From Corynebacterium tuberculostearicum (GTDB lineage: Bacteria; Actinomycetota; Actinomycetes; Mycobacteriales; Mycobacteriaceae): a DNA stretch of 64,000 bases. Positions 1 through 64,000 of the stretch are shown here, one piece after another; the stretch's first letter is position 1, and each line of letters begins with the position of its first letter. The position numbers and the translations under genes were made by a program. The notes under the pieces are model-generated. The model saw only the letters and a program-made list of their open reading frames with translations, searched no databases and was not told the origin of the DNA. The stretch is taken from positions 1,550,001 to 1,614,000 of the forward strand of contig NZ_CP069791.1 in assembly GCF_016894265.1 (NCBI RefSeq), read 5' to 3'.

Positions 1-111
1 CGGAACGCACCACTTTGAAACGATTGCGCTCATTACCCCTGCCTAATGAGCCTTTATGCCTCCGAGGCGGGGTGTTGAACGTTGCCGCGCTGTTCTCGGA
101 ACATTGACCGA

Positions 112-117
112 TATAAT
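112..117 (+). promoter_or_regulatory. Probable -10 box of the dxs promoter
   Basis: A perfect TATAAT lies about 68 bases before the dxs start. No convincing -35 element is visible at 16-18 bases upstream, which is common for corynebacterial housekeeping promoters. It would give a 5' untranslated region of about 60 bases. The first 110 bases of the window show no gene that I can support. Confidence 0.5.
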
Positions 118-184
118 ATTCACCGCCCGCCGCGGGTACGGTAGAAAAGAAGAACTAAGCACAGAAGGAGTTGAAGGCCGCTCC

Positions 185-2110
185 ATGACTATCTTGGATA
201 CCATTAACTCACCGCAGGACCTCAAGGCATTGTCTGCAGACAAGCTTGAGGAGCTGGCGGCAGAGATTCGGCAGCGCCTCATTGACAAGGTCTCCGTCAC
301 GGGCGGACATCTGGGGCCTAACTTGGGCGTGGTGGAATTGACCATTGCGTTGCACCGTGTATTTGATTCTCCGCGTGAGCCCATTATTTTTGACACTTCG
401 CACCAGTCCTATGTGCATAAGATGTTGACTGGGCGCACGGATCAATTCGATACCTTGCGGCAAAAGGATGGCCTTTCGGGGTATACGGACCGCGGCGAGT
501 CCGAGCACGACTGGACCGAGTCCTCCCACGCTTCGGCGTCGCTGTCTACGGTTGATGGCTTGTCTAAGGCCTTCAAGATTCGCGGCGACGGCCACCACAA
601 TGTCATCGGTGTTGTCGGCGATGGCGCCCTCACCGGCGGCATGTGCTGGGAGGCGTTAAACAATATCTCTGAAGACAAGGGCCGCAATGCGGTCATCGTG
701 GTCAATGACAACGGCCGTAGCTATTCGCCCACCATCGGTGGCATCTCTGAAAATCTTGGCCGCATCCGCTCCCAGCACGGTTATGACGAGCTCATGGAAC
801 AGGGCAAGCGCCGCCTGAAGCAAATGGGGTGGGTAGGCGAGCGTGCCTTTGATGCCTTGCATGCCATGAAAGAAGGCGTCAAGTCCACCGTCTTGCCTAC
901 CGAGATGTTCCCGGAACTGGGAATGAAGTACATCGGCCCCATCAATGGCCACAATATCGATAGCTTGGTGCATGCCCTGACTTATGCCCGCGATTATGAC
1001 GGGCCCATCATTGTGCACGTGGTTACCGAAAAGGGCCACGGATTTGCCCCGGCCGTCAATGAGCCGAAGGACCAGATGCACTCCACCGGTGCTATCGATC
1101 CGGTCACCGGCGTGGCTAAAGGCACCAAGCAGCCTGGTTGGACGGCTGCCTTTTCAGAGGAGCTGTTAGCCGCTGCCGAAAAGCGCGATGACATCGTGGC
1201 CATTACTGCTGCCATGGCCGGTCCTACTGGGCTCGCTCCCTTCCAAGAGCGCTTCCCAGAGCGGTTCTTTGATGTGGGAATTGCTGAGCAGCATGCAATG
1301 ACCTCTGCCTCTGGTTTGGCGCTTGGCGGAATGCACCCCGTAGTGGCGGTATATTCCACCTTCTTAAATCGCGCCGTGGATCAGGTCATTATGGATATTG
1401 CGCTGCTAAAGCTGCCGGTAACCATTGTGCTTGACCGCTCCGGAGTTACCGGTTCCGATGGCGCTTCGCACAATGGTGTGTGGGATATGGCGCTCATGAG
1501 CATTGTGCCGGGAATGCATATCGCCGCCCCGCGCGATGGCGCGCGCCTGCGGGAGCTCTTCCGCGAGTCTTTAGAGATCGAATCTGGCCCGTCCGTGGTC
1601 CGCTTCCCTAAGGGCAACCTGCTGCCAGATATGGAAGCGGTGGATACGTTGGGAGATGGCGTAGACATCCTGCACTATGGCGAAGCCGATGCCGGCGAGG
1701 ACACCCCTGAGGTACTCATCGTGTCCATCGGTGCCATGTCCGCGCGCAGCATCGAGGCTGCGAAGCTGCTGGGCGAGCAGGGCGTGAACGTTACCGTTGT
1801 TGACCCGCGTTGGGTAGCGCCGGTGGCAAGCTCTGTGGTGGCTCTCGCCGCTGACCACGACTTGGTGGTTACGGCAGAAGACGGCCTTGTACGCGGCGGT
1901 ATTGGCTCCATGATTTCGGAGGCCCTCAGCGCAGCCGAGGTCGATACTCCTGTGCGCCGACTCGGCGTTCCGGGTTACTTCCCTAAGCACGGCTCCCGCG
2001 GCGAGGTTTTGGAAGAGTTCGGGCTAACGCCGGAGCTTATGGCGGCGTCGATAAGCGAGTGGCTAGAAAACCTCACCGCTGATGCCAACGCGCGAGGAGA
2101 AGAGAACTAA
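185..2110 (+). CDS. dxs: 1-deoxy-D-xylulose-5-phosphate synthase
   Basis: This thiamine-diphosphate enzyme condenses pyruvate and glyceraldehyde 3-phosphate in the first step of the MEP isoprenoid pathway, in the cytosol. The 641-residue protein has the family's usual length. The N-terminal part carries [14 protein letters not shown] and [15 protein letters not shown], followed by the ThDP/Mg region [16 protein letters not shown]. The central pyrimidine-binding part includes [11 protein letters not shown], and a C-terminal transketolase domain follows. The ATG at 185 ([10 protein letters not shown]) is chosen because it matches the usual DXS N-terminus; the frame is open further upstream to 56. 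A purine-rich AGAAGGAG lies 14 bases upstream. The next gene is convergent. Confidence 0.97.
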
Positions 2111-2130
2111 ACCTAGCCCACTAAATATTC

Positions 2131-3375
2131 CTAGAAAAGACCGTCCACGATAATCGGGGCGGTCATTTCTATTTGCCATTCGCGCGCGCCCTCCGCGCGC
2201 AGGAAGGCAGCGACGTCGCCAGGCTGCCGGATGGCGCCGGCGACAGAATCAGGTCCGCGGTGGCGCTTATTGGCGCGCACACCTACCTTCGCCCATACCG
2301 CTGCACGCACAGCGGCAGGGCGGATAAGAAGCTCGGAAGGCATACCGAGTTCAGCAGCGAGATCGGCGATGTCCGCGCGGATAGTTTGGTATATCTCCCA
2401 TAGGTCCGGGTAGTCCTTGGCCCAGATGGTTTTGGAAGGAATCGGTTGTGGGGCGCGATGGACGCGAGGCCGCTGCTGCGGGAGAACGGCGCGCGCCTGG
2501 TTAAGCACAGCCATCCACTGGGCGGTCGCGCCCTTGCGACGGCGAGGAAATCCCTTGACTCGGGCAAGATCGCCGGCGGTGGTGGGAAGGGCGCGCGCAA
2601 TTTCTACCAGCGTTTTATTCGCTAATACCCGGCCGGGCGCAGTGTCCGTGCGCCGAGCGATAGCGTCGCGCTTAAACCACAGCGCTCGAGCAGCAGCGAG
2701 CTGACTGCCGCTGCGCAAACTGGAGATGCCCTTCAGATCGCGCCACGTGTGCGGCTGGGGAGCGAAGTCTCCGGAATGTTCTTGGACTATGGCGGAAAAT
2801 TCCTCTAAAGCCCAGTCCATCTTGTCTTGTTCTGCCAGAATGTCGCGCAGGGCTTCGGCTAGCTCGAGGAGCAGTTCCACATCGAGCGCGGCGTATGCCT
2901 TGAGTTCCTCGCTGAGCTGCGGGGCGGACCAGTCGGCGTCGCCGTAGCCCTTTTCCAATTCGACGTCAAAAAGCTCTGCGACCATAGTGCCCAGATTGGG
3001 CCGTTCAAATCCCGCGAGCCGCGCCGCCAGTTCCGTGTCAAAGATGGAGCCAGGAAAAAGACCGAGCCACCCGAGACAAGGCAAATCCGAATGGGCGGCG
3101 TGAATAATCCACTCCGTGCCGTTGAGCACTGGGGCAAGGGCGGCCGTGAGCTCCTCGCGGTGGCCTTCAGGGGCAAAAAGCATCGTGCCCGCGCCGCGGC
3201 GGCGAATTTGCACTACGAAGGCGCGATCATCGTAGCGATAGCCGGAGGCGCGCTCGGTATCGATGGCAAAGGGGCCCGTACCCGCGGCTAGGCGGGCTGC
3301 GGCAGCGGTGAATTCCTCCGGGGTGGCAAGAACCGGCGGGATGCCCTCGAGCGGCCGGCTGCGCAATTCTGGCAT
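2131..3375 (-). CDS. RNase D-like 3'-5' exoribonuclease with HRDC domain
   Basis: A 414-residue RNase D-family protein, expected to trim the 3' ends of stable RNAs. The DEDD exonuclease fold is recognisable: FAIDTERASG supplies the first Asp and Glu, HAAHSDLPCL the second Asp region, and YAALDVELLLEL the last motif with Tyr and Asp. The C-terminal half (from about residue 200) resembles HRDC nucleic-acid-binding repeats. The ATG at 3375 (MPELRSRPLEG) lies in a TGATATG junction directly after the stop of the DUF3000 gene, so the two are probably co-transcribed and translationally coupled. The open frame extends further upstream but only inside the neighbouring gene. The same gene pair lies beside dxs in mycobacteria (from memory). 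Confidence 0.9.
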   Translation of the reverse strand: MPELRSRPLEGIPPVLATPEEFTAAAARLAAGTGPFAIDTERASGYRYDDRAFVVQIRRRGAGTMLFAPEGHREELTAALAPVLNGTEWIIHAAHSDLPCLGWLGLFPGSIFDTELAARLAGFERPNLGTMVAELFDVELEKGYGDADWSAPQLSEELKAYAALDVELLLELAEALRDILAEQDKMDWALEEFSAIVQEHSGDFAPQPHTWRDLKGISSLRSGSQLAAARALWFKRDAIARRTDTAPGRVLANKTLVEIARALPTTAGDLARVKGFPRRRKGATAQWMAVLNQARAVLPQQRPRVHRAPQPIPSKTIWAKDYPDLWEIYQTIRADIADLAAELGMPSELLIRPAAVRAAVWAKVGVRANKRHRGPDSVAGAIRQPGDVAAFLRAEGAREWQIEMTAPIIVDGLF

Positions 3376-3376
3376 A

Positions 3377-4027
3377 TCAGCGGCCGAGCTCGGTGACGCC
3401 CTCAGGGGGTAGTCCGGCAACGTTGGCCAATACCTGGGCAAAAGCCTGCACGTGGGGTGCGAGGTCGAGGCCTTCGGCAGTCCACGAAGCGCGCATTTCG
3501 ATCTGGTAGGCGCGCGGTGGGCCGCCAATCTCGCCAAACCGCACGGACGCGGTGGAAGTGACGGTGCCGCCCAAATTGGTGTGGCCGGCACCCTCCTTTT
3601 CTAAGCCTTCGTTGAGCCATTGCCACGCCACATCGGGCAAGAGTGGATCGCCGGCTACGGCGTCGTCCATATCCGCCTGGATATAGGCCACAAGGCGCAT
3701 GGCGCCCTCCCAAGCTTCCTCAGCGCCCGGATCGTGGAGCAGGATGAGGCGACCAAAGGCGTCGCCCTCTGCATCGGTGGGCACGATATCTGGGTTGTCT
3801 TCGTTTCCCACTTCGAGGCCGATTGCGTGGCTAAACGGCGCAAGGCGTTGCGGTGGGCGAATGGAGCCTAGGGTTATCTCAGGGCGCAGGTCGGCCGCGT
3901 GCATGGACTCCACTGCTTGGGTGAAAGCGGCGGGGGTAGCTGGCTCGTGGCTTTCCGCCTGCCCGTGCAAAGGGGTGGGGGCGGAGGCCTCGGCGCTGCG
4001 TGGGGTGGTCGATTCGGAATTGCTCAC
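3377..4027 (-). CDS. DUF3000 family protein
   Basis: An actinobacterial protein of about 216 residues assigned to DUF3000; its biochemical role is not known. The family region runs from about residue 40, with stretches such as [35 protein letters not shown], read from the sequence as an acidic soluble domain without membrane segments. It ends with a TGA one base before the ATG of the RNase D-like gene. The first residues are Ser/Thr/Ala-rich and probably flexible. The start is uncertain: GTG at 4027 (protein beginning VSNSESTT) is preferred, TTG at 4036 is an alternative, and neither has a clear ribosome binding site. Confidence 0.8.
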
Positions 4028-4182
4028 GACGTTCAAGCTATAGTTTCGCGTCCTCTAGCTGGGGGAGGCGCGCCGATGCGGAGGCGTGTCGTCCTCCTTA
4101 TGGTCGAGAAGTGACAAGGTTTCATATCCAACTTATGATGGATGTGTTCGTTAACCCAAAGGCTTCTGCAAAGGAGAACGCA

Positions 4183-4884
4183 ATGGCGAAGCTTGATTAC
4201 AAGGAACTCAACGCGGTTCAGCAATATTCCCAGCACGCAGTTTTTAAGGTGATTCCGGGCGCGCTCGGCACCGAGCGAGCGGAGATCATCGCCCAAGCGC
4301 AGGAGTTCTTTGCCGGCGTGGAAAAAGCCGGAAAGGTAACCGTGCGCGGCATTTACGACCTCACGGCTATGCGCGATTCCGCCGACTTCATGATCTGGTG
4401 GCACGCCGAGGAATTCTCTGACCTGCAAAAGGTCTTCGGGGACTTCCGCCGCGAGACCACCCTGGGCCAGGTAAGCGAAGTGACCTGGGTGGGCAATGCC
4501 TTGCACCGTCCAGCAGAGTTCAATAAGTCCCACCTGCCCTCCTTCATCATGGGTGAGGAGCCCAAGGAGTGGATCTCGGTGTACCCCTTCGTGCGCTCTT
4601 ATGACTGGTACACCATGGATGATGAAAAGCGCCGCCGCATCCTTATGGAGCACGGCATGCAGGCGCGCGACTACCCCGATGTGCGCGCAAATACCGTCCC
4701 AGCCTTTGCCCTGGGTGACTACGAGTGGATTTTGGCCTTCGAGGCGGATGAGCTCCACCGCATCGTCGACCTGATGTACTTGATGCGCTACACCGAGGCC
4801 CGCCACCACGTGCGCGAGGAGATTCCTTTCCACACCGGCCGCCGCGTCAAGGACGTAGCAGAGCTCATCGCAGTTCTGCCCTAA
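4183..4884 (+). CDS. hemQ: Coproheme decarboxylase HemQ (chlorite dismutase fold)
   Basis: HemQ performs the last step of the coproporphyrin-dependent heme route of Gram-positive bacteria, decarboxylating coproheme to heme b with peroxide. The 233-residue protein has the typical chlorite-dismutase-like sequence, with [20 protein letters not shown] near residue 58, the tyrosine-bearing [11 protein letters not shown] at about 133-143, and EHGMQAR at 157-163 with the likely proximal heme-ligand histidine. The ATG at 4183 has an AAGGAG at 4171-4176. An upstream in-frame extension exists but is not family-like. It stands apart from other heme genes here, next to the DUF3000/RNase D pair, and runs towards msrB. 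Confidence 0.95.
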
Positions 4885-4904
4885 AAGTAACGCCGCCCAG
4901 CAGT

Positions 4905-4928
4905 AGCCCTGCTTGGCGACGTCCCCCC
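4905..4928 (+). repeat. Dispersed intergenic repeat, copy A
   Basis: About 20 bases downstream of hemQ lies a sequence matching the core GCCCTGCTTGGCGACGCCCC with one difference (a T near the end). The same core recurs downstream of ruvB, the cyclophilin gene and the phosphate permease. Here it sits just before a strong hairpin terminator shared by hemQ and msrB. It is read in the same direction as hemQ. Confidence 0.75.
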
Positions 4929-4934
4929 TTAGCC

Positions 4935-4985
4935 GCGCCCCGTCACTAGCCTGCACGTTAGGCTGCTGACGGGGCGCGCTTTCTT
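4935..4985. terminator. Probable bidirectional terminator between hemQ and msrB
   Basis: An 11-base stem, GCGCCCCGTCA at 4935-4945 with TGACGGGGCGC at 4967-4977, encloses a second small stem (AGCCT/AGGCT) and is followed on the plus strand by a T-rich run. It lies between two convergent genes and can serve both. Confidence 0.8.
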
Positions 4986-4997
4986 GTGCATGCCCCC

Positions 4998-5420
4998 TTA
5001 GGCGGTGCCATCTTCTACCGGCTTTTCCTCCAAGTCCAGGCAGATGGAGTTGATGCAATAGCGCAAGTCGGTGGGGGTATCGTAGCCCTCGCCCTCAAAG
5101 ACGTGCCCCAGGTGAGATTCGCAGTTGGCGCACAGTACCTCTACGCGACGCATGCCTAGCGAATTGTCTTCGCGCTCAATGATTTTGTCCCCTGCGAGTG
5201 GGGAGAAGAAGGAAGGCCAGCCGCAGTGGGACTCAAACTTTTCCGTAGAGCGGAAAAGCTCGGTTCCACACGCGCGGCAAGAATAGACCCCCTCGGTGGT
5301 GGTATTGGTGTACTCGCCTACGTGGGGCGGCTCGGTGCCGGCTTCGCGCAGGACGTAGTATTCCTCAGGGCTTAAGCGCTGGCGCCATTCGGTATCGGCA
5401 ATGAGCTTGAAATCGGTCAT
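4998..5420 (-). CDS. msrB: Peptide-methionine (R)-S-oxide reductase
   Basis: MsrB repairs oxidised methionine (R-sulfoxide) in proteins using thioredoxin-type reductants. The 140-residue protein is full length for a stand-alone MsrB. Zinc-binding cysteines are C48/C51 (SCRACG) and C97/C100 (CANCESHLGHVF); the catalytic cysteine is C122 in RYCINS, and a further cysteine sits in SHCGWPSF. ATG start at 5420. The gene lies 9 bases downstream of the aftC-like gene on the same strand and probably belongs to its transcript. Confidence 0.97.
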   Translation of the reverse strand: MTDFKLIADTEWRQRLSPEEYYVLREAGTEPPHVGEYTNTTTEGVYSCRACGTELFRSTEKFESHCGWPSFFSPLAGDKIIEREDNSLGMRRVEVLCANCESHLGHVFEGEGYDTPTDLRYCINSICLDLEEKPVEDGTA

Positions 5421-5429
5421 GGGCCGAGT

Positions 5430-6581
5430 CTAAACCGTGCTGCGCGCGGCACGCCACCAGCCGGCGACCGTAGCGAAGATTGCGACGATAAGCAGCGCCC
5501 ATCCCGCCGTGGCCGTGAAAAAATTCATCCACCGACCAGCATCCGGGTGCGCTGTAGATGCCCAGGAAACGGGAGCCAAATAGAGAAAGGCCGCAAACCA
5601 CGCACCCGCAGAATGGAAAACCGAACGATTGAGCACAACGGTAAACATCAATGGGAATAGCCACATGGAGTAATACTGCTGGCCAAGGGAAGACAAGAAG
5701 AAGATACCCACCATGATCGCCCCGCTTGTCGTCAGTGCCCACAAGGTCGGGTCGGAGTTGCGCCAGCGTAAAAGCCCGAGAATCGCTGCGGTCGAAAGCG
5801 CGGCAAATATCAACCACACGGTCCAATACAGTCCCGCACCAAAGTCAACGTAGGCGTGGAAGCCTGCCCAGGAAGAATTGGCATAGTCACGGGTTTCTGA
5901 GAGGTAGGGCAGGAGGTTATCCACAAAGCCGCTAGCGCCCGGCACGAGCGGCCACGCTAGAAGGTTGAGAACTACCGGTACGCCAATGCCAGTCACGAGG
6001 CTGCGCCATTGCAGCTTGACCAAGGGCAGGAAGAGCAACGGCGCAAATTGCGGCTTAATGACGATGGCCAAGCCAATGACCACGCCTGCCACCCAGCCCA
6101 GCCATGGGGTGCGCTCGGCGCGCACGAAAGCCCACAAGAACACGGCCATGCATAGCAAGAGAATGCCGTTGATATTGGTAAATGCGAGCGTATTGGTCAC
6201 CGATTCCGTGACAAAGGCCAAAGCGATAGATACTGGCCACACCGCCGAAGTAAGTGTGCGGTCTACCGCAAGGGTGAGTACCGCTAGCGCTGCCACGATT
6301 GCAGCCGCGTTGGCGACGATGAATAGTCCCCGTGCCGCCGAAAAATCGATGTGCGCTAGCGGCGCGAGCAGCAGCGTCGCCCCCGGCGTATACAGGTACA
6401 GCGGGTCAACGTGGTTATAAGCCTGCTCATAGACCGGCTGGCCAGTGGACATGCGTGCCACAGCGTTATACACGGTGGTGAAATCATCCGTCGGCGTGCC
6501 ATTGCGCGCGATGATGAAGACGCGATGCACAACAAGCAGGATGGCCACGGGCCAGGCGGCGGCATTGATTCGGGAATTCAC
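5430..6581 (-). CDS. aftC: GT87 membrane arabinofuranosyltransferase, AftC-like
   Basis: A 383-residue polytopic membrane protein of the GT-C/GT87 (DUF2029) group. The early loop DDFTTVYNAVARMSTG, after the first membrane segment, holds the acidic residues expected of the active site facing the outer side, followed by roughly ten hydrophobic segments. In mycobacteria and corynebacteria the gene next to msrB encodes AftC, which adds alpha-1,3 arabinofuranose branches from decaprenyl-phosphoarabinose to cell-wall arabinan; I assign AftC from that neighbourhood plus the sequence type. Starts with GTG at 6581. GT87 enzymes are hard to tell apart by eye, so the substrate is less certain than the family. 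Confidence 0.8.
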   Translation of the reverse strand: MNSRINAAAWPVAILLVVHRVFIIARNGTPTDDFTTVYNAVARMSTGQPVYEQAYNHVDPLYLYTPGATLLLAPLAHIDFSAARGLFIVANAAAIVAALAVLTLAVDRTLTSAVWPVSIALAFVTESVTNTLAFTNINGILLLCMAVFLWAFVRAERTPWLGWVAGVVIGLAIVIKPQFAPLLFLPLVKLQWRSLVTGIGVPVVLNLLAWPLVPGASGFVDNLLPYLSETRDYANSSWAGFHAYVDFGAGLYWTVWLIFAALSTAAILGLLRWRNSDPTLWALTTSGAIMVGIFFLSSLGQQYYSMWLFPLMFTVVLNRSVFHSAGAWFAAFLYLAPVSWASTAHPDAGRWMNFFTATAGWALLIVAIFATVAGWWRAARSTV

Positions 6582-6599
6582 GGCCCCTTAGTCTACGGC

Positions 6600-7286
6600 C
6601 TAGCGGGCGCGGGAATACCGCAGAAACACCGTGCCATCGTGATCGGCCGCGACATTTTCTAACTGCATGCGGCGATGGGAATGCTCGCCCTTAAACGTCG
6701 CCATGGGAGTTTCCACGCCGGTAGATAGATGTGGGTCCAGGGTCAAATACATTTGGTCGATGGCATCGACATCTACCAACTGCCCAATCATTCCTGGCCC
6801 GCCCTCACACAGCACGCGCTTAAACCCGCGGTCCTTTAAGACAGATATGTAGTCCTGCACGGTTCCTTCGCCAGCATCGCAGACTTCCGCGCCTGTGGAT
6901 TCGATGGTCGCGATGCGCTTTGCGAGCTCTTGATCGTCCCGGCTGCTATGGGGGACTAGGAGGATGGGCGGGGTAGTAAAATCCGTGAAGAAGTCCGAGG
7001 TGATATCGAAATCAAGGCTGCGGGAAGGTACGGCAATAGGAGCCGGCCGCGAACCAACCCCGTTAGGTTTTACTCCGGAGTAGTCCTCTGCGCGCACCGT
7101 TTGCGCACCCACCAACACGACGTCTGCCCAGTTACGTAGAGCAGTAAAAAGCTGCCCGTCAGTGTCGTTTCCCATGTCCTTGGAAACGTGGTTCATGGTT
7201 GCCGAGCCGGTTAACGTGCTAACCATATTCGTGCGGACGGTGAATACATCACCGGAATCAGGGCCCAATAGCGAAGAGATATCCAT
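6600..7286 (-). CDS. RibD C-terminal / dihydrofolate-reductase-like pyrimidine reductase
   Basis: A 228-residue protein matching the reductase half of RibD, which uses NADPH on a pyrimidine intermediate of riboflavin synthesis. The deaminase half is absent. Visible features are MVSTLTGSATMNHVSKDMGNDTDG near the N-terminus, ADVVLVGAQTVRAEDYSGVKP in the middle, and the nucleotide-binding CEGGPGMIGQLVDVDAIDQMYLTLDP near residue 160-185. Mycobacteria have a similar stand-alone RibD-like protein at this position (from memory), whose true substrate is disputed, so a folate-related reductase is possible. It lies 18 bases upstream of the aftC-like gene on the same strand and probably begins that operon. 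Confidence 0.85.
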   Translation of the reverse strand: MDISSLLGPDSGDVFTVRTNMVSTLTGSATMNHVSKDMGNDTDGQLFTALRNWADVVLVGAQTVRAEDYSGVKPNGVGSRPAPIAVPSRSLDFDITSDFFTDFTTPPILLVPHSSRDDQELAKRIATIESTGAEVCDAGEGTVQDYISVLKDRGFKRVLCEGGPGMIGQLVDVDAIDQMYLTLDPHLSTGVETPMATFKGEHSHRRMQLENVAADHDGTVFLRYSRAR

Positions 7287-7357
7287 GCCTTCCCAGTCTA
7301 GTCAAGGCACCAGATGCCCAGAACGGTAAAGCGCAGGGCGCACCCCAGACGATGGGC

Positions 7358-8260
7358 CTACACCAAGCGGATGAGTATTACGCCAACCAAAATTACTGCA
7401 ATGCCGGCTACCTGGCGCATTGCTACGGGGGCGCCCCGCAGGCGATCGATCAGTACGGAGCCCACCATGGAACCAAGAAGGGTTGCCACCACAGTAAGCC
7501 CAGTACCAATCTGCGGTACTAAGGCCGCGTTGCCAAAGACAAACAAGGCTCCCAAGGCGCCGCCTGCCCACATCCACCATGGGTTAGCCTTACCCTCGGG
7601 ACGCTCAATGCGAGGGCGCCAGCGCAAAGCAATATTGAGCACTACCAGCGCGGAAACGCCAATGCTAAAAGACACCAAAGCCGCACTAACGGGCGACCCG
7701 GTGATCTGACCAAGGTGGCCGTTAATGGCGGATTGGCTTGCGGTAAAGCAACCAAAGACAAAGCCGGCGAGGCGCCAAAGCCATAACGCCATAGCGCTGT
7801 CTTCTTGCTTCGTTGGCGCGCCGGGGCTGGCGACGATAGAAATCACTCCACCGAGGACAATTAGTGCCCCTAGGGTGCGAACTAGGGATAGTGGGGAAGT
7901 GGGGGAGTCAAATAGTCCAAAGTGGTCGACGACAAGGCCCATCATGATCTGGCCCGCGATGGGAAGGACCACGGTTTGGACCGCGCCCAGATGAGGAAAC
8001 AAAAGGATATTTCCAGTAAGCGCAACCACGCCGAGCAGGCCACCGAACCAAATCCACAGCGGTTCCCCAAAGGCACGGGAAATGCCGAATTCGCCGCCGG
8101 TGACGGCTGTCGCGATGACAAGCAAAGTTATCGTGCCCACGGCAAACGAGATGAGCGAAGAGGAAAACGGCGTGCCAGTAGACGCGCGCAGGCGCGTATT
8201 AACCAGGGTCTGAACGGGTAGAACGAGTCCGGCGATAATGCCTAAGAGAATCCACAACAC
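7358..8260 (-). CDS. DMT-type membrane transporter (DUF606/YdcZ-like)
   Basis: About 300 residues with around ten hydrophobic segments in two similar halves: GIIAGLVLPVQTLVNTRLRASTGTPFSSSLISF in the first and SQSAINGHLGQITGSPVSAALVSFSIG in the second. This internal duplication and the Asn-x-x-L motifs are typical of the DUF606 group of small-molecule exporters; the substrate is unknown. GTG at 8260 (VLWILLGII) is chosen as the start because it begins at the first membrane segment; TTG at 8257 and a longer TTG start at 8299 are possible and none has a clear ribosome binding site. It ends about 70 bases before the ribD-like gene. Confidence 0.8.
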   Translation of the reverse strand: MLWILLGIIAGLVLPVQTLVNTRLRASTGTPFSSSLISFAVGTITLLVIATAVTGGEFGISRAFGEPLWIWFGGLLGVVALTGNILLFPHLGAVQTVVLPIAGQIMMGLVVDHFGLFDSPTSPLSLVRTLGALIVLGGVISIVASPGAPTKQEDSAMALWLWRLAGFVFGCFTASQSAINGHLGQITGSPVSAALVSFSIGVSALVVLNIALRWRPRIERPEGKANPWWMWAGGALGALFVFGNAALVPQIGTGLTVVATLLGSMVGSVLIDRLRGAPVAMRQVAGIAVILVGVILIRLV

Positions 8261-8333
8261 GTCGGGACACTTTACAGGGATATAAAGAAACCCGCCCAAG
8301 CCCCTTTGGAGTGGAGCGGTGGGCGGGAAATTG

Positions 8334-8405
8334 TGGTCCTAACTGGGATTGAACCAGTGACCTTTCCGGTGTGAACGGAACGCTCTCCCACTGAGCTATA
8401 GGACC
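8334..8405 (-). tRNA. tRNA-Val (anticodon CAC)
   Basis: The minus strand gives a 72-base cloverleaf with acceptor GGTCCTA/TAGGACC, D-arm AGCTCAGTGGGAGAGC, anticodon stem TTCCG/CGGAA with loop TTCACAC (anticodon CAC), and T-loop GGTTCAATCC. No CCA is encoded. Confidence 0.95.
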
Positions 8406-8580
8406 TTGCGGTGGCTAAATCTACACCGCACTAAATTCAAACACCTAATTGGCTGGGCAGGAGTGCGCATCAAGGGGAGGCGGCCTGCGGTCCACTGTCT
8501 TGGGAGAATCACACCAGTGTGTTTTGGGATGGCTCGAATGTGAAAAATCGGTGCCGGAAAGAATGCCGCTGGGCTGGGGA

Positions 8581-8608
8581 TTTGGAAACTGGCGCGGAGC
8601 ACGATAAT
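8581..8608 (+). promoter_or_regulatory. Possible promoter of the plus-strand tRNA cluster
   Basis: TTTGGA at 8581-8586 and GATAAT at 8603-8608 are separated by 16 bases, placing a start about 36 bases before the first tRNA-Gly. The rest of the 8406-8650 gap between divergent tRNA genes shows no gene. Confidence 0.35.
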
Positions 8609-8650
8609 GTTTCTTCTCGCACCGCAACGGTACAAAGTTTGCGGGGCAAT

Positions 8651-8726
8651 GCGGATGTAGCGCAGTTGGTAGCGCATCACCTTGCCAAGGTGAGGGTCGC
8701 GAGTTCGAGTCTCGTCATCCGCTCCA
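8651..8726 (+). tRNA. tRNA-Gly (anticodon GCC), copy 1
   Basis: Cloverleaf of 73 bases plus encoded CCA: acceptor GCGGATG/CATCCGC, anticodon loop TTGCCAA (GCC) within stem CACC/GGTG, and T-loop AGTTCGAGT. Identical copies start at 8884 and 9204. Confidence 0.97.
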
Positions 8727-8773
8727 CGCTTTTCTAAGGGTTCTCCCGTGAAGAGTGGTTCTAAATGAATAAC

Positions 8774-8845
8774 GCGCGATTAGCTCAGTGGGAGAGCGCT
8801 TCCCTGACACGGAAGAGGTCACTGGTTCAATCCCAGTATCGCGCA
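8774..8845 (+). tRNA. tRNA-Val (anticodon GAC), copy 1
   Basis: 72-base cloverleaf with acceptor GCGCGAT/ATCGCGC, anticodon stem CTTCC/GGAAG with loop CTGACAC (GAC), and T-loop GGTTCAATCC. An identical copy starts at 9088. No CCA is encoded as part of a full CCA end. Confidence 0.97.
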
Positions 8846-8883
8846 CAAGGACTTTGTCCTAGAAACCGGGCCTGGTTTCGCAT

Positions 8884-8959
8884 GCGGATGTAGCGCAGTT
8901 GGTAGCGCATCACCTTGCCAAGGTGAGGGTCGCGAGTTCGAGTCTCGTCATCCGCTCCA
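8884..8959 (+). tRNA. tRNA-Gly (anticodon GCC), copy 2
   Basis: Same sequence as the copy at 8651, including the encoded CCA. It lies between tRNA-Val and tRNA-Cys. Confidence 0.97.
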
Positions 8960-8989
8960 GCACTGTATTGTGTGAGGCGGTATCGCCAC

Positions 8990-9060
8990 GGTGGAATGGC
9001 CGAGTGGTGAGGCAACGGTCTGCAAAACCGTGCACACGGGTTCGATTCCCGTTTCCACCT
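8990..9060 (+). tRNA. tRNA-Cys (anticodon GCA)
   Basis: 71-base cloverleaf with acceptor GGTGGAA/TTCCACC, anticodon loop CTGCAAA (GCA) on stem CGGT/ACCG, and T-loop GGTTCGATTCC. It is the only Cys tRNA seen in this window. Confidence 0.96.
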
Positions 9061-9087
9061 CAACTTCTTAATGCCTTCGGGCATTAA

Positions 9088-9159
9088 GCGCGATTAGCTC
9101 AGTGGGAGAGCGCTTCCCTGACACGGAAGAGGTCACTGGTTCAATCCCAGTATCGCGCA
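9088..9159 (+). tRNA. tRNA-Val (anticodon GAC), copy 2
   Basis: Identical to the copy at 8774. A short hairpin (TTAATGCC/GGCATTAA) lies in the spacer just upstream and may help processing. Confidence 0.97.
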
Positions 9160-9203
9160 CGAGGGTCCCTTTTGGGACTCTGTAGCAAACTCCGGTTTGT
9201 TGT

Positions 9204-9279
9204 GCGGATGTAGCGCAGTTGGTAGCGCATCACCTTGCCAAGGTGAGGGTCGCGAGTTCGAGTCTCGTCATCCGCTCCA
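9204..9279 (+). tRNA. tRNA-Gly (anticodon GCC), copy 3
   Basis: Identical to the copies at 8651 and 8884, with encoded CCA; the last gene of the cluster, directly before a strong terminator. Confidence 0.97.
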
Positions 9280-9282
9280 TAT

Positions 9283-9310
9283 AGCCACCCCTGTAACGGG
9301 GTGGCTTTTT
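9283..9310 (+). terminator. Rho-independent terminator of the tRNA cluster
   Basis: A 9-base perfect stem AGCCACCCC/GGGGTGGCT with a 6-base loop, followed by a run of T. It starts four bases after the last tRNA-Gly. Confidence 0.9.
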
Positions 9311-9382
9311 CTATGTTTTCTTCTGCGCTTTGTGCGATACGCTTGCCTTTGCACGGTCAAAACCCTCAGCGGAGGAGGAAAG

Positions 9383-9610
9383 ATGTTACGCGCATTAGTG
9401 GTACCGCTATTGCTTGGAGCTTGCGGCTTCGCGTCTTTTGTTTCTGGGACTGTTCTTTTCTTTGCGGGCCTTAATGCGGCAGATGCGGGTGACGGCAGCG
9501 GCAACGCGGCGTGGCCTTTGGCGCTTATCGGCGTAGGCACCACCTTGGTTATTTTTGCCCTGATGGCTTCTGGTCCGTTTTTTAATGCCCGACAAATGGA
9601 GAGCTCCTAA
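9383..9610 (+). CDS. Small membrane protein, unknown function
   Basis: A 75-residue protein beginning MLRALVVPLLLG with two hydrophobic segments (about residues 5-30 and 43-65) joined by a short Asp/Gly-rich loop. ATG at 9383 follows a strong GGAGGAGGAAAG ribosome binding site, and the frame cannot start earlier because it would run through the tRNA. I do not recognise a family. It sits between the tRNA terminator and the copper/peroxidase cluster but is separated from the latter by about 200 bases, so a shared job is not shown. Confidence 0.7.
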   Translation: MLRALVVPLLLGACGFASFVSGTVLFFAGLNAADAGDGSGNAAWPLALIGVGTTLVIFALMASGPFFNARQMESS

Positions 9611-9809
9611 GGTAGGGCCCGTTCGAATTGAGTCAACTTGCCTTACATAGTGATAAATACCTCTTTTTATTGCGAAGGTGGAACTCGATCCCAGTTCAAG
9701 CCGACATATGTCTCGACGCTCTGCTTTTGTGATTGCCGCTCTGGCAAGTCGCGGGGCTAGTATGTCTGACAATTCAACTTGTGCATTTTCAACACAAAAG
9801 GAGCTATCT

Positions 9810-10376
9810 ATGGGCTACCGCGTACCTTGGCTGCGCCGCACAGCTGCAGCAGTGGGCATGGCCGCACTGGTTTTGGGCGGGTCAATACCTGCCGCATTCG
9901 CGCACGACTCCGTTATTGGCGGTTCGGTCAAAGACGGCGACCAACTCGATGAGTTCCCTAAGGAAATCACCCTCGAGTTTTCTGGTATCCCCAAAGAGGA
10001 CTTCAACACCTTCGCCGTAACCAACGTCGATACCGGTGAGAAACTTTTTAGCCAAGAACCAAAGCTCCATGAGCGGGATCTCACCATTGAGACCCCTGCG
10101 GATGTCCATCCTGGGCCGGGTAAATACCAGGTGGGCTTTCAGATCACGTCATCGGATGGGCACGCTACCCGCGGCGGTGTGGAATTTTCTGTCAAAGGTG
10201 TCCCCACCGAGAGCACCGAGGCAGCTGCTGCTGAATCATCGTCCCAGGATGAGGATGAGGGCCTGCCGACCGCGCTGAAAATCATCCTGGGTGTGGGCGG
10301 CGTTTTGGCAATTGCCGCAGTAGCTGCCCTATTTATTGCCAAGTCTCGTCGCATTGATTCGGAAGGTGAAAAATAA
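9810..10376 (+). CDS. CopC-domain copper-binding exported protein
   Basis: A 188-residue exported protein. A signal peptide (residues 1-31, RR near residues 9-10, ending AFA) leaves a mature N-terminus starting with His (HDSVIGGSVKDGDQL), as in CopC proteins that bind Cu(II) through that His. The single Ig-like domain runs to about residue 130 (SSDGHATRGGVEFSV with another His), followed by an acidic linker and one C-terminal membrane helix (about 157-178) with a basic end, so it is anchored on the outer face of the membrane. ATG at 9810 has AAAAGGAG upstream. Its stop overlaps the next ATG by one base, indicating coupling with the lipoprotein gene. Confidence 0.88.
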   Translation: MGYRVPWLRRTAAAVGMAALVLGGSIPAAFAHDSVIGGSVKDGDQLDEFPKEITLEFSGIPKEDFNTFAVTNVDTGEKLFSQEPKLHERDLTIETPADVHPGPGKYQVGFQITSSDGHATRGGVEFSVKGVPTESTEAAAAESSSQDEDEGLPTALKIILGVGGVLAIAAVAALFIAKSRRIDSEGEK

Positions 10377-10978
10377 TGTCCAAGATTTCTAGCATCGCCC
10401 TTGTGGGCTTCACTGTGGCCGGCCTCGCCCTGGCAGGTTGCTCACCGCAAAACCAAAATGATTCCACCGAGTCGAAGGTGGATGCTTCCACTAGTGTCGG
10501 GGAAACATCCTCCGCTGCGGAATCTAAAGAACTGACCTTTGAGGATGCTGTCGTGCGCGCCAATGAGGACAAGGACATGACTGCTATTTTTGGCACCTTG
10601 GTGAACCATACCGATAAGGACATCGCTATCACCGGTTTTTCCACCAGCCTCAATGCCAAGGTGAACCAGATGCATGAGACTGTCGATGGCAAGATGCAGG
10701 AAATGTCGAGCCCACTAGTAGTCAAAGCCGGCGAGTCCCACGAGCTGGCACCTGGTGGTGACCACTTCATGCTCATGGACATGGAAAACCACATCGCTCC
10801 CGGCGAATCCCTTGACCTCAAAGTGGAACTAGAGGGCGGCGAAGAGTTCGATCTGGGCGAGATCCAAACGCGTAGCATGCCTGCTGGGGATGAGGATTAC
10901 GGCGATATGAAGGGCCACGAAATGTCCCACATGGAGCACGGAGATATGTCCCACAATAAGGAAGGCCACGACCACTAG
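10376..10978 (+). CDS. PCuAC-type copper chaperone lipoprotein
   Basis: A 200-residue lipoprotein: signal peptide with lipobox LAGC (Cys22), then a domain of the PCu(A)C family that carries Cu(I) outside the membrane. Likely copper ligands are in NQMHETVDGKMQEMSS and GGDHFMLMDM, matching the family pattern of a His followed by Met and later His-x-Met. The C-terminus is a His/Met-rich tail (HEMSHMEHGDMSHNKEGHDH) that could bind additional metal. The start overlaps the CopC gene stop (TAATG). The DyP peroxidase gene follows after two bases, so all three are very likely one transcript. Confidence 0.9.
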   Translation: MSKISSIALVGFTVAGLALAGCSPQNQNDSTESKVDASTSVGETSSAAESKELTFEDAVVRANEDKDMTAIFGTLVNHTDKDIAITGFSTSLNAKVNQMHETVDGKMQEMSSPLVVKAGESHELAPGGDHFMLMDMENHIAPGESLDLKVELEGGEEFDLGEIQTRSMPAGDEDYGDMKGHEMSHMEHGDMSHNKEGHDH

Positions 10979-10980
10979 TT

Positions 10981-12207
10981 ATGTCTGGATTCAGCAGAAG
11001 GGGATTTCTTACCGGCGCTGCGGTATCGACCAGCGCCTTCGCGTTGGCTAGCTGTAATGACCAGGGTTCTTCCCCGGATGCTCAGGCAACGGATCGGCCG
11101 GCGCTTGCCGACGCCCTCGTGGCATTCGACGGCGACCATCAAGCGGGTATCGCTACCGCAGCGCAGGCCCACCTGAATTTGGTGGGGTTTGACCTTAAAA
11201 GGGGCGTCGACAAGCGGGGGTTTGCCAGCCTCATGAAGCTGTGGACCGAGGATGCCCGCGCGCTGTGCACGGGGGAGGCGCCGCTGGGCACGCTGGAGCC
11301 AGAAATGGTGCAACAGCCTGCCAACCTGACTATCACCTGCGGTCTAGGCGAAGAGGTTTTTAACCTGCTCGGAGTGGACAAGCCACGGTGGCTGGGAGAT
11401 GTACGCCCCTATGAGCGCGAGGAGCTGGAAGATAAGTGGGGTCAAAGCGATCTCGTCCTGCAAATCTGCTGCGATGACCCACTGATGAATACCTACGCCC
11501 TGCGGCACATGGTGCGCGCAGGCGAGCACTATGCCAGCGTGAAGTGGTTGCAGCAGGGCTTTATTAACGCCTATGGCAGCCAGGAAAAGGGCGCCACCGC
11601 GCGCAATATGTTTGGGCAAAAGGACGGCACTGTAAACCCACGCAGCGAGGAGGACTTCGCAGCCCAGGTGTGGATTGATAAGGGCCCGCATTGGGCCAAT
11701 GGGGGAACGGCGATGGTGGTGCGCCGCATCCGCATGAACGTGGATACTTGGGAAAAGCTGGATCGCTCTTCCCGCGAGAATGCTATCGGCCGCAAGCTCG
11801 ATACTGGTGCCCCGCTCACCGGCGAGGACGAATTCGACGCCGTGGATTTTGACGCGGTAGATGACTATGGACTGCCGGTTATCGATAAGAACTCGCACAT
11901 GGCGGTAGCCGCCCCGCCGGCCGATCATCCAGAGCAGCGCATCCTGCGCCGGCCGTATAACTATGAGCTGGCTCCCGATGGCAAGGATGGGCAGCTTTCC
12001 AATATTGGCCAGGTTTTCATCTGCTATCAGCAAGATCCCACCAAGCAATTCGAGCCTATCCAGGCCCGTTTGGATAAATCGGACCTGCTGAACGAGTGGT
12101 TGACTCATATTGGTTCGGCTATGTATTTCTGCCCGCCGGGCACCCTCACTGCCGATGGGCGCGAGTCATGGTGGGCAAAATCGCTCTGCGAGCATGCAGG
12201 GTTGTAG
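10981..12207 (+). CDS. DyP-type heme peroxidase with Tat signal
   Basis: A 408-residue dye-decolorising peroxidase. The N-terminus SRRGFLTG is a twin-arginine export signal ending in LASC at residues 22-25, which looks like a lipobox, so it may be a Tat-exported lipoprotein. The DyP GxxDG motif is GQKDG at 212-216, with NSHMA (His306, likely heme ligand) and ILRRPYNYEL (distal Arg near 322). EfeB-like enzymes work with iron uptake, but here the partners are CopC and PCuAC-type copper proteins, so a role in copper or envelope redox handling is inferred. Two bases separate it from the lipoprotein gene. Confidence 0.92.
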   Translation: MSGFSRRGFLTGAAVSTSAFALASCNDQGSSPDAQATDRPALADALVAFDGDHQAGIATAAQAHLNLVGFDLKRGVDKRGFASLMKLWTEDARALCTGEAPLGTLEPEMVQQPANLTITCGLGEEVFNLLGVDKPRWLGDVRPYEREELEDKWGQSDLVLQICCDDPLMNTYALRHMVRAGEHYASVKWLQQGFINAYGSQEKGATARNMFGQKDGTVNPRSEEDFAAQVWIDKGPHWANGGTAMVVRRIRMNVDTWEKLDRSSRENAIGRKLDTGAPLTGEDEFDAVDFDAVDDYGLPVIDKNSHMAVAAPPADHPEQRILRRPYNYELAPDGKDGQLSNIGQVFICYQQDPTKQFEPIQARLDKSDLLNEWLTHIGSAMYFCPPGTLTADGRESWWAKSLCEHAGL

Positions 12208-12210
12208 AAT
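12205..12210 (+). promoter_or_regulatory. Possible -10 box of the thrS promoter
   Basis: TAGAAT overlaps the stop codon of the peroxidase gene, 75 bases before thrS. A similar TGTAGAAT lies before aspS. No clear -35 element and no T-box structure are visible. Confidence 0.35.
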
Positions 12211-12284
12211 AGCTATCCGTAAATTTAAATAGCGGACGCGGCCAGGTATGCCGCCGACGCACGAGCGCATAAAGGAGCGCGATT

Positions 12285-14348
12285 ATGGCGGAACTCATCC
12301 CCGCAGTACCGGTCAATTACGATTCCTTCACCGTGCCCGCCGGCCAGGCCGTGGGCGCAGCAATGCGAGAGCTCAACCTTCCTAATAAGGGCCCTGAGGC
12401 TGTCGTAGTCGTTCGCGGTGAGGACGGCACTCTCTTTGATTTGTCGCACACCCCAGACACGGAGTCCACCTTTACCCCGGTTGCCGCCAGCGAGGAAGAC
12501 GGCCGCGCCGTCATCCGCCACTCCTGCGGCCACGTTATGGCCCAGGCCGTGCAGGCCGAATTCCCCGGCACCAAGCTGGGCATCGGCCCGGCCATTGAGA
12601 ATGGTTTCTACTTCGATTTCCAAACCGCCGAGCCTTTCACGCCGGAAGATCTCAAGGCGATTGAAAAGCGCATGAAGAAGATCATCAAGGGCGGCCAGCG
12701 CTTCGAGCGCCACGTCTACGAATCTGCTGAGGAAGCGGAAAAGGCCCTCGCCGAGGAGCCCTTCAAGCTCGAGCTGGTCCAGGACAAGGGCAACGTTGAC
12801 CCTGACTCCGACGAGGCCGCAGAAGTCGGTTCCGGCGATCTCACCCACTATGACAACATCAACCCGCGCACCGGGGAAGTAGAGTGGTTCGATCTCTGCC
12901 GCGGCCCGCACGTACCGACCACCAAGTACATCCCGGCTTTCACCCTGACCCGTTCTTCTGCCGCCTACTGGCGCGGCGACCAGTCCAAGGCTGGCCTGCA
13001 GCGCATTTACGGCACCGCTTTTGAGTCCAAGGAAGCGCTGGAGGCCTACCAGACCATGGTGGAAGAGGCGGAAAAGCGCGACCACCGCCGCCTGGGTCAG
13101 GAACTAGATCTCTTCTCCTTCCCGGATGAGATTGGCTCCGGCTTCCCGGTATTCCACCCGAATGGCGCGACCGTGCGCATGGAGATGGAAAACCACTCTC
13201 GCAACCGCCACGTCCAGGCTGGGTACTCCTTTGTTAACACCCCGCATATCACCAAGGGCGACCTATTCAAGAAGTCTGGCCACCTGGACTTCTACGCCGA
13301 CGGCATGTTCCCGCCGATGCAGCTCGATGGCGAATATGACGAAGAGGGTAATACCGTCAAGGAGCCGCAGGACTACTACGCCAAGCCCATGAACTGCCCG
13401 ATGCACAACCTGATTTTTGCATCCCGTGGCCGTTCCTACCGCGAGCTCCCGCTGCGTCTATTTGAGTTCGGTACCGTCTACCGTTACGAAAAGTCTGGCG
13501 TGGTCCACGGCCTGACCCGTGCCCGCGGCTTTACCCAAGACGATGCCCACATTTACTGCACCGAAGAGCAGCTGGAAGAAGAGCTGACCAAGGTCCTCGA
13601 CTTCATCATTTCCTTGCTGAAGGACTACGGCCTGTCTGACTTCTACCTGGAGCTTTCTACCAAGGACCCGAATAAGTTCGTTGGTTCTGATGAGATCTGG
13701 GAGCGCTCCACTTCTATCTTGCAGTCGGTCGCAGAAAAGTCCGGCTTGGAGCTGGTTCCGGATCCCGCAGGTGCAGCCTTCTACGGCCCGAAGATTTCTG
13801 TGCAGGCGCGCGACGCCATCGGCCGTACCTGGCAGATGTCTACCGTTCAGTTGGACTTCAACCTGCCGGAGCGCTTCGAGCTGGAATACACCGCGTCGGA
13901 CGGCACTAAGAAGCGCCCAATCATGATTCACCGTGCGCTCTTCGGCTCCATCGAGCGATTCTTCGGCGTCCTGCTGGAGCACTACGCCGGTGCCTTCCCA
14001 GCATGGCTGGCACCGCACCAAGTGGTGGGCATTCCGGTGGCTGATGAATTCTCCCCGCACCTCGAAGAGGTTGCCGCCCAGCTGCGTCAGAAGGGTATCC
14101 GCGCCGATGTGGATACCTCTGATGACCGCATGCAGAAGAAGATTCGCAACCACACCACCGGTAAGGTTCCGTTCATGCTGGTGGCTGGCGCGCGCGACGT
14201 AGAAGCTGATGCCGTGTCCTTCCGCTTCCTCGATGGCACCCAGGTCAATGGTGTGCCGGTAAAGGAAGCCGTGGAGCTCATCGCCGCATGGGTGGCAGAG
14301 CGCAACAACGAGCAGCCGACCGAAGAGCTCATCAGTGCCCGACGCTAA
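12285..14348 (+). CDS. thrS: Threonyl-tRNA synthetase
   Basis: Charges tRNA-Thr. The 687-residue class II enzyme has an N-terminal TGS domain (about 1-65), the editing domain with [13 protein letters not shown] and the later CRGPHVPTT, and the catalytic core with FRYEKSG-type motif 2 ([28 protein letters not shown]) and motif 3 near [13 protein letters not shown]-terminal anticodon-binding domain follows ([10 protein letters not shown] onward). ATG at 12285 follows AAAGGAGCG. The stop lies 14 bases inside the downstream HIT gene, so translation of the two is coupled. Confidence 0.98.
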
Positions 14349-14934
14349 AGAGACACACGAAACCGACAGCTCCGCCGTCGCTGAAAACCAAGCGGTGGCG
14401 GAGACCTTCGTTGACTCAGGTGCTGGCGAGCCGGACCGTCTTGAGCGGTTATGGGCGCCTTATCGCATGGCCTATATTGCCAAGCGTTCTAAAGACCCCT
14501 TCGTGGAGGCCCCGAAGGGCAGCGATGAGGACGGGCTCATCATTGCTCGCGGCAAGACCGTCTATGCATTGTTGAACCTGTTTCCGTATAACGCCGGTCA
14601 CCTCATGGTGGTGCCATATCGCAAGGAATCGCAGCTGGAGAACCTCACGCAAGAGGAATCTCAGGAGTTGATGGCCTTCGCGCAAAAGGCCGTCCGGGTG
14701 CTCAAGCGGGTTTCACGCCCAGAAGCCATCAACGTAGGGCTCAACCTGGGTCGCGCTTCGGGCGGCTCGGTAGGGGATCACCTGCACCTGCATGTGGTGC
14801 CAAGGTGGCCCGGGGATAGTAACTTTATGACTGTCCTCGATGGGACTAAGGTATTACCGCAGCTTCTGCAGGATACGCGCCGCGTGCTGGCAGAAGGATG
14901 GCGCGAGATGGAAGAGGAGGATTCGCGTGCTTAG
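14335..14934 (+). CDS. HIT-family nucleotide phosphorylase/hydrolase
   Basis: A 199-residue histidine-triad protein; the triad is H149-L-H151-L-H153 in [11 protein letters not shown]. The mycobacterial protein at the same place between thrS and pgsA1 is described as a diadenosine tetraphosphate (Ap4A) phosphorylase, so clearance of Ap4A made by tRNA synthetases is a fitting role by inference. The first 40 residues are acidic and variable. GTG start at 14335 lies inside the end of thrS; the C-terminus overlaps the pgsA start by 8 bases. It is the first gene of the overlapping PIM block. Confidence 0.9.
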
Positions 14935-15532
14935 CGTGCATGGGCGAAAGCCCGCCGCCGTGGTGGTGGAACCTATAGCCAAGGCCTTTTTGAAGCTCGG
15001 CCTGACCCCGAATGTGGTCACGGTTGTGGGCACCATGGTCACCATTGCGATTTCGGTGATCCTCATTCCTACCGGCCACCTCTTTTCCGCTGCCGTTTTG
15101 TCCGGCCTCTTCGCCGCCTTCGACATGCTCGATGGCACCATGGCGCGCTTGACCGGCAAGGCTACTGCCTTTGGCGCGACCTTGGATGCGTCCTGTGATC
15201 GCATCACCGACGGTGCATTGTTCAGTGCTATTGCATGGTGGCTGATTTATTCTGCGGATTCTTCCCGCATCACGGTTATTGCCTGCTTTGTCACCTTGGT
15301 ATGTTCCCAGGTCATTTCCTATATCAAGGCGAGGGGAGAGGCATCTGGGTTTAAGATGGTCGGCGGCCTGATCGAGCGTCCCGAGCGGCTTATTTTGGGC
15401 CTGGGCGGCATTGGCCTCGAGGGCCTCGGTGTACCGCATGCCATTGAGGTAGCGCTGTGGATCTTGGCCGTTGGCTCCATCTTTACCGTGTGCCAGCGGA
15501 TGGTTATCGCTGCCCGCCAGGAGCAGCAGTAG
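14927..15532 (+). CDS. pgsA: Phosphatidylinositol phosphate synthase (CDP-alcohol phosphatidyltransferase)
   Basis: Joins CDP-diacylglycerol and inositol 3-phosphate at the membrane, giving the lipid on which PIM and lipoglycans are built. The 201-residue protein has the CDP-alcohol phosphotransferase signature DGTMAR-x8-GATLD-x3-D at about residues 66-90, and around six hydrophobic segments. GTG at 14927 is preceded by GAAGAGGAGG and overlaps the HIT gene end. Position between the HIT gene and the acyltransferase/pimA genes identifies it as the phosphatidylinositol branch rather than phosphatidylglycerol synthase. Confidence 0.93.
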   Translation: MLSVHGRKPAAVVVEPIAKAFLKLGLTPNVVTVVGTMVTIAISVILIPTGHLFSAAVLSGLFAAFDMLDGTMARLTGKATAFGATLDASCDRITDGALFSAIAWWLIYSADSSRITVIACFVTLVCSQVISYIKARGEASGFKMVGGLIERPERLILGLGGIGLEGLGVPHAIEVALWILAVGSIFTVCQRMVIAARQEQQ

Positions 15533-15571
15533 CTCATACTGCACCACCTAAAACCAGGAGGTTGTGACACC

Positions 15572-16516
15572 ATGTGGGACAAAGAAGACCTCTCCGCGGC
15601 AGGGTACCTCGCGGGGTGGAAGGTGGTGCGCCGTCTGCCCGAGCCCATAGCGCGCACGCTTTTTCGCTGGGGTGCGGACTACGCAAGCAGCAACGGTCGC
15701 GGAATGGAAGGCTTGCGCCGCAACCTAGCGCGAGTGGTGGGCCCGGAAAACGTTACCCGCGCGTTGGTGCGCGATTCCGTGCGCTCCTATATGCGCTATT
15801 GGATGGAGGCGTTCCGCCTGCCAGCCATCCACGGCGATGCCGGGTTGCATGAGCGCTTGCTCAGCGGCTTGGAAGGCCTCGAGCATTTTGATGCTTCGGC
15901 TCAATCCGGGCGCGGCACCATTTTGGCGTTGCCGCATTCCGGCAATTGGGACATGGCGGGTGTCTTCCTCGTTGGCCATTATGGGCAGTTCACCACCGTT
16001 GCGGAGCGCCTTAAGCCCGCAGTGCTTTTCGACGCCTTTGTGGACTACCGCGAAACCCTTGGCTTTGAGGTTCTTCCCCTCACCGGCGGCGAAGCCTCGC
16101 CTTTTGCTCGCCTCAAAGAGGTGCTGGAAGCCGGTGGCGTGGTATGCCTGTTGGCTGAGCGCGACCTGACCCGAAGCGGCGTTACCGTGGATTTCATGGG
16201 GGAAGAGGCTAATATGGCCGCAGGCCCCGCGCAGCTTGCTATAGAGACCGGCGCCGCCCTGCACGTGGTGCACTCGTGGTTTGAAAGCGAGGGCTGGGGG
16301 CTCTCTGTGTCTCCTGAGCTCGAGGTAACGGATCTGCAGGAGACAGCTCAGCGCATGGCCGATGGCTTCGCTGCTAATATCCGCCGCCACCCAGAGGATT
16401 GGCATATGCTGCAGCCGCAGTGGAATGTGGACATTGAGCGGCGTCGGCAAGCGCGGGCGGGCAAAGAAGCCCGCAATGCTCGCCACACTGGGCCATCGCA
16501 GGAAGGGGAGAGCTAG
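15572..16516 (+). CDS. Phosphatidylinositol mannoside acyltransferase, PatA-like
   Basis: A 314-residue LpxL/HtrB-type acyltransferase. In mycobacteria PatA at this position acylates the 6-position of the mannose added by PimA. The catalytic H-x4-D motif is HSGNWD near residue 122-127; another family element is LAERDLTRSGVTVDFMGEEANMAAGPAQLA at about 195-225, where the Glu-Arg pair is conserved. The ATG at 15572 follows AGGAGG at 15556. It overlaps the pimA start by one base (TAGTG), so these enzymes are made together. Confidence 0.9.
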   Translation: MWDKEDLSAAGYLAGWKVVRRLPEPIARTLFRWGADYASSNGRGMEGLRRNLARVVGPENVTRALVRDSVRSYMRYWMEAFRLPAIHGDAGLHERLLSGLEGLEHFDASAQSGRGTILALPHSGNWDMAGVFLVGHYGQFTTVAERLKPAVLFDAFVDYRETLGFEVLPLTGGEASPFARLKEVLEAGGVVCLLAERDLTRSGVTVDFMGEEANMAAGPAQLAIETGAALHVVHSWFESEGWGLSVSPELEVTDLQETAQRMADGFAANIRRHPEDWHMLQPQWNVDIERRRQARAGKEARNARHTGPSQEGES

Positions 16517-17619
16517 TGCGCATAGGAATCGTATGCCCCTACTCCTTCGATGAACCAGGCGGAGTTCAAGCCCATATCCTTGATCTAGCCACAGTTTTCA
16601 TTGAGCAAGGGCACCATGTACAGGTCATTGGCCCCGCTGCGGAATCCACCCAGTTGCCGGATTTCGTAATCAAGGGAGGGCCGGCTTTCCCCATTGCGTA
16701 TAACGGTTCGGTGGCGCGCCTGTCCGTGGGACCCCACGTCACACGCAAGGTAAAGCAATTCATCAAGGAGGGCGACTTCGATGTCTTGCACATCCATGAG
16801 CCTAACTCCCCGAGCTTTTCCATGACCGCGTTGGCCGTGGCCCAAGGCCCGCTGGTGGCGACGTATCACGCTTCCGCGTCGAGCTCCTTGGTGTTGACTT
16901 TGGCCAAACCTTTCCTCGTTCCCTTTTTGGAAAAGATCCGCGGCGGCATCGCGGTATCCGATATGGCGCGGCGGTGGCAGGTGGAGCAATTGGGCGGAGA
17001 CCCGGTCCTTATTCCCAACGGCGTGGATACGTCGGTTTACGCGCAGGCTCGGCGCCGCAGCCCGGCTAAGGCCCCCGGCGATCCCCTGGAAGTTGTCTTC
17101 TTGGGGCGGTTGGATGAACCGCGCAAGGGCCTCGATATCCTACTGAGCGCGCTCCGCCAAGTACACCACGATATCCGCGTGACCATCATGGGCGGTGGTC
17201 GCGCCCGCGAGGTCGAGGGCGTGGATTTTGTAGGCCGGGTAAGCGACGCCGAAAAGGCGGAAATCCTGGGCCGCGCCGATGTCTACGTGGCCCCAAATAC
17301 CGGCGGCGAAAGCTTCGGCATCGTGCTGGTAGAGGCTATGGCGGCCGGCGCGGCTGTTGTTGCCTCTGACCTCGAGGCTTTCCGTGCGGTGTGCAATGCC
17401 GATTCCGACGAGGTTGCCGGCGCGCTGTTCCGCAACGAAGACAGCGAGGATCTGGCTCGTGTCCTCAACGAGGTGCTTGATGACGCCGAGTATCGGGCCC
17501 AGTTGGTGCGCAATGGCGTCCAACGCGCCAGCACCTATGACTGGGACCATGTAGCGGCGGCCGTGATGCAGGTCTACGAGACTGTCCAAGACGGCACCAA
17601 GGTGAGGGTAAAGCGTTGA
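16516..17619 (+). CDS. pimA: Phosphatidyl-myo-inositol mannosyltransferase PimA
   Basis: Transfers the first mannose from GDP-mannose to phosphatidylinositol on the cytosolic membrane face. The 367-residue GT4 enzyme begins RIGIVCPYSFDEPGGVQAH, containing the Gly-Gly loop for acceptor binding, has YHAS at about residue 117, and carries the donor E-x7-E motif in GGESFGIVLVEAMAAG near 256-270. GTG start at 16516 overlaps the acyltransferase stop; GGAAGGGGAG precedes it. Its own stop overlaps the next ATG by one base. Confidence 0.96.
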   Translation: MRIGIVCPYSFDEPGGVQAHILDLATVFIEQGHHVQVIGPAAESTQLPDFVIKGGPAFPIAYNGSVARLSVGPHVTRKVKQFIKEGDFDVLHIHEPNSPSFSMTALAVAQGPLVATYHASASSSLVLTLAKPFLVPFLEKIRGGIAVSDMARRWQVEQLGGDPVLIPNGVDTSVYAQARRRSPAKAPGDPLEVVFLGRLDEPRKGLDILLSALRQVHHDIRVTIMGGGRAREVEGVDFVGRVSDAEKAEILGRADVYVAPNTGGESFGIVLVEAMAAGAAVVASDLEAFRAVCNADSDEVAGALFRNEDSEDLARVLNEVLDDAEYRAQLVRNGVQRASTYDWDHVAAAVMQVYETVQDGTKVRVKR

Positions 17620-18080
17620 TGACCATTGAAATCGCCCTAGTCCTCTTCCTACTTATCATCGTAGGTTTGTGGGCGCTTTTTACCGCCCAGCGGCTTAACT
17701 CGCTGCACATCCGCACTGATGCCTCGCTGGCCCAGCTGCAGGCGGCACTTGACCGCAGGGCAGCGGTGACAGCGGCGGTCGCACCATCGCTTGCGGCGCT
17801 AGCTCAGCGAGCAGAGTCTACTGAGCTCTATCAAGGACACTTCGAACCGCGCACGATGGCCGAGCGGGAACTATCTGCCGCCATAGTGAGGGAGTTTCCC
17901 GCGGACCGTCGCCCTGCCGCGCTTGCCGACGCCGAGGGCCGCATCCAACTTGCCCACCGCTTCTACAACGAGGCGGTCAGCGACACTCGCGCGCTGCGCC
18001 TGCGCCCTGCGGTACGCCTCTTTCATCTGGGTGGCACCGCAAAACTGCCGGAATATTTTGATTATATGCTGGCCGAGTAG
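17619..18080 (+). CDS. LemA-like membrane-anchored protein
   Basis: A 153-residue protein with one N-terminal membrane helix (about 4-25) followed by a helical soluble part. RLNSLHIRTDASLAQLQAALDRRAAV and RFYNEAVSDTRALR resemble the LemA core helices, where FYN is a typical element. As I recall, mycobacteria have a larger protein after pimA that adds a NUDIX domain; here no NUDIX part is present. ATG at 17619 overlaps the pimA stop (TGATG). Its function is unknown; membership of the PIM operon is the only hint. Confidence 0.7.
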   Translation: MTIEIALVLFLLIIVGLWALFTAQRLNSLHIRTDASLAQLQAALDRRAAVTAAVAPSLAALAQRAESTELYQGHFEPRTMAERELSAAIVREFPADRRPAALADAEGRIQLAHRFYNEAVSDTRALRLRPAVRLFHLGGTAKLPEYFDYMLAE

Positions 18081-18101
18081 GCAGCAGTTCTACCTCAAGA
18101 T

Positions 18102-19511
18102 TTAGGACGCAAGTGCGTGCCGGCCGCGTCGGCGTCGGAATACCGGCTTCGCCTCGGTGTTAGCAGCCGCGCCATCCACCGGGGAGGAAGGCGCCTGTCG
18201 CTGCTGCAATTCTGCCTGCTCGATCTTTGAAGCCAGGGCCACCTCGACTGCAAACCAGACAAGTCCGATAATGGCCATGACAACGATGAGGATATTGCGG
18301 GCTACCAATAGGTAGACGGCGAACATGTTCTCGCCCACGTGGTTCCAGATGTAGTCATAGTTGAATGGGTAGACCAAGGTTCCCAGCACAGCGGCGATGA
18401 TGGTACAGCCTGCTAACAAGGCTTGGAATATCTGCAAGGGGGCGAATCCTTGCGGCAGGCGCTGGCGGATCACCACGGCAAGCAAGGGGCCCAGCCAGAC
18501 GATGTATTGCGGGGAGAAAACCTTATTCGTCGCGATAAGAAGCAGGACCATAACGGTAAAAAACGCCATGGTCGTGCGGGTGGTCCATCCGCCGGCGCAC
18601 AGCCGGTACAGCGCCCAGCCCACTGCGAAGACGAGCATGGCAATGGTGCCGATAGTGCTCCAGGTCATTGCGGTATCTACGCCAGGCCCGGAAATTTCAA
18701 AGCTCTTGGACGGCGCGTAGCCCAGGTGCCACCGCCCTGGAGTGCGATGTGCCTGCAACAACAGGAACGTCGCCGGGATGGACTCCAACTGGAGACCGCG
18801 CACGCCCTGATAACTCAGCGGTGAAAGCAGGCGGTCGGTACCGGAGGCGGCAATCGTGACGGTGCAGACCGCGACGATGGTGCAGAAGAAGGCAAGGAGG
18901 CGCTGCCAGGTTGCGGATCTGTTGAAGCGGCCCACTAAGCCGGCAGCGAGGACTCCCGGCCAAAGCTTCATCGTGGTGGCAAAGCCCAGTACCGCCGAGG
19001 CGATGAGCGGGCGGGTAGCTAGAAGGGCAGCTGCCCCGGCCACGGCTAGGGCGGGGAATATATCGAGACGCCACACAAAGGTGTGGCCAGCTGCGGTGCC
19101 AAAGAGGACCCAGAACCAGGCGGCCTGGAAACTGCGCGGTTGAGTCGGGTGGTGGCGCAGAAGGAGGGCTAAAAAGGCGGCGTCCACTAGCAGGGTCATG
19201 ATGGTGAAGCCGATATAGAATGCGGTGATATTCTCACCGGTGAGCCACCCCAAAAGCACCGTGGGCCACGTGCCCGCGTGAGGGTATTCGGTCATTTTTG
19301 TCGGGTCATCGCCAAAGCGTCCAGCAAAATAATATGCGACATCGCCCCTGGGATTGTGGTTAATCTTGAGTAGGTAAATAAGGACAAGGCGGGCGATGAC
19401 CCACCCAATCCATACTGCTGGAACAGAAGCGATGCGTTTCACTCGAAAGACTTTATTCAATGCGCGCCTACTTCGGTAGCGGACATAGTTTCTTCTAGAA
19501 AATTCCTCCAC
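18102..19511 (-). CDS. GT87/DUF2029 polyprenol-dependent glycosyltransferase
   Basis: A polytopic membrane protein of about 469 residues with ten or more hydrophobic segments. The first outer loop HNPRGDVAYYFAGRFGDDPTKMTEYPH holds acidic residues expected for a GT-C enzyme using a decaprenyl-phosphate sugar, and LDIFPALAVAGAAALLATRPLIASAVLGFATTMKLWP is a typical GT87 stretch. The C-terminus is a Gln/Arg-rich cytosolic tail. It likely adds mannose or arabinose to envelope glycans; the exact acceptor cannot be read. The start is uncertain: GTG 19511 is given, TTG 19460 and GTG 19442 are alternatives. It is transcribed opposite to the PIM operon and away from tesB. Confidence 0.78.
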   Translation of the reverse strand: MEEFSRRNYVRYRSRRALNKVFRVKRIASVPAVWIGWVIARLVLIYLLKINHNPRGDVAYYFAGRFGDDPTKMTEYPHAGTWPTVLLGWLTGENITAFYIGFTIMTLLVDAAFLALLLRHHPTQPRSFQAAWFWVLFGTAAGHTFVWRLDIFPALAVAGAAALLATRPLIASAVLGFATTMKLWPGVLAAGLVGRFNRSATWQRLLAFFCTIVAVCTVTIAASGTDRLLSPLSYQGVRGLQLESIPATFLLLQAHRTPGRWHLGYAPSKSFEISGPGVDTAMTWSTIGTIAMLVFAVGWALYRLCAGGWTTRTTMAFFTVMVLLLIATNKVFSPQYIVWLGPLLAVVIRQRLPQGFAPLQIFQALLAGCTIIAAVLGTLVYPFNYDYIWNHVGENMFAVYLLVARNILIVVMAIIGLVWFAVEVALASKIEQAELQQRQAPSSPVDGAAANTEAKPVFRRRRGRHALAS

Positions 19512-19624
19512 TTTTGCGCCCAGAAGTGGGGGAAGGATTTGAAAAGGAAACTGACGGCTCGTCCAGTGAGTAGTGTGGACAGCAAACGCTGGGAGAAGTG
19601 ACGTCAGACATAGGGAGTGTGCAG

Positions 19625-20497
19625 ATGGCATCCATTCGCGAGGTCTTGGCCGTCGAGGAAACGAAAATGGCCGATGTCTTTAAAGGCCCTGCTGTGGAGT
19701 CGCGGATTGAGCGTACCTTCGGCGGACAGATTGCTGCTCAAGCAGTGGCCGCAGCCCAGCGCACTGTGTCTGGCAAAGACATTCACTCTCTGCATGGTTA
19801 CTTTGTAGGCCCTGGCGATGTGAGCCGGCCAATTGAAATCCGGGTCGAACGCATTCGGGAGGGGAAATCATTCGCCAACCGGCAGGTACGCGTCTACCAG
19901 GGGCATGTGCTCCTTTTTACTCTTATGGCTAGTTTCCATCGCGACGGGGATCGCGGCCCGCAGCATCAGGATCCTGCGCCAGAGGTGCCAGGGCCCGAGG
20001 AAGTAGCTCGGATTGGCGGCGGAGCCCCGTACTCCACCAGGATTATCCTCAAGGAGTGGGAGGAATGGGATATTCGCCTCGTGCCAGAAGAAGGACGCGA
20101 TCCGGTGGCTGCAGAGCGCACCGGTGCAGGCTATCGGCATATTTGGTTCCGCAATACTGGCAGACTGCCTGCGGATTCTTCCTTCCATTGTGCGGCGCTG
20201 ACCTTTATGTCTGATATGACGCTGATTCGCTCGGCCCTGATTCCGCATCAGGGAGAGAAAGTGCAATTGGCCAGCCTTGATCATGCGATATGGTTCCTGC
20301 GCCCATTCCGCGTGGATGAGTGGTTGCTATATGAGCAGGTATCACCCACAGCGTCGAATGCGACGGCGGTTGCGCGTGGCAAGATTTTTACCGAGCAGGG
20401 TGAATTGGTGGCGTTGGTGAATCAAGAGGGGCTTACACGTTACTTAGATGAAAATTTGGGCAGCGGCTCTGCCCATGGCAATTGGCACAACGTATAA
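19625..20497 (+). CDS. tesB: Acyl-CoA thioesterase II
   Basis: A 290-residue double-hotdog thioesterase that hydrolyses acyl-CoA to free fatty acid and CoA. Family features are the N-terminal FGGQIAAQAVAAAQRTV and HSLHGYFVGPGD, and in the second half DHAIWFLRPFRVDEWLLYEQVSPTA, where the Asp-His and Asp-Glu-Trp elements are characteristic. ATG at 19625 (MASIREVLAVE) fits the family N-terminus; a GTG at 19598 would add nine residues. It is divergent from the GT87 gene with a short shared upstream region. It stands alone upstream of yebC, which has its own promoter. Confidence 0.93.
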   Translation: MASIREVLAVEETKMADVFKGPAVESRIERTFGGQIAAQAVAAAQRTVSGKDIHSLHGYFVGPGDVSRPIEIRVERIREGKSFANRQVRVYQGHVLLFTLMASFHRDGDRGPQHQDPAPEVPGPEEVARIGGGAPYSTRIILKEWEEWDIRLVPEEGRDPVAAERTGAGYRHIWFRNTGRLPADSSFHCAALTFMSDMTLIRSALIPHQGEKVQLASLDHAIWFLRPFRVDEWLLYEQVSPTASNATAVARGKIFTEQGELVALVNQEGLTRYLDENLGSGSAHGNWHNV

Positions 20498-20523
20498 GAA
20501 TGTCCCGCTTATAAGGGGGTCGC

Positions 20524-20553
20524 TTTCACGCATTCGTGCAGCACACGTATAAT
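20524..20553 (+). promoter_or_regulatory. Probable yebC promoter
   Basis: TTTCAC at 20524-20529 and a perfect TATAAT at 20548-20553 with an 18-base spacer lie about 38 bases before the yebC start. Confidence 0.6.
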
Positions 20554-20590
20554 TGCCACCAGTTTCAGCACCCGATTAGAAAGGGACTAC

Positions 20591-21346
20591 ATGTCAGGCC
20601 ACTCGAAATGGGCAACTACCAAGCATAAGAAGGCTGCCAACGATGCCAAGCGTGGCAAGGAATTTGCCAAGCTGATCAAGAACATCGAAGTGGCGGCTCG
20701 TACCGGCGGTGGTGACCCAGCGGCTAACCCAACCCTTGATGACATGATCAAGAAGGCCAAGAAGGCCTCCGTCCCCAATGACAATATTGAGCGTGCTCGC
20801 AAGCGCGGTTCCGGTGAAGAAGCCGGCGGCGCCGATTGGGAAACCATCATGTACGAGGGCTACGGCCCCAACGGCGTAGCCATGCTCATTGAGTGCCTTA
20901 CGGATAACCGCAACCGTGCGGCAACCGACGTGCGTACCGCGATGTCCAAGAACGGCGGCAACCTGGGTGAGTCCGGCTCTGTGGCCTACATGTTCACCCG
21001 TACCGGCTACGTCTTGGTAGAAAAGGGCGAGCTGACGGAGGATGACGTCTTGATGGCCGTGCTGGAAGCAGGCGCGGAAGAGGTCAAGGACCAGGGCGAG
21101 AAGTTTGAGATTGTTTGCGCGCCGACGGACGTGCAGGCAGTCAAGGACGCGCTCAAGGACGCCGATATTCAGGTCGATGACTCCGACAATGACTTCCGTG
21201 CGTCTGTCGAGGTACCGCTGGAGGCCAATGACGCCAAGAAGATTTTCCGCCTCATCGACGCCTTGGAAGACTCCGACGATGTGCAAAACGTCTACACCAA
21301 TATGGATCTCTCCGATGAGGTTCTAGCCGAGCTGAACGAGGACTAA
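20591..21346 (+). CDS. YebC/PmpR family protein (translation/transcription regulator)
   Basis: A 251-residue YebC-family protein of standard length. The N-terminus [24 protein letters not shown] is the hallmark, followed by [31 protein letters not shown] and the central [22 protein letters not shown]. Members were described as transcription regulators and, more recently, as factors that relieve ribosome stalling at proline runs. It precedes ruvCAB, as in many bacteria, but a 180-base gap separates it from ruvC. ATG start at 20591 follows AGAAAGGGA. Confidence 0.96.
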
Positions 21347-21526
21347 CCACCTCGCCGCAAGGACGGCTCTTAGCGCCGGTAGCGCTCCGTGGGTATTGCC
21401 CGCAGGAGACGTTGCCGGCGCTTCGTTATGCGAAAGCTGGATGCTACGCTTGTAGAACACCTGTGTGTAGTCCATAATGGGGCAGTAGGCGGTGCACAGT
21501 GGTGCCAACATGACAATGGGGGAGAG

Positions 21527-22093
21527 ATGAACCTAGAAGGAATGCGCGTGATGGGGATTGACCCAGGCTTGACGCGCTGCGGACTTTCCGTGGTTCAAGC
21601 TGGTCGTGGCCGAGCAATCCTTCCCGTTTCTGTCGGCGTGGTGCGCACCCCTAGCGATAAGGACTTGACGGAGCGCCTCCTGCGCCTTTCGGTGGCGGCG
21701 AAAGAGTGGATGGATGACTATTCGCCAGATGTGGTTGCGATCGAGCGCGTCTTCGAACGCGGTCAGGTGTCCACAGTCATGCAAACGGCCCACGTCGTAG
21801 GCGTGCTGGTGCTAGCTGCCGCCGAACGCGATATTCCGGTGTACATGTACACCCCGTCCGAGGTGAAAAAGGCCATCTCTGGTAACGGACGTGCAGATAA
21901 GAAGCAGATGACCACCATGATTACCCGTATTCTGGGGTTGACTGAACCACCCAAGCCTGCCGACGCCGCCGACGCTCTTGCGTTGGCAGTGTGCCACTGT
22001 TGGCGTGCCCCGGCCATTGTGCGGATGGACCATACCGGTCTCGGGCTTGGTGCTAAGACCAGCGGCGTACGCGGGCAAGGAAAGAAGCGCTAG
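21527..22093 (+). CDS. ruvC: Holliday junction endonuclease RuvC
   Basis: Resolves Holliday junctions by paired nicking, working with RuvAB. The 188-residue protein shows the four acidic catalytic positions: GIDPGLTR (Asp12), AIERVF (Glu), and the C-terminal [14 protein letters not shown] with two Asp. The ATG at 21527 has GGGGGAG upstream; an internal ATG at 21542 (MRVMGIDPG) is possible. The last 20 residues extend beyond the core and are basic. It is the first gene of ruvC-ruvA-ruvB. Confidence 0.96.
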
Positions 22094-22127
22094 GGAATTT
22101 TACTGAGAGTGGAAGGATAAGAAGCCA

Positions 22128-22745
22128 ATGATTGCTGCACTGCGTGGAGAGGTAATCCATATTGGACTCGACCATGGGGTTATCGACTGTGCAGGCGTGG
22201 GGTACAAGTTTTTAGCTACCCCAAAAACGCTGGGCACCTTGCGCCGCGGGGAACAAGCCACGGTTCTTACTAACTTGGTGGTCAAGGAAGATTCTCTGAC
22301 TCTCTATGGCTTTAGCGCTGATGAGGATCGCGAGATGTTCCATGTGCTGCAGTCTGTGTCCGGCCTAGGTCCCAAGCTGGCCCTAGCGGCGCTGTCCGTA
22401 ATGGGGGCAGGGGAGCTTGCTGCGGCAATTGGTGGGGAAGATGTGAAGGCGCTGCAGTCTATCCCGGGCGTCGGCAAGCGTATGGCCCAACGCTTGGCGC
22501 TGGAGCTGAAAGATAAGGTAGCGGCCTTTGCACCAAGCGAGCCCGCCGCCGCAGGCTCCGTTGATACCGCCGTCGCGCCGAACGGTGGTGCCGTGGTAGA
22601 AAGCGTGACTGAGGCACTCATTGGCCTCGGGTTTACCGATAAGGGAGCGCGTCCCGTGGTGGAATCTGCCTACGCGGAAAATCCCGATGCCGATACGTCC
22701 ACTCTCTTGCGTGCAGCGTTGGCGCAGCTGGGCAAGAAGAAATAA
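22128..22745 (+). CDS. ruvA: Holliday junction DNA helicase subunit RuvA
   Basis: Binds four-way junctions and loads the RuvB motor. The 205-residue protein has an N-terminal OB domain (MIAALRGEVIHIG), then two helix-hairpin-helix motifs, of which VSGLGPKLALAALS and IPGVGKRMAQRLALELKDK are clear at about 73-125, and a C-terminal RuvB-contact domain (ALIGLGFTDKGARPVVESA). GGAAGGA lies about 12 bases before the ATG. It follows ruvC by 34 bases. Confidence 0.96.
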   Translation: MIAALRGEVIHIGLDHGVIDCAGVGYKFLATPKTLGTLRRGEQATVLTNLVVKEDSLTLYGFSADEDREMFHVLQSVSGLGPKLALAALSVMGAGELAAAIGGEDVKALQSIPGVGKRMAQRLALELKDKVAAFAPSEPAAAGSVDTAVAPNGGAVVESVTEALIGLGFTDKGARPVVESAYAENPDADTSTLLRAALAQLGKKK

Positions 22746-22766
22746 CCGGCAGGAAGGCTGAAAAAT

Positions 22767-23846
22767 ATGTCCGATATTGAGCGCACCGAGTTCAATCTCC
22801 CTGAGGGCGTCGACGCGGCGCACGCCTCCCAGCGCAATAGCGATGTGGATGCCACCGCACACTCCGAGGAGCATGATATTGAACGCTCCTTGCGTCCAAA
22901 GTCGCTCGAGGAGTTTATCGGCCAACCCAAGGTGCGCGAGCAGCTCTCCCTTGTGCTTAAGGGGGCAAAGAACCGTGGGGTCACGCCGGACCACGTTTTG
23001 CTTTCAGGGCCGCCGGGCCTGGGCAAGACCACTATGGCGATGATTATTTCCCAGGAGCTGGGCACCTCGCTGCGTATGACTTCTGGGCCCGCTTTGGAGC
23101 GCGCCGGTGATTTGGCCGCAATGCTTTCCAACCTGATGGAAGGCGATGTCCTGTTCATCGATGAGATCCACCGCATTGCCCGGCCAGCAGAAGAAATGCT
23201 GTACATGGCAATGGAGGACTTCCGCATTGACGTCATTGTGGGCAAGGGACCTGGTGCTACTTCTATTCCGCTAGAGATCCCGCCTTTTACCCTGGTCGGC
23301 GCGACTACGCGCGCCGGCATGCTCACCGGCCCATTGCGCGACCGCTTCGGTTTCACCGCGCAGATGGAGTACTACGACACGGCTGATCTCACCCAAGTGA
23401 TCAAGCGCGCCGCCCACATCTTGGACGTGGAAATTGACCACGATGCGGCGGTAGAAATTGGCTCTCGGTCGCGCGGAACCCCGCGTATTGCTAACCGTTT
23501 GCTGCGCCGCGTTCGAGACTATGCCGAGGTCAATGGCACCGGCCTGATTGATCTCAGTGCGGCCCAAGGAGCGCTCGAAGTCTTTGACGTAGATGACATG
23601 GGACTTGACCGCCTCGACCGGGCGGTGCTCAATGCCTTGATTAAGGGGCACGGCGGCGGACCGGTTGGCGTGAGCACACTGGCCATCGCAGTGGGCGAGG
23701 AGCCCTCGACGGTGGAGGAGGTGTGTGAGCCTTACCTGGTGCGTGCCGGGATGGTTGCGCGCACTGGACGCGGCCGCGTAGCTACCGCTGCAGCATGGCG
23801 GCACCTGGGGCTTACCCCGCCGGAGGGCGCGGCCGGGCTGTTTTAA
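22767..23846 (+). CDS. ruvB: Holliday junction DNA helicase motor RuvB
   Basis: AAA+ ATPase that drives branch migration with RuvA. The 359-residue protein has Walker [10 protein letters not shown] near residue 76, Walker B DEIHRI, the sensor/arginine-finger region [18 protein letters not shown], and a C-terminal winged helix ([27 protein letters not shown]). It starts 21 bases after ruvA. An additional 30 residues precede the core compared with short versions. Confidence 0.98.
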
Positions 23847-23855
23847 TTCAGGGGC

Positions 23856-23877
23856 TAGCCTGCTTGGCGATGCCCCC
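23856..23877 (+). repeat. Dispersed intergenic repeat, copy B
   Basis: Ten bases after the ruvB stop, this copy differs from the common core GCCCTGCTTGGCGACGCCCC by loss of one C and one C-to-T change. The flanks GGGG (23851) and CCCCC/GGGG (about 23873-23884) could form hairpins. Same orientation as ruvB. Confidence 0.7.
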
Positions 23878-23920
23878 TTGGGGTTTCTGTGCACACCGCC
23901 GTCTGGCACACTAGGGTGCT

Positions 23921-24277
23921 ATGGAAATCATCATTCTCATCATTATTGGCATCCTCTTCGTCGTTCCCTCGTTTATGGCCATGCGAAAGCAGCGCCAGCG
24001 CCAAAATGAGATGCAGGCCCTCCAGAATTCCCTGCAGCCGGGCGACGCCATCGTTACGGCGGGCGGCGTGCACGGCGTGGTGCGCAGCACTGGCGACAAG
24101 GATGTGGATCTAGAAATCGCCCCTGGTGTGGTGGTTACTTTTGACAAGATGGCCGTGATTCGCACCGAACAAGAGGCCAATGACCTGGCGCGTCCCGCTG
24201 CTGGGGAAGAGAAGAACGATGCGGCAGATAACCTGCCTGATGAGAAGTACCCTCCGTTTGACGGCGAGGAGAAGTAG
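23921..24277 (+). CDS. yajC: Preprotein translocase subunit YajC
   Basis: A 118-residue membrane protein that joins SecDF in the holotranslocon. One N-terminal helix (about 2-20) is followed by MRKQRQRQNEMQALQNSLQPGDAIVTAGGVHGVV, the family's conserved block, and an acidic C-terminal tail. ATG start at 23921 with only a weak ribosome binding site. It lies upstream of secD with a 214-base gap in which I see no gene. Confidence 0.94.
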   Translation: MEIIILIIIGILFVVPSFMAMRKQRQRQNEMQALQNSLQPGDAIVTAGGVHGVVRSTGDKDVDLEIAPGVVVTFDKMAVIRTEQEANDLARPAAGEEKNDAADNLPDEKYPPFDGEEK

Positions 24278-24491
24278 CCCGCCATTTCCTAAGATTTACC
24301 TTAATGTTTGCTTGGTAGGTGGGGACTTCGCGGAGCGTAGACCCCATCACACTTTGGGCCTTATCTGGCCCTCGTTAAGGAAAACTCCGCCTGATGACGT
24401 ACGATTGTGCGTTGTTGACGTGCCTGCGCCATGTGGCGGGGCCGTATTTAATGTTTAAACACCCTGTTATAAGCAGCACAGGAGATTATCG

Positions 24492-26408
24492 TTGTCCGCA
24501 AAAACCCGTGGCGCTATGAAAAATAGCAAACGCCAATGGCCGAAGCGCGCGCTCGCGCTCTTCGTGCTCATTGTGGTTGTTATCTATGCGCTTATCTTTT
24601 TAACTGGTAGCCGTCAAAGCACCCCAAAGCTTGGCATCGACTTGCAGGGCGGTACCCGCGTAACGCTGGCACCGCAAGGCGAGGAACCCACCCAAGACCA
24701 GCTCAAGCAAGCACGCAACATTTTGGAACAGCGTGTTAACGGCATGGGTGTTTCTGGTTCTGAGGTTGTCATCAACGGCAATACCCTGGTCATTACCGTG
24801 CCAGGTGAAGACGCCTCCCAGGCACAGGCCGTGGGCCAGACCTCGCAGCTGTTCTTCCGTCCGGTGGCTAAGCCCTCCATGCCGGATATGGAAAAGCTCA
24901 ATAAGGTGCTGGAAGATATGGCCAATCGCTGGGTGAAGTACGACGTACTCAGCGCAGACGAGGCCAATAAGCAGATGGAACAGATGACCCAGTCCATCGC
25001 TCAGCAAGAAGCACAGATGACTGGCAAGGAGCCAAAGAAACAGAAGGCTCCTAAGGTCAGCGCCAAGCCGCTTGAGCAGCCAAGCAACTCCATTGAGCAG
25101 ACTAAGCGCCGTGATGAAGTCACGGAGATGCTCCTGAAGGACCGTCAGTCCGAGGACCCGACCACCCAGGCAGCAGCCTCCGCGCTGATGACCTGCCAGG
25201 GCAGCAGCGACCCACTGGCCGGCGCCGATGATCCTGCCAAGCCATTTGTTACTTGTGACTACTCCAACGGCAATCCGTACGTTCTGGAGCCAGCACCGCT
25301 TCTCAATGGCATCAAGGACGAAAACGGCACCCGTCTCACCGGTAACGAGATCGATACCAATTCTCCGATCGAAGGCGGCCTGAACGGTCAATCCGGTCAG
25401 ATGGAGATCAACTTCTCCTTCAAGACTGGTGATGGCCCGAACGGTTCTCAGACCTGGGCGGACCTGACCCAGGAACACTTAAAGGACCAGGTAGCCATCA
25501 CCCTTGACTCTGGGGTTATTTCCGCACCGTTCATTCAGGGCGCAACCCCAGTTGGTTCTGCTACCTCCATTACTGGTGACTTTAGCCAGGAAGAGGCACA
25601 GAGCCTGGCAAATAACCTAAAGTATGGCGCACTGCCGTTGTCCTTCGCCGGTGAAAATGGCGAGCCGGGTGGCACCGTAGAGTCCATTCCGCCAACACTG
25701 GGTAAGGCTGCTCTGCAGGCCGGCCTCATTGCAGGCCTTGTTGGCCTGGTACTCGTGATGGCGTACTCGCTGTACTACTTCCGCGCGCTGGCCGGCGTAT
25801 CCCTTATCTTCCTCATTGCCTCTGGCCTCCTGACCTATGGCTCCCTGGTTCTGCTGGGCCGCTGGATCGGTTACTCGCTGGACCTTTCCGGCATCGCCGG
25901 TCTGGTCATCGGTGTGGGCGCAACCGCTGACTCCTTCGTGGTCTACTACGAGCGCATCAAGGACGAGCTCCTCGAGGGACGCACCTTCCGCTCCGCTACG
26001 CAAAAGGCGTGGGAGCGCGCTCGTGCCACCATTGTGACCGGTAACGCGGTGACCCTGATTGGCTCTGTTGTGGTCTACTTCCTCGCCATCGGTGAGGTGA
26101 AGGGCTTCGCCTTTACCATGGGCCTGACCACCGTCTTCGACCTGATCGTATCCTTCTTGGTCATGGCGCCGCTGATGCAGATGGTCGGCCGACGTCCGGC
26201 TGCCGCTAAACCTTCGATGAATGGCCTCGGCGGTATCTACGCACTGGTGGAAGAGCGCCGTGAACGCGGCTACTTTGGCTCGGGACGTCGTCAAGCGAAC
26301 GCTGCTGAATCCGCGAGTGCAAAGGAGCCAGCCACCAAGGAAACGGCAGGAGATTCTGCCGCAGGAACCGCACGTCCCGTAGATGCTGCGGAAGATGAGG
26401 AGAAATAA
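24492..26408 (+). CDS. secD: Protein translocase subunit SecD
   Basis: Uses the proton motive force to pull exported proteins across the membrane with SecF. The 638-residue protein has one N-terminal helix (about 19-37), the LGIDLQGGTRVTL motif, a large extracytoplasmic P1 domain with an acidic, Gln-rich insertion (about 130-235), and five C-terminal helices including SGIAGLVIGVGATADSFVVYYERIKDE. The tail after residue 590 is Ala/Glu-rich. TTG at 24492 is chosen because AGGAG lies seven bases upstream; an ATG nine codons later is an alternative. secF follows after two bases. Confidence 0.96.
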   Translation: MSAKTRGAMKNSKRQWPKRALALFVLIVVVIYALIFLTGSRQSTPKLGIDLQGGTRVTLAPQGEEPTQDQLKQARNILEQRVNGMGVSGSEVVINGNTLVITVPGEDASQAQAVGQTSQLFFRPVAKPSMPDMEKLNKVLEDMANRWVKYDVLSADEANKQMEQMTQSIAQQEAQMTGKEPKKQKAPKVSAKPLEQPSNSIEQTKRRDEVTEMLLKDRQSEDPTTQAAASALMTCQGSSDPLAGADDPAKPFVTCDYSNGNPYVLEPAPLLNGIKDENGTRLTGNEIDTNSPIEGGLNGQSGQMEINFSFKTGDGPNGSQTWADLTQEHLKDQVAITLDSGVISAPFIQGATPVGSATSITGDFSQEEAQSLANNLKYGALPLSFAGENGEPGGTVESIPPTLGKAALQAGLIAGLVGLVLVMAYSLYYFRALAGVSLIFLIASGLLTYGSLVLLGRWIGYSLDLSGIAGLVIGVGATADSFVVYYERIKDELLEGRTFRSATQKAWERARATIVTGNAVTLIGSVVVYFLAIGEVKGFAFTMGLTTVFDLIVSFLVMAPLMQMVGRRPAAAKPSMNGLGGIYALVEERRERGYFGSGRRQANAAESASAKEPATKETAGDSAAGTARPVDAAEDEEK

Positions 26409-26410
26409 GC

Positions 26411-27571
26411 ATGGCTGTTTCGACTAAGCACAAGATTTCCCGGATGGACCGCCTCTACGAGGACGAGCGCGGTTATGACTTCATCGGTCGCACCAAGCTG
26501 TGGTACGGCATCACTGCAGCACTAATCGTGGCAGCAGTGGCCGCGATCCTCATTCGTGGCTTCTCGCTCTCGATTGACTTCGAAGGTGGCACCACGTTGT
26601 CGATGCCGGCAGGCGACCTCAAGGAAGATGAGGTAAGCCAGGTCTTCGAAGACTCCACCGGTGTAGAACCCGAGCAGGTTCACATTGTGGGCGCTGGCGA
26701 TTCCGAGACCTTGGAAATCGTTTCTGAGCGCTTGAGCCAAGAGGACGTGAATGCGGCCCGCGCGGCTATCTATGACAACTTCCAGCCGAAGGATGAAAAC
26801 GGCAAGGCCACCCCGGATGCCATTGGCTCGTCCACGGTTTCCGAATCTTGGGGTTCTTCTATTACCCAGCGCATGCTCATTGCCATGCTGGTCTTCCTGG
26901 TAGCCGCGACCGTCTACGTGGCCATTCGCTTGCAGAAGACCATGGCTTTTGCCGCAATTATCGCGCTGATTGCAGACGGCGTGATCATCGCCGGTATTTA
27001 CGCCCTGTTTGGCTTCGAAGTTTCCCCGGCCGTCATCATTGGTCTGCTTACCGTCCTGACCTTCTCCATGTATGACTCGGTCATCGTCTTTGACAAGATC
27101 AACGAGAACACGGAAGGCCTCGAGGGCCAGCGCAAGAAGACATTTGCTGAGCTGACAAACTTGGCTATTAACCAGACGGTCATGCGCTCGATTTCTACCT
27201 CGGTGATTTCTGCACTGCCTATCATCGCGCTCTTCGTGGTGGCCGTGTGGCTCATGGGTATCGGTACCCTCCGCGATCTGGCGCTCATTCAGCTCATCGG
27301 CGTGGTCGAGGGCATTTTCTCCTCCATCTTCTTCGCTACGCCGCTGGTCGTGACCCTCGCCAACATGTCCAAGAAGATCAAGCGTCACAACAAGCGGGTC
27401 GCGGACTACCGCGCTGGCGAGGACGAGAACGCCGAGGCTGAATCTGGCGCAGCATCCTCCGGCCGCACCGTGGTCTCACCAGTGAGCGTAAAGTCCACCC
27501 CGGCTGAGATCGACGATGATCCGTCCGAGTCCACTGGGCACCCTGGCGCAACCTGGCGCCCGGGCCGGTAA
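26411..27571 (+). CDS. secF: Protein translocase subunit SecF
   Basis: Partner of SecD, 386 residues. An N-terminal helix (about 35-53) is followed by LSIDFEGGTTLSM, a short external domain, and five helices with GLLTVLTFSMYDSVIVFDKINENTEG and the typical RSISTSVISALPIIALFVV. The C-terminal 60 residues are charged and low complexity. It begins two bases after the secD stop, so the pair is translationally linked. Confidence 0.97.
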   Translation: MAVSTKHKISRMDRLYEDERGYDFIGRTKLWYGITAALIVAAVAAILIRGFSLSIDFEGGTTLSMPAGDLKEDEVSQVFEDSTGVEPEQVHIVGAGDSETLEIVSERLSQEDVNAARAAIYDNFQPKDENGKATPDAIGSSTVSESWGSSITQRMLIAMLVFLVAATVYVAIRLQKTMAFAAIIALIADGVIIAGIYALFGFEVSPAVIIGLLTVLTFSMYDSVIVFDKINENTEGLEGQRKKTFAELTNLAINQTVMRSISTSVISALPIIALFVVAVWLMGIGTLRDLALIQLIGVVEGIFSSIFFATPLVVTLANMSKKIKRHNKRVADYRAGEDENAEAESGAASSGRTVVSPVSVKSTPAEIDDDPSESTGHPGATWRPGR

Positions 27572-27624
27572 CCTCCGGTAGTAAGATTATGGCGGAATTG
27601 TAGCTGAAGTGAGGGCAAATAACG

Positions 27625-29292
27625 GTGCTTAAATCAAAGAGCAGTTCTAGCGAACGTCACTGGGGAAGGAAGGCCATTGCCTCGTGCGTTTCAGCTCTAG
27701 CTCTAGCTGCTTCTGCCTGTAGCGGGCAGGGCGGCGAAGAGGACTCGCCTAGTGTTCCCCAGGAGCCAGAATCCTATGGATACTTTGGCTACCAGGTAAA
27801 TTCCCGCTTGGCCACCACTAATTCTGGCACCTCCTTTGGTGACGCTACCTCCGCCGGTTTGTTGTCTACGCGGCTTTATCCAGGCCTTTTTGTGCCCGGC
27901 CCTTCTGGCGAACTGATTCCCAACGCGGATCTAGTTGAGACCGAGGAGCTTCCGCCCGTTGCCGGCAGCGACCAGCGGAGTGTTCAGCTCACTTTGGAAG
28001 AGGATGCCGTCTTTTCCGATGGTACCCCCGTTACCTGTGACGACTACTTTTTGGCGTATGTGGCCGGTACTCATCCAGCTGAATTCGCCTCCCATATGCC
28101 GTTGATGAATGACATCGCAGATTTTAGCTGTGAGCCCCAAAGCAAAACGTTCACCCTGACCTTTAACAAGGATCAGGGGCAGCGCTGGCGCCACATGTTT
28201 GGCGCCGGCACGGTCATGCCGGCCCATGCGCTGGCCAAGAAGTCCGAGTTGAGCATTGAGGAACTCAACGCCGCCCTGACAGTAGAAGACATGCAGGCGC
28301 TTGCGCCGGTTGCTAAGGAATGGCGCTATGGCTTTTCCGTGGCCGAGGATCAGATAGATCCCGAGCTGCAGGTCTCCTTTGGGCCCTATGTCATTGACAA
28401 GGTAGGCGACGAAGGGGAGATCATTCTCAAAGCAAACGAAAAGTACTTCGGAGACGCCCCAGCGGAAGATCATGTTGTGGTCTGGCCTTCGGAGGCTGAT
28501 GCACAGAAGCTCGCAGATAAAGGCGCGTTGCGCGTAGTCGATGCCGCAAGCGAGAATCCTGACTGGCTGGACAGCACGAAGGATGAGGCAGGGGAGTCCC
28601 CCTACGAGGCCACTCCAATGGTTGGCGAGCTAACCGATACGCTCACGCTATCTGAAGCCGGAGTATTCGCGGAGCCGTGGGCGCGCGAGAGCTTCGCGGC
28701 CTGCGTCGATCAGCAGGCGGTTGCGCAAGCAAGCTCTGCGGCCTCCGGTGTGGAGGTGCCACCGGCTTACCTGCGTACCGTTTCCGCGACCAACCCAGTT
28801 GCCGGCAGCCTAGAAAAGGTGGGGAAGGATCACCAGGGCACCGATTTAGCCAAGGCCGGCGATCTCAACGGGACCACTATCAAGGTGGGCTACTTGGGAC
28901 CGGATAAACGTTATGCCGCCATGGTGGAACAACTTCGTGCATCCTGTGAGCCGGCCGGTATCACCATCGAGGACGCGTCTGCGGAGTTCATGTCCCAGCA
29001 CTACTTGGAAATGGATCCGGAAACCTGGGCGCCTACCGTCGATGCCTTTCTCGGCCCAGTCGATCCCCAGACGGAGTATTCCACTGTGGAGTCGAGCATG
29101 AAGAACTCTGCGGAGCTGAAGAAGACAGAAGAGGCTCTGTGGAAGGATGTTCCATCCATTCCTCTCTCAGCGCAGCCGCGGGTCTTCCTCGTCCGCCGCG
29201 ACGTGGAAGGTGTCCTGCCGTACACTGGCGTCTCGGGCATCGGTTGGAATATGGATCGCTGGCACAGTACCGCCCCAACGGACAAGGAATAG
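27625..29292 (+). CDS. Peptide ABC transporter family substrate-binding lipoprotein
   Basis: A 555-residue solute-binding protein of the SBP_bac_5 (oligopeptide/dipeptide) family with a lipobox ASAC at Cys32. VQLTLEEDAVFSDGTPVTCDDYFLAY is the conserved cluster near residue 115-140. There are no permease or ATPase genes next to it, so it is an orphan binding protein, as in mycobacteria at this site between secF and apt. GTG start at 27625. The transported ligand, if any, cannot be read. Confidence 0.9.
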   Translation: MLKSKSSSSERHWGRKAIASCVSALALAASACSGQGGEEDSPSVPQEPESYGYFGYQVNSRLATTNSGTSFGDATSAGLLSTRLYPGLFVPGPSGELIPNADLVETEELPPVAGSDQRSVQLTLEEDAVFSDGTPVTCDDYFLAYVAGTHPAEFASHMPLMNDIADFSCEPQSKTFTLTFNKDQGQRWRHMFGAGTVMPAHALAKKSELSIEELNAALTVEDMQALAPVAKEWRYGFSVAEDQIDPELQVSFGPYVIDKVGDEGEIILKANEKYFGDAPAEDHVVVWPSEADAQKLADKGALRVVDAASENPDWLDSTKDEAGESPYEATPMVGELTDTLTLSEAGVFAEPWARESFAACVDQQAVAQASSAASGVEVPPAYLRTVSATNPVAGSLEKVGKDHQGTDLAKAGDLNGTTIKVGYLGPDKRYAAMVEQLRASCEPAGITIEDASAEFMSQHYLEMDPETWAPTVDAFLGPVDPQTEYSTVESSMKNSAELKKTEEALWKDVPSIPLSAQPRVFLVRRDVEGVLPYTGVSGIGWNMDRWHSTAPTDKE

Positions 29293-29345
29293 GCCCCTCA
29301 TAGCGGGCGATTACGACCTCTCGCAAATATTTCTCAAGGAAGATT

Positions 29346-29891
29346 ATGAGTTCGCACTACGAATCAGCAGCACAAGCACTCAAGGACAAGGTTCGCCTCG
29401 TTCAAGACTTCCCCGAGGAGGGCATCCTCTTTGAGGACCTCACCCCGGTCTTGGCGGATCCAGAGGCATTTCGCACCGTAGTGGACGGCTTGGCGGCCGC
29501 CTGCGAGGAATTGGGCGCAGATATGATTGGCGGCCTCGACGCCCGTGGATTCCTCCTCGGCTCGGCCGTCGCCTACAAGTTGGGCCTAGGCATCTTGGCC
29601 ATCCGCAAGAAGGGCAAGCTTCCCCCACCGGTATATACCGAAGAATATGAGCTGGAGTATGGCTCCGCGGCGCTGGAGATTCCAGCCAGCGGCGTTGACA
29701 TCAAGGGCAAGCGCGTGGTGCTTGTCGACGACGTCCTGGCCACCGGTGGCACCCTCCACGGTGCCAAGCTTTTGCTTGAGTCAGCAGGTGCCGAAGTCGC
29801 TGGCAATGTGGTGGTGCTGGAAGTCAAGGGGCTCAACGGTCGTGAGCGTTTATCCGGCCCACCGCTCATTGTGTTGAATGCCACAGACTAA
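29346..29891 (+). CDS. apt: Adenine phosphoribosyltransferase
   Basis: Salvages adenine to AMP using PRPP. The 181-residue protein has the N-terminal [42 protein letters not shown] and the PRPP-binding motif [13 protein letters not shown] near residue 124-136. ATG at 29346 follows AAGGAAG. In many actinobacteria apt sits directly before rel, linking purine salvage and (p)ppGpp synthesis, as here. Confidence 0.96.
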
Positions 29892-29906
29892 GATGGGATG
29901 CCTAAG

Positions 29907-29924
29907 CTAGATCGAACGATCTAG
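29907..29924. promoter_or_regulatory. Perfect 18-base palindrome between apt and rel
   Basis: CTAGATCG and CGATCTAG are separated by AA. It begins 15 bases after apt and ends 53 bases before rel. With no T-run behind it, it looks more like a protein-binding site or RNA hairpin than a normal terminator. Confidence 0.45.
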
Positions 29925-29977
29925 TTGGACATGAGGCCACAAGGCCCGTGGCACTGTGAAGGGCGGTAGATTTGGCC

Positions 29978-32266
29978 ATGGACAAACCCGTAAAGCGCCA
30001 GTCCGGCGGCGGAATGCGCAGCATGTCGGCTCGCCTAGCTCGTTCGCTTACCGGCGGCCGAGTGAAGGTAAATCCGGTGCTGGACCCGTTGATGTCCATC
30101 CACCGCAAGTTTCACCCCAAGGCCGATGCTGATCTACTCAATCGCGCCTATGACACCGCGGAGAGGCTCCATGAGGGTGTCTTTCGCAAATCCGGAGAAC
30201 CGTATATCACCCACCCGCTCGCCGTGGCGACGATCGCGGCGGAGATCGGTATGGACACCACCACTATCGTCGCAGCACTGTTGCACGACACCGTGGAGGA
30301 TACTGACTACTCCCTAGAGGACCTCACCCGAGACTTCGGTCCGGAGGTGGCTCGCTTGGTCGATGGCGTGACCAAGCTGGACAAGGTGGCACTGGGCTCG
30401 GCCGCAGAGGCCGAGACCATTCGTAAAATGATTGTCGCCATGGCCACCGACCCCCGAGTCCTGGTCATCAAGGTCAGCGACCGCCTGCACAATATGCGTA
30501 CCATGCGCTTCCTCCCGCCCGAAAAGCAGGCTAAGAAGGCGCGGCAGACCCTAGAGGTTATCGCGCCGCTAGCTCACCGCCTAGGCATGGCCAGCGTGAA
30601 GTGGGAGTTGGAAGACCTGTCCTTTGCCATCTTGTATCCGAAGAAGTACGACGAGATCGTACGGATGGTGGCAGATCGTGCCCCCTCGCGCGATCGCGCG
30701 CTGAAAGAGATCATTAGCCAGGTCAGCGGGGCGCTGAAGGAAAACGGCATTGAAGCCGAGGTTATGGGCCGACCAAAGCATTACTGGTCCATTTACCAAA
30801 AGATGATTGTGCGCGGCCGCGACTTCGCGGAGATCTTCGACCTCGTAGGAATCCGCATCTTGGTCGAGGACGTCAATAACTGTTATGCCGCGATCGGCGT
30901 GGTCCACTCGATCTACCAGGCATTGCCGGGGCGCTTTAAGGACTATATTTCCTCGCCGCGATTCGGCGTGTATCAGTCGCTGCACACCACGGTGCTGGCA
31001 AATGGCGGCGCTACCTTGGAAGTCCAGGTACGTACCCACGAGATGCACTACAACGCCGAGTTCGGTGTGGCTGCTCACTGGCGCTACAAAGAAACCAAGG
31101 GCAAGAACTCGGGCCACCAGGAAGAAGTAGACCAGATGGCGTGGATGCGCCAACTTCTGGACTGGCAGAAGGAAGCCGCCGATCCCAATGAGTTCCTCGA
31201 CTCGCTGCGCTACGACCTGACCGCCAAGCAAATCTTCGCCTTTACCCCGAAGGGCGATGTGGTAAACCTGCCTGCCGGTTCTACACCGGTGGACTTTGCC
31301 TACGCAGTACATACTGAGGTGGGGCACAGGTGTATCGGTGCCAAGGTCAATGGCAAGCTCGTCGCGCTCGAATCGAAGCTAAAGTCCGGCGACAAGGTGG
31401 AAATCTTTACCTCAAAGGATCCCAACGCCGGTCCGTCCCGCGATTGGCAAGACTTCCTCGTGTCTGCTCGAGCCAAGACAAAGGTGCGGCAGTGGTTTGC
31501 TAAGGAACGCCGCGAAGAACACTTGGAAGCCGGCCGCGATGCCCTGGCTACCGAGGTCCAACGTGGTGGCTTGCCCATGCACCGCCTCTTTACTGCCAGC
31601 TCCATGAAGCAGGTAGCGGAGCAGCTGCACTATACCGACGTCGATTCGCTGTATACCGCCATCGGCGCGGGCCACGTATCTGCTCAACACGTGGCCAACC
31701 AATTGGTTGCCATGTTCGGCGACCAAGACGATGCCATCGACACCCTGGCCTCACGCACGCCACTGTCTGAGATTGAGCACTCCCGTGCCCAACACACTGA
31801 AGACTCGGCATCGGGCACCGGCATCTTGGTGGAAGGCAGCCCCGATGTGATGGCAAAGCTCGCCAAGTGCTGCCAGCCCGTGCCGGGCGATGCCATTTTC
31901 GGTTTCGTTACCCGCGGCGGGGGAGTCTCCGTGCACCGAGCCGATTGCACAAACGCGGAAAAGCTCAAGGCAGAACCAGAGCGCATGTTGGAGGTGGCCT
32001 GGTCTTCTGGTACCTCCGCAACGGGCGCTTTCTCGGCGACGCTGCAATTGGAAGCCCTCGACCGTCAGGGCCTCCTTTCAGAGCTCACTCGGGTAATGAG
32101 CGATGAGAACATCAACGTTTTGACCATGAACTCTAATCGTGGCGATGACCATATTGCGACGGTAAGGTTCACATTCTCCGTTTCGGATACCAAGCAATTG
32201 GGAACCTTGATGACCACACTGCGCAATATCGAAGGCGTCTTTGACGTTTACCGCGTAACCGCCTAA
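29978..32266 (+). CDS. rel: Bifunctional (p)ppGpp synthetase/hydrolase Rel
   Basis: Makes and degrades the starvation alarmone (p)ppGpp in response to stalled ribosomes. The 762-residue protein has the HD hydrolase domain with [18 protein letters not shown] near residue 105, the synthetase domain with [20 protein letters not shown], a TGS domain ([27 protein letters not shown]), a zinc-finger-like [13 protein letters not shown] and a C-terminal ACT domain. Both catalytic halves look intact. ATG at 29978; a TTG two codons upstream is possible. Confidence 0.97.
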
Positions 32267-32273
32267 GGCGCTG

Positions 32274-32301
32274 TGCCCCACCCTCAAGGAGGGGCGGGGC
32301 A
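32274..32301 (+). terminator. Hairpin after rel
   Basis: TGCCCC/GGGGCA with an inner CCCTC/GAGGG stem forms a GC-rich hairpin eight bases past the rel stop. The following bases are not T-rich, so termination efficiency is uncertain. Confidence 0.5.
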
Positions 32302-32453
32302 AGCAACGCAAAGGCATCGGGGAGGTTACCTGTATGTGAATTTTTGACTGCTGCAAGGTAAAACTCCAGCAAGCAAGCTTAATGTCTCCTGCCAAGTAGT
32401 TAGCGAAGCGATATAAATTATCCTGTCGCTTTCTACTATCTAGGAGTACTTCA

Positions 32454-34526
32454 ATGCAGTTCCGTCGCATCGGCCAGCTTGTGGCCGCCACTACCGTTTC
32501 CGCTGTTGCTCTCTCCGGCGCGCAGGCGGTGGCACAGGAAAACAAGACCACCATCTCCGTCACCAATATCACCGATATTCACGGTCACTTGGAAGACAAG
32601 ATTGGTGACCCAGCCAAGGCCGGCGATGAAATCGGCGTGGCTCGCTTGCAGTCCCTTATCAAGCAGGTAAATGAAGGACAGGAATTCAACCTGACCTCCT
32701 CGGGCGATAACGTGGGCGGCTCTGCCTTTGTCTCTGCAATTTCTGATGACAAGTACACCCTTGAAGCCCTCAACGAGATGGGTATGAAGGTGACTGCTGT
32801 AGGTAACCATGAGTTTGATAAGGGTACCGAAGACCTTACAGGGCGTATCGCTGATAGCTCTGATTACCCAATCTTGGGTGCCAACGTGTTCAAGGATGGG
32901 AAGCCTCTTCTGGAGGCTTCCCACGTCGAAGAAATTGATGGCGTAAAAGTCGGCTATGTTGGCACGGTAACGGAAAATACCAAGTATAAGGTGTCTGCTG
33001 CCAAGATCCCAGGGATCACTTTTACTAATCCAGCCGAGGCTACCAATAAGGAAGCTACTCGTTTGAAAGAATCTGGTGAGGCCGATGTTGTTGTTGCGCT
33101 CATGCACGAAGATGCCCAAGGCTTTGCAGAGGACTTTAACAAAGACGTCGACGTAGCTTTTGGCGGCGACACCCACGTTGCCACTAAGGGCGAAATTGAG
33201 CGCGAGGGCGCCTTGCCACTGCAGTGGGCACAGGGACACGAGTACGGCAAACTGCTCAACGACGTTGATATTACCTTTGATAAGACTGCTAAAAAGATTA
33301 CCGACATCAGTTTGAAGCAGTACGACGCGACCGCTGCAGCAAAGGTTGAACCAGATGCTGAAATCGCAGCTATTGTAAAAAAGGCCCAGCAAGAGGCTGA
33401 CATCGAGGGTGCCAAGACCGCCGGTACTGTGGAACGGGCCCTGTTCCGCGGATCTGATGAGAATGCTGATTCGGGTTCTAACCGTGGTGTCGAATCTACC
33501 CTCAATAACTTCATTGCTGACGGCCAGCGTTACGCCATGAGCAAGCAGGTAGGCGAGGACATCGAGATCGGTGTGATGAACGCTGGCGGTGTTCGTGCTG
33601 ACTTGAAGGGCGGCGACGTTACCTACAAGGACATTTTTGAGGTACAGCCCTTTGGCAACTCTGTAATTACCGCCAAGATTTCCGGCGAGGAGTTCATTAA
33701 TGCCTTGGAAAACCAGTGGCAGGAAGGCAGCCGACCACGCCTGGCCATGGGGCTTTCCAATAACGTCCAAGTAGTCTACGACCAGAAGGCCGACAAGGGC
33801 GAGCGCGTACAGTCTGTGACCATCAACGGCGAGAAAATCGATCCGAAGAAGGATTACTCCATTGCGCTGTCTTCCTTCCTTGCTTCCAGTGATGAAGAGG
33901 CAGGCGGCGACGGCTACTTCAACGCTGGTTCCATCAAGGACAAGAACGATGTGGGCTACATGGACACTCAGGCCATGATCGACTACATCAAGTCGGGTGA
34001 ATCGGAGGTCCGCACGGGCCAGGGCCAGATTGGCGCCAACATCGAGGGGGACGTGAAGCCGGGCGAGGAAATCACGGTGAACCTGTCCAGCCTCAATTAC
34101 TCCACCGACGGTGAGCCGATGGCCAAGAAGGCAACCGTCAAGTTGGGCGACGCTGAGCAGACCGTCGATATCGACAACGCTGCGCAAGAAGGCGATGCGC
34201 AATTCGGTGAGCGAGGTCGCGCAACGGTAAAGCTCACCGTTCCGGAGAACCTGAGCGGTACCCAGAACCTGGAAATCACCACCGACGCCGGCACTAAGGC
34301 AACTCTGCCTCTCGAGGTAAGCGGCGAGGGCTCCGGAGAGCCGGGAGCTAAGCCTGCGCCAAAGGGCTCTTCCTTGTCCTCCAACGGCTCTTCCGTGGGC
34401 GGCGCAGTATTCGCCATCGTTGCAGCACTGGTAGCTGGCGTTGCGGTTGTGGGCATGAACCCGCAGATTCTTCCTGCCCCAGCTCGCAAGATGATTGAGG
34501 ACCTGCGCAAGCAGTTCCACATCTAA
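32454..34526 (+). CDS. Exported bifunctional metallophosphatase/5'-nucleotidase
   Basis: A 690-residue surface enzyme expected to release phosphate and nucleosides from nucleotides outside the cell. A signal peptide (to about residue 24, AQAVAQE) precedes the metallophosphatase domain with metal-binding TNITDIHGHLE, SSGDNVGGS, GNHEFDKG and GGDTHV. The 5'-nucleotidase C domain follows (NAGGVRADLKGGDVTYKDIFEVQPFGN). Near the end, a Ser/Gly linker leads to one helix (about 648-668) and a basic tail; no LPxTG is visible. ATG at 32454 has AGGAG. Parts of the first domain look lower in GC than the neighbours. Confidence 0.95.
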   Translation: MQFRRIGQLVAATTVSAVALSGAQAVAQENKTTISVTNITDIHGHLEDKIGDPAKAGDEIGVARLQSLIKQVNEGQEFNLTSSGDNVGGSAFVSAISDDKYTLEALNEMGMKVTAVGNHEFDKGTEDLTGRIADSSDYPILGANVFKDGKPLLEASHVEEIDGVKVGYVGTVTENTKYKVSAAKIPGITFTNPAEATNKEATRLKESGEADVVVALMHEDAQGFAEDFNKDVDVAFGGDTHVATKGEIEREGALPLQWAQGHEYGKLLNDVDITFDKTAKKITDISLKQYDATAAAKVEPDAEIAAIVKKAQQEADIEGAKTAGTVERALFRGSDENADSGSNRGVESTLNNFIADGQRYAMSKQVGEDIEIGVMNAGGVRADLKGGDVTYKDIFEVQPFGNSVITAKISGEEFINALENQWQEGSRPRLAMGLSNNVQVVYDQKADKGERVQSVTINGEKIDPKKDYSIALSSFLASSDEEAGGDGYFNAGSIKDKNDVGYMDTQAMIDYIKSGESEVRTGQGQIGANIEGDVKPGEEITVNLSSLNYSTDGEPMAKKATVKLGDAEQTVDIDNAAQEGDAQFGERGRATVKLTVPENLSGTQNLEITTDAGTKATLPLEVSGEGSGEPGAKPAPKGSSLSSNGSSVGGAVFAIVAALVAGVAVVGMNPQILPAPARKMIEDLRKQFHI

Positions 34527-34541
34527 GACAGCACAGCACTA

Positions 34542-34588
34542 GGCGGAGCGGCTCTTCCTGAACGGGGGAGTGACGCTCCGCCTTTTCT
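34542..34588 (+). terminator. Terminator after the 5'-nucleotidase gene
   Basis: A perfect 9-base stem GGCGGAGCG/CGCTCCGCC followed by TTTTCT, 16 bases past the stop. Confidence 0.85.
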
Positions 34589-34623
34589 GTATGTCTCGTG
34601 GCTGCCAGGTAACCTAAGCAGTC

Positions 34624-35196
34624 GTGGATACTCTAGAACTCTTTCTGCGCGAGATTACCTATCAACTGGGTATTGAATGGCACCGTATCCCCGTTGTCGT
34701 GCTGGCGACTTTGGGTATCTACCTATCCTTCATGGTGCTGGTGAAGCTATTTGGCTCTCGCGTGCTTACGTCCATGACGGCCTCAGATGCCATCATCATT
34801 ATTATGTTTGGCGCGGTCGCGGGCCGTGTCATCGTGGGCAATCCACCGACCCTTGCCGCCGGCGTCATCGGTCTGACCACGCTGATGGCGCTCGAAGCTG
34901 CCTTCGGTACCATTCGCAAGGTAGTGAAGTGGACGCGCTTTCTGGACCGTCGTCCCATCCTTTTAGTCTTTAGCGGTGAGATGGTTGAAGATAACCTGAC
35001 TCTGGCCCACATTACAAAATCGGATATCTACTCGGCGGCTCGTAGAGCCGGCATTAGCCGCATGGAAGACGTGCAGATAATGATCCTGGAGCCTACAGGC
35101 CACATCTCCGTCATCAAGGTCGGTCAAACCATCGATCCGGAGCTTTTTAAAGACCTGGTGGGGTCCGAATACATCGAAGACGCTAAAGACTCTTAG
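34624..35196 (+). CDS. DUF421 (YetF-like) membrane protein
   Basis: A 190-residue protein with three N-terminal hydrophobic segments (about 20-40, 50-70, 75-95) and a cytosolic domain of the DUF421/YetF type: RRPILLVFSGEMVEDNLTLAHITKSDIYSAARRAGI is the recognisable stretch. Family members are of unknown biochemical role; in Bacillus some affect spore properties. GTG start at 34624, without a strong ribosome binding site. It is isolated between two terminators. Confidence 0.85.
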   Translation: MDTLELFLREITYQLGIEWHRIPVVVLATLGIYLSFMVLVKLFGSRVLTSMTASDAIIIIMFGAVAGRVIVGNPPTLAAGVIGLTTLMALEAAFGTIRKVVKWTRFLDRRPILLVFSGEMVEDNLTLAHITKSDIYSAARRAGISRMEDVQIMILEPTGHISVIKVGQTIDPELFKDLVGSEYIEDAKDS

Positions 35197-35266
35197 GGCG
35201 CACCTTACAGCTTGGCCAGAAGCGCAAAGACAACCTGTAGGCTCCCTTTACCCAAGAGCACGCGAA

Positions 35267-35301
35267 AAGCCGCTGCGTCCCACTCAGGGAAGCAGCGGCT
35301 T
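35267..35301 (-). terminator. Terminator of the small secreted protein gene
   Basis: A 10-base stem AAGCCGCTGC/GCAGCGGCTT; on the minus strand it follows the 35326 stop and ends in TTTTCG. Confidence 0.8.
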
Positions 35302-35325
35302 AAGAATCGCTATGAAGCGGTGACT

Positions 35326-35658
35326 TTACTTGTTGCCGAAAGGCAGGTCGAAGTACTTGTTTGCGAATGCGAACAGGGTGCCCAGAGCGCCGATAACAGC
35401 GGTGAAGACGCCGATCCAAGCCTTGATGTCGTCAGCCTTCTCCTTGGAGGTGCGGTCATCTTCCTTGTTCTTGGAGTCATCAGACTTGTCAGCTGCGTAG
35501 TCGTTGTCAGAGGAAGAGGAAAGGCCCTCGACGGAGTTGGTGATCTTGGAGGACAGGTCGGAGGTGGTGTCCTCAGCGTTAGCAACGGTGGTGCCTGCGA
35601 AAGCGACGGACAGAGCGGTTGCGCCAGCAACGAGTGCCTTGCGGGAGAAAAGCTTCAT
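35326..35658 (-). CDS. Small secreted protein, unknown function
   Basis: A 110-residue protein with a clear signal peptide (about 1-28, ending VANAE), a Ser/Asp/Lys-rich unstructured middle (about 30-75), and a C-terminal hydrophobic stretch WIGVFTAVIGALGTLFAFANKYF at 81-103 ending in a short basic tail. I do not recognise a named family; the layout resembles small secreted or membrane-inserting corynebacterial proteins. It is monocistronic with its own strong promoter (TTGCGG/TAGTAT) and terminator, which suggests high expression. ATG at 35658, ribosome binding site AGGA. Confidence 0.75.
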   Translation of the reverse strand: MKLFSRKALVAGATALSVAFAGTTVANAEDTTSDLSSKITNSVEGLSSSSDNDYAADKSDDSKNKEDDRTSKEKADDIKAWIGVFTAVIGALGTLFAFANKYFDLPFGNK

Positions 35659-35700
35659 TTTTGATTCCTAACAAGCTTGGTGTGGTCAAAGACGTTTCAA

Positions 35701-35729
35701 ATACTAGACAGGCTGACAGGCTTCCGCAA
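35701..35729 (-). promoter_or_regulatory. Promoter of the small secreted protein gene
   Basis: On the minus strand TTGCGG and TAGTAT are separated by exactly 17 bases, giving a leader of about 36 bases. The remaining sequence from 35730 to 35890 shows no gene. Confidence 0.65.
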
Positions 35730-35890
35730 CAGTATCGGCAGGTTTTTGTTCACTGGCTGAACTAGCTGAAAGTCCGCTGTGTGCTGCGTGTTTACTACTG
35801 TGGCTCTTGTGATCTGGGGGAATTTTAGTGTTCTCCTGTTTCTGCAGCTTAACCCTCAAAATAGAGCTCAGCTTAAATTAAGGAAAGGAT

Positions 35891-35939
35891 AAGCCCCGGC
35901 GCATTCATCCACGGTATGTGTGGTCAATGGCCGGGGCTT
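35891..35939. terminator. Hairpin downstream of the cyclophilin gene
   Basis: A 10-base stem AAGCCCCGGC/GCCGGGGCTT with a 29-base loop. It lies about 75 bases downstream of the minus-strand cyclophilin gene, beyond repeat copy C, and probably ends that transcript. Confidence 0.65.
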
Positions 35940-35980
35940 TGTACCCGCCCCCGTTAGGGGGTGGTGCGGTGGAGCTAAGA

Positions 35981-36002
35981 GGGGGCGTCGCCAAGCAGGG
36001 CT
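35981..36002 (-). repeat. Dispersed intergenic repeat, copy C
   Basis: On the minus strand it reads the full core GCCCTGCTTGGCGACGCCCC without a mismatch, 11 bases downstream of the cyclophilin stop and in that gene's orientation. A CCCCC/GGGGG mini-hairpin lies 25 bases further on. Confidence 0.8.
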
Positions 36003-36012
36003 TTTCTGCGGC

Positions 36013-36873
36013 CTAAGCCTTGACGGTTGCCTTCTTAATCTTGACTTCCTTAGCGGGCTTACCATTTGGCTGGCCGCCTTCGACGCCGTTCTTGGCAATC
36101 TTATCCATCGTCTTCATGCCCTTGTCGGTGATGGTGGCGAAGTAGGTGTAGCTCGGGGCCAGCTCAGAATCGTCGTAGTTGAGGAAGAACTGGGAACCAT
36201 TGGTGTCTGGGCCGCTGTTGGCCATGGCGACGGAGCCGCGCGGGTAGACAACGGGGTTCTGTGCGTCCTTCTCATCCACCTCGTCGGTGGGGTACTCATC
36301 AGCGAAGCTGAAGCCGGGGCCGCCGGAACCGGAACCGGTTGGGTCGCCGCACTGCAGTACGTTGATCCCGCTTGAGGTCATGCGGTGGCAAACGGTGTCG
36401 TCGTAGTAGCCCGACTTGGCTAGCTCAGAAATAGCGTTGGTGGTACACGGCGCCTTGGCGCGGTCCATTTCCATCTCAATAGTGCCCTGGTTGGTCTCAA
36501 AGGAAACGGTGACGGTGCCCTTGGTGGAAATATCCTTGCCGTTGGGCTTCTTTGCGCCGTTGGACTCTTGCCCGTTGTCCTCATACTTACAGGTCACAGT
36601 ATCCGGCAGGGCCTTGGCGCGCTTGTCAGCGATGGGCTGCGCCTGTGGCGTTTCTTGCGAGGTCTCAGCTGCGGAAGACTCCTCAGCCTGTACGTTTTCA
36701 TCGTCGCCTTCGCGGGTGGACAAGAAGTAGATGCCGCCGACGAGGGCGAGAATTACTACGAGGGAGGCGGCAACAACGCCTAGCGGGCGTGCCTTCTGCT
36801 TGCGTTCGCGGGATTTCAGCTCGCGCTCGAGCTTGCTCAGCGCCTCTTCGCCGCGCTTTTGATTATTTGGCAC
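36013..36873 (-). CDS. ppiB: Membrane-anchored peptidyl-prolyl cis-trans isomerase (cyclophilin)
   Basis: A 286-residue cyclophilin that helps exported proteins fold. A charged cytosolic N-terminus is followed by one membrane helix (about 31-52), a Glu/Gln-rich linker, and the cyclophilin domain on the outside. VTVSFETNQGTIEMEMDRAKAPCTTNAISELAKSGYYDDTVCHRMTSSGINVLQCGDPTGSGSGGPGFSFADEY contains the usual core, although the catalytic stretch reads CHRM rather than FHRV, and NSGPDTNGSQFFLNY is conserved. ATG at 36873. The same gene follows rel on the opposite strand in mycobacteria (from memory). Confidence 0.93.
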   Translation of the reverse strand: MPNNQKRGEEALSKLERELKSRERKQKARPLGVVAASLVVILALVGGIYFLSTREGDDENVQAEESSAAETSQETPQAQPIADKRAKALPDTVTCKYEDNGQESNGAKKPNGKDISTKGTVTVSFETNQGTIEMEMDRAKAPCTTNAISELAKSGYYDDTVCHRMTSSGINVLQCGDPTGSGSGGPGFSFADEYPTDEVDEKDAQNPVVYPRGSVAMANSGPDTNGSQFFLNYDDSELAPSYTYFATITDKGMKTMDKIAKNGVEGGQPNGKPAKEVKIKKATVKA

Positions 36874-37003
36874 CGGGAGTCAACCTTTCTAGCGATTATC
36901 GGTGGCATGATTCAACCTGACTGAGTCTAGCGGTTCCCGACAGCTGAGAAAGCGTTGGCATGGAAAACTGAGCAAGTTAATAGCTCTAAAGCCCAAAAAT
37001 AAG

Positions 37004-37009
37004 TACGCT
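37004..37009 (+). promoter_or_regulatory. Possible -10 box for a leaderless tpx mRNA
   Basis: TACGCT ends seven bases before the ATG, and no ribosome binding site is visible, so transcription may begin at the A of the start codon. The -35 region is weak. Confidence 0.4.
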
Positions 37010-37016
37010 GGTTTCT

Positions 37017-37514
37017 ATGGTTGAACCAGATTTTACCGATCCGCCAACGCCCACCGTTGGTGAACTTCCCCCAGTGGGAGACCCGCTGCCCGAGTTTGAA
37101 CTCATCGGTACCGACCTGCGTCAGATTACCAATGAGACCTTTGCGGGCACGCGCCTTATTATTTCCATCTTGCCCTCTATTGAAACCCCTGCCTGTCAGG
37201 AGCAGCTGCGCCGTTTTCATGAGCAGGTTTCTCAGCTAGATAACACTAAGCTTCTCTCCGTTTCTCTCGATTTGCCCTTTACCCTCAAGCGCTTTTGCGC
37301 GGCTGACGGCATTGATGATGTCATCGCCGCCTCCGCATTTCGCTCTGACTTTGGTGAGAAGTTCGGCGTGACTGTGCGCGATTCCGTCTTGGAAGGCTTG
37401 CTTGCCCGCTCCGTGGTGGTGGCTGATGAAAACCACAAGGTCATCCACACTCAAATGGTTCCTGGCGTGGTCACCCAGCTTGATTATGACAAGGTCTGGG
37501 ATATTTTGCGTTAA
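37017..37514 (+). CDS. tpx: Thiol peroxidase
   Basis: A 165-residue atypical 2-Cys peroxiredoxin that reduces peroxides using thioredoxin. The peroxidatic cysteine is in PSIETPACQEQLRRF, where most Tpx proteins have DTPVC, and the resolving cysteine is in LPFTLKRFCAADGI. FRSDFGEKFGVTV and ARSVVVADENHKVIHTQMVP are typical of the family. The first 20 residues are Pro-rich. No ribosome binding site is seen before the ATG. It has its own terminator and so appears to be a single-gene unit. Confidence 0.94.
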   Translation: MVEPDFTDPPTPTVGELPPVGDPLPEFELIGTDLRQITNETFAGTRLIISILPSIETPACQEQLRRFHEQVSQLDNTKLLSVSLDLPFTLKRFCAADGIDDVIAASAFRSDFGEKFGVTVRDSVLEGLLARSVVVADENHKVIHTQMVPGVVTQLDYDKVWDILR

Positions 37515-37529
37515 GCCGTTCGGCGCTGT

Positions 37530-37573
37530 CGGCCTCTACTCATCCTGAAAATGGGGGAGGCCGGCTCTTTTTT
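37530..37573 (+). terminator. Terminator after tpx
   Basis: CGGCCTC at 37530-37536 pairs with GAGGCCG at 37557-37563, followed within three bases by a T6 run. Confidence 0.8.
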
Positions 37574-37598
37574 GTTTCGGGCAGCTAGGGTAGTGGGC

Positions 37599-38234
37599 AT
37601 GGAAATCTACGGTTTTACTGCCGGTCCGTTTCAGACCAATACCTACGTGATTGCGGAAGGCCGCCGCGCCTTCATAGTGGACCCGGGCATGGATGCGATG
37701 GAAAAGGTCCTCGAGCATGACTTGGACTATGAGGCTATCGTGCTCACACACGGCCATATTGACCACACTCGGGATGCCGGGTCTTTGGCAGAAAAGCTCG
37801 ACATCCCTGTTTATATCCACCCTGCTGACAGGTTTATGCTCGACAGCGGCGAAGGAGTCTCGCCCCAGGCCCAAGAGCTTTTCGACGCCGCCCATATGAC
37901 CCCCATCTCCGACCTCCGCGAGCTCCAAGATGGCGAAACCCTGGAGCTTATCGGTCATACCTTTGCTCTCAAACACGCGCCCGGGCATTCGCCGGGATGC
38001 GTGATGATTGTTTCCGAAGAGTTTGCTCTCACCGGTGACGTGCTCTTCGCCGGGGCCATTGGACGCACCGACTTACCTCACTCGGACCCCAATGCCATGC
38101 AGAAGTCGCTTGCTGGCCCAGTGTGGAGTCTGCCCGATAACCTCGACATTCTGCCCGGCCACGGGCCTACCACCACGATGCGTAAGGAGAGGGCGACCAA
38201 TCCCTTCTTCGCAACATTGAGGGAGGTACTGTAA
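37599..38234 (+). CDS. MBL-fold metallohydrolase (glyoxalase II-like)
   Basis: A 211-residue metallo-beta-lactamase fold hydrolase. The metal site is [12 protein letters not shown] near residue 50-60, with [26 protein letters not shown] and the final [14 protein letters not shown]. Such proteins act as hydroxyacylglutathione-type or broader thioester hydrolases; since corynebacteria use mycothiol, the natural substrate is open. ATG at 37599 (MEIYGFTAG). It lies five bases before hisS, as in mycobacteria, and is co-transcribed with it. Confidence 0.9.
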
Positions 38235-38239
38235 TACCC

Positions 38240-39529
38240 GTGAGTAAAAAGAAGCAGTTCCAAGCCCTGTCCGCCCCCAAAGGTGTCCCAGACTATTTCC
38301 CACCGCAGTCGGCCGCATTCTATAAGGTGCGCCAGACCATGGTGGAGCAGGCACATCTCTCCGGCTTCCAGCACATTGAGCTGCCCATTTTCGAAGACAC
38401 CGCGCTTTTCGCCCGTGGCGTGGGCGAGTCCACCGACGTGGTGTCTAAGGAGATGTACACCTTTGCTGATCGCGGCGACCGTTCCGTTACTTTGCGCCCA
38501 GAGGGTACCGCTGGCGTGATGCGCTCGGTCATTGAGCACAACCTGGACCGCGGCCAGCTGCCCGTGAAGCTCAACTATTTTGGTCCGTTCTTCCGCTATG
38601 AACGCCCCCAGGCTGGCCGCTACCGCCAGCTACAGCAGGTCGGTGTAGAGGCTATTGGCGTGGACGACCCTGCGCTAGACGCCGAGGTCATCGCCTTGGC
38701 GGATCGTTCCTTCCGCGCGCTGGGGCTTAGTGGCTTCCGCCTTGAGCTCACCAGCTTGGGCGATCGCAATTGCCGCCCGGCTTACCGCGAGAAGCTGCAG
38801 GAATTCCTCTTTAAGCTCGACTTGGATGAAGAGACCCGTCACCGTGCAGAGATCAACCCTTTGCGCGTGCTGGATGACAAGCGCCCGGAGATCCAGGAGC
38901 AGCTTGCCGACGCCCCCTTGATGCTCGACCACCTCAATGACGAATGCCGCGAGCACTTCGAAACTGTCACCGGCATGCTGGATGATATGGGCGTAGCCTA
39001 CGAGATTAATCCGCGCATGGTCCGCGGCTTGGACTACTACACCAAGACCTGCTTCGAGTTCGTCCATGACGGACTCGGCGCGCAGTCCGGCATCGGTGGC
39101 GGTGGCCGCTACGACGGGCTGATGGCCCAGCTAGGCGGTCAAGACCTATCCGGTATCGGCTACGGTCTGGGTGTCGACCGCGCCCTGCTGGCGCTGGAGG
39201 CTGAGGGCATCACCCTCGAAGGCGTGGAGTCCCGCGTGGACGTCTTTGGCGTTGCACTGGGTAGCACCGCCAAGCGCACGATGACCACCCTGATCAATGA
39301 TCTCCGCAAGGCTGGAATCTCTGCTGATATGTCCTTTGGAGACCGTGGCCTGAAGGGCGCGATGAAGGGTGCCGACCGCGCCGGTGCACGCTTCGCGCTG
39401 GTCTTGGGCGAGCAGGAGCTAGAAAATGGCACGGTTGCGCTCAAGGACCTTGCCGCCCATGAGCAGCACGACGTAAAGGTTTCTGACCTAGTGTCCGTAC
39501 TTGCTCGGGAAATCAACGGCGAGGCCTAG
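38240..39529 (+). CDS. hisS: Histidyl-tRNA synthetase
   Basis: Charges tRNA-His. The 429-residue class II enzyme has motif 1 region with [25 protein letters not shown], motif 2 [23 protein letters not shown], the histidine motifs [13 protein letters not shown] and GGGRYDGL, motif 3 [15 protein letters not shown], and a C-terminal anticodon-binding domain. GTG start at 38240. Ends without a strong terminator before the convergent TetR gene. Confidence 0.97.
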
Positions 39530-39555
39530 ATTTCTTTGGGCGGTGGGCATTGCGT

Positions 39556-40131
39556 TTAGGCGCGGTGCCCACTTTTTATGCCCGCTAGAAAGAGATCAAT
39601 GATCTTTTCCTGAATATCCGGCTGGTAGGCCTCGATATCAACCTCGCGGGGTCGTGCCAGGCTCAACAGTCCCACAATGAATTCGAGGTGGGTGACGCCG
39701 GGGCCAATCTCGCCTTGCTCTTGGCCAAGCTCGATAAATCGGCGCCCGTTGCGCTCGAGGAGGTCGCGCTGGGCGGTTAACTCGGGGCTCAGAGAGTCCA
39801 AATCCTGAGGGACGAACGCAGGAATGAGGGTGTTCAGTCCCATGGTCAGGATATGAGTGGCGTAGGTCCGGGCGTAGTCTTTCCCAGAGTGGGTGGAGTT
39901 CTCAAAGTCTGCGATGAGGCGCTGTTGAAACTTGGCAAAGGCATCACCCATATATTCCGCGCACGCGCGGATGAGGCTCGCGCGGTTGGGGAAATTGCGA
40001 TAGACCGTGGCCACGCTCACCCCTGCCTGCGTAGCCACCTTTTCCAAAGCGACATCATCGCCGTGGGTACGAAAAAGCTGGCACGCCGCGGCAATAATGG
40101 CGGTGCGGCGGTGAAGGGCATCTGCGCGCAT
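39556..40131 (-). CDS. TetR-family transcriptional regulator
   Basis: A 191-residue regulator with the N-terminal TetR helix-turn-helix: IIAAACQLFRTHGDDVALEKVATQAGVSVATVYRNFPNRASLIRAC at about residues 12-57. The rest is the ligand/dimer domain with no recognisable ligand type. ATG at 40131 lies 10 bases after the sdaA stop on the same strand, so the two are probably one transcript. An inverted repeat over the sdaA promoter is a natural candidate for its operator (see findings). Confidence 0.92.
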   Translation of the reverse strand: MRADALHRRTAIIAAACQLFRTHGDDVALEKVATQAGVSVATVYRNFPNRASLIRACAEYMGDAFAKFQQRLIADFENSTHSGKDYARTYATHILTMGLNTLIPAFVPQDLDSLSPELTAQRDLLERNGRRFIELGQEQGEIGPGVTHLEFIVGLLSLARPREVDIEAYQPDIQEKIIDLFLAGIKSGHRA

Positions 40132-40141
40132 GGAATCCTTT

Positions 40142-41551
40142 TTAGCACTCCACCTGCGAAACGCTAAAGCCCATGGTCTTGGCCAATCCGCCCAGGGAGG
40201 TCTCCTTGTATTTGGAGAGCATATCGCGGCCGGTTTCAGCCATGGTTTGCACAGCATTGTCCAAGGTCACGTGGTGAGTGCCTTCGCCCATTTTGGCCAT
40301 ACGTGCGGCGTTGATGGACTTTACCGCGCCAATGGCATTGCGCTCGATGCACGGAATTTGCACCAATCCGCCCACTGGGTCGCAGGTAAGGCCCAAATTA
40401 TGCTCCAAAGCGATTTCCGCGGCGTTTTCCACCTGCGCTGGGGCTGCACCCAGCAGCTCTGCCATTCCTGCGGCGGCCATAGCGGAGGCAGAACCCACTT
40501 CGCCTTGGCAGCCAACCTCGGCTCCGGAGATGGACGCGTTTTCCTTGATAATCATGCCGATGGCACCGGCGGTCAATAGGTACCGACGGGCAGTGGAACG
40601 GGTGAAGTCTGCACGGAAATCGCGCGCATAATGCAGTACTGCTGGAATGATGCCGCATGCACCGTTGGTAGGAGCAGTAATGACGCGGCCACCGGCAGCG
40701 TTTTGCTCATTAACCGCTAGGGCGTACAGGTTAACCCACTCCATGGCGGAGAAACCGCAGCTGGTGTCGTCCTGATTTTCTAGCAACTGGGCGTACATCT
40801 TCGGGGCACGGCGTGCCACACGCAGGCCACCTGGAAGAAGGCCCTTGGTGGAAATACCTTCGGTTACGCACTCACGCATGATGTCCCAGACCAAATCAAG
40901 GTGGCGCAAAACGTATTCCGCTCCGCCTTCATCGCGGTGCAAGGCCTCCTCGTTGGCAAGGACGAGCTCCCAAATTGCTTTGTCATGCGCCTCGCACAGG
41001 TTGAGCAATTCTTCGCCCGTGGTGAACTTATAGGGAACGGAATCATCTACCTGGGCGGCGGCTACGCCGGCGGGAACCTCATTGCTTTCGGCTACTTCCG
41101 CATCGAGCTCGGCGCGGGAGAGGATAAAGCCGCCGCCCACAGAGAAGTACTCTTCCTTTTCTGCGAGGAGGTTGCCGCTGTCATCCCAGGCGCTAAAAAT
41201 CATGCCATTCGGGTGCTGGGGCAGCGGTTCATTATCAAAGACGATCTCATAGTCCACCGTGCCTCGGGGACCAGAAATAGTTCCCTCGCTAGGGATAAAG
41301 CCGCCCGCGTGAGGTTCGGCGTCGATAGGCACGCTCAGCGGATCCCAGCCGGCGAGTCCAAGGATGACGGCGCGATCGGAAGCGTGGCCACGGCCGGTGG
41401 CGGAAAGCGAGCCGCGCAACTCCGTATATACCTTAGCTGGGTGCTTCTCTAGGGAATCGAGGAATTGCTTAGCCGCGCGCATGGGCCCGACGGTGTGCGA
41501 AGAGGAAGGGCCAATGCCGATGGAGAAGATGTCCGTGACGCTAATTGTCAT
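40142..41551 (-). CDS. sdaA: L-serine ammonia-lyase, iron-sulfur dependent, single chain
   Basis: Deaminates serine to pyruvate and ammonia. The 469-residue enzyme begins [24 protein letters not shown], the typical start of the beta domain, and the alpha domain carries cysteines of a labile 4Fe-4S cluster: [20 protein letters not shown] and [18 protein letters not shown], plus [24 protein letters not shown] at 41551. A promoter with an overlapping 25-base inverted repeat lies about 95 bases upstream, and a TetR gene follows, suggesting local control. Confidence 0.96.
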
Positions 41552-41645
41552 AGTTAAGCTGTGCCGAACCTTTCTGAAGGGATAGCTATCGGGTGCTTGC
41601 TGTGCCGCTATTTCGGCCAGAGCTGGACCCAAAGGGTAGAGGCAG

Positions 41646-41676
41646 ATTTTATGTGACCAGGGTAGCGAAAGTCACA
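41646..41676 (-). promoter_or_regulatory. sdaA promoter with overlapping inverted repeat
   Basis: On the minus strand TGACTT (41674-41669) and TAAAAT (41651-41646) are separated by 17 bases. The inverted repeat TGTGAC-N13-GTCACA at 41652-41676 covers the spacer and -35 box. The half-sites resemble GlxR/CRP half-sites, but the spacing is too long for that class, so a different dimer is expected. Confidence 0.6.
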
Positions 41677-41722
41677 CCTTCTATCAATCGCCGTCTATGC
41701 GTAGCACGGCTAGCGTTGTGGC

Positions 41723-42382
41723 TTATTTGCCGTACCCATTCAGGAGCTTGTCCAGGGGGATGAAGTTCTCCTTTGCTAGCCGGACGGTGGAGCGGCCTCC
41801 CAGCCCGGTCAGGTCACCGGCAATTCCGGCCACCCTGTCCCGCGGGGCAACTATTTGGTCAGCCAGCTGGATGGCAGAGCGCTCAATACGGGAGGCAATG
41901 TGCTCTCCCTCCGGAGTGCCTAAGTCTTCTGCGGCCTGAAAAACACCCGTCGGCACGATGTTTGCGTGCAGTTGGTTAAATAGCGGGCGAAGTGCGTAGT
42001 CCAAAATGAGGGCGTGGCGCGAAGAACCGGCCGTAGCAGCGATGATGGTGGGAAGGTTGTCTAGGGCATGAGGCTCCAAGGTGTCAAAGAACATCTTGAA
42101 TAAGCCCGAATAGCTGCCTTGGAATACAGGGGTGACGGCAATGAGTCCGTCGGCATCGGCAATTTGCTGCTTGGCTCGGGCCAAAAGGGGTGTTTGCGCA
42201 GTCTGATCGGTCATGGCGGTAGCAAGTTCGAAAGCGAGGTCGCGGACCTCAATGACGTCGATTTCGGCCCCTTCACCGCGCGCGGAGATTTTGGCGCGGG
42301 TGGCTTCAGCGAGCATGTCCGCCAACCTGCGAGAGGAAGACGGCTGCGACAGGCCAGCTGAGATAACGAGGAGGGAGCGCAT
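41723..42382 (-). CDS. NAD(P)H-dependent FMN reductase (CE1759-type)
   Basis: A 219-residue flavodoxin-like reductase that supplies reduced FMN. The N-terminus SLLVISAGLSQPSSSRRLADMLAEA holds the FMN-phosphate loop, and ADGLIAVTPVFQGSYSGLFKMFFDTLEPHAL and IIAATAGSSRHALILDYALRPLFNQL are typical of the MsuE/SsuE-like group. From memory, the corynebacterial CE1759 family always sits next to a CE1758-type LLM oxidoreductase, exactly as here; it starts two bases after that gene's stop. Together they form a two-component flavin oxidoreductase of unknown substrate. Confidence 0.9.
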   Translation of the reverse strand: MRSLLVISAGLSQPSSSRRLADMLAEATRAKISARGEGAEIDVIEVRDLAFELATAMTDQTAQTPLLARAKQQIADADGLIAVTPVFQGSYSGLFKMFFDTLEPHALDNLPTIIAATAGSSRHALILDYALRPLFNQLHANIVPTGVFQAAEDLGTPEGEHIASRIERSAIQLADQIVAPRDRVAGIAGDLTGLGGRSTVRLAKENFIPLDKLLNGYGK

Positions 42383-42384
42383 AA

Positions 42385-43497
42385 CTAGTTTTCCTTTCCT
42401 GGGCTGACCTGAAGGTGCGAAGGATGAGGCGCAGAGAGCAAGCTTGCGTGCGTCGGCGGGTCAGAAGGCACGTGGCTCGGGCGGCGCTGCTCAAAGCGGC
42501 GTCGCAGCTCGGGGACTACTTGTGTGCCCAGGATTTCTATCTGTTGGAGAACTACCTCTTGGGGTAGTCCGGCGTGGTCGATGAGGAATAGCTGGCGTTG
42601 GTAGTCACCGGCCCAGTCAGCGAAGCTGAGGGTCTTTTCAATTACCTGTTCCACGGTGCCGACGGTCAGTGGAGTCTGTGCCGTGAAGTCCTCGAGGCTT
42701 GGCCCGTGGCCATAGACTGGGGCGTTGTCGAAGTAGGGGCGGAAGAAGTCTTTAGCTTCCTGTTCGGTTTCACCAATGAAGACTTGGCCGCCAAGTCCGA
42801 CGATTGCTTGGTCCGCTTGACCATGGCCATAGCTTTCAAAGTGACGGCGGTAGAGGTCCACCAACTGGGCGGTGTGCTCCTTATTCCAGAAGATATTGTT
42901 GTGGAAGAAGCCATCGCCGTAGTATGCCGCTTGCTCAGCGATTTGCGGCGAACGAATGGAGCCGTGCCAGACAAAGGGCGGAATTCCATCTAGTGGTGCC
43001 GGAGTAGCGGTAAATCCTTCCAAACCCGCGCGGAACTTTCCTTGCCAGTTAACAACGGGCTCACGCCACAGCCTGCGCAGCAGGTGATAATTCTCAATAG
43101 CCAAAGGAATGCCCTGCTGGATGTCTTTGCCAAACCAGGGATAGACTGGGCCGGTATTTCCGCGGCCGAGCATGAGGTCTACGCGGCCGTCAGCAAGGTG
43201 CTGCAGAAAGGCATAGTCCTCTGCGATCTTCACCGGGTCATTGGTAGTAATGAGCGTGGTCGCAGTAGATAGCAGCAAGCGCTCCGTCTGCGCGGCGATA
43301 TACGCCAAGTGCGTTGTAGGAGAGGACGGAACGAAGGGTGGGTTGTGGTGCTCGCCGGTAGCAAAGACATCAAGGCCAACCTCTTCGGTTTTCAACGCAA
43401 TCTCCGTCAAGTTGCGGATGCGCTCAGCCTCAGTGGGTGTCTTCCCTGAGATGGGGTCAGTAGTTAGATCCCCGATAGTGAAGATGCCGAATTGCAT
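42385..43497 (-). CDS. LLM-class flavin-dependent oxidoreductase (CE1758-type)
   Basis: A 370-residue TIM-barrel oxidoreductase of the luciferase-like group using flavin. Starts MQFGIFTIGDLTTDPISGKTPTEAERIRNLTEIALKTEEVGLDVFATGEHHNPPF, followed by DLMLGRGNTGPVYPWFGKD and PPFVWHGSIRSPQIAEQAAYYGDGFFHNN. The partner reductase follows after two bases. The last 35 residues are a Pro/Ser/His-rich tail beyond the usual fold. ATG at 43497. Likely roles are monooxygenation of a sulfonate, alkane or aromatic compound; nothing here decides which. Confidence 0.92.
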   Translation of the reverse strand: MQFGIFTIGDLTTDPISGKTPTEAERIRNLTEIALKTEEVGLDVFATGEHHNPPFVPSSPTTHLAYIAAQTERLLLSTATTLITTNDPVKIAEDYAFLQHLADGRVDLMLGRGNTGPVYPWFGKDIQQGIPLAIENYHLLRRLWREPVVNWQGKFRAGLEGFTATPAPLDGIPPFVWHGSIRSPQIAEQAAYYGDGFFHNNIFWNKEHTAQLVDLYRRHFESYGHGQADQAIVGLGGQVFIGETEQEAKDFFRPYFDNAPVYGHGPSLEDFTAQTPLTVGTVEQVIEKTLSFADWAGDYQRQLFLIDHAGLPQEVVLQQIEILGTQVVPELRRRFEQRRPSHVPSDPPTHASLLSAPHPSHLQVSPGKEN

Positions 43498-43572
43498 GCT
43501 TGCCTTTCAATGCGGTGCACAGGAGTAAAGATAGACGCAGTGTCGACTGCGGGAAAGCCGACTGCGGGAGAA

Positions 43573-44295
43573 TTATTCCCATTCTAGAGCATCAAAAAGT
43601 GCCGGTAGATCGGCCGGTGCAACGAGGCGCAGGGGCCTCTCAGTGACCTTGCCGTGCTCCGTGATGACCGCTGCGCACGGGCGATGTCCTTGGTTGTCGG
43701 TTTCTGAAAGGGCGTCCACCGTTTCCTGCACGCTTACTGTGCGGGCAAGAAAGATAGCGCGATCACTGGGTTCTTGATATTCCACAATGTCCGCGATGTC
43801 CGCAGCATCGAGCACGTGATTATCGCTGAGGTCCCCGGCTACCCATCGCGCAATGGTGTTGGTGGTTAGCAAAGCGGTGAAGCGGCCCTCATCGTAGATG
43901 GGGATTTGAGAGAAGTCCTTATCCTTTATGACGTCAAATGCTTCCATGATTGATGTGGCAGACGTCAAGGTAAATACCTTTTGCGGCTGCAAAACCTGGA
44001 GGGTGGCGGGCGGGGATACCACAATGTCTCGGAGAGCGGAGATCTGCTTGACCACTGCTTCGTGCGGTTCAGCTAGGGGCTCTGATTTGTAGTAGCGCCC
44101 GTGGGCAATGGCATTGCGAAGGTTAGAAAAATCTTTAAGCGCTTCGGCTTGTTTACTGGAAAGCACGTGCTTGTCTCGTGCCCTGTCTACTATCCACCAG
44201 AAGGAATCTGAGTTCTCAGCGTTGAGAGCCGAGCGCAAGTGTTGTTCTATGTCGTTGAATGCGGCCAGGAATGCAGTAGCTCGATGCGCGGTCAT
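43573..44295 (-). CDS. HEPN-like / CBS-domain fusion protein
   Basis: A 240-residue protein with two parts. Residues 1-95 are helical and contain FSNLRNAIAHGRYY, in which R60-N61-A-I-A-H65 fits the R-x4-H signature (often R-N-x3-H) of HEPN domains, many of which are RNases. Residues about 98-235 form a CBS pair: VFTLTSATSIMEAFDVIKDKDFSQIPIYDEGRFTALLTTNTIARWVAG and then RTVSVQETVDALSETDNQGHRPCAAVITEHGKVTERPLRLV, which usually binds adenine nucleotides. ATG at 44295, with TACACT seven bases upstream and no ribosome binding site, so it may be leaderless. Role unknown; a nucleotide-sensing RNA-binding or RNase protein is an inference. Confidence 0.7.
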   Translation of the reverse strand: MTAHRATAFLAAFNDIEQHLRSALNAENSDSFWWIVDRARDKHVLSSKQAEALKDFSNLRNAIAHGRYYKSEPLAEPHEAVVKQISALRDIVVSPPATLQVLQPQKVFTLTSATSIMEAFDVIKDKDFSQIPIYDEGRFTALLTTNTIARWVAGDLSDNHVLDAADIADIVEYQEPSDRAIFLARTVSVQETVDALSETDNQGHRPCAAVITEHGKVTERPLRLVAPADLPALFDALEWE

Positions 44296-44418
44296 ATGGG
44301 CCAGTGTAGAGAAGGGGGGTGTTCCTATATAGGTTGTCAACCTCGCGGGTGGAGAAATCGGGGGCGGATTCTCTCTACGGGGTTGTTTGGTCGTGTGGTT
44401 TTCGGGCATGCCTGCTAG

Positions 44419-44440
44419 CCGACTGGGTTTTCCCAGTCGG
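44419..44440. terminator. Hairpin at the end of the IS110 transposase gene
   Basis: A perfect 9-base stem CCGACTGGG/CCCAGTCGG with a TTTT loop lies 19 bases past the transposase stop. It may end transposase transcription or mark the right end of the element. Confidence 0.7.
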
Positions 44441-44458
44441 CTGTTTCGTTCTTGGTGT

Positions 44459-45667
44459 TTAGGCTGCGATTCCTTCCTGTTGTAAGGCGGGATCGCGGTA
44501 GCGCTCGTGGTTGCGCATCATGGCGTAGAGGACGTTGAGCCGTCTGCGGGCTAGTGCCACTACTGCGGCGTTGTGTCTCTTGCCATCACGGCGCTTTCGT
44601 TCATAGAATTGCCGGGAACGCTCGTGGAATCTGATGGATGCAAAAGATGATTGCCATAGGGCGTTCTTTAATTTTTTATTGCCGGCACGGTTCAGTGAGT
44701 TCGACATGATCGAGGTTCCGGACTGATTCGTTCGGGGCGACAAACCAGCGTAAGAGGCCAAGTGCCCAGCTGACGGAAAGTCGGACATGTCGCCCGCGGT
44801 CATGAGAATTTGTGCTGCCGTCTTTGGTCCGATTCCTGGCATGGATAGCAGGATTTGAGTGTGGGGGATGTCGTTGATGAGCTCGATGACTTCCTGCTCG
44901 ATTTGTTTGCGATGTTCGAGTTTTAAGAGTGCGTCTTTCGCCGACATTGCTATGCCCATTTCGGCATAGTGCGCACCTGCAATGGTGACTGTTTGCTCAG
45001 AGATAGCAGCGAATATGGCATCGAGGACAGGTTCGGGATTGCGTGCCTTATATCGTCGAGCAAAGGCAGCTGCCTTGGCCTTACCTAGGCGCTTTACCTT
45101 GGTCGGTCCACCGTAGCGCGCAAGTAGGTGCAGAACCCACTTGCGGTGGATTATCTGACCGCGAAGGGCCTGTTCGAATTGCGGGTAGCAGCCTACTAGT
45201 GCACTTCGAATCTGATTGATGAGCCTGGTGTAGGACCGCGCTAAGTCTTCGTCGATACCGTTGAGGACCTTCAACTGGAGGAAAGCTTCTTCGACACGGT
45301 CGACGCTGCGGAGGGACTCCGGAAGGTTCTTTGCAGCGTGGGCAATGATATAGGCGTCCCGGATATCAGTTTTGGCATTGCCAGCGTGGATGCGTGAGAG
45401 TTGACGCATAGCCAAACCGGGAAGGTAGCGCACGTCGATTCCGATATCTTGAGCAACTGCGACAGTTAGTCGACCAATGTTATTTGGCTGGTCCACGACG
45501 ACAAGGACTTTGTGGTCGTGTGCGCTGAACGTTGAAAACAGTGTGCGCAGGGATTTTTCGTTTTGGTTGATGCGCTTAGATAGCACCTGGGTGCCGTCGA
45601 TATCTAAGACGCAAGCGTGGTGAAAATATTTACCGACGTCCATGCCGATGACATAGTCGTAGGTCAT
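44459..45667 (-). CDS. IS110-family transposase (DEDD recombinase)
   Basis: A 402-residue transposase that cuts and joins DNA as an RNA-guided recombinase in this family. The N-terminal RuvC-like DEDD domain has D10 (GMDVGKYFHHACVLD), a second acidic position at D59 (VVVDQPNNIG, where Glu is more usual), and D101/D104 (AKTDIRDAYIIAHAA). The C-terminal Tnp_20 domain has SMPGIGPKTAAQILMTAGDMSDFPSAGHLASYAGLSPRTNQSG with the catalytic serine region. Full length and apparently intact. ATG at 45667 with CTAGGAGG just upstream. Confidence 0.95.
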   Translation of the reverse strand: MTYDYVIGMDVGKYFHHACVLDIDGTQVLSKRINQNEKSLRTLFSTFSAHDHKVLVVVDQPNNIGRLTVAVAQDIGIDVRYLPGLAMRQLSRIHAGNAKTDIRDAYIIAHAAKNLPESLRSVDRVEEAFLQLKVLNGIDEDLARSYTRLINQIRSALVGCYPQFEQALRGQIIHRKWVLHLLARYGGPTKVKRLGKAKAAAFARRYKARNPEPVLDAIFAAISEQTVTIAGAHYAEMGIAMSAKDALLKLEHRKQIEQEVIELINDIPHTQILLSMPGIGPKTAAQILMTAGDMSDFPSAGHLASYAGLSPRTNQSGTSIMSNSLNRAGNKKLKNALWQSSFASIRFHERSRQFYERKRRDGKRHNAAVVALARRRLNVLYAMMRNHERYRDPALQQEGIAA

Positions 45668-45689
45668 GCTAGACCTCCTAGCGAATTGA

Positions 45690-45990
45690 ATGAGTATGGG
45701 ACTTATTTCATCGCTGGTGGTCGGACATACTTCACGCTGGCATCCACATTACTTTGAGACTTCGCACATTCTGTGCGGGTCAGGTTCCTATTAGCAGTCT
45801 GGAGTATGTCACTGCCTTCGGTGGCATCACCCCCCGGATCATTTTCAGACAGGGACGAAAACAAGCCATACCGAAGCCAGCGACTAGTTCCACTGCCACA
45901 AGGCAGAAGGAACGCAGATAAACATAACCTGCCCCAGCATGGGGCTAGGAGTACGAATCCTGGGCCCCTTCAAGCGGAACTGCCAACAAC
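45690..45990 (-). ncRNA. Candidate IS110 bridge RNA region
   Basis: The space before the transposase start (read on the minus strand) has no gene but many hairpins: CGCAC/GTGCG at about 45764-45778, TGCC/GGCA at about 45812-45826, GTTCC-CTGCC/GGCAG-GGAAC at about 45887-45912, and GCCCC/GGGGC at about 45931-45945 with an overlapping GGGG-TAGGA/TCCT-CCCC alternative. In the IS621 type the bridge RNA is encoded at this place. The exact ends and the guide loops cannot be set by eye. Confidence 0.5.
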
Positions 45991-45995
45991 GTAAT

Positions 45996-46016
45996 GGGGC
46001 GTCGCCAAGCAGGGCA
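45996..46016 (-). repeat. Dispersed intergenic repeat, copy D
   Basis: On the minus strand it reads the core GCCCTGCTTGGCGACGCCCC without a mismatch, about 100 bases downstream of the phosphate permease stop, beyond its terminator. It borders the left end of the IS110 element. Together with the candidate bridge RNA and the pit terminator it accounts for most of the 45668-46119 gene-free stretch. Confidence 0.8.
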
Positions 46017-46040
46017 TTAGTCCACGCTACCCAATGGAAA

Positions 46041-46081
46041 ATCCGCTAGCCCCGGCACAATGGCCGGTGCGGCTAGCGGAT
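46041..46081 (-). terminator. Terminator of the phosphate permease gene
   Basis: An 11-base stem ATCCGCTAGCC/GGCTAGCGGAT with an inner CCGGC/GCCGG stem; on the minus strand the arm ends in GGATTTT. It starts 39 bases past the stop. Confidence 0.85.
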
Positions 46082-46119
46082 GAAATGGGGTGCCGAGGAT
46101 AAGCGGCGCTGAGCTATCC

Positions 46120-47727
46120 CTAGAAGACTACGCGCAGCACAGACACAGTAATAGCAGCGATGACTGCCGCGGCGGGCAGGGTGATGACCCACGCCAAAGC
46201 GATAGGCTTCATCAGGTTCCAATTAGCTGCCTTGTTGACAATGCCCACGCCCAACACGGCGCCGATGAGGATGTGGGTGGAAGAAACCGGAAGGCCCAAG
46301 ATCGATGAACCCATCACCACAGCGGCGGCGGCAAGCTCAGCAGCGAAGCCGGAGGAGGGGTGCATTTGGGTTAGGCCCGAGCCCACAGTCTGAATCACGA
46401 AGCGGCCGATGAACCACAAGCCAGAAATCAGGGCAACGCCCATGGCAATCATGACGGCAACCGGCACGGCAGCCTCATCGTTGACTTGGTCGGTCTTGAG
46501 GACGTCAATAACCGCAGCGAAGGGGCCAATGGCATTGGCGATGTCGTTGGAACCGTGGGAGAAGGCGAAGGCGGAAGCGGTAAATACCTGCATCCAAGAA
46601 AAGAGAAGGAAGGTGGACTTAGCCAGCGACTTCTTCTTCAGGGAGCGAGCGAAAATGAAGACGGCCATCCACACCACTGCGCCGACCATGCCCATGACCA
46701 AGAGGTTCTGGAGGACGCTGAAATCTAGTCCGGTGTGCTTCAGACCCTTGAACATCACCATGGCGGAAATGATGATGGCACCAATGGCGGCTAGTACCGG
46801 TACCCAGCTCTCCAGGGCGTGGTGAGCCTTGACATCATCCATGTCCTTGTTGAGGCTATACAGATCGCGGTAATACTCAGATTCCAGCTGATCCGGATCG
46901 AAGTCCTCTTCTGCCACCAAAGCGGCGTCCCGGGCCATGGCGTTGGTGTAGCTGATCTGCTGGATTTCATTGAGGCGAGCAAAGCGAGATTTGTGCTCTT
47001 GGCGTAGCTCCGCACGACGGGTCTTGATTTCGCGCAGCTTCTGGTCTGCTTCCTCGTTGTAGACCAAGATGGAGGTCTTAATCCACTTAAACAGGATGAA
47101 AGCGGCGAGACCGCCGAGGACAGGGGAGAGCACCCACGAGATGGCAATAGTGCCAATCCCGCCCCACTGCACCATGTCCAGGCCGCCCTTGCCGGTGACG
47201 AAGCCGACGGTGAGCGCGGCGCCGACGATGCCGCCAACGATGGAGTGGGTGGTAGACACCGGCCAACCCATACGGGTGGCAACGAGGAGCCAGATGGCCG
47301 CACCCAAAAGGGACGACATCATGATGTAGACGAACTCCATGGGGTCGAGACCATCAATGGCGTCAAGGTCGACGATGCCAGAACGCACGGTATCGGTAAC
47401 CTCGCCGCCGGCGAGGATGGCGCCAGAGACCTCGAAGATGGCGGCGACAACGAGGGCCTGCTTCATGGATAGCGTTCCGGCACCCACGGAGGTGCCGAAG
47501 GAGTTGGCAACGTCATTGCCGCCAATATTGAAGGCCATGAAAAGGGCGAAGAGAATGGCAGTGCCAAGGAGAATGGGCTTAGAGCCATCGACGTAGTCGT
47601 GGCCCCAGATCATAAAACCGATGAGGGTAACGGCGGTAAGGCCGCCAAAGATGGCGTGCCAAATCCAGTCGTTGCCCTTGCCATTGACGGCCTCAATGTC
47701 CGTCATCTGGGTGGTAGGGGTAGACAC
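46120..47727 (-). CDS. pit: Inorganic phosphate transporter PiT family
   Basis: A 535-residue low-affinity phosphate permease. About ten to twelve membrane segments surround a long cytosolic loop of roughly 90 residues ([25 protein letters not shown] onward). The two family signatures are [27 protein letters not shown] near residue 66-92 and [17 protein letters not shown] near residue 395. [18 protein letters not shown] and [18 protein letters not shown] are the paired repeats. GTG start at 47727 with GAAAGG upstream. It is a single-gene unit with its own terminator. Confidence 0.96.
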
Positions 47728-47911
47728 AGGAAGAACCTTTCAGGAAAGCGTGCACGAGGGGTATGGCCGCGCTTGTCAGCGTGGTTAAGGGGATTCTCAA
47801 AGGAAATTCTTATGTAGAGAATGCACGCTCAGACTAAAGGTCCTAGGTGTCGGGAAAGTGAACTCAAGATGTGGAGTTCGTGAAAGCAATGTGGCTATTT
47901 GCGAACATAAT

Positions 47912-47934
47912 GGCCGCCGCTTTACGCGACGGCC
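47912..47934 (-). terminator. Hairpin after the zinc metallopeptidase gene
   Basis: GGCCGCCGC/GCGACGGCC forms a nine-base stem with one mismatch and a five-base loop, 12 bases past the stop on the minus strand. The tail is only weakly T-rich. Confidence 0.55.
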
Positions 47935-47946
47935 ACGTTGTGAGTA

Positions 47947-48825
47947 TTAGCCGCGGTAGGCGCTGCGCTCCAGGGTGTCGCACTGGGACATTTTGCCAGA
48001 GTTATATCCGGCAAGGAATGCCTTCTCACGCTGCTCGGAGGAACCGTGCGTCCAGGAGTCGGGCTGGACCTGGCCGCCGGAGCGGCGCTGGATATTGTCA
48101 TCGCCCACCGCCTGGGCTGCCGCGACAGCGTCTGAGACCTGTTCCTTAGTAATCGGCTCGAGCAAGGGGTTATCGCCCTTGTCGGCGTAGGAAGCCCACA
48201 GGCCTGCGTAGCAGTCAGCCTGGAGCTCGATCTTCACCGCGTTGGAATCGGCGCCTGGGTCGTCATAGTCCGACAGGCCGAGGGTGCCCTCAAGGTTTTG
48301 AATGTGGTGGCCGAACTCGTGCGCCACGATGTACATGCGGGCCAAAGGAGCATTTTCCGCGCCGAAGTTGCGCAGGGAATCAAAGAACGCGGTGTCGAAA
48401 TAAGCGGACTCATCGCGTGGGCAGTAGAAGGGGCCGGTAGAAGAAGAGGCCGCGCCGCAACCGGTATTAACGCCGCCGTGGAAGACCACGCGCTCCGGCT
48501 CGGTGTATTGGATATCGGCCTGTTCCTGCAAGACCTTGGACCAGACGTTATCCACGCTGCGCCCGGTGAACTCTACGAGGCATTCATCCTTGGTGTTGCC
48601 ATCTTCTGCAGTTTCGCATTCGGGGCTTTCGCCTTGTGCAGCGCCGTCGGATTGGGTCTGCTCGCTGCCCAGGATTGAACCCAAGTCTGAGGGATTGCCG
48701 CCCAGAAGGAGGAAGAGGCCTACTAGAACAATCGAGCCGACGCCACCACCAATGGCGATACCACCGCCGCCACCACCCGAACGCGCTTCTTTGCCGCCGA
48801 AATCGGCACCTGATCTAAAAGTCAT
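47947..48825 (-). CDS. Neutral zinc metallopeptidase, YpfJ type
   Basis: A 292-residue putative membrane-anchored metallopeptidase. A Gly-rich N-terminus (MTFRSGADFGGKEARSGGGGGG) leads to one helix (about 26-43), then an extracytoplasmic domain with the zinc motif VAHEFGHHIQNLEG near residue 170 and ADCYAGLWASYADKG, where the third metal ligand usually lies. ATG at 48825; the frame is open 11 codons further upstream. The family (COG2321) is widespread but its substrate is unknown. It is divergent from aspS, as in mycobacteria (from memory). Confidence 0.9.
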   Translation of the reverse strand: MTFRSGADFGGKEARSGGGGGGIAIGGGVGSIVLVGLFLLLGGNPSDLGSILGSEQTQSDGAAQGESPECETAEDGNTKDECLVEFTGRSVDNVWSKVLQEQADIQYTEPERVVFHGGVNTGCGAASSSTGPFYCPRDESAYFDTAFFDSLRNFGAENAPLARMYIVAHEFGHHIQNLEGTLGLSDYDDPGADSNAVKIELQADCYAGLWASYADKGDNPLLEPITKEQVSDAVAAAQAVGDDNIQRRSGGQVQPDSWTHGSSEQREKAFLAGYNSGKMSQCDTLERSAYRG

Positions 48826-48967
48826 GCCTAAATAGTGCCACATGGTCCCCTCATACACTGGATGGAGATTGTTGCAAAGAGGCCGAAGGAGGGAAACGGT
48901 GGCTCTTCTGCGGCCTTCGGGGTTAGCTTGCGTCCACCTAACTGCGCTCCGCGTACCGGTAGGGATG

Positions 48968-48973
48968 TAGAAT
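48968..48973 (+). promoter_or_regulatory. Possible -10 box of the aspS promoter
   Basis: TAGAAT within TGTAGAAT, the same octamer-like context as before thrS, about 97 bases upstream of aspS. No clear -35 element. Confidence 0.35.
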
Positions 48974-49069
48974 TGTGCGCGTTCCTAGTCTTGTGCTTGG
49001 TTTGGCGCGCGCTGTTTACGCGTGGCGGGACCCGCAAGTGACACAATTTTCAGAAGGGATTGAACAACA

Positions 49070-50902
49070 GTGCTGCGTACCCACTTAGCAGGTGAGCTCC
49101 GCAAAGAACTCGCAGGAGAGACCGTCACCCTAACCGGTTGGGTTTCCCGCCGCCGCGATCACGGTGGTGTGATCTTCATTGACCTGCGCGATCGCTCCGG
49201 CATCGCCCAGGTCGTCTTCCGCGAATCTGACGTGGCGGAGCGCGCCCATGACCTGCGTTCCGAATACTGCGTTAAGGTCACCGGTACCGTGGAGCCTCGC
49301 CCAGAAGGCTCGGAAAACCCCAACCTGCCGTCCGGTGAGATTGAGGTTAACGTCGCGGATCTTGAGGTTTTGAATAAGTCCGCAGCGCTGCCGTTCCAAA
49401 TTGATGATCCTTCCACCTCGGGTGAGGTAGGCGAGGAGACTCGCCTGAAATACCGCTACCTGGACCTGCGCCGCGAGCGCCAGGCACAGGCGCTGCGCCT
49501 GCGTTCTGCAGCCAACCGCGCGGCCCGCAAGGTGCTGGATTCGCATGACTTTGCTGAGATCGAGACTCCAACCCTGACCCGGTCCACCCCGGAGGGTGCG
49601 CGCGACTTCCTGGTTCCAGCACGCTTGAAACCAGGCACCTGGTATGCACTGCCGCAGTCCCCGCAGCTTTTCAAGCAGCTGCTCATGGTCTCCGGCATGG
49701 AGCGCTACTACCAGATCGCGCGTTGCTACCGCGATGAAGACTTCCGCGCTGACCGCCAGCCGGAGTTTACCCAGCTGGACGTGGAGATGTCCTTTGTAGA
49801 CCAGGACGATGTCATCGCCTTGGCGGAAGAGATCGTCACCGAGCTGTGGAAGCTCATCGGCTACGAGATCAAGACTCCGATCCCGCGCATGACCTATGCG
49901 GATGCGATGAAGTACTACGGTTCCGATAAGCCGGACCTGCGCTTTGACATCAAGATTGTAGAGTGCACCGAGTTCTTCAAGGACACCACTTTCCGCGTCT
50001 TTCAGAACGAATACGTCGGCGCCGTGGTCATGGAAGGCGGCGCCTCCCAGCCGCGCCGCCAGTTCGATGCTTGGCAGGAGTGGGCAAAGCAGCGTGGAGC
50101 CAAGGGCCTGGCCTACATCACCGTGGGCGAGGACGGCACCCTGGGCGGTCCGGTAGCTAAGAACATTACCGACGCCGAGCGCGAGGGCATTGCAGATCAC
50201 GTCGGCGCCAAGCCGGGCGACGCCATCTTCTTTGCCGCTGGTGACACCAAGTCTTCCCGCGCCCTCCTGGGCGCTGCACGTGGCGAGATTGCCAAGAAGC
50301 TGGACCTTATCAAGGAAGGCGACTGGGCCTTTACCTGGGTTGTAGATGCTCCGCTCTTTGAGCCTTCCGCTGACGCGACCGCTTCTGGCGACGTCGCACT
50401 GGGTCACTCCAAGTGGACCGCGGTTCACCACGCCTTTACCTCCCCGAAGCCGGAGTACCTGGACAACTTTGACCAGAACCCGGGCGAGGCGCTGGCGTAC
50501 GCCTATGACATTGTCTGCAACGGCAACGAGATTGGCGGCGGCTCCATCCGTATCCACCAGCAGGACGTGCAGAAGCGCGTCTTCGACGTCATGGGAATCG
50601 GTGACGAGGAAGCCCAGGAGAAGTTCGGCTTCCTGCTCGATGCATTCCAGTACGGCGCCCCACCACACGGCGGCATCGCCTTCGGCTGGGACCGCATCGT
50701 CTCCCTGTTGGGCGGCTTTGACTCCATCCGCGACGTCATTGCGTTCCCGAAGTCCGGTGGCGGCGTGGATCCGCTTACCGACGCCCCTGCGGCTATCCCT
50801 GCTGCACAGCGTAAGGAGACCGGCGTAGACTACAAGCCGGAAAAGAAGAAGGAACAGGAAAAGTCTGGTTCCACTGCGGGTGAAACCGCTGAGGAGAAGT
50901 AA
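49070..50902 (+). CDS. aspS: Aspartyl-tRNA synthetase
   Basis: Charges tRNA-Asp. The 610-residue bacterial-type class II enzyme has an N-terminal OB anticodon domain ([30 protein letters not shown]), motif 2 [27 protein letters not shown], a GAD insertion domain (about 300-420), and motif 3 [12 protein letters not shown] near residue 550. The last 30 residues are Lys/Glu-rich. GTG start at 49070 follows AGAAGGGA. Whether it also charges tRNA-Asn depends on the rest of the genome. Confidence 0.97.
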
Positions 50903-51025
50903 GCAGAAGGCTTAAACCTCAGCCTTTAAGGCGCACCGTGCGGGGCACATCGTAGTCCGCTGCAATTTCGCTGCGGGCGAACTTGTGACCCCGCTTTGGT
51001 GTGAGGGGGCATACTGGATAGAACT

Positions 51026-52240
51026 ATGGTTGATAACGAAGCTGTGCTATCACCCGAGGATGTCATCAAGGCCGCCTCGGAGATGCTGTCGCGCCGTTTT
51101 GGTGGTAGCCCGGAGATGTCGAGCGTGGAGCGCTTGGACGGTTCCGGAAATGCAATGGTCCTACGCGCCAGGATTGCCCCTGGAGCCTTTTTGCCGCACC
51201 GCTCGGTAGTTATTAAGTACAACCCAGTCACCGGCTATGGTGTCGATGATGCCGCGATGCTGCGCGAGGTGGTGGCTTATCAGTTCACCACCGCGTTATC
51301 TGAGGACGTGCGCCCGGGACCCGTACTTCTGGCCCACGATCTGGAGCAGCGCATTATTGTGTTGACGGACTTGGGCGAGGGCGAAACGCTTGCCGACGTC
51401 CTCGTACAGTCCACCGATGATGACCGCGTGCGGGTGCTGCGCTCGCTGGGCAGTGCGTTGGGGCACATGCACGCTGGAACCGCAGGCCATGAGCAAGATT
51501 ATGAAACCTTGCTCAATAGGATGCTGCGCAAGAATCCCGATTTGGCCCCGCACCAGTCCGTGCGCGATGAGGCGCTGGAGCGCTCCATTGGCATCGGCCT
51601 CGACTTGCTGGATAAAGCCGGGCTTGAAGCACCGGCGAGCTTCCGAGAGCTAGCGGGTCAAGCCGCACGCTCCCTGGCATCCGGCAAGGACCGGGCCTTT
51701 ACTCCCTTCGACCTTTCACCGGATAACATCATTGTGTCCCAGCGCCTGCACTTCTTGGACTATGAATGGGCAGGATTCCGCAATGTTGGCTTCGACGTAG
51801 CCTGCGTTATCGCCGGCTTCCCGCAGTTCCTCTTCTCCAAGCCGATTACGGACGAAGAGGCAGATATTTTCATCTCTGCTTGGTCTCGTGCCGTATCTGA
51901 GGTGTGGCCGCTATTTTCCAATGCGGAAGAAATCCACGGCCTTATCGTGGCCTCGCTCATTGGTTGGGCGCTATCGAGCGTGACCACGATGCACGCCGGC
52001 GGTATCGAAGGGCTGGTTGCCCTAGCCAGGGGTGAAGCCGAAGTGGTCCACGATCCGCAGCGCTCCATCTTGCGCCCTGCTAACCACGGTCCGTTCACGG
52101 AAGATGAATTGCTCGTGCGCCGCGACCTCTATGAAACCTTTGAGGCGCTATCCCGATATGCCGCGCGTTGCGATGGCCCCGCCTGCGCGCCCATCGCGGA
52201 ATTTGGCAGCGCTATTGCGCGCCGCTTGGATGACGAATAG
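51026..52240 (+). CDS. Phosphotransferase, aminoglycoside-kinase-like fold
   Basis: A 404-residue small-molecule kinase-like protein. The ATP-binding lobe is represented by [27 protein letters not shown] (Lys and Glu), and the catalytic loop by [29 protein letters not shown], in which Asp and Asn are kept but the usual HGD reads PFD, and DYE replaces the metal-binding DFE/DFG. The phosphate acceptor is unknown; sugar, amino-sugar or drug phosphorylation are all possible. ATG at 51026 with CATACT 10 bases upstream and no ribosome binding site, so its mRNA may have almost no leader. It lies before rarA with a 43-base gap. Confidence 0.78.
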
Positions 52241-52283
52241 ACAATCACGATGTGCCCGCACCCTTATAGGAGGTAGCTTTCCA

Positions 52284-53675
52284 GTGTCTCAAGACTCATT
52301 ATTTGGCGGGCCCACTCCGGACCGCAGCGCCTCGCCGCTGCCCGGCAAGAACCTCTTCGCCACCCACGCTGGGTCCCCACTGGCGGCGCGCATGCGTCCC
52401 CAAAACCTCGATGAAGTGGTCGGACAAGACCACCTTCTGGCCCCCGGCAAGCCATTGCGACGCCTCGTGGAAGGCTCAGGGGAGGCCTCCGTCATCTTGT
52501 ACGGGCCGCCGGGCACCGGTAAGACCACCATTGCCTCGCTCATCGCCAGCCAAATGGGGCAGAACTTCGTGGGCCTCTCGGCCCTCGATTCGGGTGTGAA
52601 GCAGGTTCGCGAGGTCATCACCCATGCCCGGCAAGAGCTCATTCACGGCCGGCGGACCGTGCTCTTTATTGATGAGGTGCACCGATTTTCCAAAACCCAG
52701 CAGGACGCGCTCCTCGCAGCCGTGGAAAACCGCACGGTACTGCTCGTTGCGGCAACCACGGAAAACCCTTCCTTCTCCGTCGTCGCGCCGCTTTTGTCTC
52801 GCTCGCTGCTGTTGCAGTTGCATTCGCTAAGCGATGATGACTTAAGGGGCGTCGCCAAGCGCGCGCTCGAAAGCGACCGTGGCCTGGGCGAGCGCAAGAT
52901 TCGGATTACCGATGAAGCCTTGGATCAGTTGGTGCTCCTCGCCGGTGGCGATGCGCGGCGCACGCTGACCTATCTCGAGGCCGCGGCAGAGGCGGTCGAC
53001 GATGGCGGGGAGATTACCCCACAGACGGTCACGGACAACGTCAATAAGGCAGTGGTTCGCTATGACCGCGACGGCGACCAACACTACGACGTGGTTTCCG
53101 CGTTTATTAAGTCCATTCGCGGCTCCGATGTCGACGCTGCGCTGCATTATCTCGCCCGCATGGTAGAAGCCGGGGAGGACCCGCGCTTTATTGCCCGGCG
53201 GCTCATTGTGCACGCATCCGAGGACATCGGCATGGCCGATCCGACCGCGCTCCAGGTGGCCGTGGCGGCGGCCGAGGCCGCTCAGCTCATTGGCATGCCA
53301 GAAGCGCGAATCCCGCTCGCGCAGGCCACCATCCACCTGGCCACCGCGCCTAAGTCGCCCTCGGTTATTTCTGCCATCACGCAGGCGCAAGCCGATGTAG
53401 CCGCCGGCAAGGTGGGCCACGTGCCACCGCACCTGCGCGATGGGCACTATGAGGGCGCCAAGCGGATGGGAAATGCCGTGGGCTATGTCTACCCCCACGA
53501 TGATCCCCGCGGCGTTGTAGAGCAGCAGTATCTGCCCGATGAGCTGGAGGGCTCTGTGTACTATGAGCCGACCGATCATGGGGCTGAGAAGCGTGTTTAT
53601 GACTATATAGGCCGCTTGCGCAGCATTATTCGGGGCAATCACGGCCCAGGCAAAAACGCTCGCCGGCCGCGCTGA
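52284..53675 (+). CDS. rarA: Replication-associated recombination protein A
   Basis: An AAA+ ATPase of the clamp-loader type acting at stalled replication forks. The 463-residue protein has Walker [16 protein letters not shown], Walker [18 protein letters not shown], sensor [21 protein letters not shown] and C-terminal tetramerisation region with [37 protein letters not shown] at 52284 (protein starts SQDSLFGG, ending in a clamp-binding-like LF) follows TAGGAGG. Confidence 0.95.
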
Positions 53676-53776
53676 TCCCCACCGATGGGAAATCGCTGTG
53701 CAGCGAAGGGTAGAGTTGGGCGGGTTAGAAACTTCTTGATAGAAGATGAAAGCTCAGACAGTTAGGATTGTTGCTC

Positions 53777-56461
53777 GTGAAGACTCATGAGATCCGGGAA
53801 CGGTTTACCCAGCACTTCGTCAATTCTGGTCACGAGGCAGTACCAAGCGCCTCGCTGATCCTGGATGACCCTAACCTGCTTTTCGTTAATGCCGGCATGG
53901 TTCCGTTTAAGCCCTACTTCCTAGGCCAGCAGAACCCGCCCTTTGCCAAGGGCCTTGCCACTTCCATCCAAAAGTGCGTACGTACCTTGGACATTGATGA
54001 GGTGGGCATTACCACCCGCCACAACACCTTCTTCCAGATGGCCGGCAACTTCTCCTTTGGCCAGTACTTCAAGGAAGGCGCCATCACCAATGCGTGGACC
54101 TTGCTTACCGGCTCCGTTGAGGAGGGCGGCTTTGGCCTAGACCCAGAGCGCTTGTGGGTCACCGTTTACCTGGATGATGATGAGGCCGCCGAAATTTGGC
54201 GCGACAAGATCGGTGTTCCAGAAGAGCGCATTCAGCGACTCGGCATGGAGGACAACTACTGGTCCATGGGTATCCCTGGACCCTGTGGCCCGTGCTCTGA
54301 GATTTATTATGACCGCGGTCCTGAGTACGGCAAGGACGGCGGCCCGATTGCCGATGACAACCGCTACATGGAGATTTGGAACCTGGTCTTCATGCAAAAT
54401 GAGCGCGGCGAGGGCATTGGCAAGGGCAACTTTGAGATCGTCGGCGAGCTGCCCAAGAAGAATATCGATACCGGCCTGGGCATCGAGCGCGTGGCCTGCA
54501 TTTTGCAGGACGTAGACAACGTCTATGAAACGGACCTGCTGCGCCCAGTTATTGACGTAGCCGAGGAGCTTACCGGCGCCACCTATGGTGACAAGGCCTC
54601 CCACGAGGACAATATCCGCTTCCGCGTGGTAGCTGACCACTCCCGTACCGGCATGATGCTCATCCTGGATGGCGTGACCCCGGGCAACGAGGGCCGCGGA
54701 TACATCCTGCGCCGCCTGCTGCGTCGCATTATCCGTTCCGCCAAGCTGCTGGGTGCTAAGGGCGCCACCATGGAGCGCTTCATGAATACGGTCATGGACA
54801 CCATGACCCCGTCTTACCCGGAGATTGCAGACAACCGTGAGCGCATCCTGCGCGTTGCCGTGAATGAGGAAAAGGCCTTCCTGAAGACCCTCGAGTCCGG
54901 CACCCGCCTCTTCGATGATGCCGTACAGGAGCTCAAGTCCACTTCCCGCGCGAAAACCGCAAAGGTCCTGCCGGGCGAGAAGGCCTTTGAGCTGCACGAT
55001 ACCTACGGTTTCCCCATCGACTTGACCTTGGAGATGGCCCAGGAGGCCGGCCTTGAGGTCGACATGGATGGCTTTAACGATGCCATGGGCGAGCAGCGCC
55101 GCCGCGCCAAGGCCGATAATCAGGCCAAGAAGCACGGCCACACTGACCTTTCCCTCTACCGCGACTGGGTGGACAATAACCCCACCGTCTTCACTGGCTT
55201 TGAGGAGCTTACTTCCGACGCCCGAGTGATCGGCCTCGTCCGCGGCGGCGAGAAGGTCGACCAGGTGCACGAGGGCGAGCAGGTTGAGGTCATCTTGGAC
55301 CACACCCCGCTATACGCCGAAGCTGGCGGCCAGATGGCAGACCGCGGCCGCATCATGGCCGGCGAATCACTGCTGGAGGTCAACGACGTTCAAAAGATCG
55401 GTAAGAAGCTGTGGGTACACAAGGCTACGGTTACCGCCGGCGGTCTTGACTTGGGCATGTCCGTTGAGGCGGCCGTCGACGAGCAGTGGCGCCATGGTGC
55501 CACCCAGGCGCACTCCGCCACCCACCTCATTCACGCCGCACTGCGCCAGGTGCTTGGCCCCACCGCCGTGCAGGCCGGCTCCATGAACCGCCCGGGCTAC
55601 CTGCGCTTTGACTTCAACTACACCGAGCAGCTCAGCCAGGCGCAGCTGGAGGAGATCGCTTTGATTACCAACCAGGCGATCGACTCCAACTTTGCCGTCA
55701 ACACCATCGAGACCTCCCTGGAGGAGGCCAAGGCCATGGGCGCTATGGCACTATTCGGTGAGAACTACGGCAAGGAGGTCCGCGTAGTAGAAATCGGCGG
55801 ACCGTTCTCCATCGAGCTCTGCGGCGGTACCCACGTTGGGTCCTCCGCTGAAATCGGACCGGTCTCTGTGCTGGGTGAGTCCTCCGTTGGCTCTGGTGCT
55901 CGCCGCATCGAGGCCTACTCCGGTTTGGATGCTTTCCGTTACTACTCCAAGGAGACCGCCTTGGTAGAAGGCGTTTCCCGCGAGCTCAAGGTGCAGACCG
56001 AGGATTTGCCGGAGCGCATCGCGCAGCTGTCTGAAAAGCTCAAGGCAGCGGAGAAGGAAATTGAAACCCTGCGCAAGCAACAGCTGGCTGCACGTGCCTC
56101 CGAGTTCGTCAGCGCGGCCAAGGACATCAATGGATTCAAGGTCATTGCGCTGACCTTGCCGGAAGGCACCACAGGTGGGGACCTGCGCACCGTTGCTACG
56201 GATCTGCGCAATCGCCTGCGCGAGGAAGAAGCTGTTATCGTCCTGGGTGCCGAGGATAAGGGCAAGTTCCCGTTCATCGCGGCGGCCACGGACAAGGCCG
56301 TTGGGCGCGGCGTGAAGTCCGGGGACATCGTCAAGCAGTTTGGCCAGTACGTCGACGGTCGTGGCGGCGGTAAGCCGGATATGGCTCAGGGCTCTGGTTC
56401 TACTGCGGCCGGTGCTGAGCGCGGCTTTGCAGCCGTCAAGGACATGCTCGAGTCCCTGTAG
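53777..56461 (+). CDS. alaS: Alanyl-tRNA synthetase
   Basis: Charges tRNA-Ala and clears mischarged Ser/Gly products. The 894-residue enzyme starts [27 protein letters not shown], the usual beginning, and has the aminoacylation domain with [17 protein letters not shown], the editing domain with [16 protein letters not shown] and [13 protein letters not shown] (zinc ligands), a coiled region (about 725-760, [19 protein letters not shown]) and a C-Ala domain with [17 protein letters not shown] at 53777 is preferred over the TTG codons at 53768/53771. ruvX follows after 10 bases. Confidence 0.97.
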
Positions 56462-56471
56462 GAGTTCGACC

Positions 56472-57023
56472 GTGGCAAAAGTGGAACCAGATACCCCCGG
56501 AGTTGATGACCCGGGGCAGGGCCGCCGGCTCGCACTCGATGTCGGCACCGTGCGCATTGGCGTGGCAGTGTCCAATAGGGAAGCCACGCTTGCCACCCCA
56601 GTGGAGACCGTGCACCGGGAAACTGGGTTCAAGGACCGCGATAAGGGCGATATTGACCGCATCCTGGAACTCATTGATTCCTACGACGCAGTTGAGGTCA
56701 TCGTAGGTCTGCCACGGGACCTGCAGGGAAATGGCTCAAAAAGCGTAAAACATGCTAAGGAAATTGCGTTTCGGATCCGCCGTCGGTTGAATCGAGATGC
56801 AAGTATAGATAAGGTTCCACCACCAGTACGTTTGGCTGATGAGCGTCTGACTACCGTGGCAGCAACCAGCGCGCTGCGCGCGTCCGGCGTGTCCGAGAAG
56901 AAGGGCCGTAAAGTCATCGACCAAGCAGCAGCGGTGGAGATATTGCAGACTTGGTTGGATGGGCGTGTGAGCGCGCTACGTTCCCATGATGCAATAGACC
57001 AGCCTTCAGACTCAGGAGACTAA
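56472..57023 (+). CDS. ruvX: YqgF/RuvX family RNase H-like nuclease
   Basis: A 183-residue YqgF-family protein. Members process the 5' end of pre-16S rRNA and were earlier named as Holliday junction resolvases. [28 protein letters not shown] at about 20-47 holds the first Asp, [24 protein letters not shown] the central motif, and [20 protein letters not shown] the Asp-Glu region near 125. GTG at 56472 with GTAGGAG overlapping the alaS stop. The next gene, mltG, starts after five bases, so alaS-ruvX-mltG is one operon. Confidence 0.94.
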
Positions 57024-57028
57024 AACAC

Positions 57029-58255
57029 GTGAGCCGTAACCAAGAACGCCTCGGCCGATCGATGGAGCCGAAATACGTCAAGCGCCGCCAGCGCGGCATT
57101 GCCGTTGTCATTGCGTCGATCATCGTTATCCTTGGCGCCCTTATCTACATCGGATTCCGCCTCGGCAATACCTCCGCCGATTATGAAGGAACCGGCAACG
57201 GTACCACCCAGCTGGTGGAAGTGCCGGAAGGCTCGTCCATGTCCGAGCTCGGACCTGCATTGGTAGAGAAGAATGTGGTGAAGACGCAAGACGCTTTCGA
57301 TTCTGCTGCGTCGATGAACCACAGCGCAAGCCAAATCCAGCCGGGCTTCTATCGACTGCAGGAAGAAATGAGCGCGGATGCAGCAGTCGAGGCACTGCTG
57401 GATGAGAATAACCGCGTGGACATGCTCGAGGTCCAAGGTGGCGCCACCTTGGAGGACGTCAAGGTTGTGGGCGGAGACGTTCGCTACGGCATTTACTCCC
57501 TGATTTCTGAGGTCAGCTGTAACGATGGCAACTGCCTGAAGAAGGAGGACCTGGAAAAGGTTGCGGCGGAAACCGACCCATCCGAGCTGGGCGCACCGGA
57601 GTGGGCCTTGGACGCTATCAACAAGCGCGGTAATGACCCCAAGCGCATTGAGGGCCTTATCGCCCCAGGCCAGTACGTCTTGGACCCCAATATGGAGGCC
57701 AAGGATATCCTCAAGGACCTCATCACCCGTTCCACCGAGCGCTACAACGAGACCAATATTGAGGAACGCGCCCAGGCTATCGGCTTGAGCCCTTATGAGC
57801 TACTCACCTCCGCTTCCTTGGTGGAGCGCGAGGCGCCGGCAGGCGAGTTCGACAAGGTTGCCCGCGTTATCCTCAACCGCTTGGACGAGCCAATGCGCCT
57901 GGAGTTTGACTCCACCGTGAACTACGGCTTGGAAGACGTAGAGCTGGCCACCACCGATGAGGCCCGTGAGGAGAAGACCCCGTGGAATACCTATGCGAAG
58001 GAGGGCCTACCGGATACCCCGATTGCTTCTCCTTCGGACGATGCAATCAAGGCCATGGAAGAGCCGGCCGAGGGCAACTGGAAGTTCTTCGTCACCGTGG
58101 ACCAGGAGGGCACTACCGTCTTCTCCGATAGCTACGATGAGCACTTGGGCCGCGTCGATGACGCCATCCGCTCCGGCGTGCTTGACTCCAAGCGCGAAGG
58201 TGAGGGCGCTGGTTCCGGCAACGGCGACGCCGCTGCCGAGCAGCCCGCCCAGTAG
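57029..58255 (+). CDS. mltG: Endolytic peptidoglycan transglycosylase MltG
   Basis: Cuts newly made glycan strands at the membrane to set their length. The 408-residue protein has a short basic N-terminus, one helix (about 23-46), a LysM-like segment (VEVPEGSSMSELGPALVEKNVVKTQDAF) and the YceG catalytic domain with LLTSASLVEREAPAGEFDKVARVILNRLDEPMRLEFDSTVNYGL, containing the catalytic Glu. The stretch NTYAKEGLPDTPIASPSDDAIKAMEEP is a further family signature. GTG start at 57029. Confidence 0.95.
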   Translation: MSRNQERLGRSMEPKYVKRRQRGIAVVIASIIVILGALIYIGFRLGNTSADYEGTGNGTTQLVEVPEGSSMSELGPALVEKNVVKTQDAFDSAASMNHSASQIQPGFYRLQEEMSADAAVEALLDENNRVDMLEVQGGATLEDVKVVGGDVRYGIYSLISEVSCNDGNCLKKEDLEKVAAETDPSELGAPEWALDAINKRGNDPKRIEGLIAPGQYVLDPNMEAKDILKDLITRSTERYNETNIEERAQAIGLSPYELLTSASLVEREAPAGEFDKVARVILNRLDEPMRLEFDSTVNYGLEDVELATTDEAREEKTPWNTYAKEGLPDTPIASPSDDAIKAMEEPAEGNWKFFVTVDQEGTTVFSDSYDEHLGRVDDAIRSGVLDSKREGEGAGSGNGDAAAEQPAQ

Positions 58256-58286
58256 AGTCGCGACAACCACAAAGAGGTAGAACACC

Positions 58287-59114
58287 ATGCCACGTGCGGC
58301 GGTCCTTGGTAGCCCCATCAAGCACTCCTTGTCTCCGGTGCTTCACAATGCTGGCTACGAGGCCGCCGGACTGGCCGGTTGGGACTACACCCGCTGTGAA
58401 ACATCGGCGGAGGGGCTGCCGGAATTGGTGGCGGCAAGCGACTCAGAGTTTGTTGGTTTCTCCGTGACCATGCCCGGCAAGTTTGCCGCCCTCCGCTTTG
58501 CGGACACCGTAAGTGACCGGGCCCAACTGATTGGCTCAGCAAATACCTTGGTGCGCAGGGCTGATGGTTGGTATGCGGACAGTACCGATACCGAGGGCGT
58601 ACGCGGCGCGCTCGCCGAACTCCTGGGGGATAGCCCAGTAGCTCATGCGCTGCTTATTGGTGCTGGGGGCACCGCTCGTCCCGCGTTGTGGGCGCTTTCC
58701 GAGCGCGGGGTGAAAAAGGTTACGGTCCTCAACCGTTCCGACCGTAGCGCCGAACTGTTGCCGCTCGCGCAGAACCTAGGGCTGGAACTTTCCTTTGTCA
58801 GTTTCGACGGGGACTTATCCGCGCTGGCTCGCGCCGTCGATGTCATTGTGTCCACGGTTCCAGCCGCGGCGGTGAAAGACTATGTCTTTGACCTCGCCCA
58901 CGCACCGGTGCTGGACGTCATTTATGATCCCTGGCCTACACCGCTGACCACGTGCGCGGCGGCCAATGGGTACAAGACCGTCGGCGGGCATGTCATGCTC
59001 GCGCACCAAGCATTTAGCCAGTTCGAGCAGTTTACCGGGGTGGCTGCGCCGCGGGAAGAGATGCTCAAAGCATTGCACCAAGAGCTGCAGCGGCGGTCGC
59101 AGACGACTAAGTAG
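58287..59114 (+). CDS. aroE: Shikimate dehydrogenase
   Basis: Reduces 3-dehydroshikimate to shikimate with NADPH in the common aromatic pathway. The 275-residue protein has the substrate motif LGSPIKHSLSPVLHNAGY, GFSVTMPGKFAAL with the catalytic Lys (where most have NVTIP-x-K), DSTDTEGVRGAL, and the NADPH loop LLIGAGGTARPALWAL. ATG at 58287 follows AAAGAGGTAG. First of the aro genes here; it runs on from mltG with a 31-base gap. Confidence 0.94.
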   Translation: MPRAAVLGSPIKHSLSPVLHNAGYEAAGLAGWDYTRCETSAEGLPELVAASDSEFVGFSVTMPGKFAALRFADTVSDRAQLIGSANTLVRRADGWYADSTDTEGVRGALAELLGDSPVAHALLIGAGGTARPALWALSERGVKKVTVLNRSDRSAELLPLAQNLGLELSFVSFDGDLSALARAVDVIVSTVPAAAVKDYVFDLAHAPVLDVIYDPWPTPLTTCAAANGYKTVGGHVMLAHQAFSQFEQFTGVAAPREEMLKALHQELQRRSQTTK

Positions 59115-59116
59115 AA

Positions 59117-59151
59117 GGGGACGTCGGCAAGCGCGGGCTGTAACCCCGCGC
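59117..59151 (-). repeat. Weak copy E of the dispersed repeat with hairpin
   Basis: Starting three bases after aroE, the minus strand reads AGCCCGCGCTTGCCGACGTCCCC-like sequence, similar to the repeat core but with several differences and an inserted CG. Unlike copies A-D it lies opposite to the gene before it. GCGCGGG (59131-59137) and CCCGCGC (59145-59151) form a hairpin that may act as a weak terminator. Confidence 0.35.
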
Positions 59152-59205
59152 AGCAGGAGCTGCAGACTTCGCCATGTAGACATTGGCGCGCAGCGCTTCC
59201 TCACG

Positions 59206-59619
59206 GTGGGCCTTAGAGTGATCCCCGTGTTGATACTCGGGGGACTTATCTATTGTTTATGGGCAGCAGCCTTGTCTTGGTGGGATATTCGGCAGCGCCG
59301 ATTGCCAGACTGGCTGACGCTTCCAGCTGCGGTGCTCTCGCTTGCCGTTGCCAATTGGAGTGGGCTGTGGTGGCCGGGGATGTACCTGGTGCTAGGGCTA
59401 GCCCGTGCAGGAGTCGGTGGAGGCGACATAAAACTCGCCTGGCCCCTAGGAATGCTGGTGGGACATGTGGCCGGGTTTATGGGCGTGGTAGCGGCAAGCG
59501 GCTGTGCGTCCCTTCTGACTTTGGTCTGGTCTGCGTGTGTCGGACAGAAGAAGAGCCCGCACGGCCCTGCAATGTTGCTAGCGGCAACGGTCGTAATCGC
59601 ATGTGCACACCCTCTTTGA
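59206..59619 (+). CDS. Prepilin peptidase (type IV leader peptidase, A24 family), short form
   Basis: A membrane aspartic protease of about 137 residues. The two catalytic aspartates are in [19 protein letters not shown] (near residue 26) and [14 protein letters not shown] (GxGD, near residue 75). About five hydrophobic segments; the cytosolic methylase domain of full-length PilD is absent, as in TadV-like short forms. No pilus genes are near. Start uncertain: GTG 59206 or GTG 59218. Its stop lies inside the hairpin before aroC. Mycobacteria have a similar gene after aroE (from memory). Confidence 0.82.
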
Positions 59620-59627
59620 GGGGGTGG
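59608..59627 (+). terminator. Hairpin overlapping the end of the prepilin peptidase gene
   Basis: CACCCTC pairs imperfectly with GAGGGGGTG around the loop that contains the stop codon; AATATTTT follows at 59631. It may separate aroE and the peptidase from the aroC transcript. Confidence 0.5.
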
Positions 59628-59675
59628 AAGAATATTTTGCGGGGCCAAGTTGGTACTGGATTGGCCAGGCCGTGC

Positions 59676-59681
59676 GATAAT
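59676..59681 (+). promoter_or_regulatory. -10 box of a probable leaderless aroC mRNA
   Basis: GATAAT ends six bases before the aroC ATG, where no ribosome binding site is present, so the transcript probably begins at the start codon. TTGGTA at 59650-59655 is a poor -35 candidate with a 20-base spacer. Confidence 0.5.
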
Positions 59682-59687
59682 ACCCGC

Positions 59688-60899
59688 ATGCTTCGTTGGA
59701 CTACTGCAGGTGAATCGCACGGCCAAGCTCTAATTTCAATGCTGGAGCACATGCCCGCTGGGGTCCCCATTACCCGCGCCGATATCTCTCATCAGCTTTC
59801 CCGGCGCCGCCTAGGCTATGGCCGCGGTGCCCGTATGAAGTTTGAGGCTGATGAGGTCACCGTGCTGGGTGGAGTCCGCCACGGGCTTACCTTGGGTAGT
59901 CCCATCGCCATCATGATTGGCAATACGGAGTGGCCCAAGTGGACCACCATCATGTCGGCCGATCCGCTGGATATGGACGATGAAGAAACCATCAAGGCGA
60001 TGAACTCCGGCCGCGGTGCCGCCTTGACGAGGCCGCGCCCTGGGCACGCGGACTTTGCCGGAATGGTGAAGTACCGCCACAGTGAAGCACGCCCCATCCT
60101 CGAGCGGTCCTCTGCGCGTGAGACGGCGGCGCGAGTGGCCGCAGCTACCGTTGCGCGTAACTTCCTGCGCGAGACCTTGGACGTCGAGGTTCTTTCCCAC
60201 GTGATTTCCATTGGCGCTTCCGAGCCTTATGAGGGGCCTGCGCCAGCGTTCGCGGACATTGAGGCTATCGATGCCTCGCCGGTCCGCGCCTGCGATAAGG
60301 CGGCTGAAGCCTCCATGATCGCGGAAATTGAGGCCGCAAAGAAGCAGGGCGATACCTTGGGCGGCATCGTTGAGGTTGTGGTCGATGGCCTGCCTATCGG
60401 CCTGGGCTCGCATATTTCCGGCGATGACCGCTTGGATGCCCAATTGGCCAGCGCGTTGATGGGTATCCAGGCTATCAAGGGCGTGGAAATTGGCGATGGT
60501 TTTGCCGAGGCCCGTCGTCGCGGTTCCGCTGCCCACGATGAGATGGTGCGAACCGAAGAAGGCGTATCCCGCCTTAGCAACCGTGCAGGCGGACTCGAAG
60601 GCGGCATGACGAACGGTCAGCAGCTGCGCGTGCGGGCGGCGATGAAGCCGATTTCTACCGTTCCGCGTGCCTTGCGCACTATTGATATGGAATCCGGCGC
60701 TGAAGCTACTGCCATTCACCAGCGCTCCGATGTGTGCGCGGTTCCGGCGGCGGGCGTCGTTGCAGAAGCAATGGTTGCCCTCGTTCTTGCGCGCGCCGTG
60801 CTAGAAAAATTCGGTGGCGATAGCCTCGAAGAAACCTCCGCGGCCATCGCCGCGTATGATAAATACGTTTCGGACCGCCTTGCTTTTGACCAGGAGTAA
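59688..60899 (+). CDS. aroC: Chorismate synthase
   Basis: Makes chorismate from EPSP using reduced FMN, the last common step of aromatic synthesis. The 403-residue protein begins [16 protein letters not shown] with the first conserved His, continues with [58 protein letters not shown] and ends with the signature [31 protein letters not shown]. The frame is open far upstream, but the family start is at 59688, just after a -10 box. aroK follows after three bases. Confidence 0.97.
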
Positions 60900-60902
60900 G
60901 TT

Positions 60903-61439
60903 ATGACCACCCCAACCGCCGTTACGGGCCTGCCCCGTCCACGTGTTGTTTTGGTTGGCCCGCCAGGTGCGGGTAAATCCACCATTGGCCGCCGCCTTTC
61001 CCACGCCTTGAGCTGCGAACTGGTGGATTCGGATCACCTTATTGAGCAGGCTAAGAATAAGCCGTGCGGGGAAATCTTTAGCGAGCTGGGTGAACCAGAC
61101 TTTCGCGTGCTTGAAGCCGAGCACGTTGCTGCGGCACTGCGCACTGGTGGAGTCGTTAGCCTCGGCGGCGGGGCAGTGCTGACGGACTCCACCCGCGGGC
61201 TGCTGGAGCGCCATACCGTCATCTTTTTGGATACTTCCCCTGAAGAAGGTGCACGGCGGACGTCTGGGGATAGCAATCGGCCGGTTCTCGCGGCCGCAGA
61301 TCCCCTCGAGCACTACCGCAACCTCGTGGAGGCGCGTCGCCCGTATTACCAGGAGGTAGCCGATTATCGGGTGCGCACCGATGCCCGGACCCCACAGCAG
61401 GTGGTGGGCGATATCCTCGGCTTTCTCGATACCCTGTAG
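60903..61439 (+). CDS. aroK: Shikimate kinase
   Basis: Phosphorylates shikimate at the 3-position using ATP. The 178-residue protein has a P-loop GPPGAGKST at 19-27, VDSDHLIEQ with the Mg/shikimate-binding Asp pair, the LGGGAVL motif near residue 92, and the lid arginine region (RRTSGDSNRPVL). The N-terminal 12 residues are an extension. It lies between aroC and aroB in a compact operon. Confidence 0.96.
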   Translation: MTTPTAVTGLPRPRVVLVGPPGAGKSTIGRRLSHALSCELVDSDHLIEQAKNKPCGEIFSELGEPDFRVLEAEHVAAALRTGGVVSLGGGAVLTDSTRGLLERHTVIFLDTSPEEGARRTSGDSNRPVLAAADPLEHYRNLVEARRPYYQEVADYRVRTDARTPQQVVGDILGFLDTL

Positions 61440-61504
61440 ATTCCCCGCCGCGCTAGCACTAGTCTCTCGCCCCACTGGCTCGGCGTCGAACGGAAAGGAC
61501 CACC

Positions 61505-62575
61505 ATGCCCAGTATTGCCGTTAATGGACCACAGCCCTATGAAGTTCGCATTGGCGCTGATCTCAACCGGGACATCGCGCGGCGCTGTGCGCAGATTGGT
61601 GCAGGCCAGGCTGGCATTATCTACCAGCCGCCGCTGCGTGCCGCGGCCGAGCGCCTAGCGGAACTCATTGCCGCTGAGGGGGTGGAGCCTACGCTTATCG
61701 ACGTCCCCGATGCCGAGGCCGCCAAGCAACTCAGCGTCATCGGTGGCGTATGGGATCAGCTGGGGGAAAAGGGCTTTAACCGCCGTGACGTCATTATCGG
61801 CCTCGGCGGCGGCGCCACCACCGATTTGGCTGGGTTCGCTGCGGCTGGGTGGATGCGCGGCATCAAGGTCATTCAGGCGCCTACCACGCTATTGGCCATG
61901 GTTGATGCGGCCGTCGGCGGCAAAACCGGTATCAATACCGCAGCCGGCAAGAACCTCGTTGGCGCCTTTCATGAGCCAGATTCTGTGTTTGTGGATCTCG
62001 AGCGTCTGGATACCCTGCCCGCGGCAGAGATCATTGCTGGCTCGGCAGAAATCATCAAAACCGGATTCATCCATGACCCGGTGATCCTTGAACGCTATGA
62101 CAGTGACCCCGGCGCATGCGTGGACCCGCAGGGCTTCCTTCCAGAACTTATTGCGCGCTCCATCGCGGTCAAGGCCGCGGTGGTGGGCGAGGACCTCAAA
62201 GAATCGGGCCTGCGGGAAACGCTCAACTACGGCCACACCTTTGGCCATGCGGTGGAGCGCCATGAACAGTATCAGTGGCGCCATGGCAACGCGGTGGCCG
62301 TGGGCATGATGTTCATCGCCCACCTGGCGCATGAGCGCGGCCTCATTGACGCAGAGCTGGTGGAAAAGCACCGCCGGATTCTTGACAGCATTGGGCTGCC
62401 GACCACGTATAGGCCGGGCCAGTTCAGGGACCTGTATGAGGCAATGACCCACGATAAGAAGAACCGCGACGGAATGATTCGCTTTGTAGCCTTGACTGGG
62501 GTGGGCGAGACCACCCGTCTCGAGGGGCCCAGCACGGAAGAGCTAGAGGCGGCCTACGCCGCGATTTCGGAGTAG
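61505..62575 (+). CDS. aroB: 3-dehydroquinate synthase
   Basis: Cyclises DAHP to 3-dehydroquinate with NAD and a divalent metal. The 356-residue enzyme shows [55 protein letters not shown] and the metal-binding histidines in [13 protein letters not shown] near 240-252. ATG at 61505 follows GGAAAGGA. aroQ follows after three bases. Confidence 0.97.
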
Positions 62576-62578
62576 AAA

Positions 62579-63007
62579 ATGAAGATTATTGTCCTCAACG
62601 GCCCGAACTTGAACCGCTTGGGAAAACGCCAGCCGGATGTCTACGGCTCCACCACCTTGGCTGACGTAGAGCAAATGATTGCCTCGCGCGCTGCCTCGCA
62701 CGGTGCAGAAGTAGAGTGCTTTCAGTCCAACCATGAGGGCGAGCTCATTGAGAAGGTGCATGCCGCCGCGGATGCGGGCCTCCCAGTGATTATCAACCCC
62801 GGCGGTTTTACCCATACCTCAGTGGCCCTGCGGGATGCCCTGGCAGAGGTAGCCGATGGCGCCGGATTCGTAGAGGTGCATATTTCTAATGTGCATGCGC
62901 GCGAGCCCTTCCGCCATCACTCCTATCTCAGCCCTATCGCCCGCGGCGTAATCGCCGGGTTGGGGGTCTTTGGCTACGTGGCGGCAGTGGACTACCTCTG
63001 CCAATAG
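62579..63007 (+). CDS. aroQ: Type II 3-dehydroquinate dehydratase
   Basis: Dehydrates 3-dehydroquinate to 3-dehydroshikimate; a dodecamer in characterised members. The 142-residue protein begins [24 protein letters not shown], with the catalytic Tyr in DVYG and Arg in [34 protein letters not shown] and [31 protein letters not shown] (catalytic His) complete the pattern. It closes the aroC-K-B-Q cluster; pepQ follows with its own -10 box. Confidence 0.97.
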
Positions 63008-63077
63008 GCACCCCACGAACGGGCTGGGCGGCAGCCGGCAAAGAAAGAAATCCGCCCAACTGCGGTGGCAGGGTCGA

Positions 63078-63083
63078 TATACT
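63078..63083 (+). promoter_or_regulatory. Possible -10 box of the pepQ promoter
   Basis: TATACT 46 bases before the pepQ start; the -35 region is weak. A 7-base inverted repeat (TGGGCGG/CCGCCCA) overlaps the region just upstream. Confidence 0.4.
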
Positions 63084-63128
63084 GGGTGGATACTTTCTAC
63101 ACCGCAGTCGACCCAGAAGGATGAAATC

Positions 63129-64000
63129 ATGGCTTTGGCAGATACCCGTTTTAGTGACCGGCGCCGCAAGCTTGCCGCGGAACTGGCCGGCCAGCGCATC
63201 GATGCCGTTCTGGTCACCCACCTCACGCACGTGCGCTACCTTTCGGGATTCTCCGGCTCGAATGGCGGGCTACTCTTGCGTAAGGACCTTACCGCGCAGG
63301 TTGCTACCGACGGCCGGTACACCACGCAAATCGCCCGCGAAGTTCCCGATCTGGAGGCTATCCAAGGCCGCGCGGTAGGAAAGGTGCTGCTGCAGCAATT
63401 TGCCGATGTCGAGGGGCCGGTTCGAGTCGGTTTTGAAGCCGACTACCTCTCGGTCTCTGAACTGAAGGACCTCGAAGAGTCCGCCCCGGAGTCGGTTACC
63501 TTGGTTCCTATCGCCGGGGTCATTGAGAAAATTCGCTTGGTCAAAGATTCGCTCGAGTTAGAAAAGCTGGAAGAGATTGCCGCGCTGGCTAATCAGGCAC
63601 TGGAGGAGTTGCTCGCCGCTGGTGAGTTGCGTGCCGGCCGCACCGAGCGCCAGGTGGCTGCCGATTTGGAATATCGGATGCGCATGCTTGGCTCGGAGCG
63701 AGTGAGCTTCGATACCATCGTGGCTTCCGGCCCGAACTCGGCGATGCCGCACCATGGCGCTGATGACCGGGTCATCGAGGATGGCGACCTTGTGACCATC
63801 GATTTCGGTGCGTACCTGCGCGGGTTTAATTCCGACTGCACCCGCACCTACGTCGTGGGCACGGCGAATGACTTTGCCAAGGAAATCTATGATGTGGTGC
63901 TCCGCGCCCAAAAGGCAGGCGTGGCAGCGTCGGTGCCGGGCGCTAAGCTTGCCGACGTCGACGCCGCCTGCCGCGATGTCATCTCCGCCGCCGGCTATGG
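63129..64000 (+). CDS. pepQ: M24 family aminopeptidase (Xaa-Pro type), partial
   Basis: The first 290 residues of a creatinase-fold metallopeptidase; the gene runs off the window end. An N-terminal domain (RYLSGFSGSNGGLLLRKD, TDGRYTTQIAREV) is followed by the catalytic domain, with PHHGADDRVIEDGDLVTIDFGAYLRGFNSDCTRTYVVG holding the conserved His and the first two metal-binding Asp residues. The remaining ligands lie beyond the window. ATG at 63129 has AGAAGGA at 63115. Its neighbour beyond the window is likely efp, as in related genomes, but this is not visible. Confidence 0.93.
   Translation, partial: MALADTRFSDRRRKLAAELAGQRIDAVLVTHLTHVRYLSGFSGSNGGLLLRKDLTAQVATDGRYTTQIAREVPDLEAIQGRAVGKVLLQQFADVEGPVRVGFEADYLSVSELKDLEESAPESVTLVPIAGVIEKIRLVKDSLELEKLEEIAALANQALEELLAAGELRAGRTERQVAADLEYRMRMLGSERVSFDTIVASGPNSAMPHHGADDRVIEDGDLVTIDFGAYLRGFNSDCTRTYVVGTANDFAKEIYDVVLRAQKAGVAASVPGAKLADVDAACRDVISAAGY

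Follow-up and report, generated by a model that had tools for sequence, protein, structure and literature searches.

To our knowledge, uptake-sequence biology has been described from two Gram-negative families only, and we know of no Gram-positive genus in which sequence-selective natural transformation was reported earlier. The DNA uptake sequence (DUS) of the Neisseriaceae is a short, non-palindromic and over-represented word that occurs in clade dialects, i.e., in variants a few bases apart that track phylogeny (PMC3630211). The USS of the Pasteurellaceae is present in hundreds of copies or more, and one of its orientations is commoner in reading frames (PMC2346458); in Haemophilus influenzae, inverted pairs of the USS often form terminators (PMC5217627). 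In Micrococcus luteus transformation requires comEC and tad genes, and actinobacteria are described as often having tad together with comEA/comEC (PMC4322843); the terms 'uptake sequence' and 'sequence-specific' were not found in the main text of that article. Corynebacterium appears in PMC5217627 with CRISPR-related motif pairs only, in three species, and none of the matches listed (titles and abstract starts) described an uptake motif or natural transformation for this genus. One or more of the 11-mers were found in the text of 111 articles, of which the 25 titles listed concerned other topics.

Here we describe a motif found in a 64-kb stretch of DNA (the window) from a 2.43-Mb genome of the Corynebacterium tuberculostearicum group (G000). 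Its 11-base core across dialects is GCTTGNCGAYG, followed in G000 by C/T-C-C-C. It resembles the DUS in being a short, non-palindromic, over-represented word with variants that differ by few bases and follow phylogeny, but the word is another one and the phylum is Actinomycetota. Neisseria has a ComP-type receptor and its own pilus, whereas Corynebacterium has a Tad/Flp locus and an uptake preference that is predicted. As with the USS, there are hundreds of copies and one orientation is commoner in reading frames (55 sense versus 31 antisense), although the words differ and close inverted pairs, unlike those of H. influenzae, are rare: 3 of 190 gaps between sites were below 100 bases, and an inverted pair was present in one of these (1/190 gaps). 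With M. luteus, a member of the same phylum, Corynebacterium shares comEA-comEC and genes of the tadA-tadB-tadC-flp-tadE/G type (PMC4322843).

The motif recurs beyond chance

The sequence-only reading had reported four copies of a 20-base repeat in the window, two of them perfect. All four are there, with 1, 3, 0 and 0 mismatches, and they belong to a genome-wide motif, GCTTGNCGACG(C/T)CCC, whose word shows no self-complementarity on inspection. Chance recurrence was ruled out, as that reading had supposed: allowing up to 3 mismatches, the 20-mer is matched five times in the window (shuffled sequence, 0.03 on average) and 99 times in the whole genome (46 on the forward and 53 on the reverse strand; backwards control, 0), and the 11-base core has 530 copies in G000 against 7 for its backwards control (about 75-fold), with no strand bias. 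The copies in the window are listed below, together with the state of the orthologous place in G006, a genome of the sister clade in which the tenth core base is T (T dialect) instead of C (C form).

4906..4925, + strand: reported copy 1, 1 mismatch, core GCTTGGCGACG at 4911-4921; intergenic, sense, after hemQ; unalignable to G006
11103..11113, + strand: core copy in the Dyp-peroxidase gene (10981-12207), sense; T dialect in G006
11205..11215, - strand: core copy in the Dyp-peroxidase gene, antisense; T dialect in G006; 20-mer match at 11201-11220 with 3 mismatches
16442..16452, - strand: core copy in an acyltransferase gene, antisense; no site in G006
17921..17931, + strand: core copy in ORF 17619-18080, sense; no site in G006
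22469..22479, - strand: core copy in ruvA, antisense; still C in G006, alone among the window's shared C copies
23857..23876, + strand: reported copy 2, 3 mismatches, after ruvB; core GCTTGGCGATG, T dialect; no site in G006
26286..26296, - strand: core copy in secD, antisense; no site in G006
29720..29730, + strand: core copy in apt, sense; T dialect in G006
35982..36001, - strand: reported copy 3, perfect 20-mer; intergenic, sense, after a peptidyl-prolyl isomerase-like gene; unalignable to G006
38902..38912, + strand: core copy in hisS, sense; T dialect in G006
45996..46015, - strand: reported copy 4, perfect 20-mer; intergenic, sense, after a phosphate-transporter-like gene; T dialect in G006
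51388..51398, + strand: core copy in ORF 51026-52240, sense; no site in G006
52850..52860, - strand: core copy in ORF 52392-53675, antisense; no site in G006
56326..56336, - strand: T-dialect copy GCTTGACGATG in ORF 53777-56461, antisense; G006 likewise T
59122..59132, - strand: core copy between genes, antisense to the preceding gene; unalignable to G006
63947..63957, + strand: core copy in ORF 63129-63998, sense; T dialect in G006

The match at 11201-11220 (- strand) is the only one in the window (up to 3 mismatches) beyond the four reported. Concerning the genes named as neighbours of these four, hemQ and ruvB matched above the NCBIfam cut-offs, and the ppi- and pit-like genes matched below the cut-off only.

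Most copies lie within genes

In a 464-kb sample of G000, with gene calls from a simple codon-usage script, 86 of 103 core copies were coding (55 sense, 31 antisense) and 17 were counted as intergenic, one of which (window position 11103) actually sits within gene 10981-12207. The core density was 0.23 per kb inside genes and 0.20 outside, and 76 of the 86 coding copies shared one frame, with GNC as a codon. When 20-mer copies were analyzed, likewise with gene calls from the script (n = 30, i.e., 29 with at most 2 mismatches and one with 3), 23 were coding (12 sense, 11 antisense) and 7 were between genes, 6 of these 7 after a gene and in sense. Hence, the description of the repeat as intergenic, 3′ of a gene and in sense is right for the four copies, but it does not extend to a rule. 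Copies are in fact spread roughly evenly through coding DNA and with roughly random orientation, yet the core is found 530 times against 7 for the control, so that this placement counts against a 3′ element and not against the repeat itself.

Two dialects within the genus

The C form was the main form, with at least 100 copies, in 102 of 151 Corynebacterium genomes; the one-base T dialect, GCTTGNCGATG, was the main form in 9 (330-754 copies) and was weak in one (G073), and 39 genomes had neither form at 100 copies. This split was made by combining the C- and T-form counts by hand; with the C form alone, 103 genomes had at least 100 copies, 44 had at most 38 and 4 were in between. The forward fraction across these 103 genomes was 0.49995, and the highest copy number in Corynebacterium genomes other than G000 was 916. 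In 140 genomes from 30 other genera of the family the C form (14-mer) had at most 10 copies, which is the background level. Few copies underlie the dialect labels given to named loci in the tree, and the T labels for spheniscorum and MAG S11A depend on two relaxed sites each.

When sites shared by sister clades of differing dialect were compared, 19 of 20 differed at exactly the dialect base, as against 46 of 158 comparable background bases, all drawn from the window (P = 1e-8). The 20 sites pool three stretches: the comEC locus (6/6, scored by the majority among five loci on each side, with one T among the five of the C clade at two sites), the tad locus (6/6, three versus two genomes, with one C-clade genome lacking the site at two of them) and the window (7/8, G000 versus G006). 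Left out, as not starting from C, were one T site of the window and two tad sites at which G000 has T; at one of these two tad sites G004 has C. The presence of individual sites often differs between the sister clades, and 10 of the 11 sites present in G006 only are T. In the dominant sense frame the tenth core base takes the third position of an Asp codon (GAC/GAT), and therefore the switch between C and T is silent there.

Plasmids and phages

Six plasmids of C-dialect species (173.7 kb), the host dialect being that of other strains of the same species, carried no C-form copy, whereas 37.8 would be expected at the chromosomal density of G000; one T-form copy was present. Recent arrival alone could explain the missing motif on plasmids. 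The phages BFK20 and phi673 had no C-form copies, in a count made without the dialect of their hosts, and 24 kb of the window matched nothing in a phage search.

Competence genes in carrier genomes

The comEC gene was present in 151/151 Corynebacterium genomes, and an ATPase of the T2SSE family (TadA type) scored above the cut-off in 145/151. Near full-length comEA, comEC and tad genes were seen in 19 of the 20 genomes examined. C. phoceense (G137) has lost the greater part of comEA and of tadC as well as part of comEC, and its T sites seem partly decayed, with a near-miss ratio of 2.8 (worked out by hand); since G142 has a higher ratio (3.4, a figure that includes its 105 C copies), this decay signal is weak. 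Furthermore, comEA, comEC and the tad genes were found in 7/7 of the genomes examined that have fewer than 100 copies of each dialect, so that the machinery does not discriminate or predict the motif. Short ComEC frames were counted in 89/102 genomes with the C-form motif versus 15/44 without it, where the latter include six mainly-T genomes and the weak-T G073 and the statistics ignore kinship.

No column of the ComEA, ComEC or Tad proteins tracked the dialect better than those of neighbouring control genes. Among 30 taxa of one clade (G137 dropped for comEA and comEC), dialect-tracking columns numbered 3 in ComEA, 0 in ComEC and 0-3 in six neighbouring genes (3 in rsfS). Among 36 motif-bearing rows, with G137, G073, G010 and G098 dropped, they numbered 0-2 in each of seven Tad-locus proteins and 1-3 in three neighbours.

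Discussion

The motif is probably a DNA uptake sequence (DUS) with dialects. Hundreds of copies are found in coding and intergenic DNA and on both strands; the C form is absent from the plasmids and phages examined, as would suit a chromosomal word that is rare on DNA not spread by transformation; the dialects are clade-specific, and the transformation machinery is present in carrier genomes, although it is not discriminating. Close inverted pairs at terminators, a frequent but non-defining trait of a DUS, are rare here. The suggestion of a protein-binding site, made from the first four copies, fits if the protein is a sequence-specific DNA uptake factor, as we propose. In this model, competent corynebacteria would import DNA through a Tad/Flp competence pilus, ComEA and ComEC, and some component of that uptake machine would favour motif-bearing DNA. 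DNA of kin would thereby enter and recombine at a higher rate than other DNA, so that mutations that create the word would be copied back to chromosomes and accumulate (molecular drive), and a shift in the base that the receptor prefers at the tenth position (C or T) would gradually re-write the sites. We lean, with some reserve, towards the wider proposal that Corynebacterium undergoes sequence-selective transformation, in which the Tad/Flp competence machine reads GCTTGNCGAYG and the C/T dialects limit gene exchange between sister groups, e.g., between tuberculostearicum and accolens/macginleyi.

Other roles have to be weighed against uptake. The motif is unlikely to be a Chi-like site that halts degradation by a recombination nuclease (AdnAB type), starts recombination and marks the chromosome as self. 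Chi is also a chromosome-wide over-represented, species-specific word that varies among species; the density of the motif is near that known to us for E. coli Chi, its C form is missing on the plasmids and phages examined, and PDDEXK_1 domains occur in two adjacent long frames of the genome (1077 and 1061 aa), which we take to be AdnA/AdnB-like. However, Chi sites are strongly oriented, and those known to us are shorter than the 11-base core, whereas the motif has no bias relative to replication (53/103 and 48/99 sites on one strand, with replichores placed coarsely by GC skew). The RecC family was found in 0/61 genomes by a search that detected the E. coli control, and we know of no use of Chi by AdnAB. 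Recognition by a nucleoid-associated or segregation protein, with the sites maintained by selection on chromosome structure, would agree with copies across the chromosome and on both strands, with the lack of the C form on the examined plasmids, and with a dialect switch as co-evolution of protein and site. We nevertheless find it improbable, because the selective re-writing of hundreds of sites one by one, without a recombination drive, seems implausible, because 39/151 genomes have neither form at 100 copies, and because individual sites often come and go between sister clades.

It is quite improbable that the motif is HIP1-like or linked to methylation and was spread by biased mutation or repair. 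The many genic and intergenic copies would fit, and a C/T difference at a CpG is what deamination of methylated C would produce, but the T form is itself enriched and occurs where the sister has no site (10/11 G006-only sites), so that it is not simply a decay product; in addition, the plasmids examined from such hosts are without the C form, and the motif is non-palindromic, whereas HIP1 is a palindromic octamer. The first reading, an intergenic 3′ element such as a REP-like repeat, part of a terminator or an RNA motif, has become very improbable. It accounts for the two perfect 20-mers and five more of the 30 that are intergenic, 6 of the 7 being in sense after a gene. The REP-like (REP/BIME) version was rejected, since the word is not self-complementary, the sampled copies are mainly inside genes (23/30 for the 20-mer) and the strands are used equally; a 3′-UTR RNA motif or terminator is contradicted by copies that are mainly genic and alike on both strands, and by an Rfam search of the window in which no family but tRNAs reached the threshold. 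Finally, an artefact of codon usage, with Leu-X-Asp and Val-X-Lys written in favoured codons, is hardly credible: the single frame of 76/86 coding copies is as it would predict, but the intergenic density is similar, Leu CTT is a minor codon (11 per 1000, versus 34 for CTG), both forms stay below 100 copies in 39 genomes of the genus, and dialects exist.

If the motif is an uptake sequence, it is genome-wide evidence for natural transformability with self-recognition, at present or in the past, across much of a large Gram-positive genus to which common species of human skin belong, and uptake-sequence biology would no longer be confined to two Gram-negative families. With sister clades one base apart in dialect, it becomes directly testable which component of a Tad competence machine recognizes DNA, and whether such dialects form a barrier to sexual exchange. 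Genetics in laboratory corynebacteria would then gain a practical handle, as donor DNA could be given the matching word.

Minor forms of the motif

In G014 and G041 no strong second motif emerged from a de novo search. Other lineages may use a third form, YCGACGCCACY. T relicts number 52-74 copies in the group of the window, and they are not unique to it, as the C genomes G036, G051 and G085 also hold 52-67 T copies. The T-dialect core of reported copy 2 (23857..23876) is possibly such a relict.

The repeat is dispersed through the chromosome, within genes and between them

The 20-mer was present at the four places noted from the sequence alone, 3′ of hemQ, ruvB, ppi and pit, with 1, 3, 0 and 0 mismatches, respectively, and one additional copy with 3 mismatches was found in the window; the shuffled window gave a mean of 0.03 matches. 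The whole genome (G000, a single contig of 2.43 Mb) contained 99 matches at 3 mismatches or fewer; the same pattern read reversed (backwards control) gave none. G000 is assigned to the C. tuberculostearicum group by its ComEC, whose identity to records of that species reaches 98%. On loosening the pattern, the constant part of the motif was found to be GCTTGNCGACG, with 530 copies in G000 (267 and 263 by strand) vs 7 for the backwards control. In a sample of 464 kb of G000 (20 stretches of 20 kb plus the window), GCTTGCCGAC had the top z-score among the 10-mers found eight times or more (56 vs 3.1 expected), and the profile derived from 103 core copies was [C/T]GCTTGNCGACG[C/T]CCCC. The genome-wide motif, GCTTGNCGACGCCCC, is termed here the C form, and its one-base variant, with T at the tenth base of the core GCTTGNCGAYG, the T form; the copy 3′ of ruvB has the T form.

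The sequence-only reading placed the repeat downstream of genes and in their sense direction, and this did not hold genome-wide: as assigned with a simple gene caller, 55 of the 103 core copies lay within genes in sense, 31 within genes in antisense and 17 between genes, and core density in the 464 kb was alike within genes and outside. The 20-mer itself was coding in 23 of 30 copies (29 with at most 2 mismatches and one with 3). In 76 of the 86 coding core copies GNC was read as a codon, i.e., in one frame. The orientation of the motif was even in both halves of the G000 chromosome, as set coarsely by the GC skew of the sampled stretches. An Rfam search of the window gave no match other than tRNAs:

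8651-9276, + strand, six tandem tRNA genes (Rfam scores 66-71)
8334-8405, - strand, a seventh tRNA gene (Rfam)

Two dialects in the genus Corynebacterium

The C-form counts were bimodal in a census of 151 Corynebacterium genomes (G numbers), with at least 100 copies in 103 genomes, at most 38 in 44, and 4 genomes in between. In a family-wide sample the C form was enriched in 7 of 11 Corynebacterium genomes, and in 140 genomes of 30 other genera the C-form 14-mer reached at most 10 copies, similar to the backwards controls. G006, a sister-clade genome, carries only 59 C-form copies, and its leading 10-mer was GCTTGCCGAT (58 vs 4.9 expected in 400 kb), i.e., GCTTGNCGATG(CCCC). The T form, searched for within Corynebacterium, was present at 330-754 copies in nine genomes (G006, G053, G093, G104, G110, G137, G142, G143 and G150), at 106 in G073, at 102 in the C-rich G011, and at 74 or fewer in the remaining census genomes, so that either form reached at least 100 copies in 112 of the 151 genomes and neither did in 39.

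At least five C/T changes were required on a FastTree tree of 90 loci built from seven neighbouring proteins. T was found in the accolens/macginleyi clade and in the C. phoceense-G053, G143 and G093 lineages (the C. phocae locus, in the C. phoceense-G053 lineage, had neither form), and C in the striatum/minutissimum clade, the tuberculostearicum clade and most other labelled loci. T copies also persist, at 52-74 per genome, in G000 and its five apparent nearest kin, as judged from the length of the ComEC frame and the TadA score. A switch from T to C in the past is a possible reason, but 52-67 are present in G036, G051 and G085 as well.

The dialects differ site by site between sister clades

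When the comEC loci of five tuberculostearicum-group and five accolens/macginleyi-group records were aligned, six common sites were found; at each, the majority base at the same position was C in the first group and T in the second, and nearly all other bases of the site were unchanged. These loci were 73% identical in one measured pair and also carry sites found in one clade only. The tad locus provided six further common sites with the switch, and of eight C sites of the window shared with G006, seven had T in G006. Pooled, 19 of 20 sites had switched, vs T at 46 of 158 CGACG contexts outside sites in the window-G006 comparison (P 1e-8). In the dominant sense frame the switching base is the third base of an Asp codon (GAC/GAT), and the dialect change is therefore silent in that frame, which plausibly explains the variation at this position.

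Competence machinery

All 151 Corynebacterium genomes carry comEC (PF03772), and 145 a T2SSE-family ATPase above the cut-off. In G000, comEA and comEC occur together; the genes for a TadA-type ATPase, TadB/C-like proteins, a Flp-sized pilin (DUF4244) and a TadE/G-like protein are grouped in a compact locus. The comEA, comEC and tad-locus set was near full length by profile in 19 of the 20 genomes read in detail. In the exception, C. phoceense (G137), most of comEA and of tadC and part of comEC are gone; this genome carries 330 T sites with a near-miss ratio of 2.8, vs 1.5-2.2 in seven other T genomes, and the ratio of G142 is higher still (3.4). The machinery was retained in all seven genomes examined that have neither dialect at 100 copies, hence it alone does not predict the word. 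Three columns of ComEA discriminated between the dialects, and the control gene rsfS had as many (3); each Tad protein had 0-2 such columns, not exceeding the 1-3 of their neighbours.

Some further features of these loci were observed. In the G137 stretch L071 (7895-9089) an apparent deletion accounts for the losses in comEA and comEC and also took nearly the whole of holA, leaving only its end at this locus; holA is expected to be essential. The ComEC of stretch L055 (7555-8967) has only 470 aa and matches the Pfam Competence domain alone; in several other genomes the frame at comEC is open for 650-890 aa. Near comEC in L055 (10987-13153), a putative Dam-type adenine methyltransferase gene, recognized by eye, lies with an unassigned neighbour, and relatives of both recur at the comEC locus of G014, G053 and G143.

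Proposed biased DNA uptake and its alternatives

Six plasmids of C-dialect species (173.7 kb, including two of C. tuberculostearicum CTNIH20), whose hosts' dialect was taken from one locus in one or more other strains of the same species, carried the T form once and the C form not at all, whereas 37.8 C-form copies are predicted at the chromosomal density of G000. Phages BFK20 and phi673, taken irrespective of host dialect, had no C-form copies. The motif probably acts as a DNA uptake sequence: DNA import would be biased toward it, and the imported DNA would then recombine into the chromosome. Such a process would jointly account for the copy number, the lack of strand bias, the genic copies, the absence from plasmids and the concerted dialect change. 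Under it, the motif would be alike in behaviour to the uptake sequences of the Neisseriaceae, for which PMC3630211 describes eight dialects that track phylogeny and serve as barriers. PMC4322843 states that transformation of Micrococcus luteus requires comEC and tad genes, and that actinobacteria frequently combine tad with comEA/comEC.

A Chi site is disfavoured, although AdnAB-like frames are present, given the balanced orientation of the motif and the finding of RecC in none of 61 genomes. A nucleoid-protein site, or a word produced by methylation or a HIP1-like drive, accounts less well than biased uptake for the pattern of dialects and for the shortage of the motif on plasmids. Among the titles listed by searches of the open-licence literature, none describes such a motif in Corynebacterium.

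Other enriched words

The related word YCGACGCCACY, possibly a third dialect, was enriched in G010 (288), G015 (355), G134 (243) and G147 (170), with controls of 22-50, and was also high in some C-dialect genomes (G103, 215; G019, 185; G139, 161). In G010 (stretches L200-L204, L063 and L064) T-rich bases lie ahead of it. G132, with neither dialect at 100 copies, carries a dispersed palindrome, GATGCACGTGCATC (L205-L209, L171 and L172), and TGCACGTGC had 26 matches there on both strands vs 1.4 expected in 135 kb. Single-genome variants were GCGTANCGACG, with 9 copies in 35 kb of G016 (L061 and L062), and TCTTGNCGACG, with 7 copies in 35 kb of G031 (L073 and L074).
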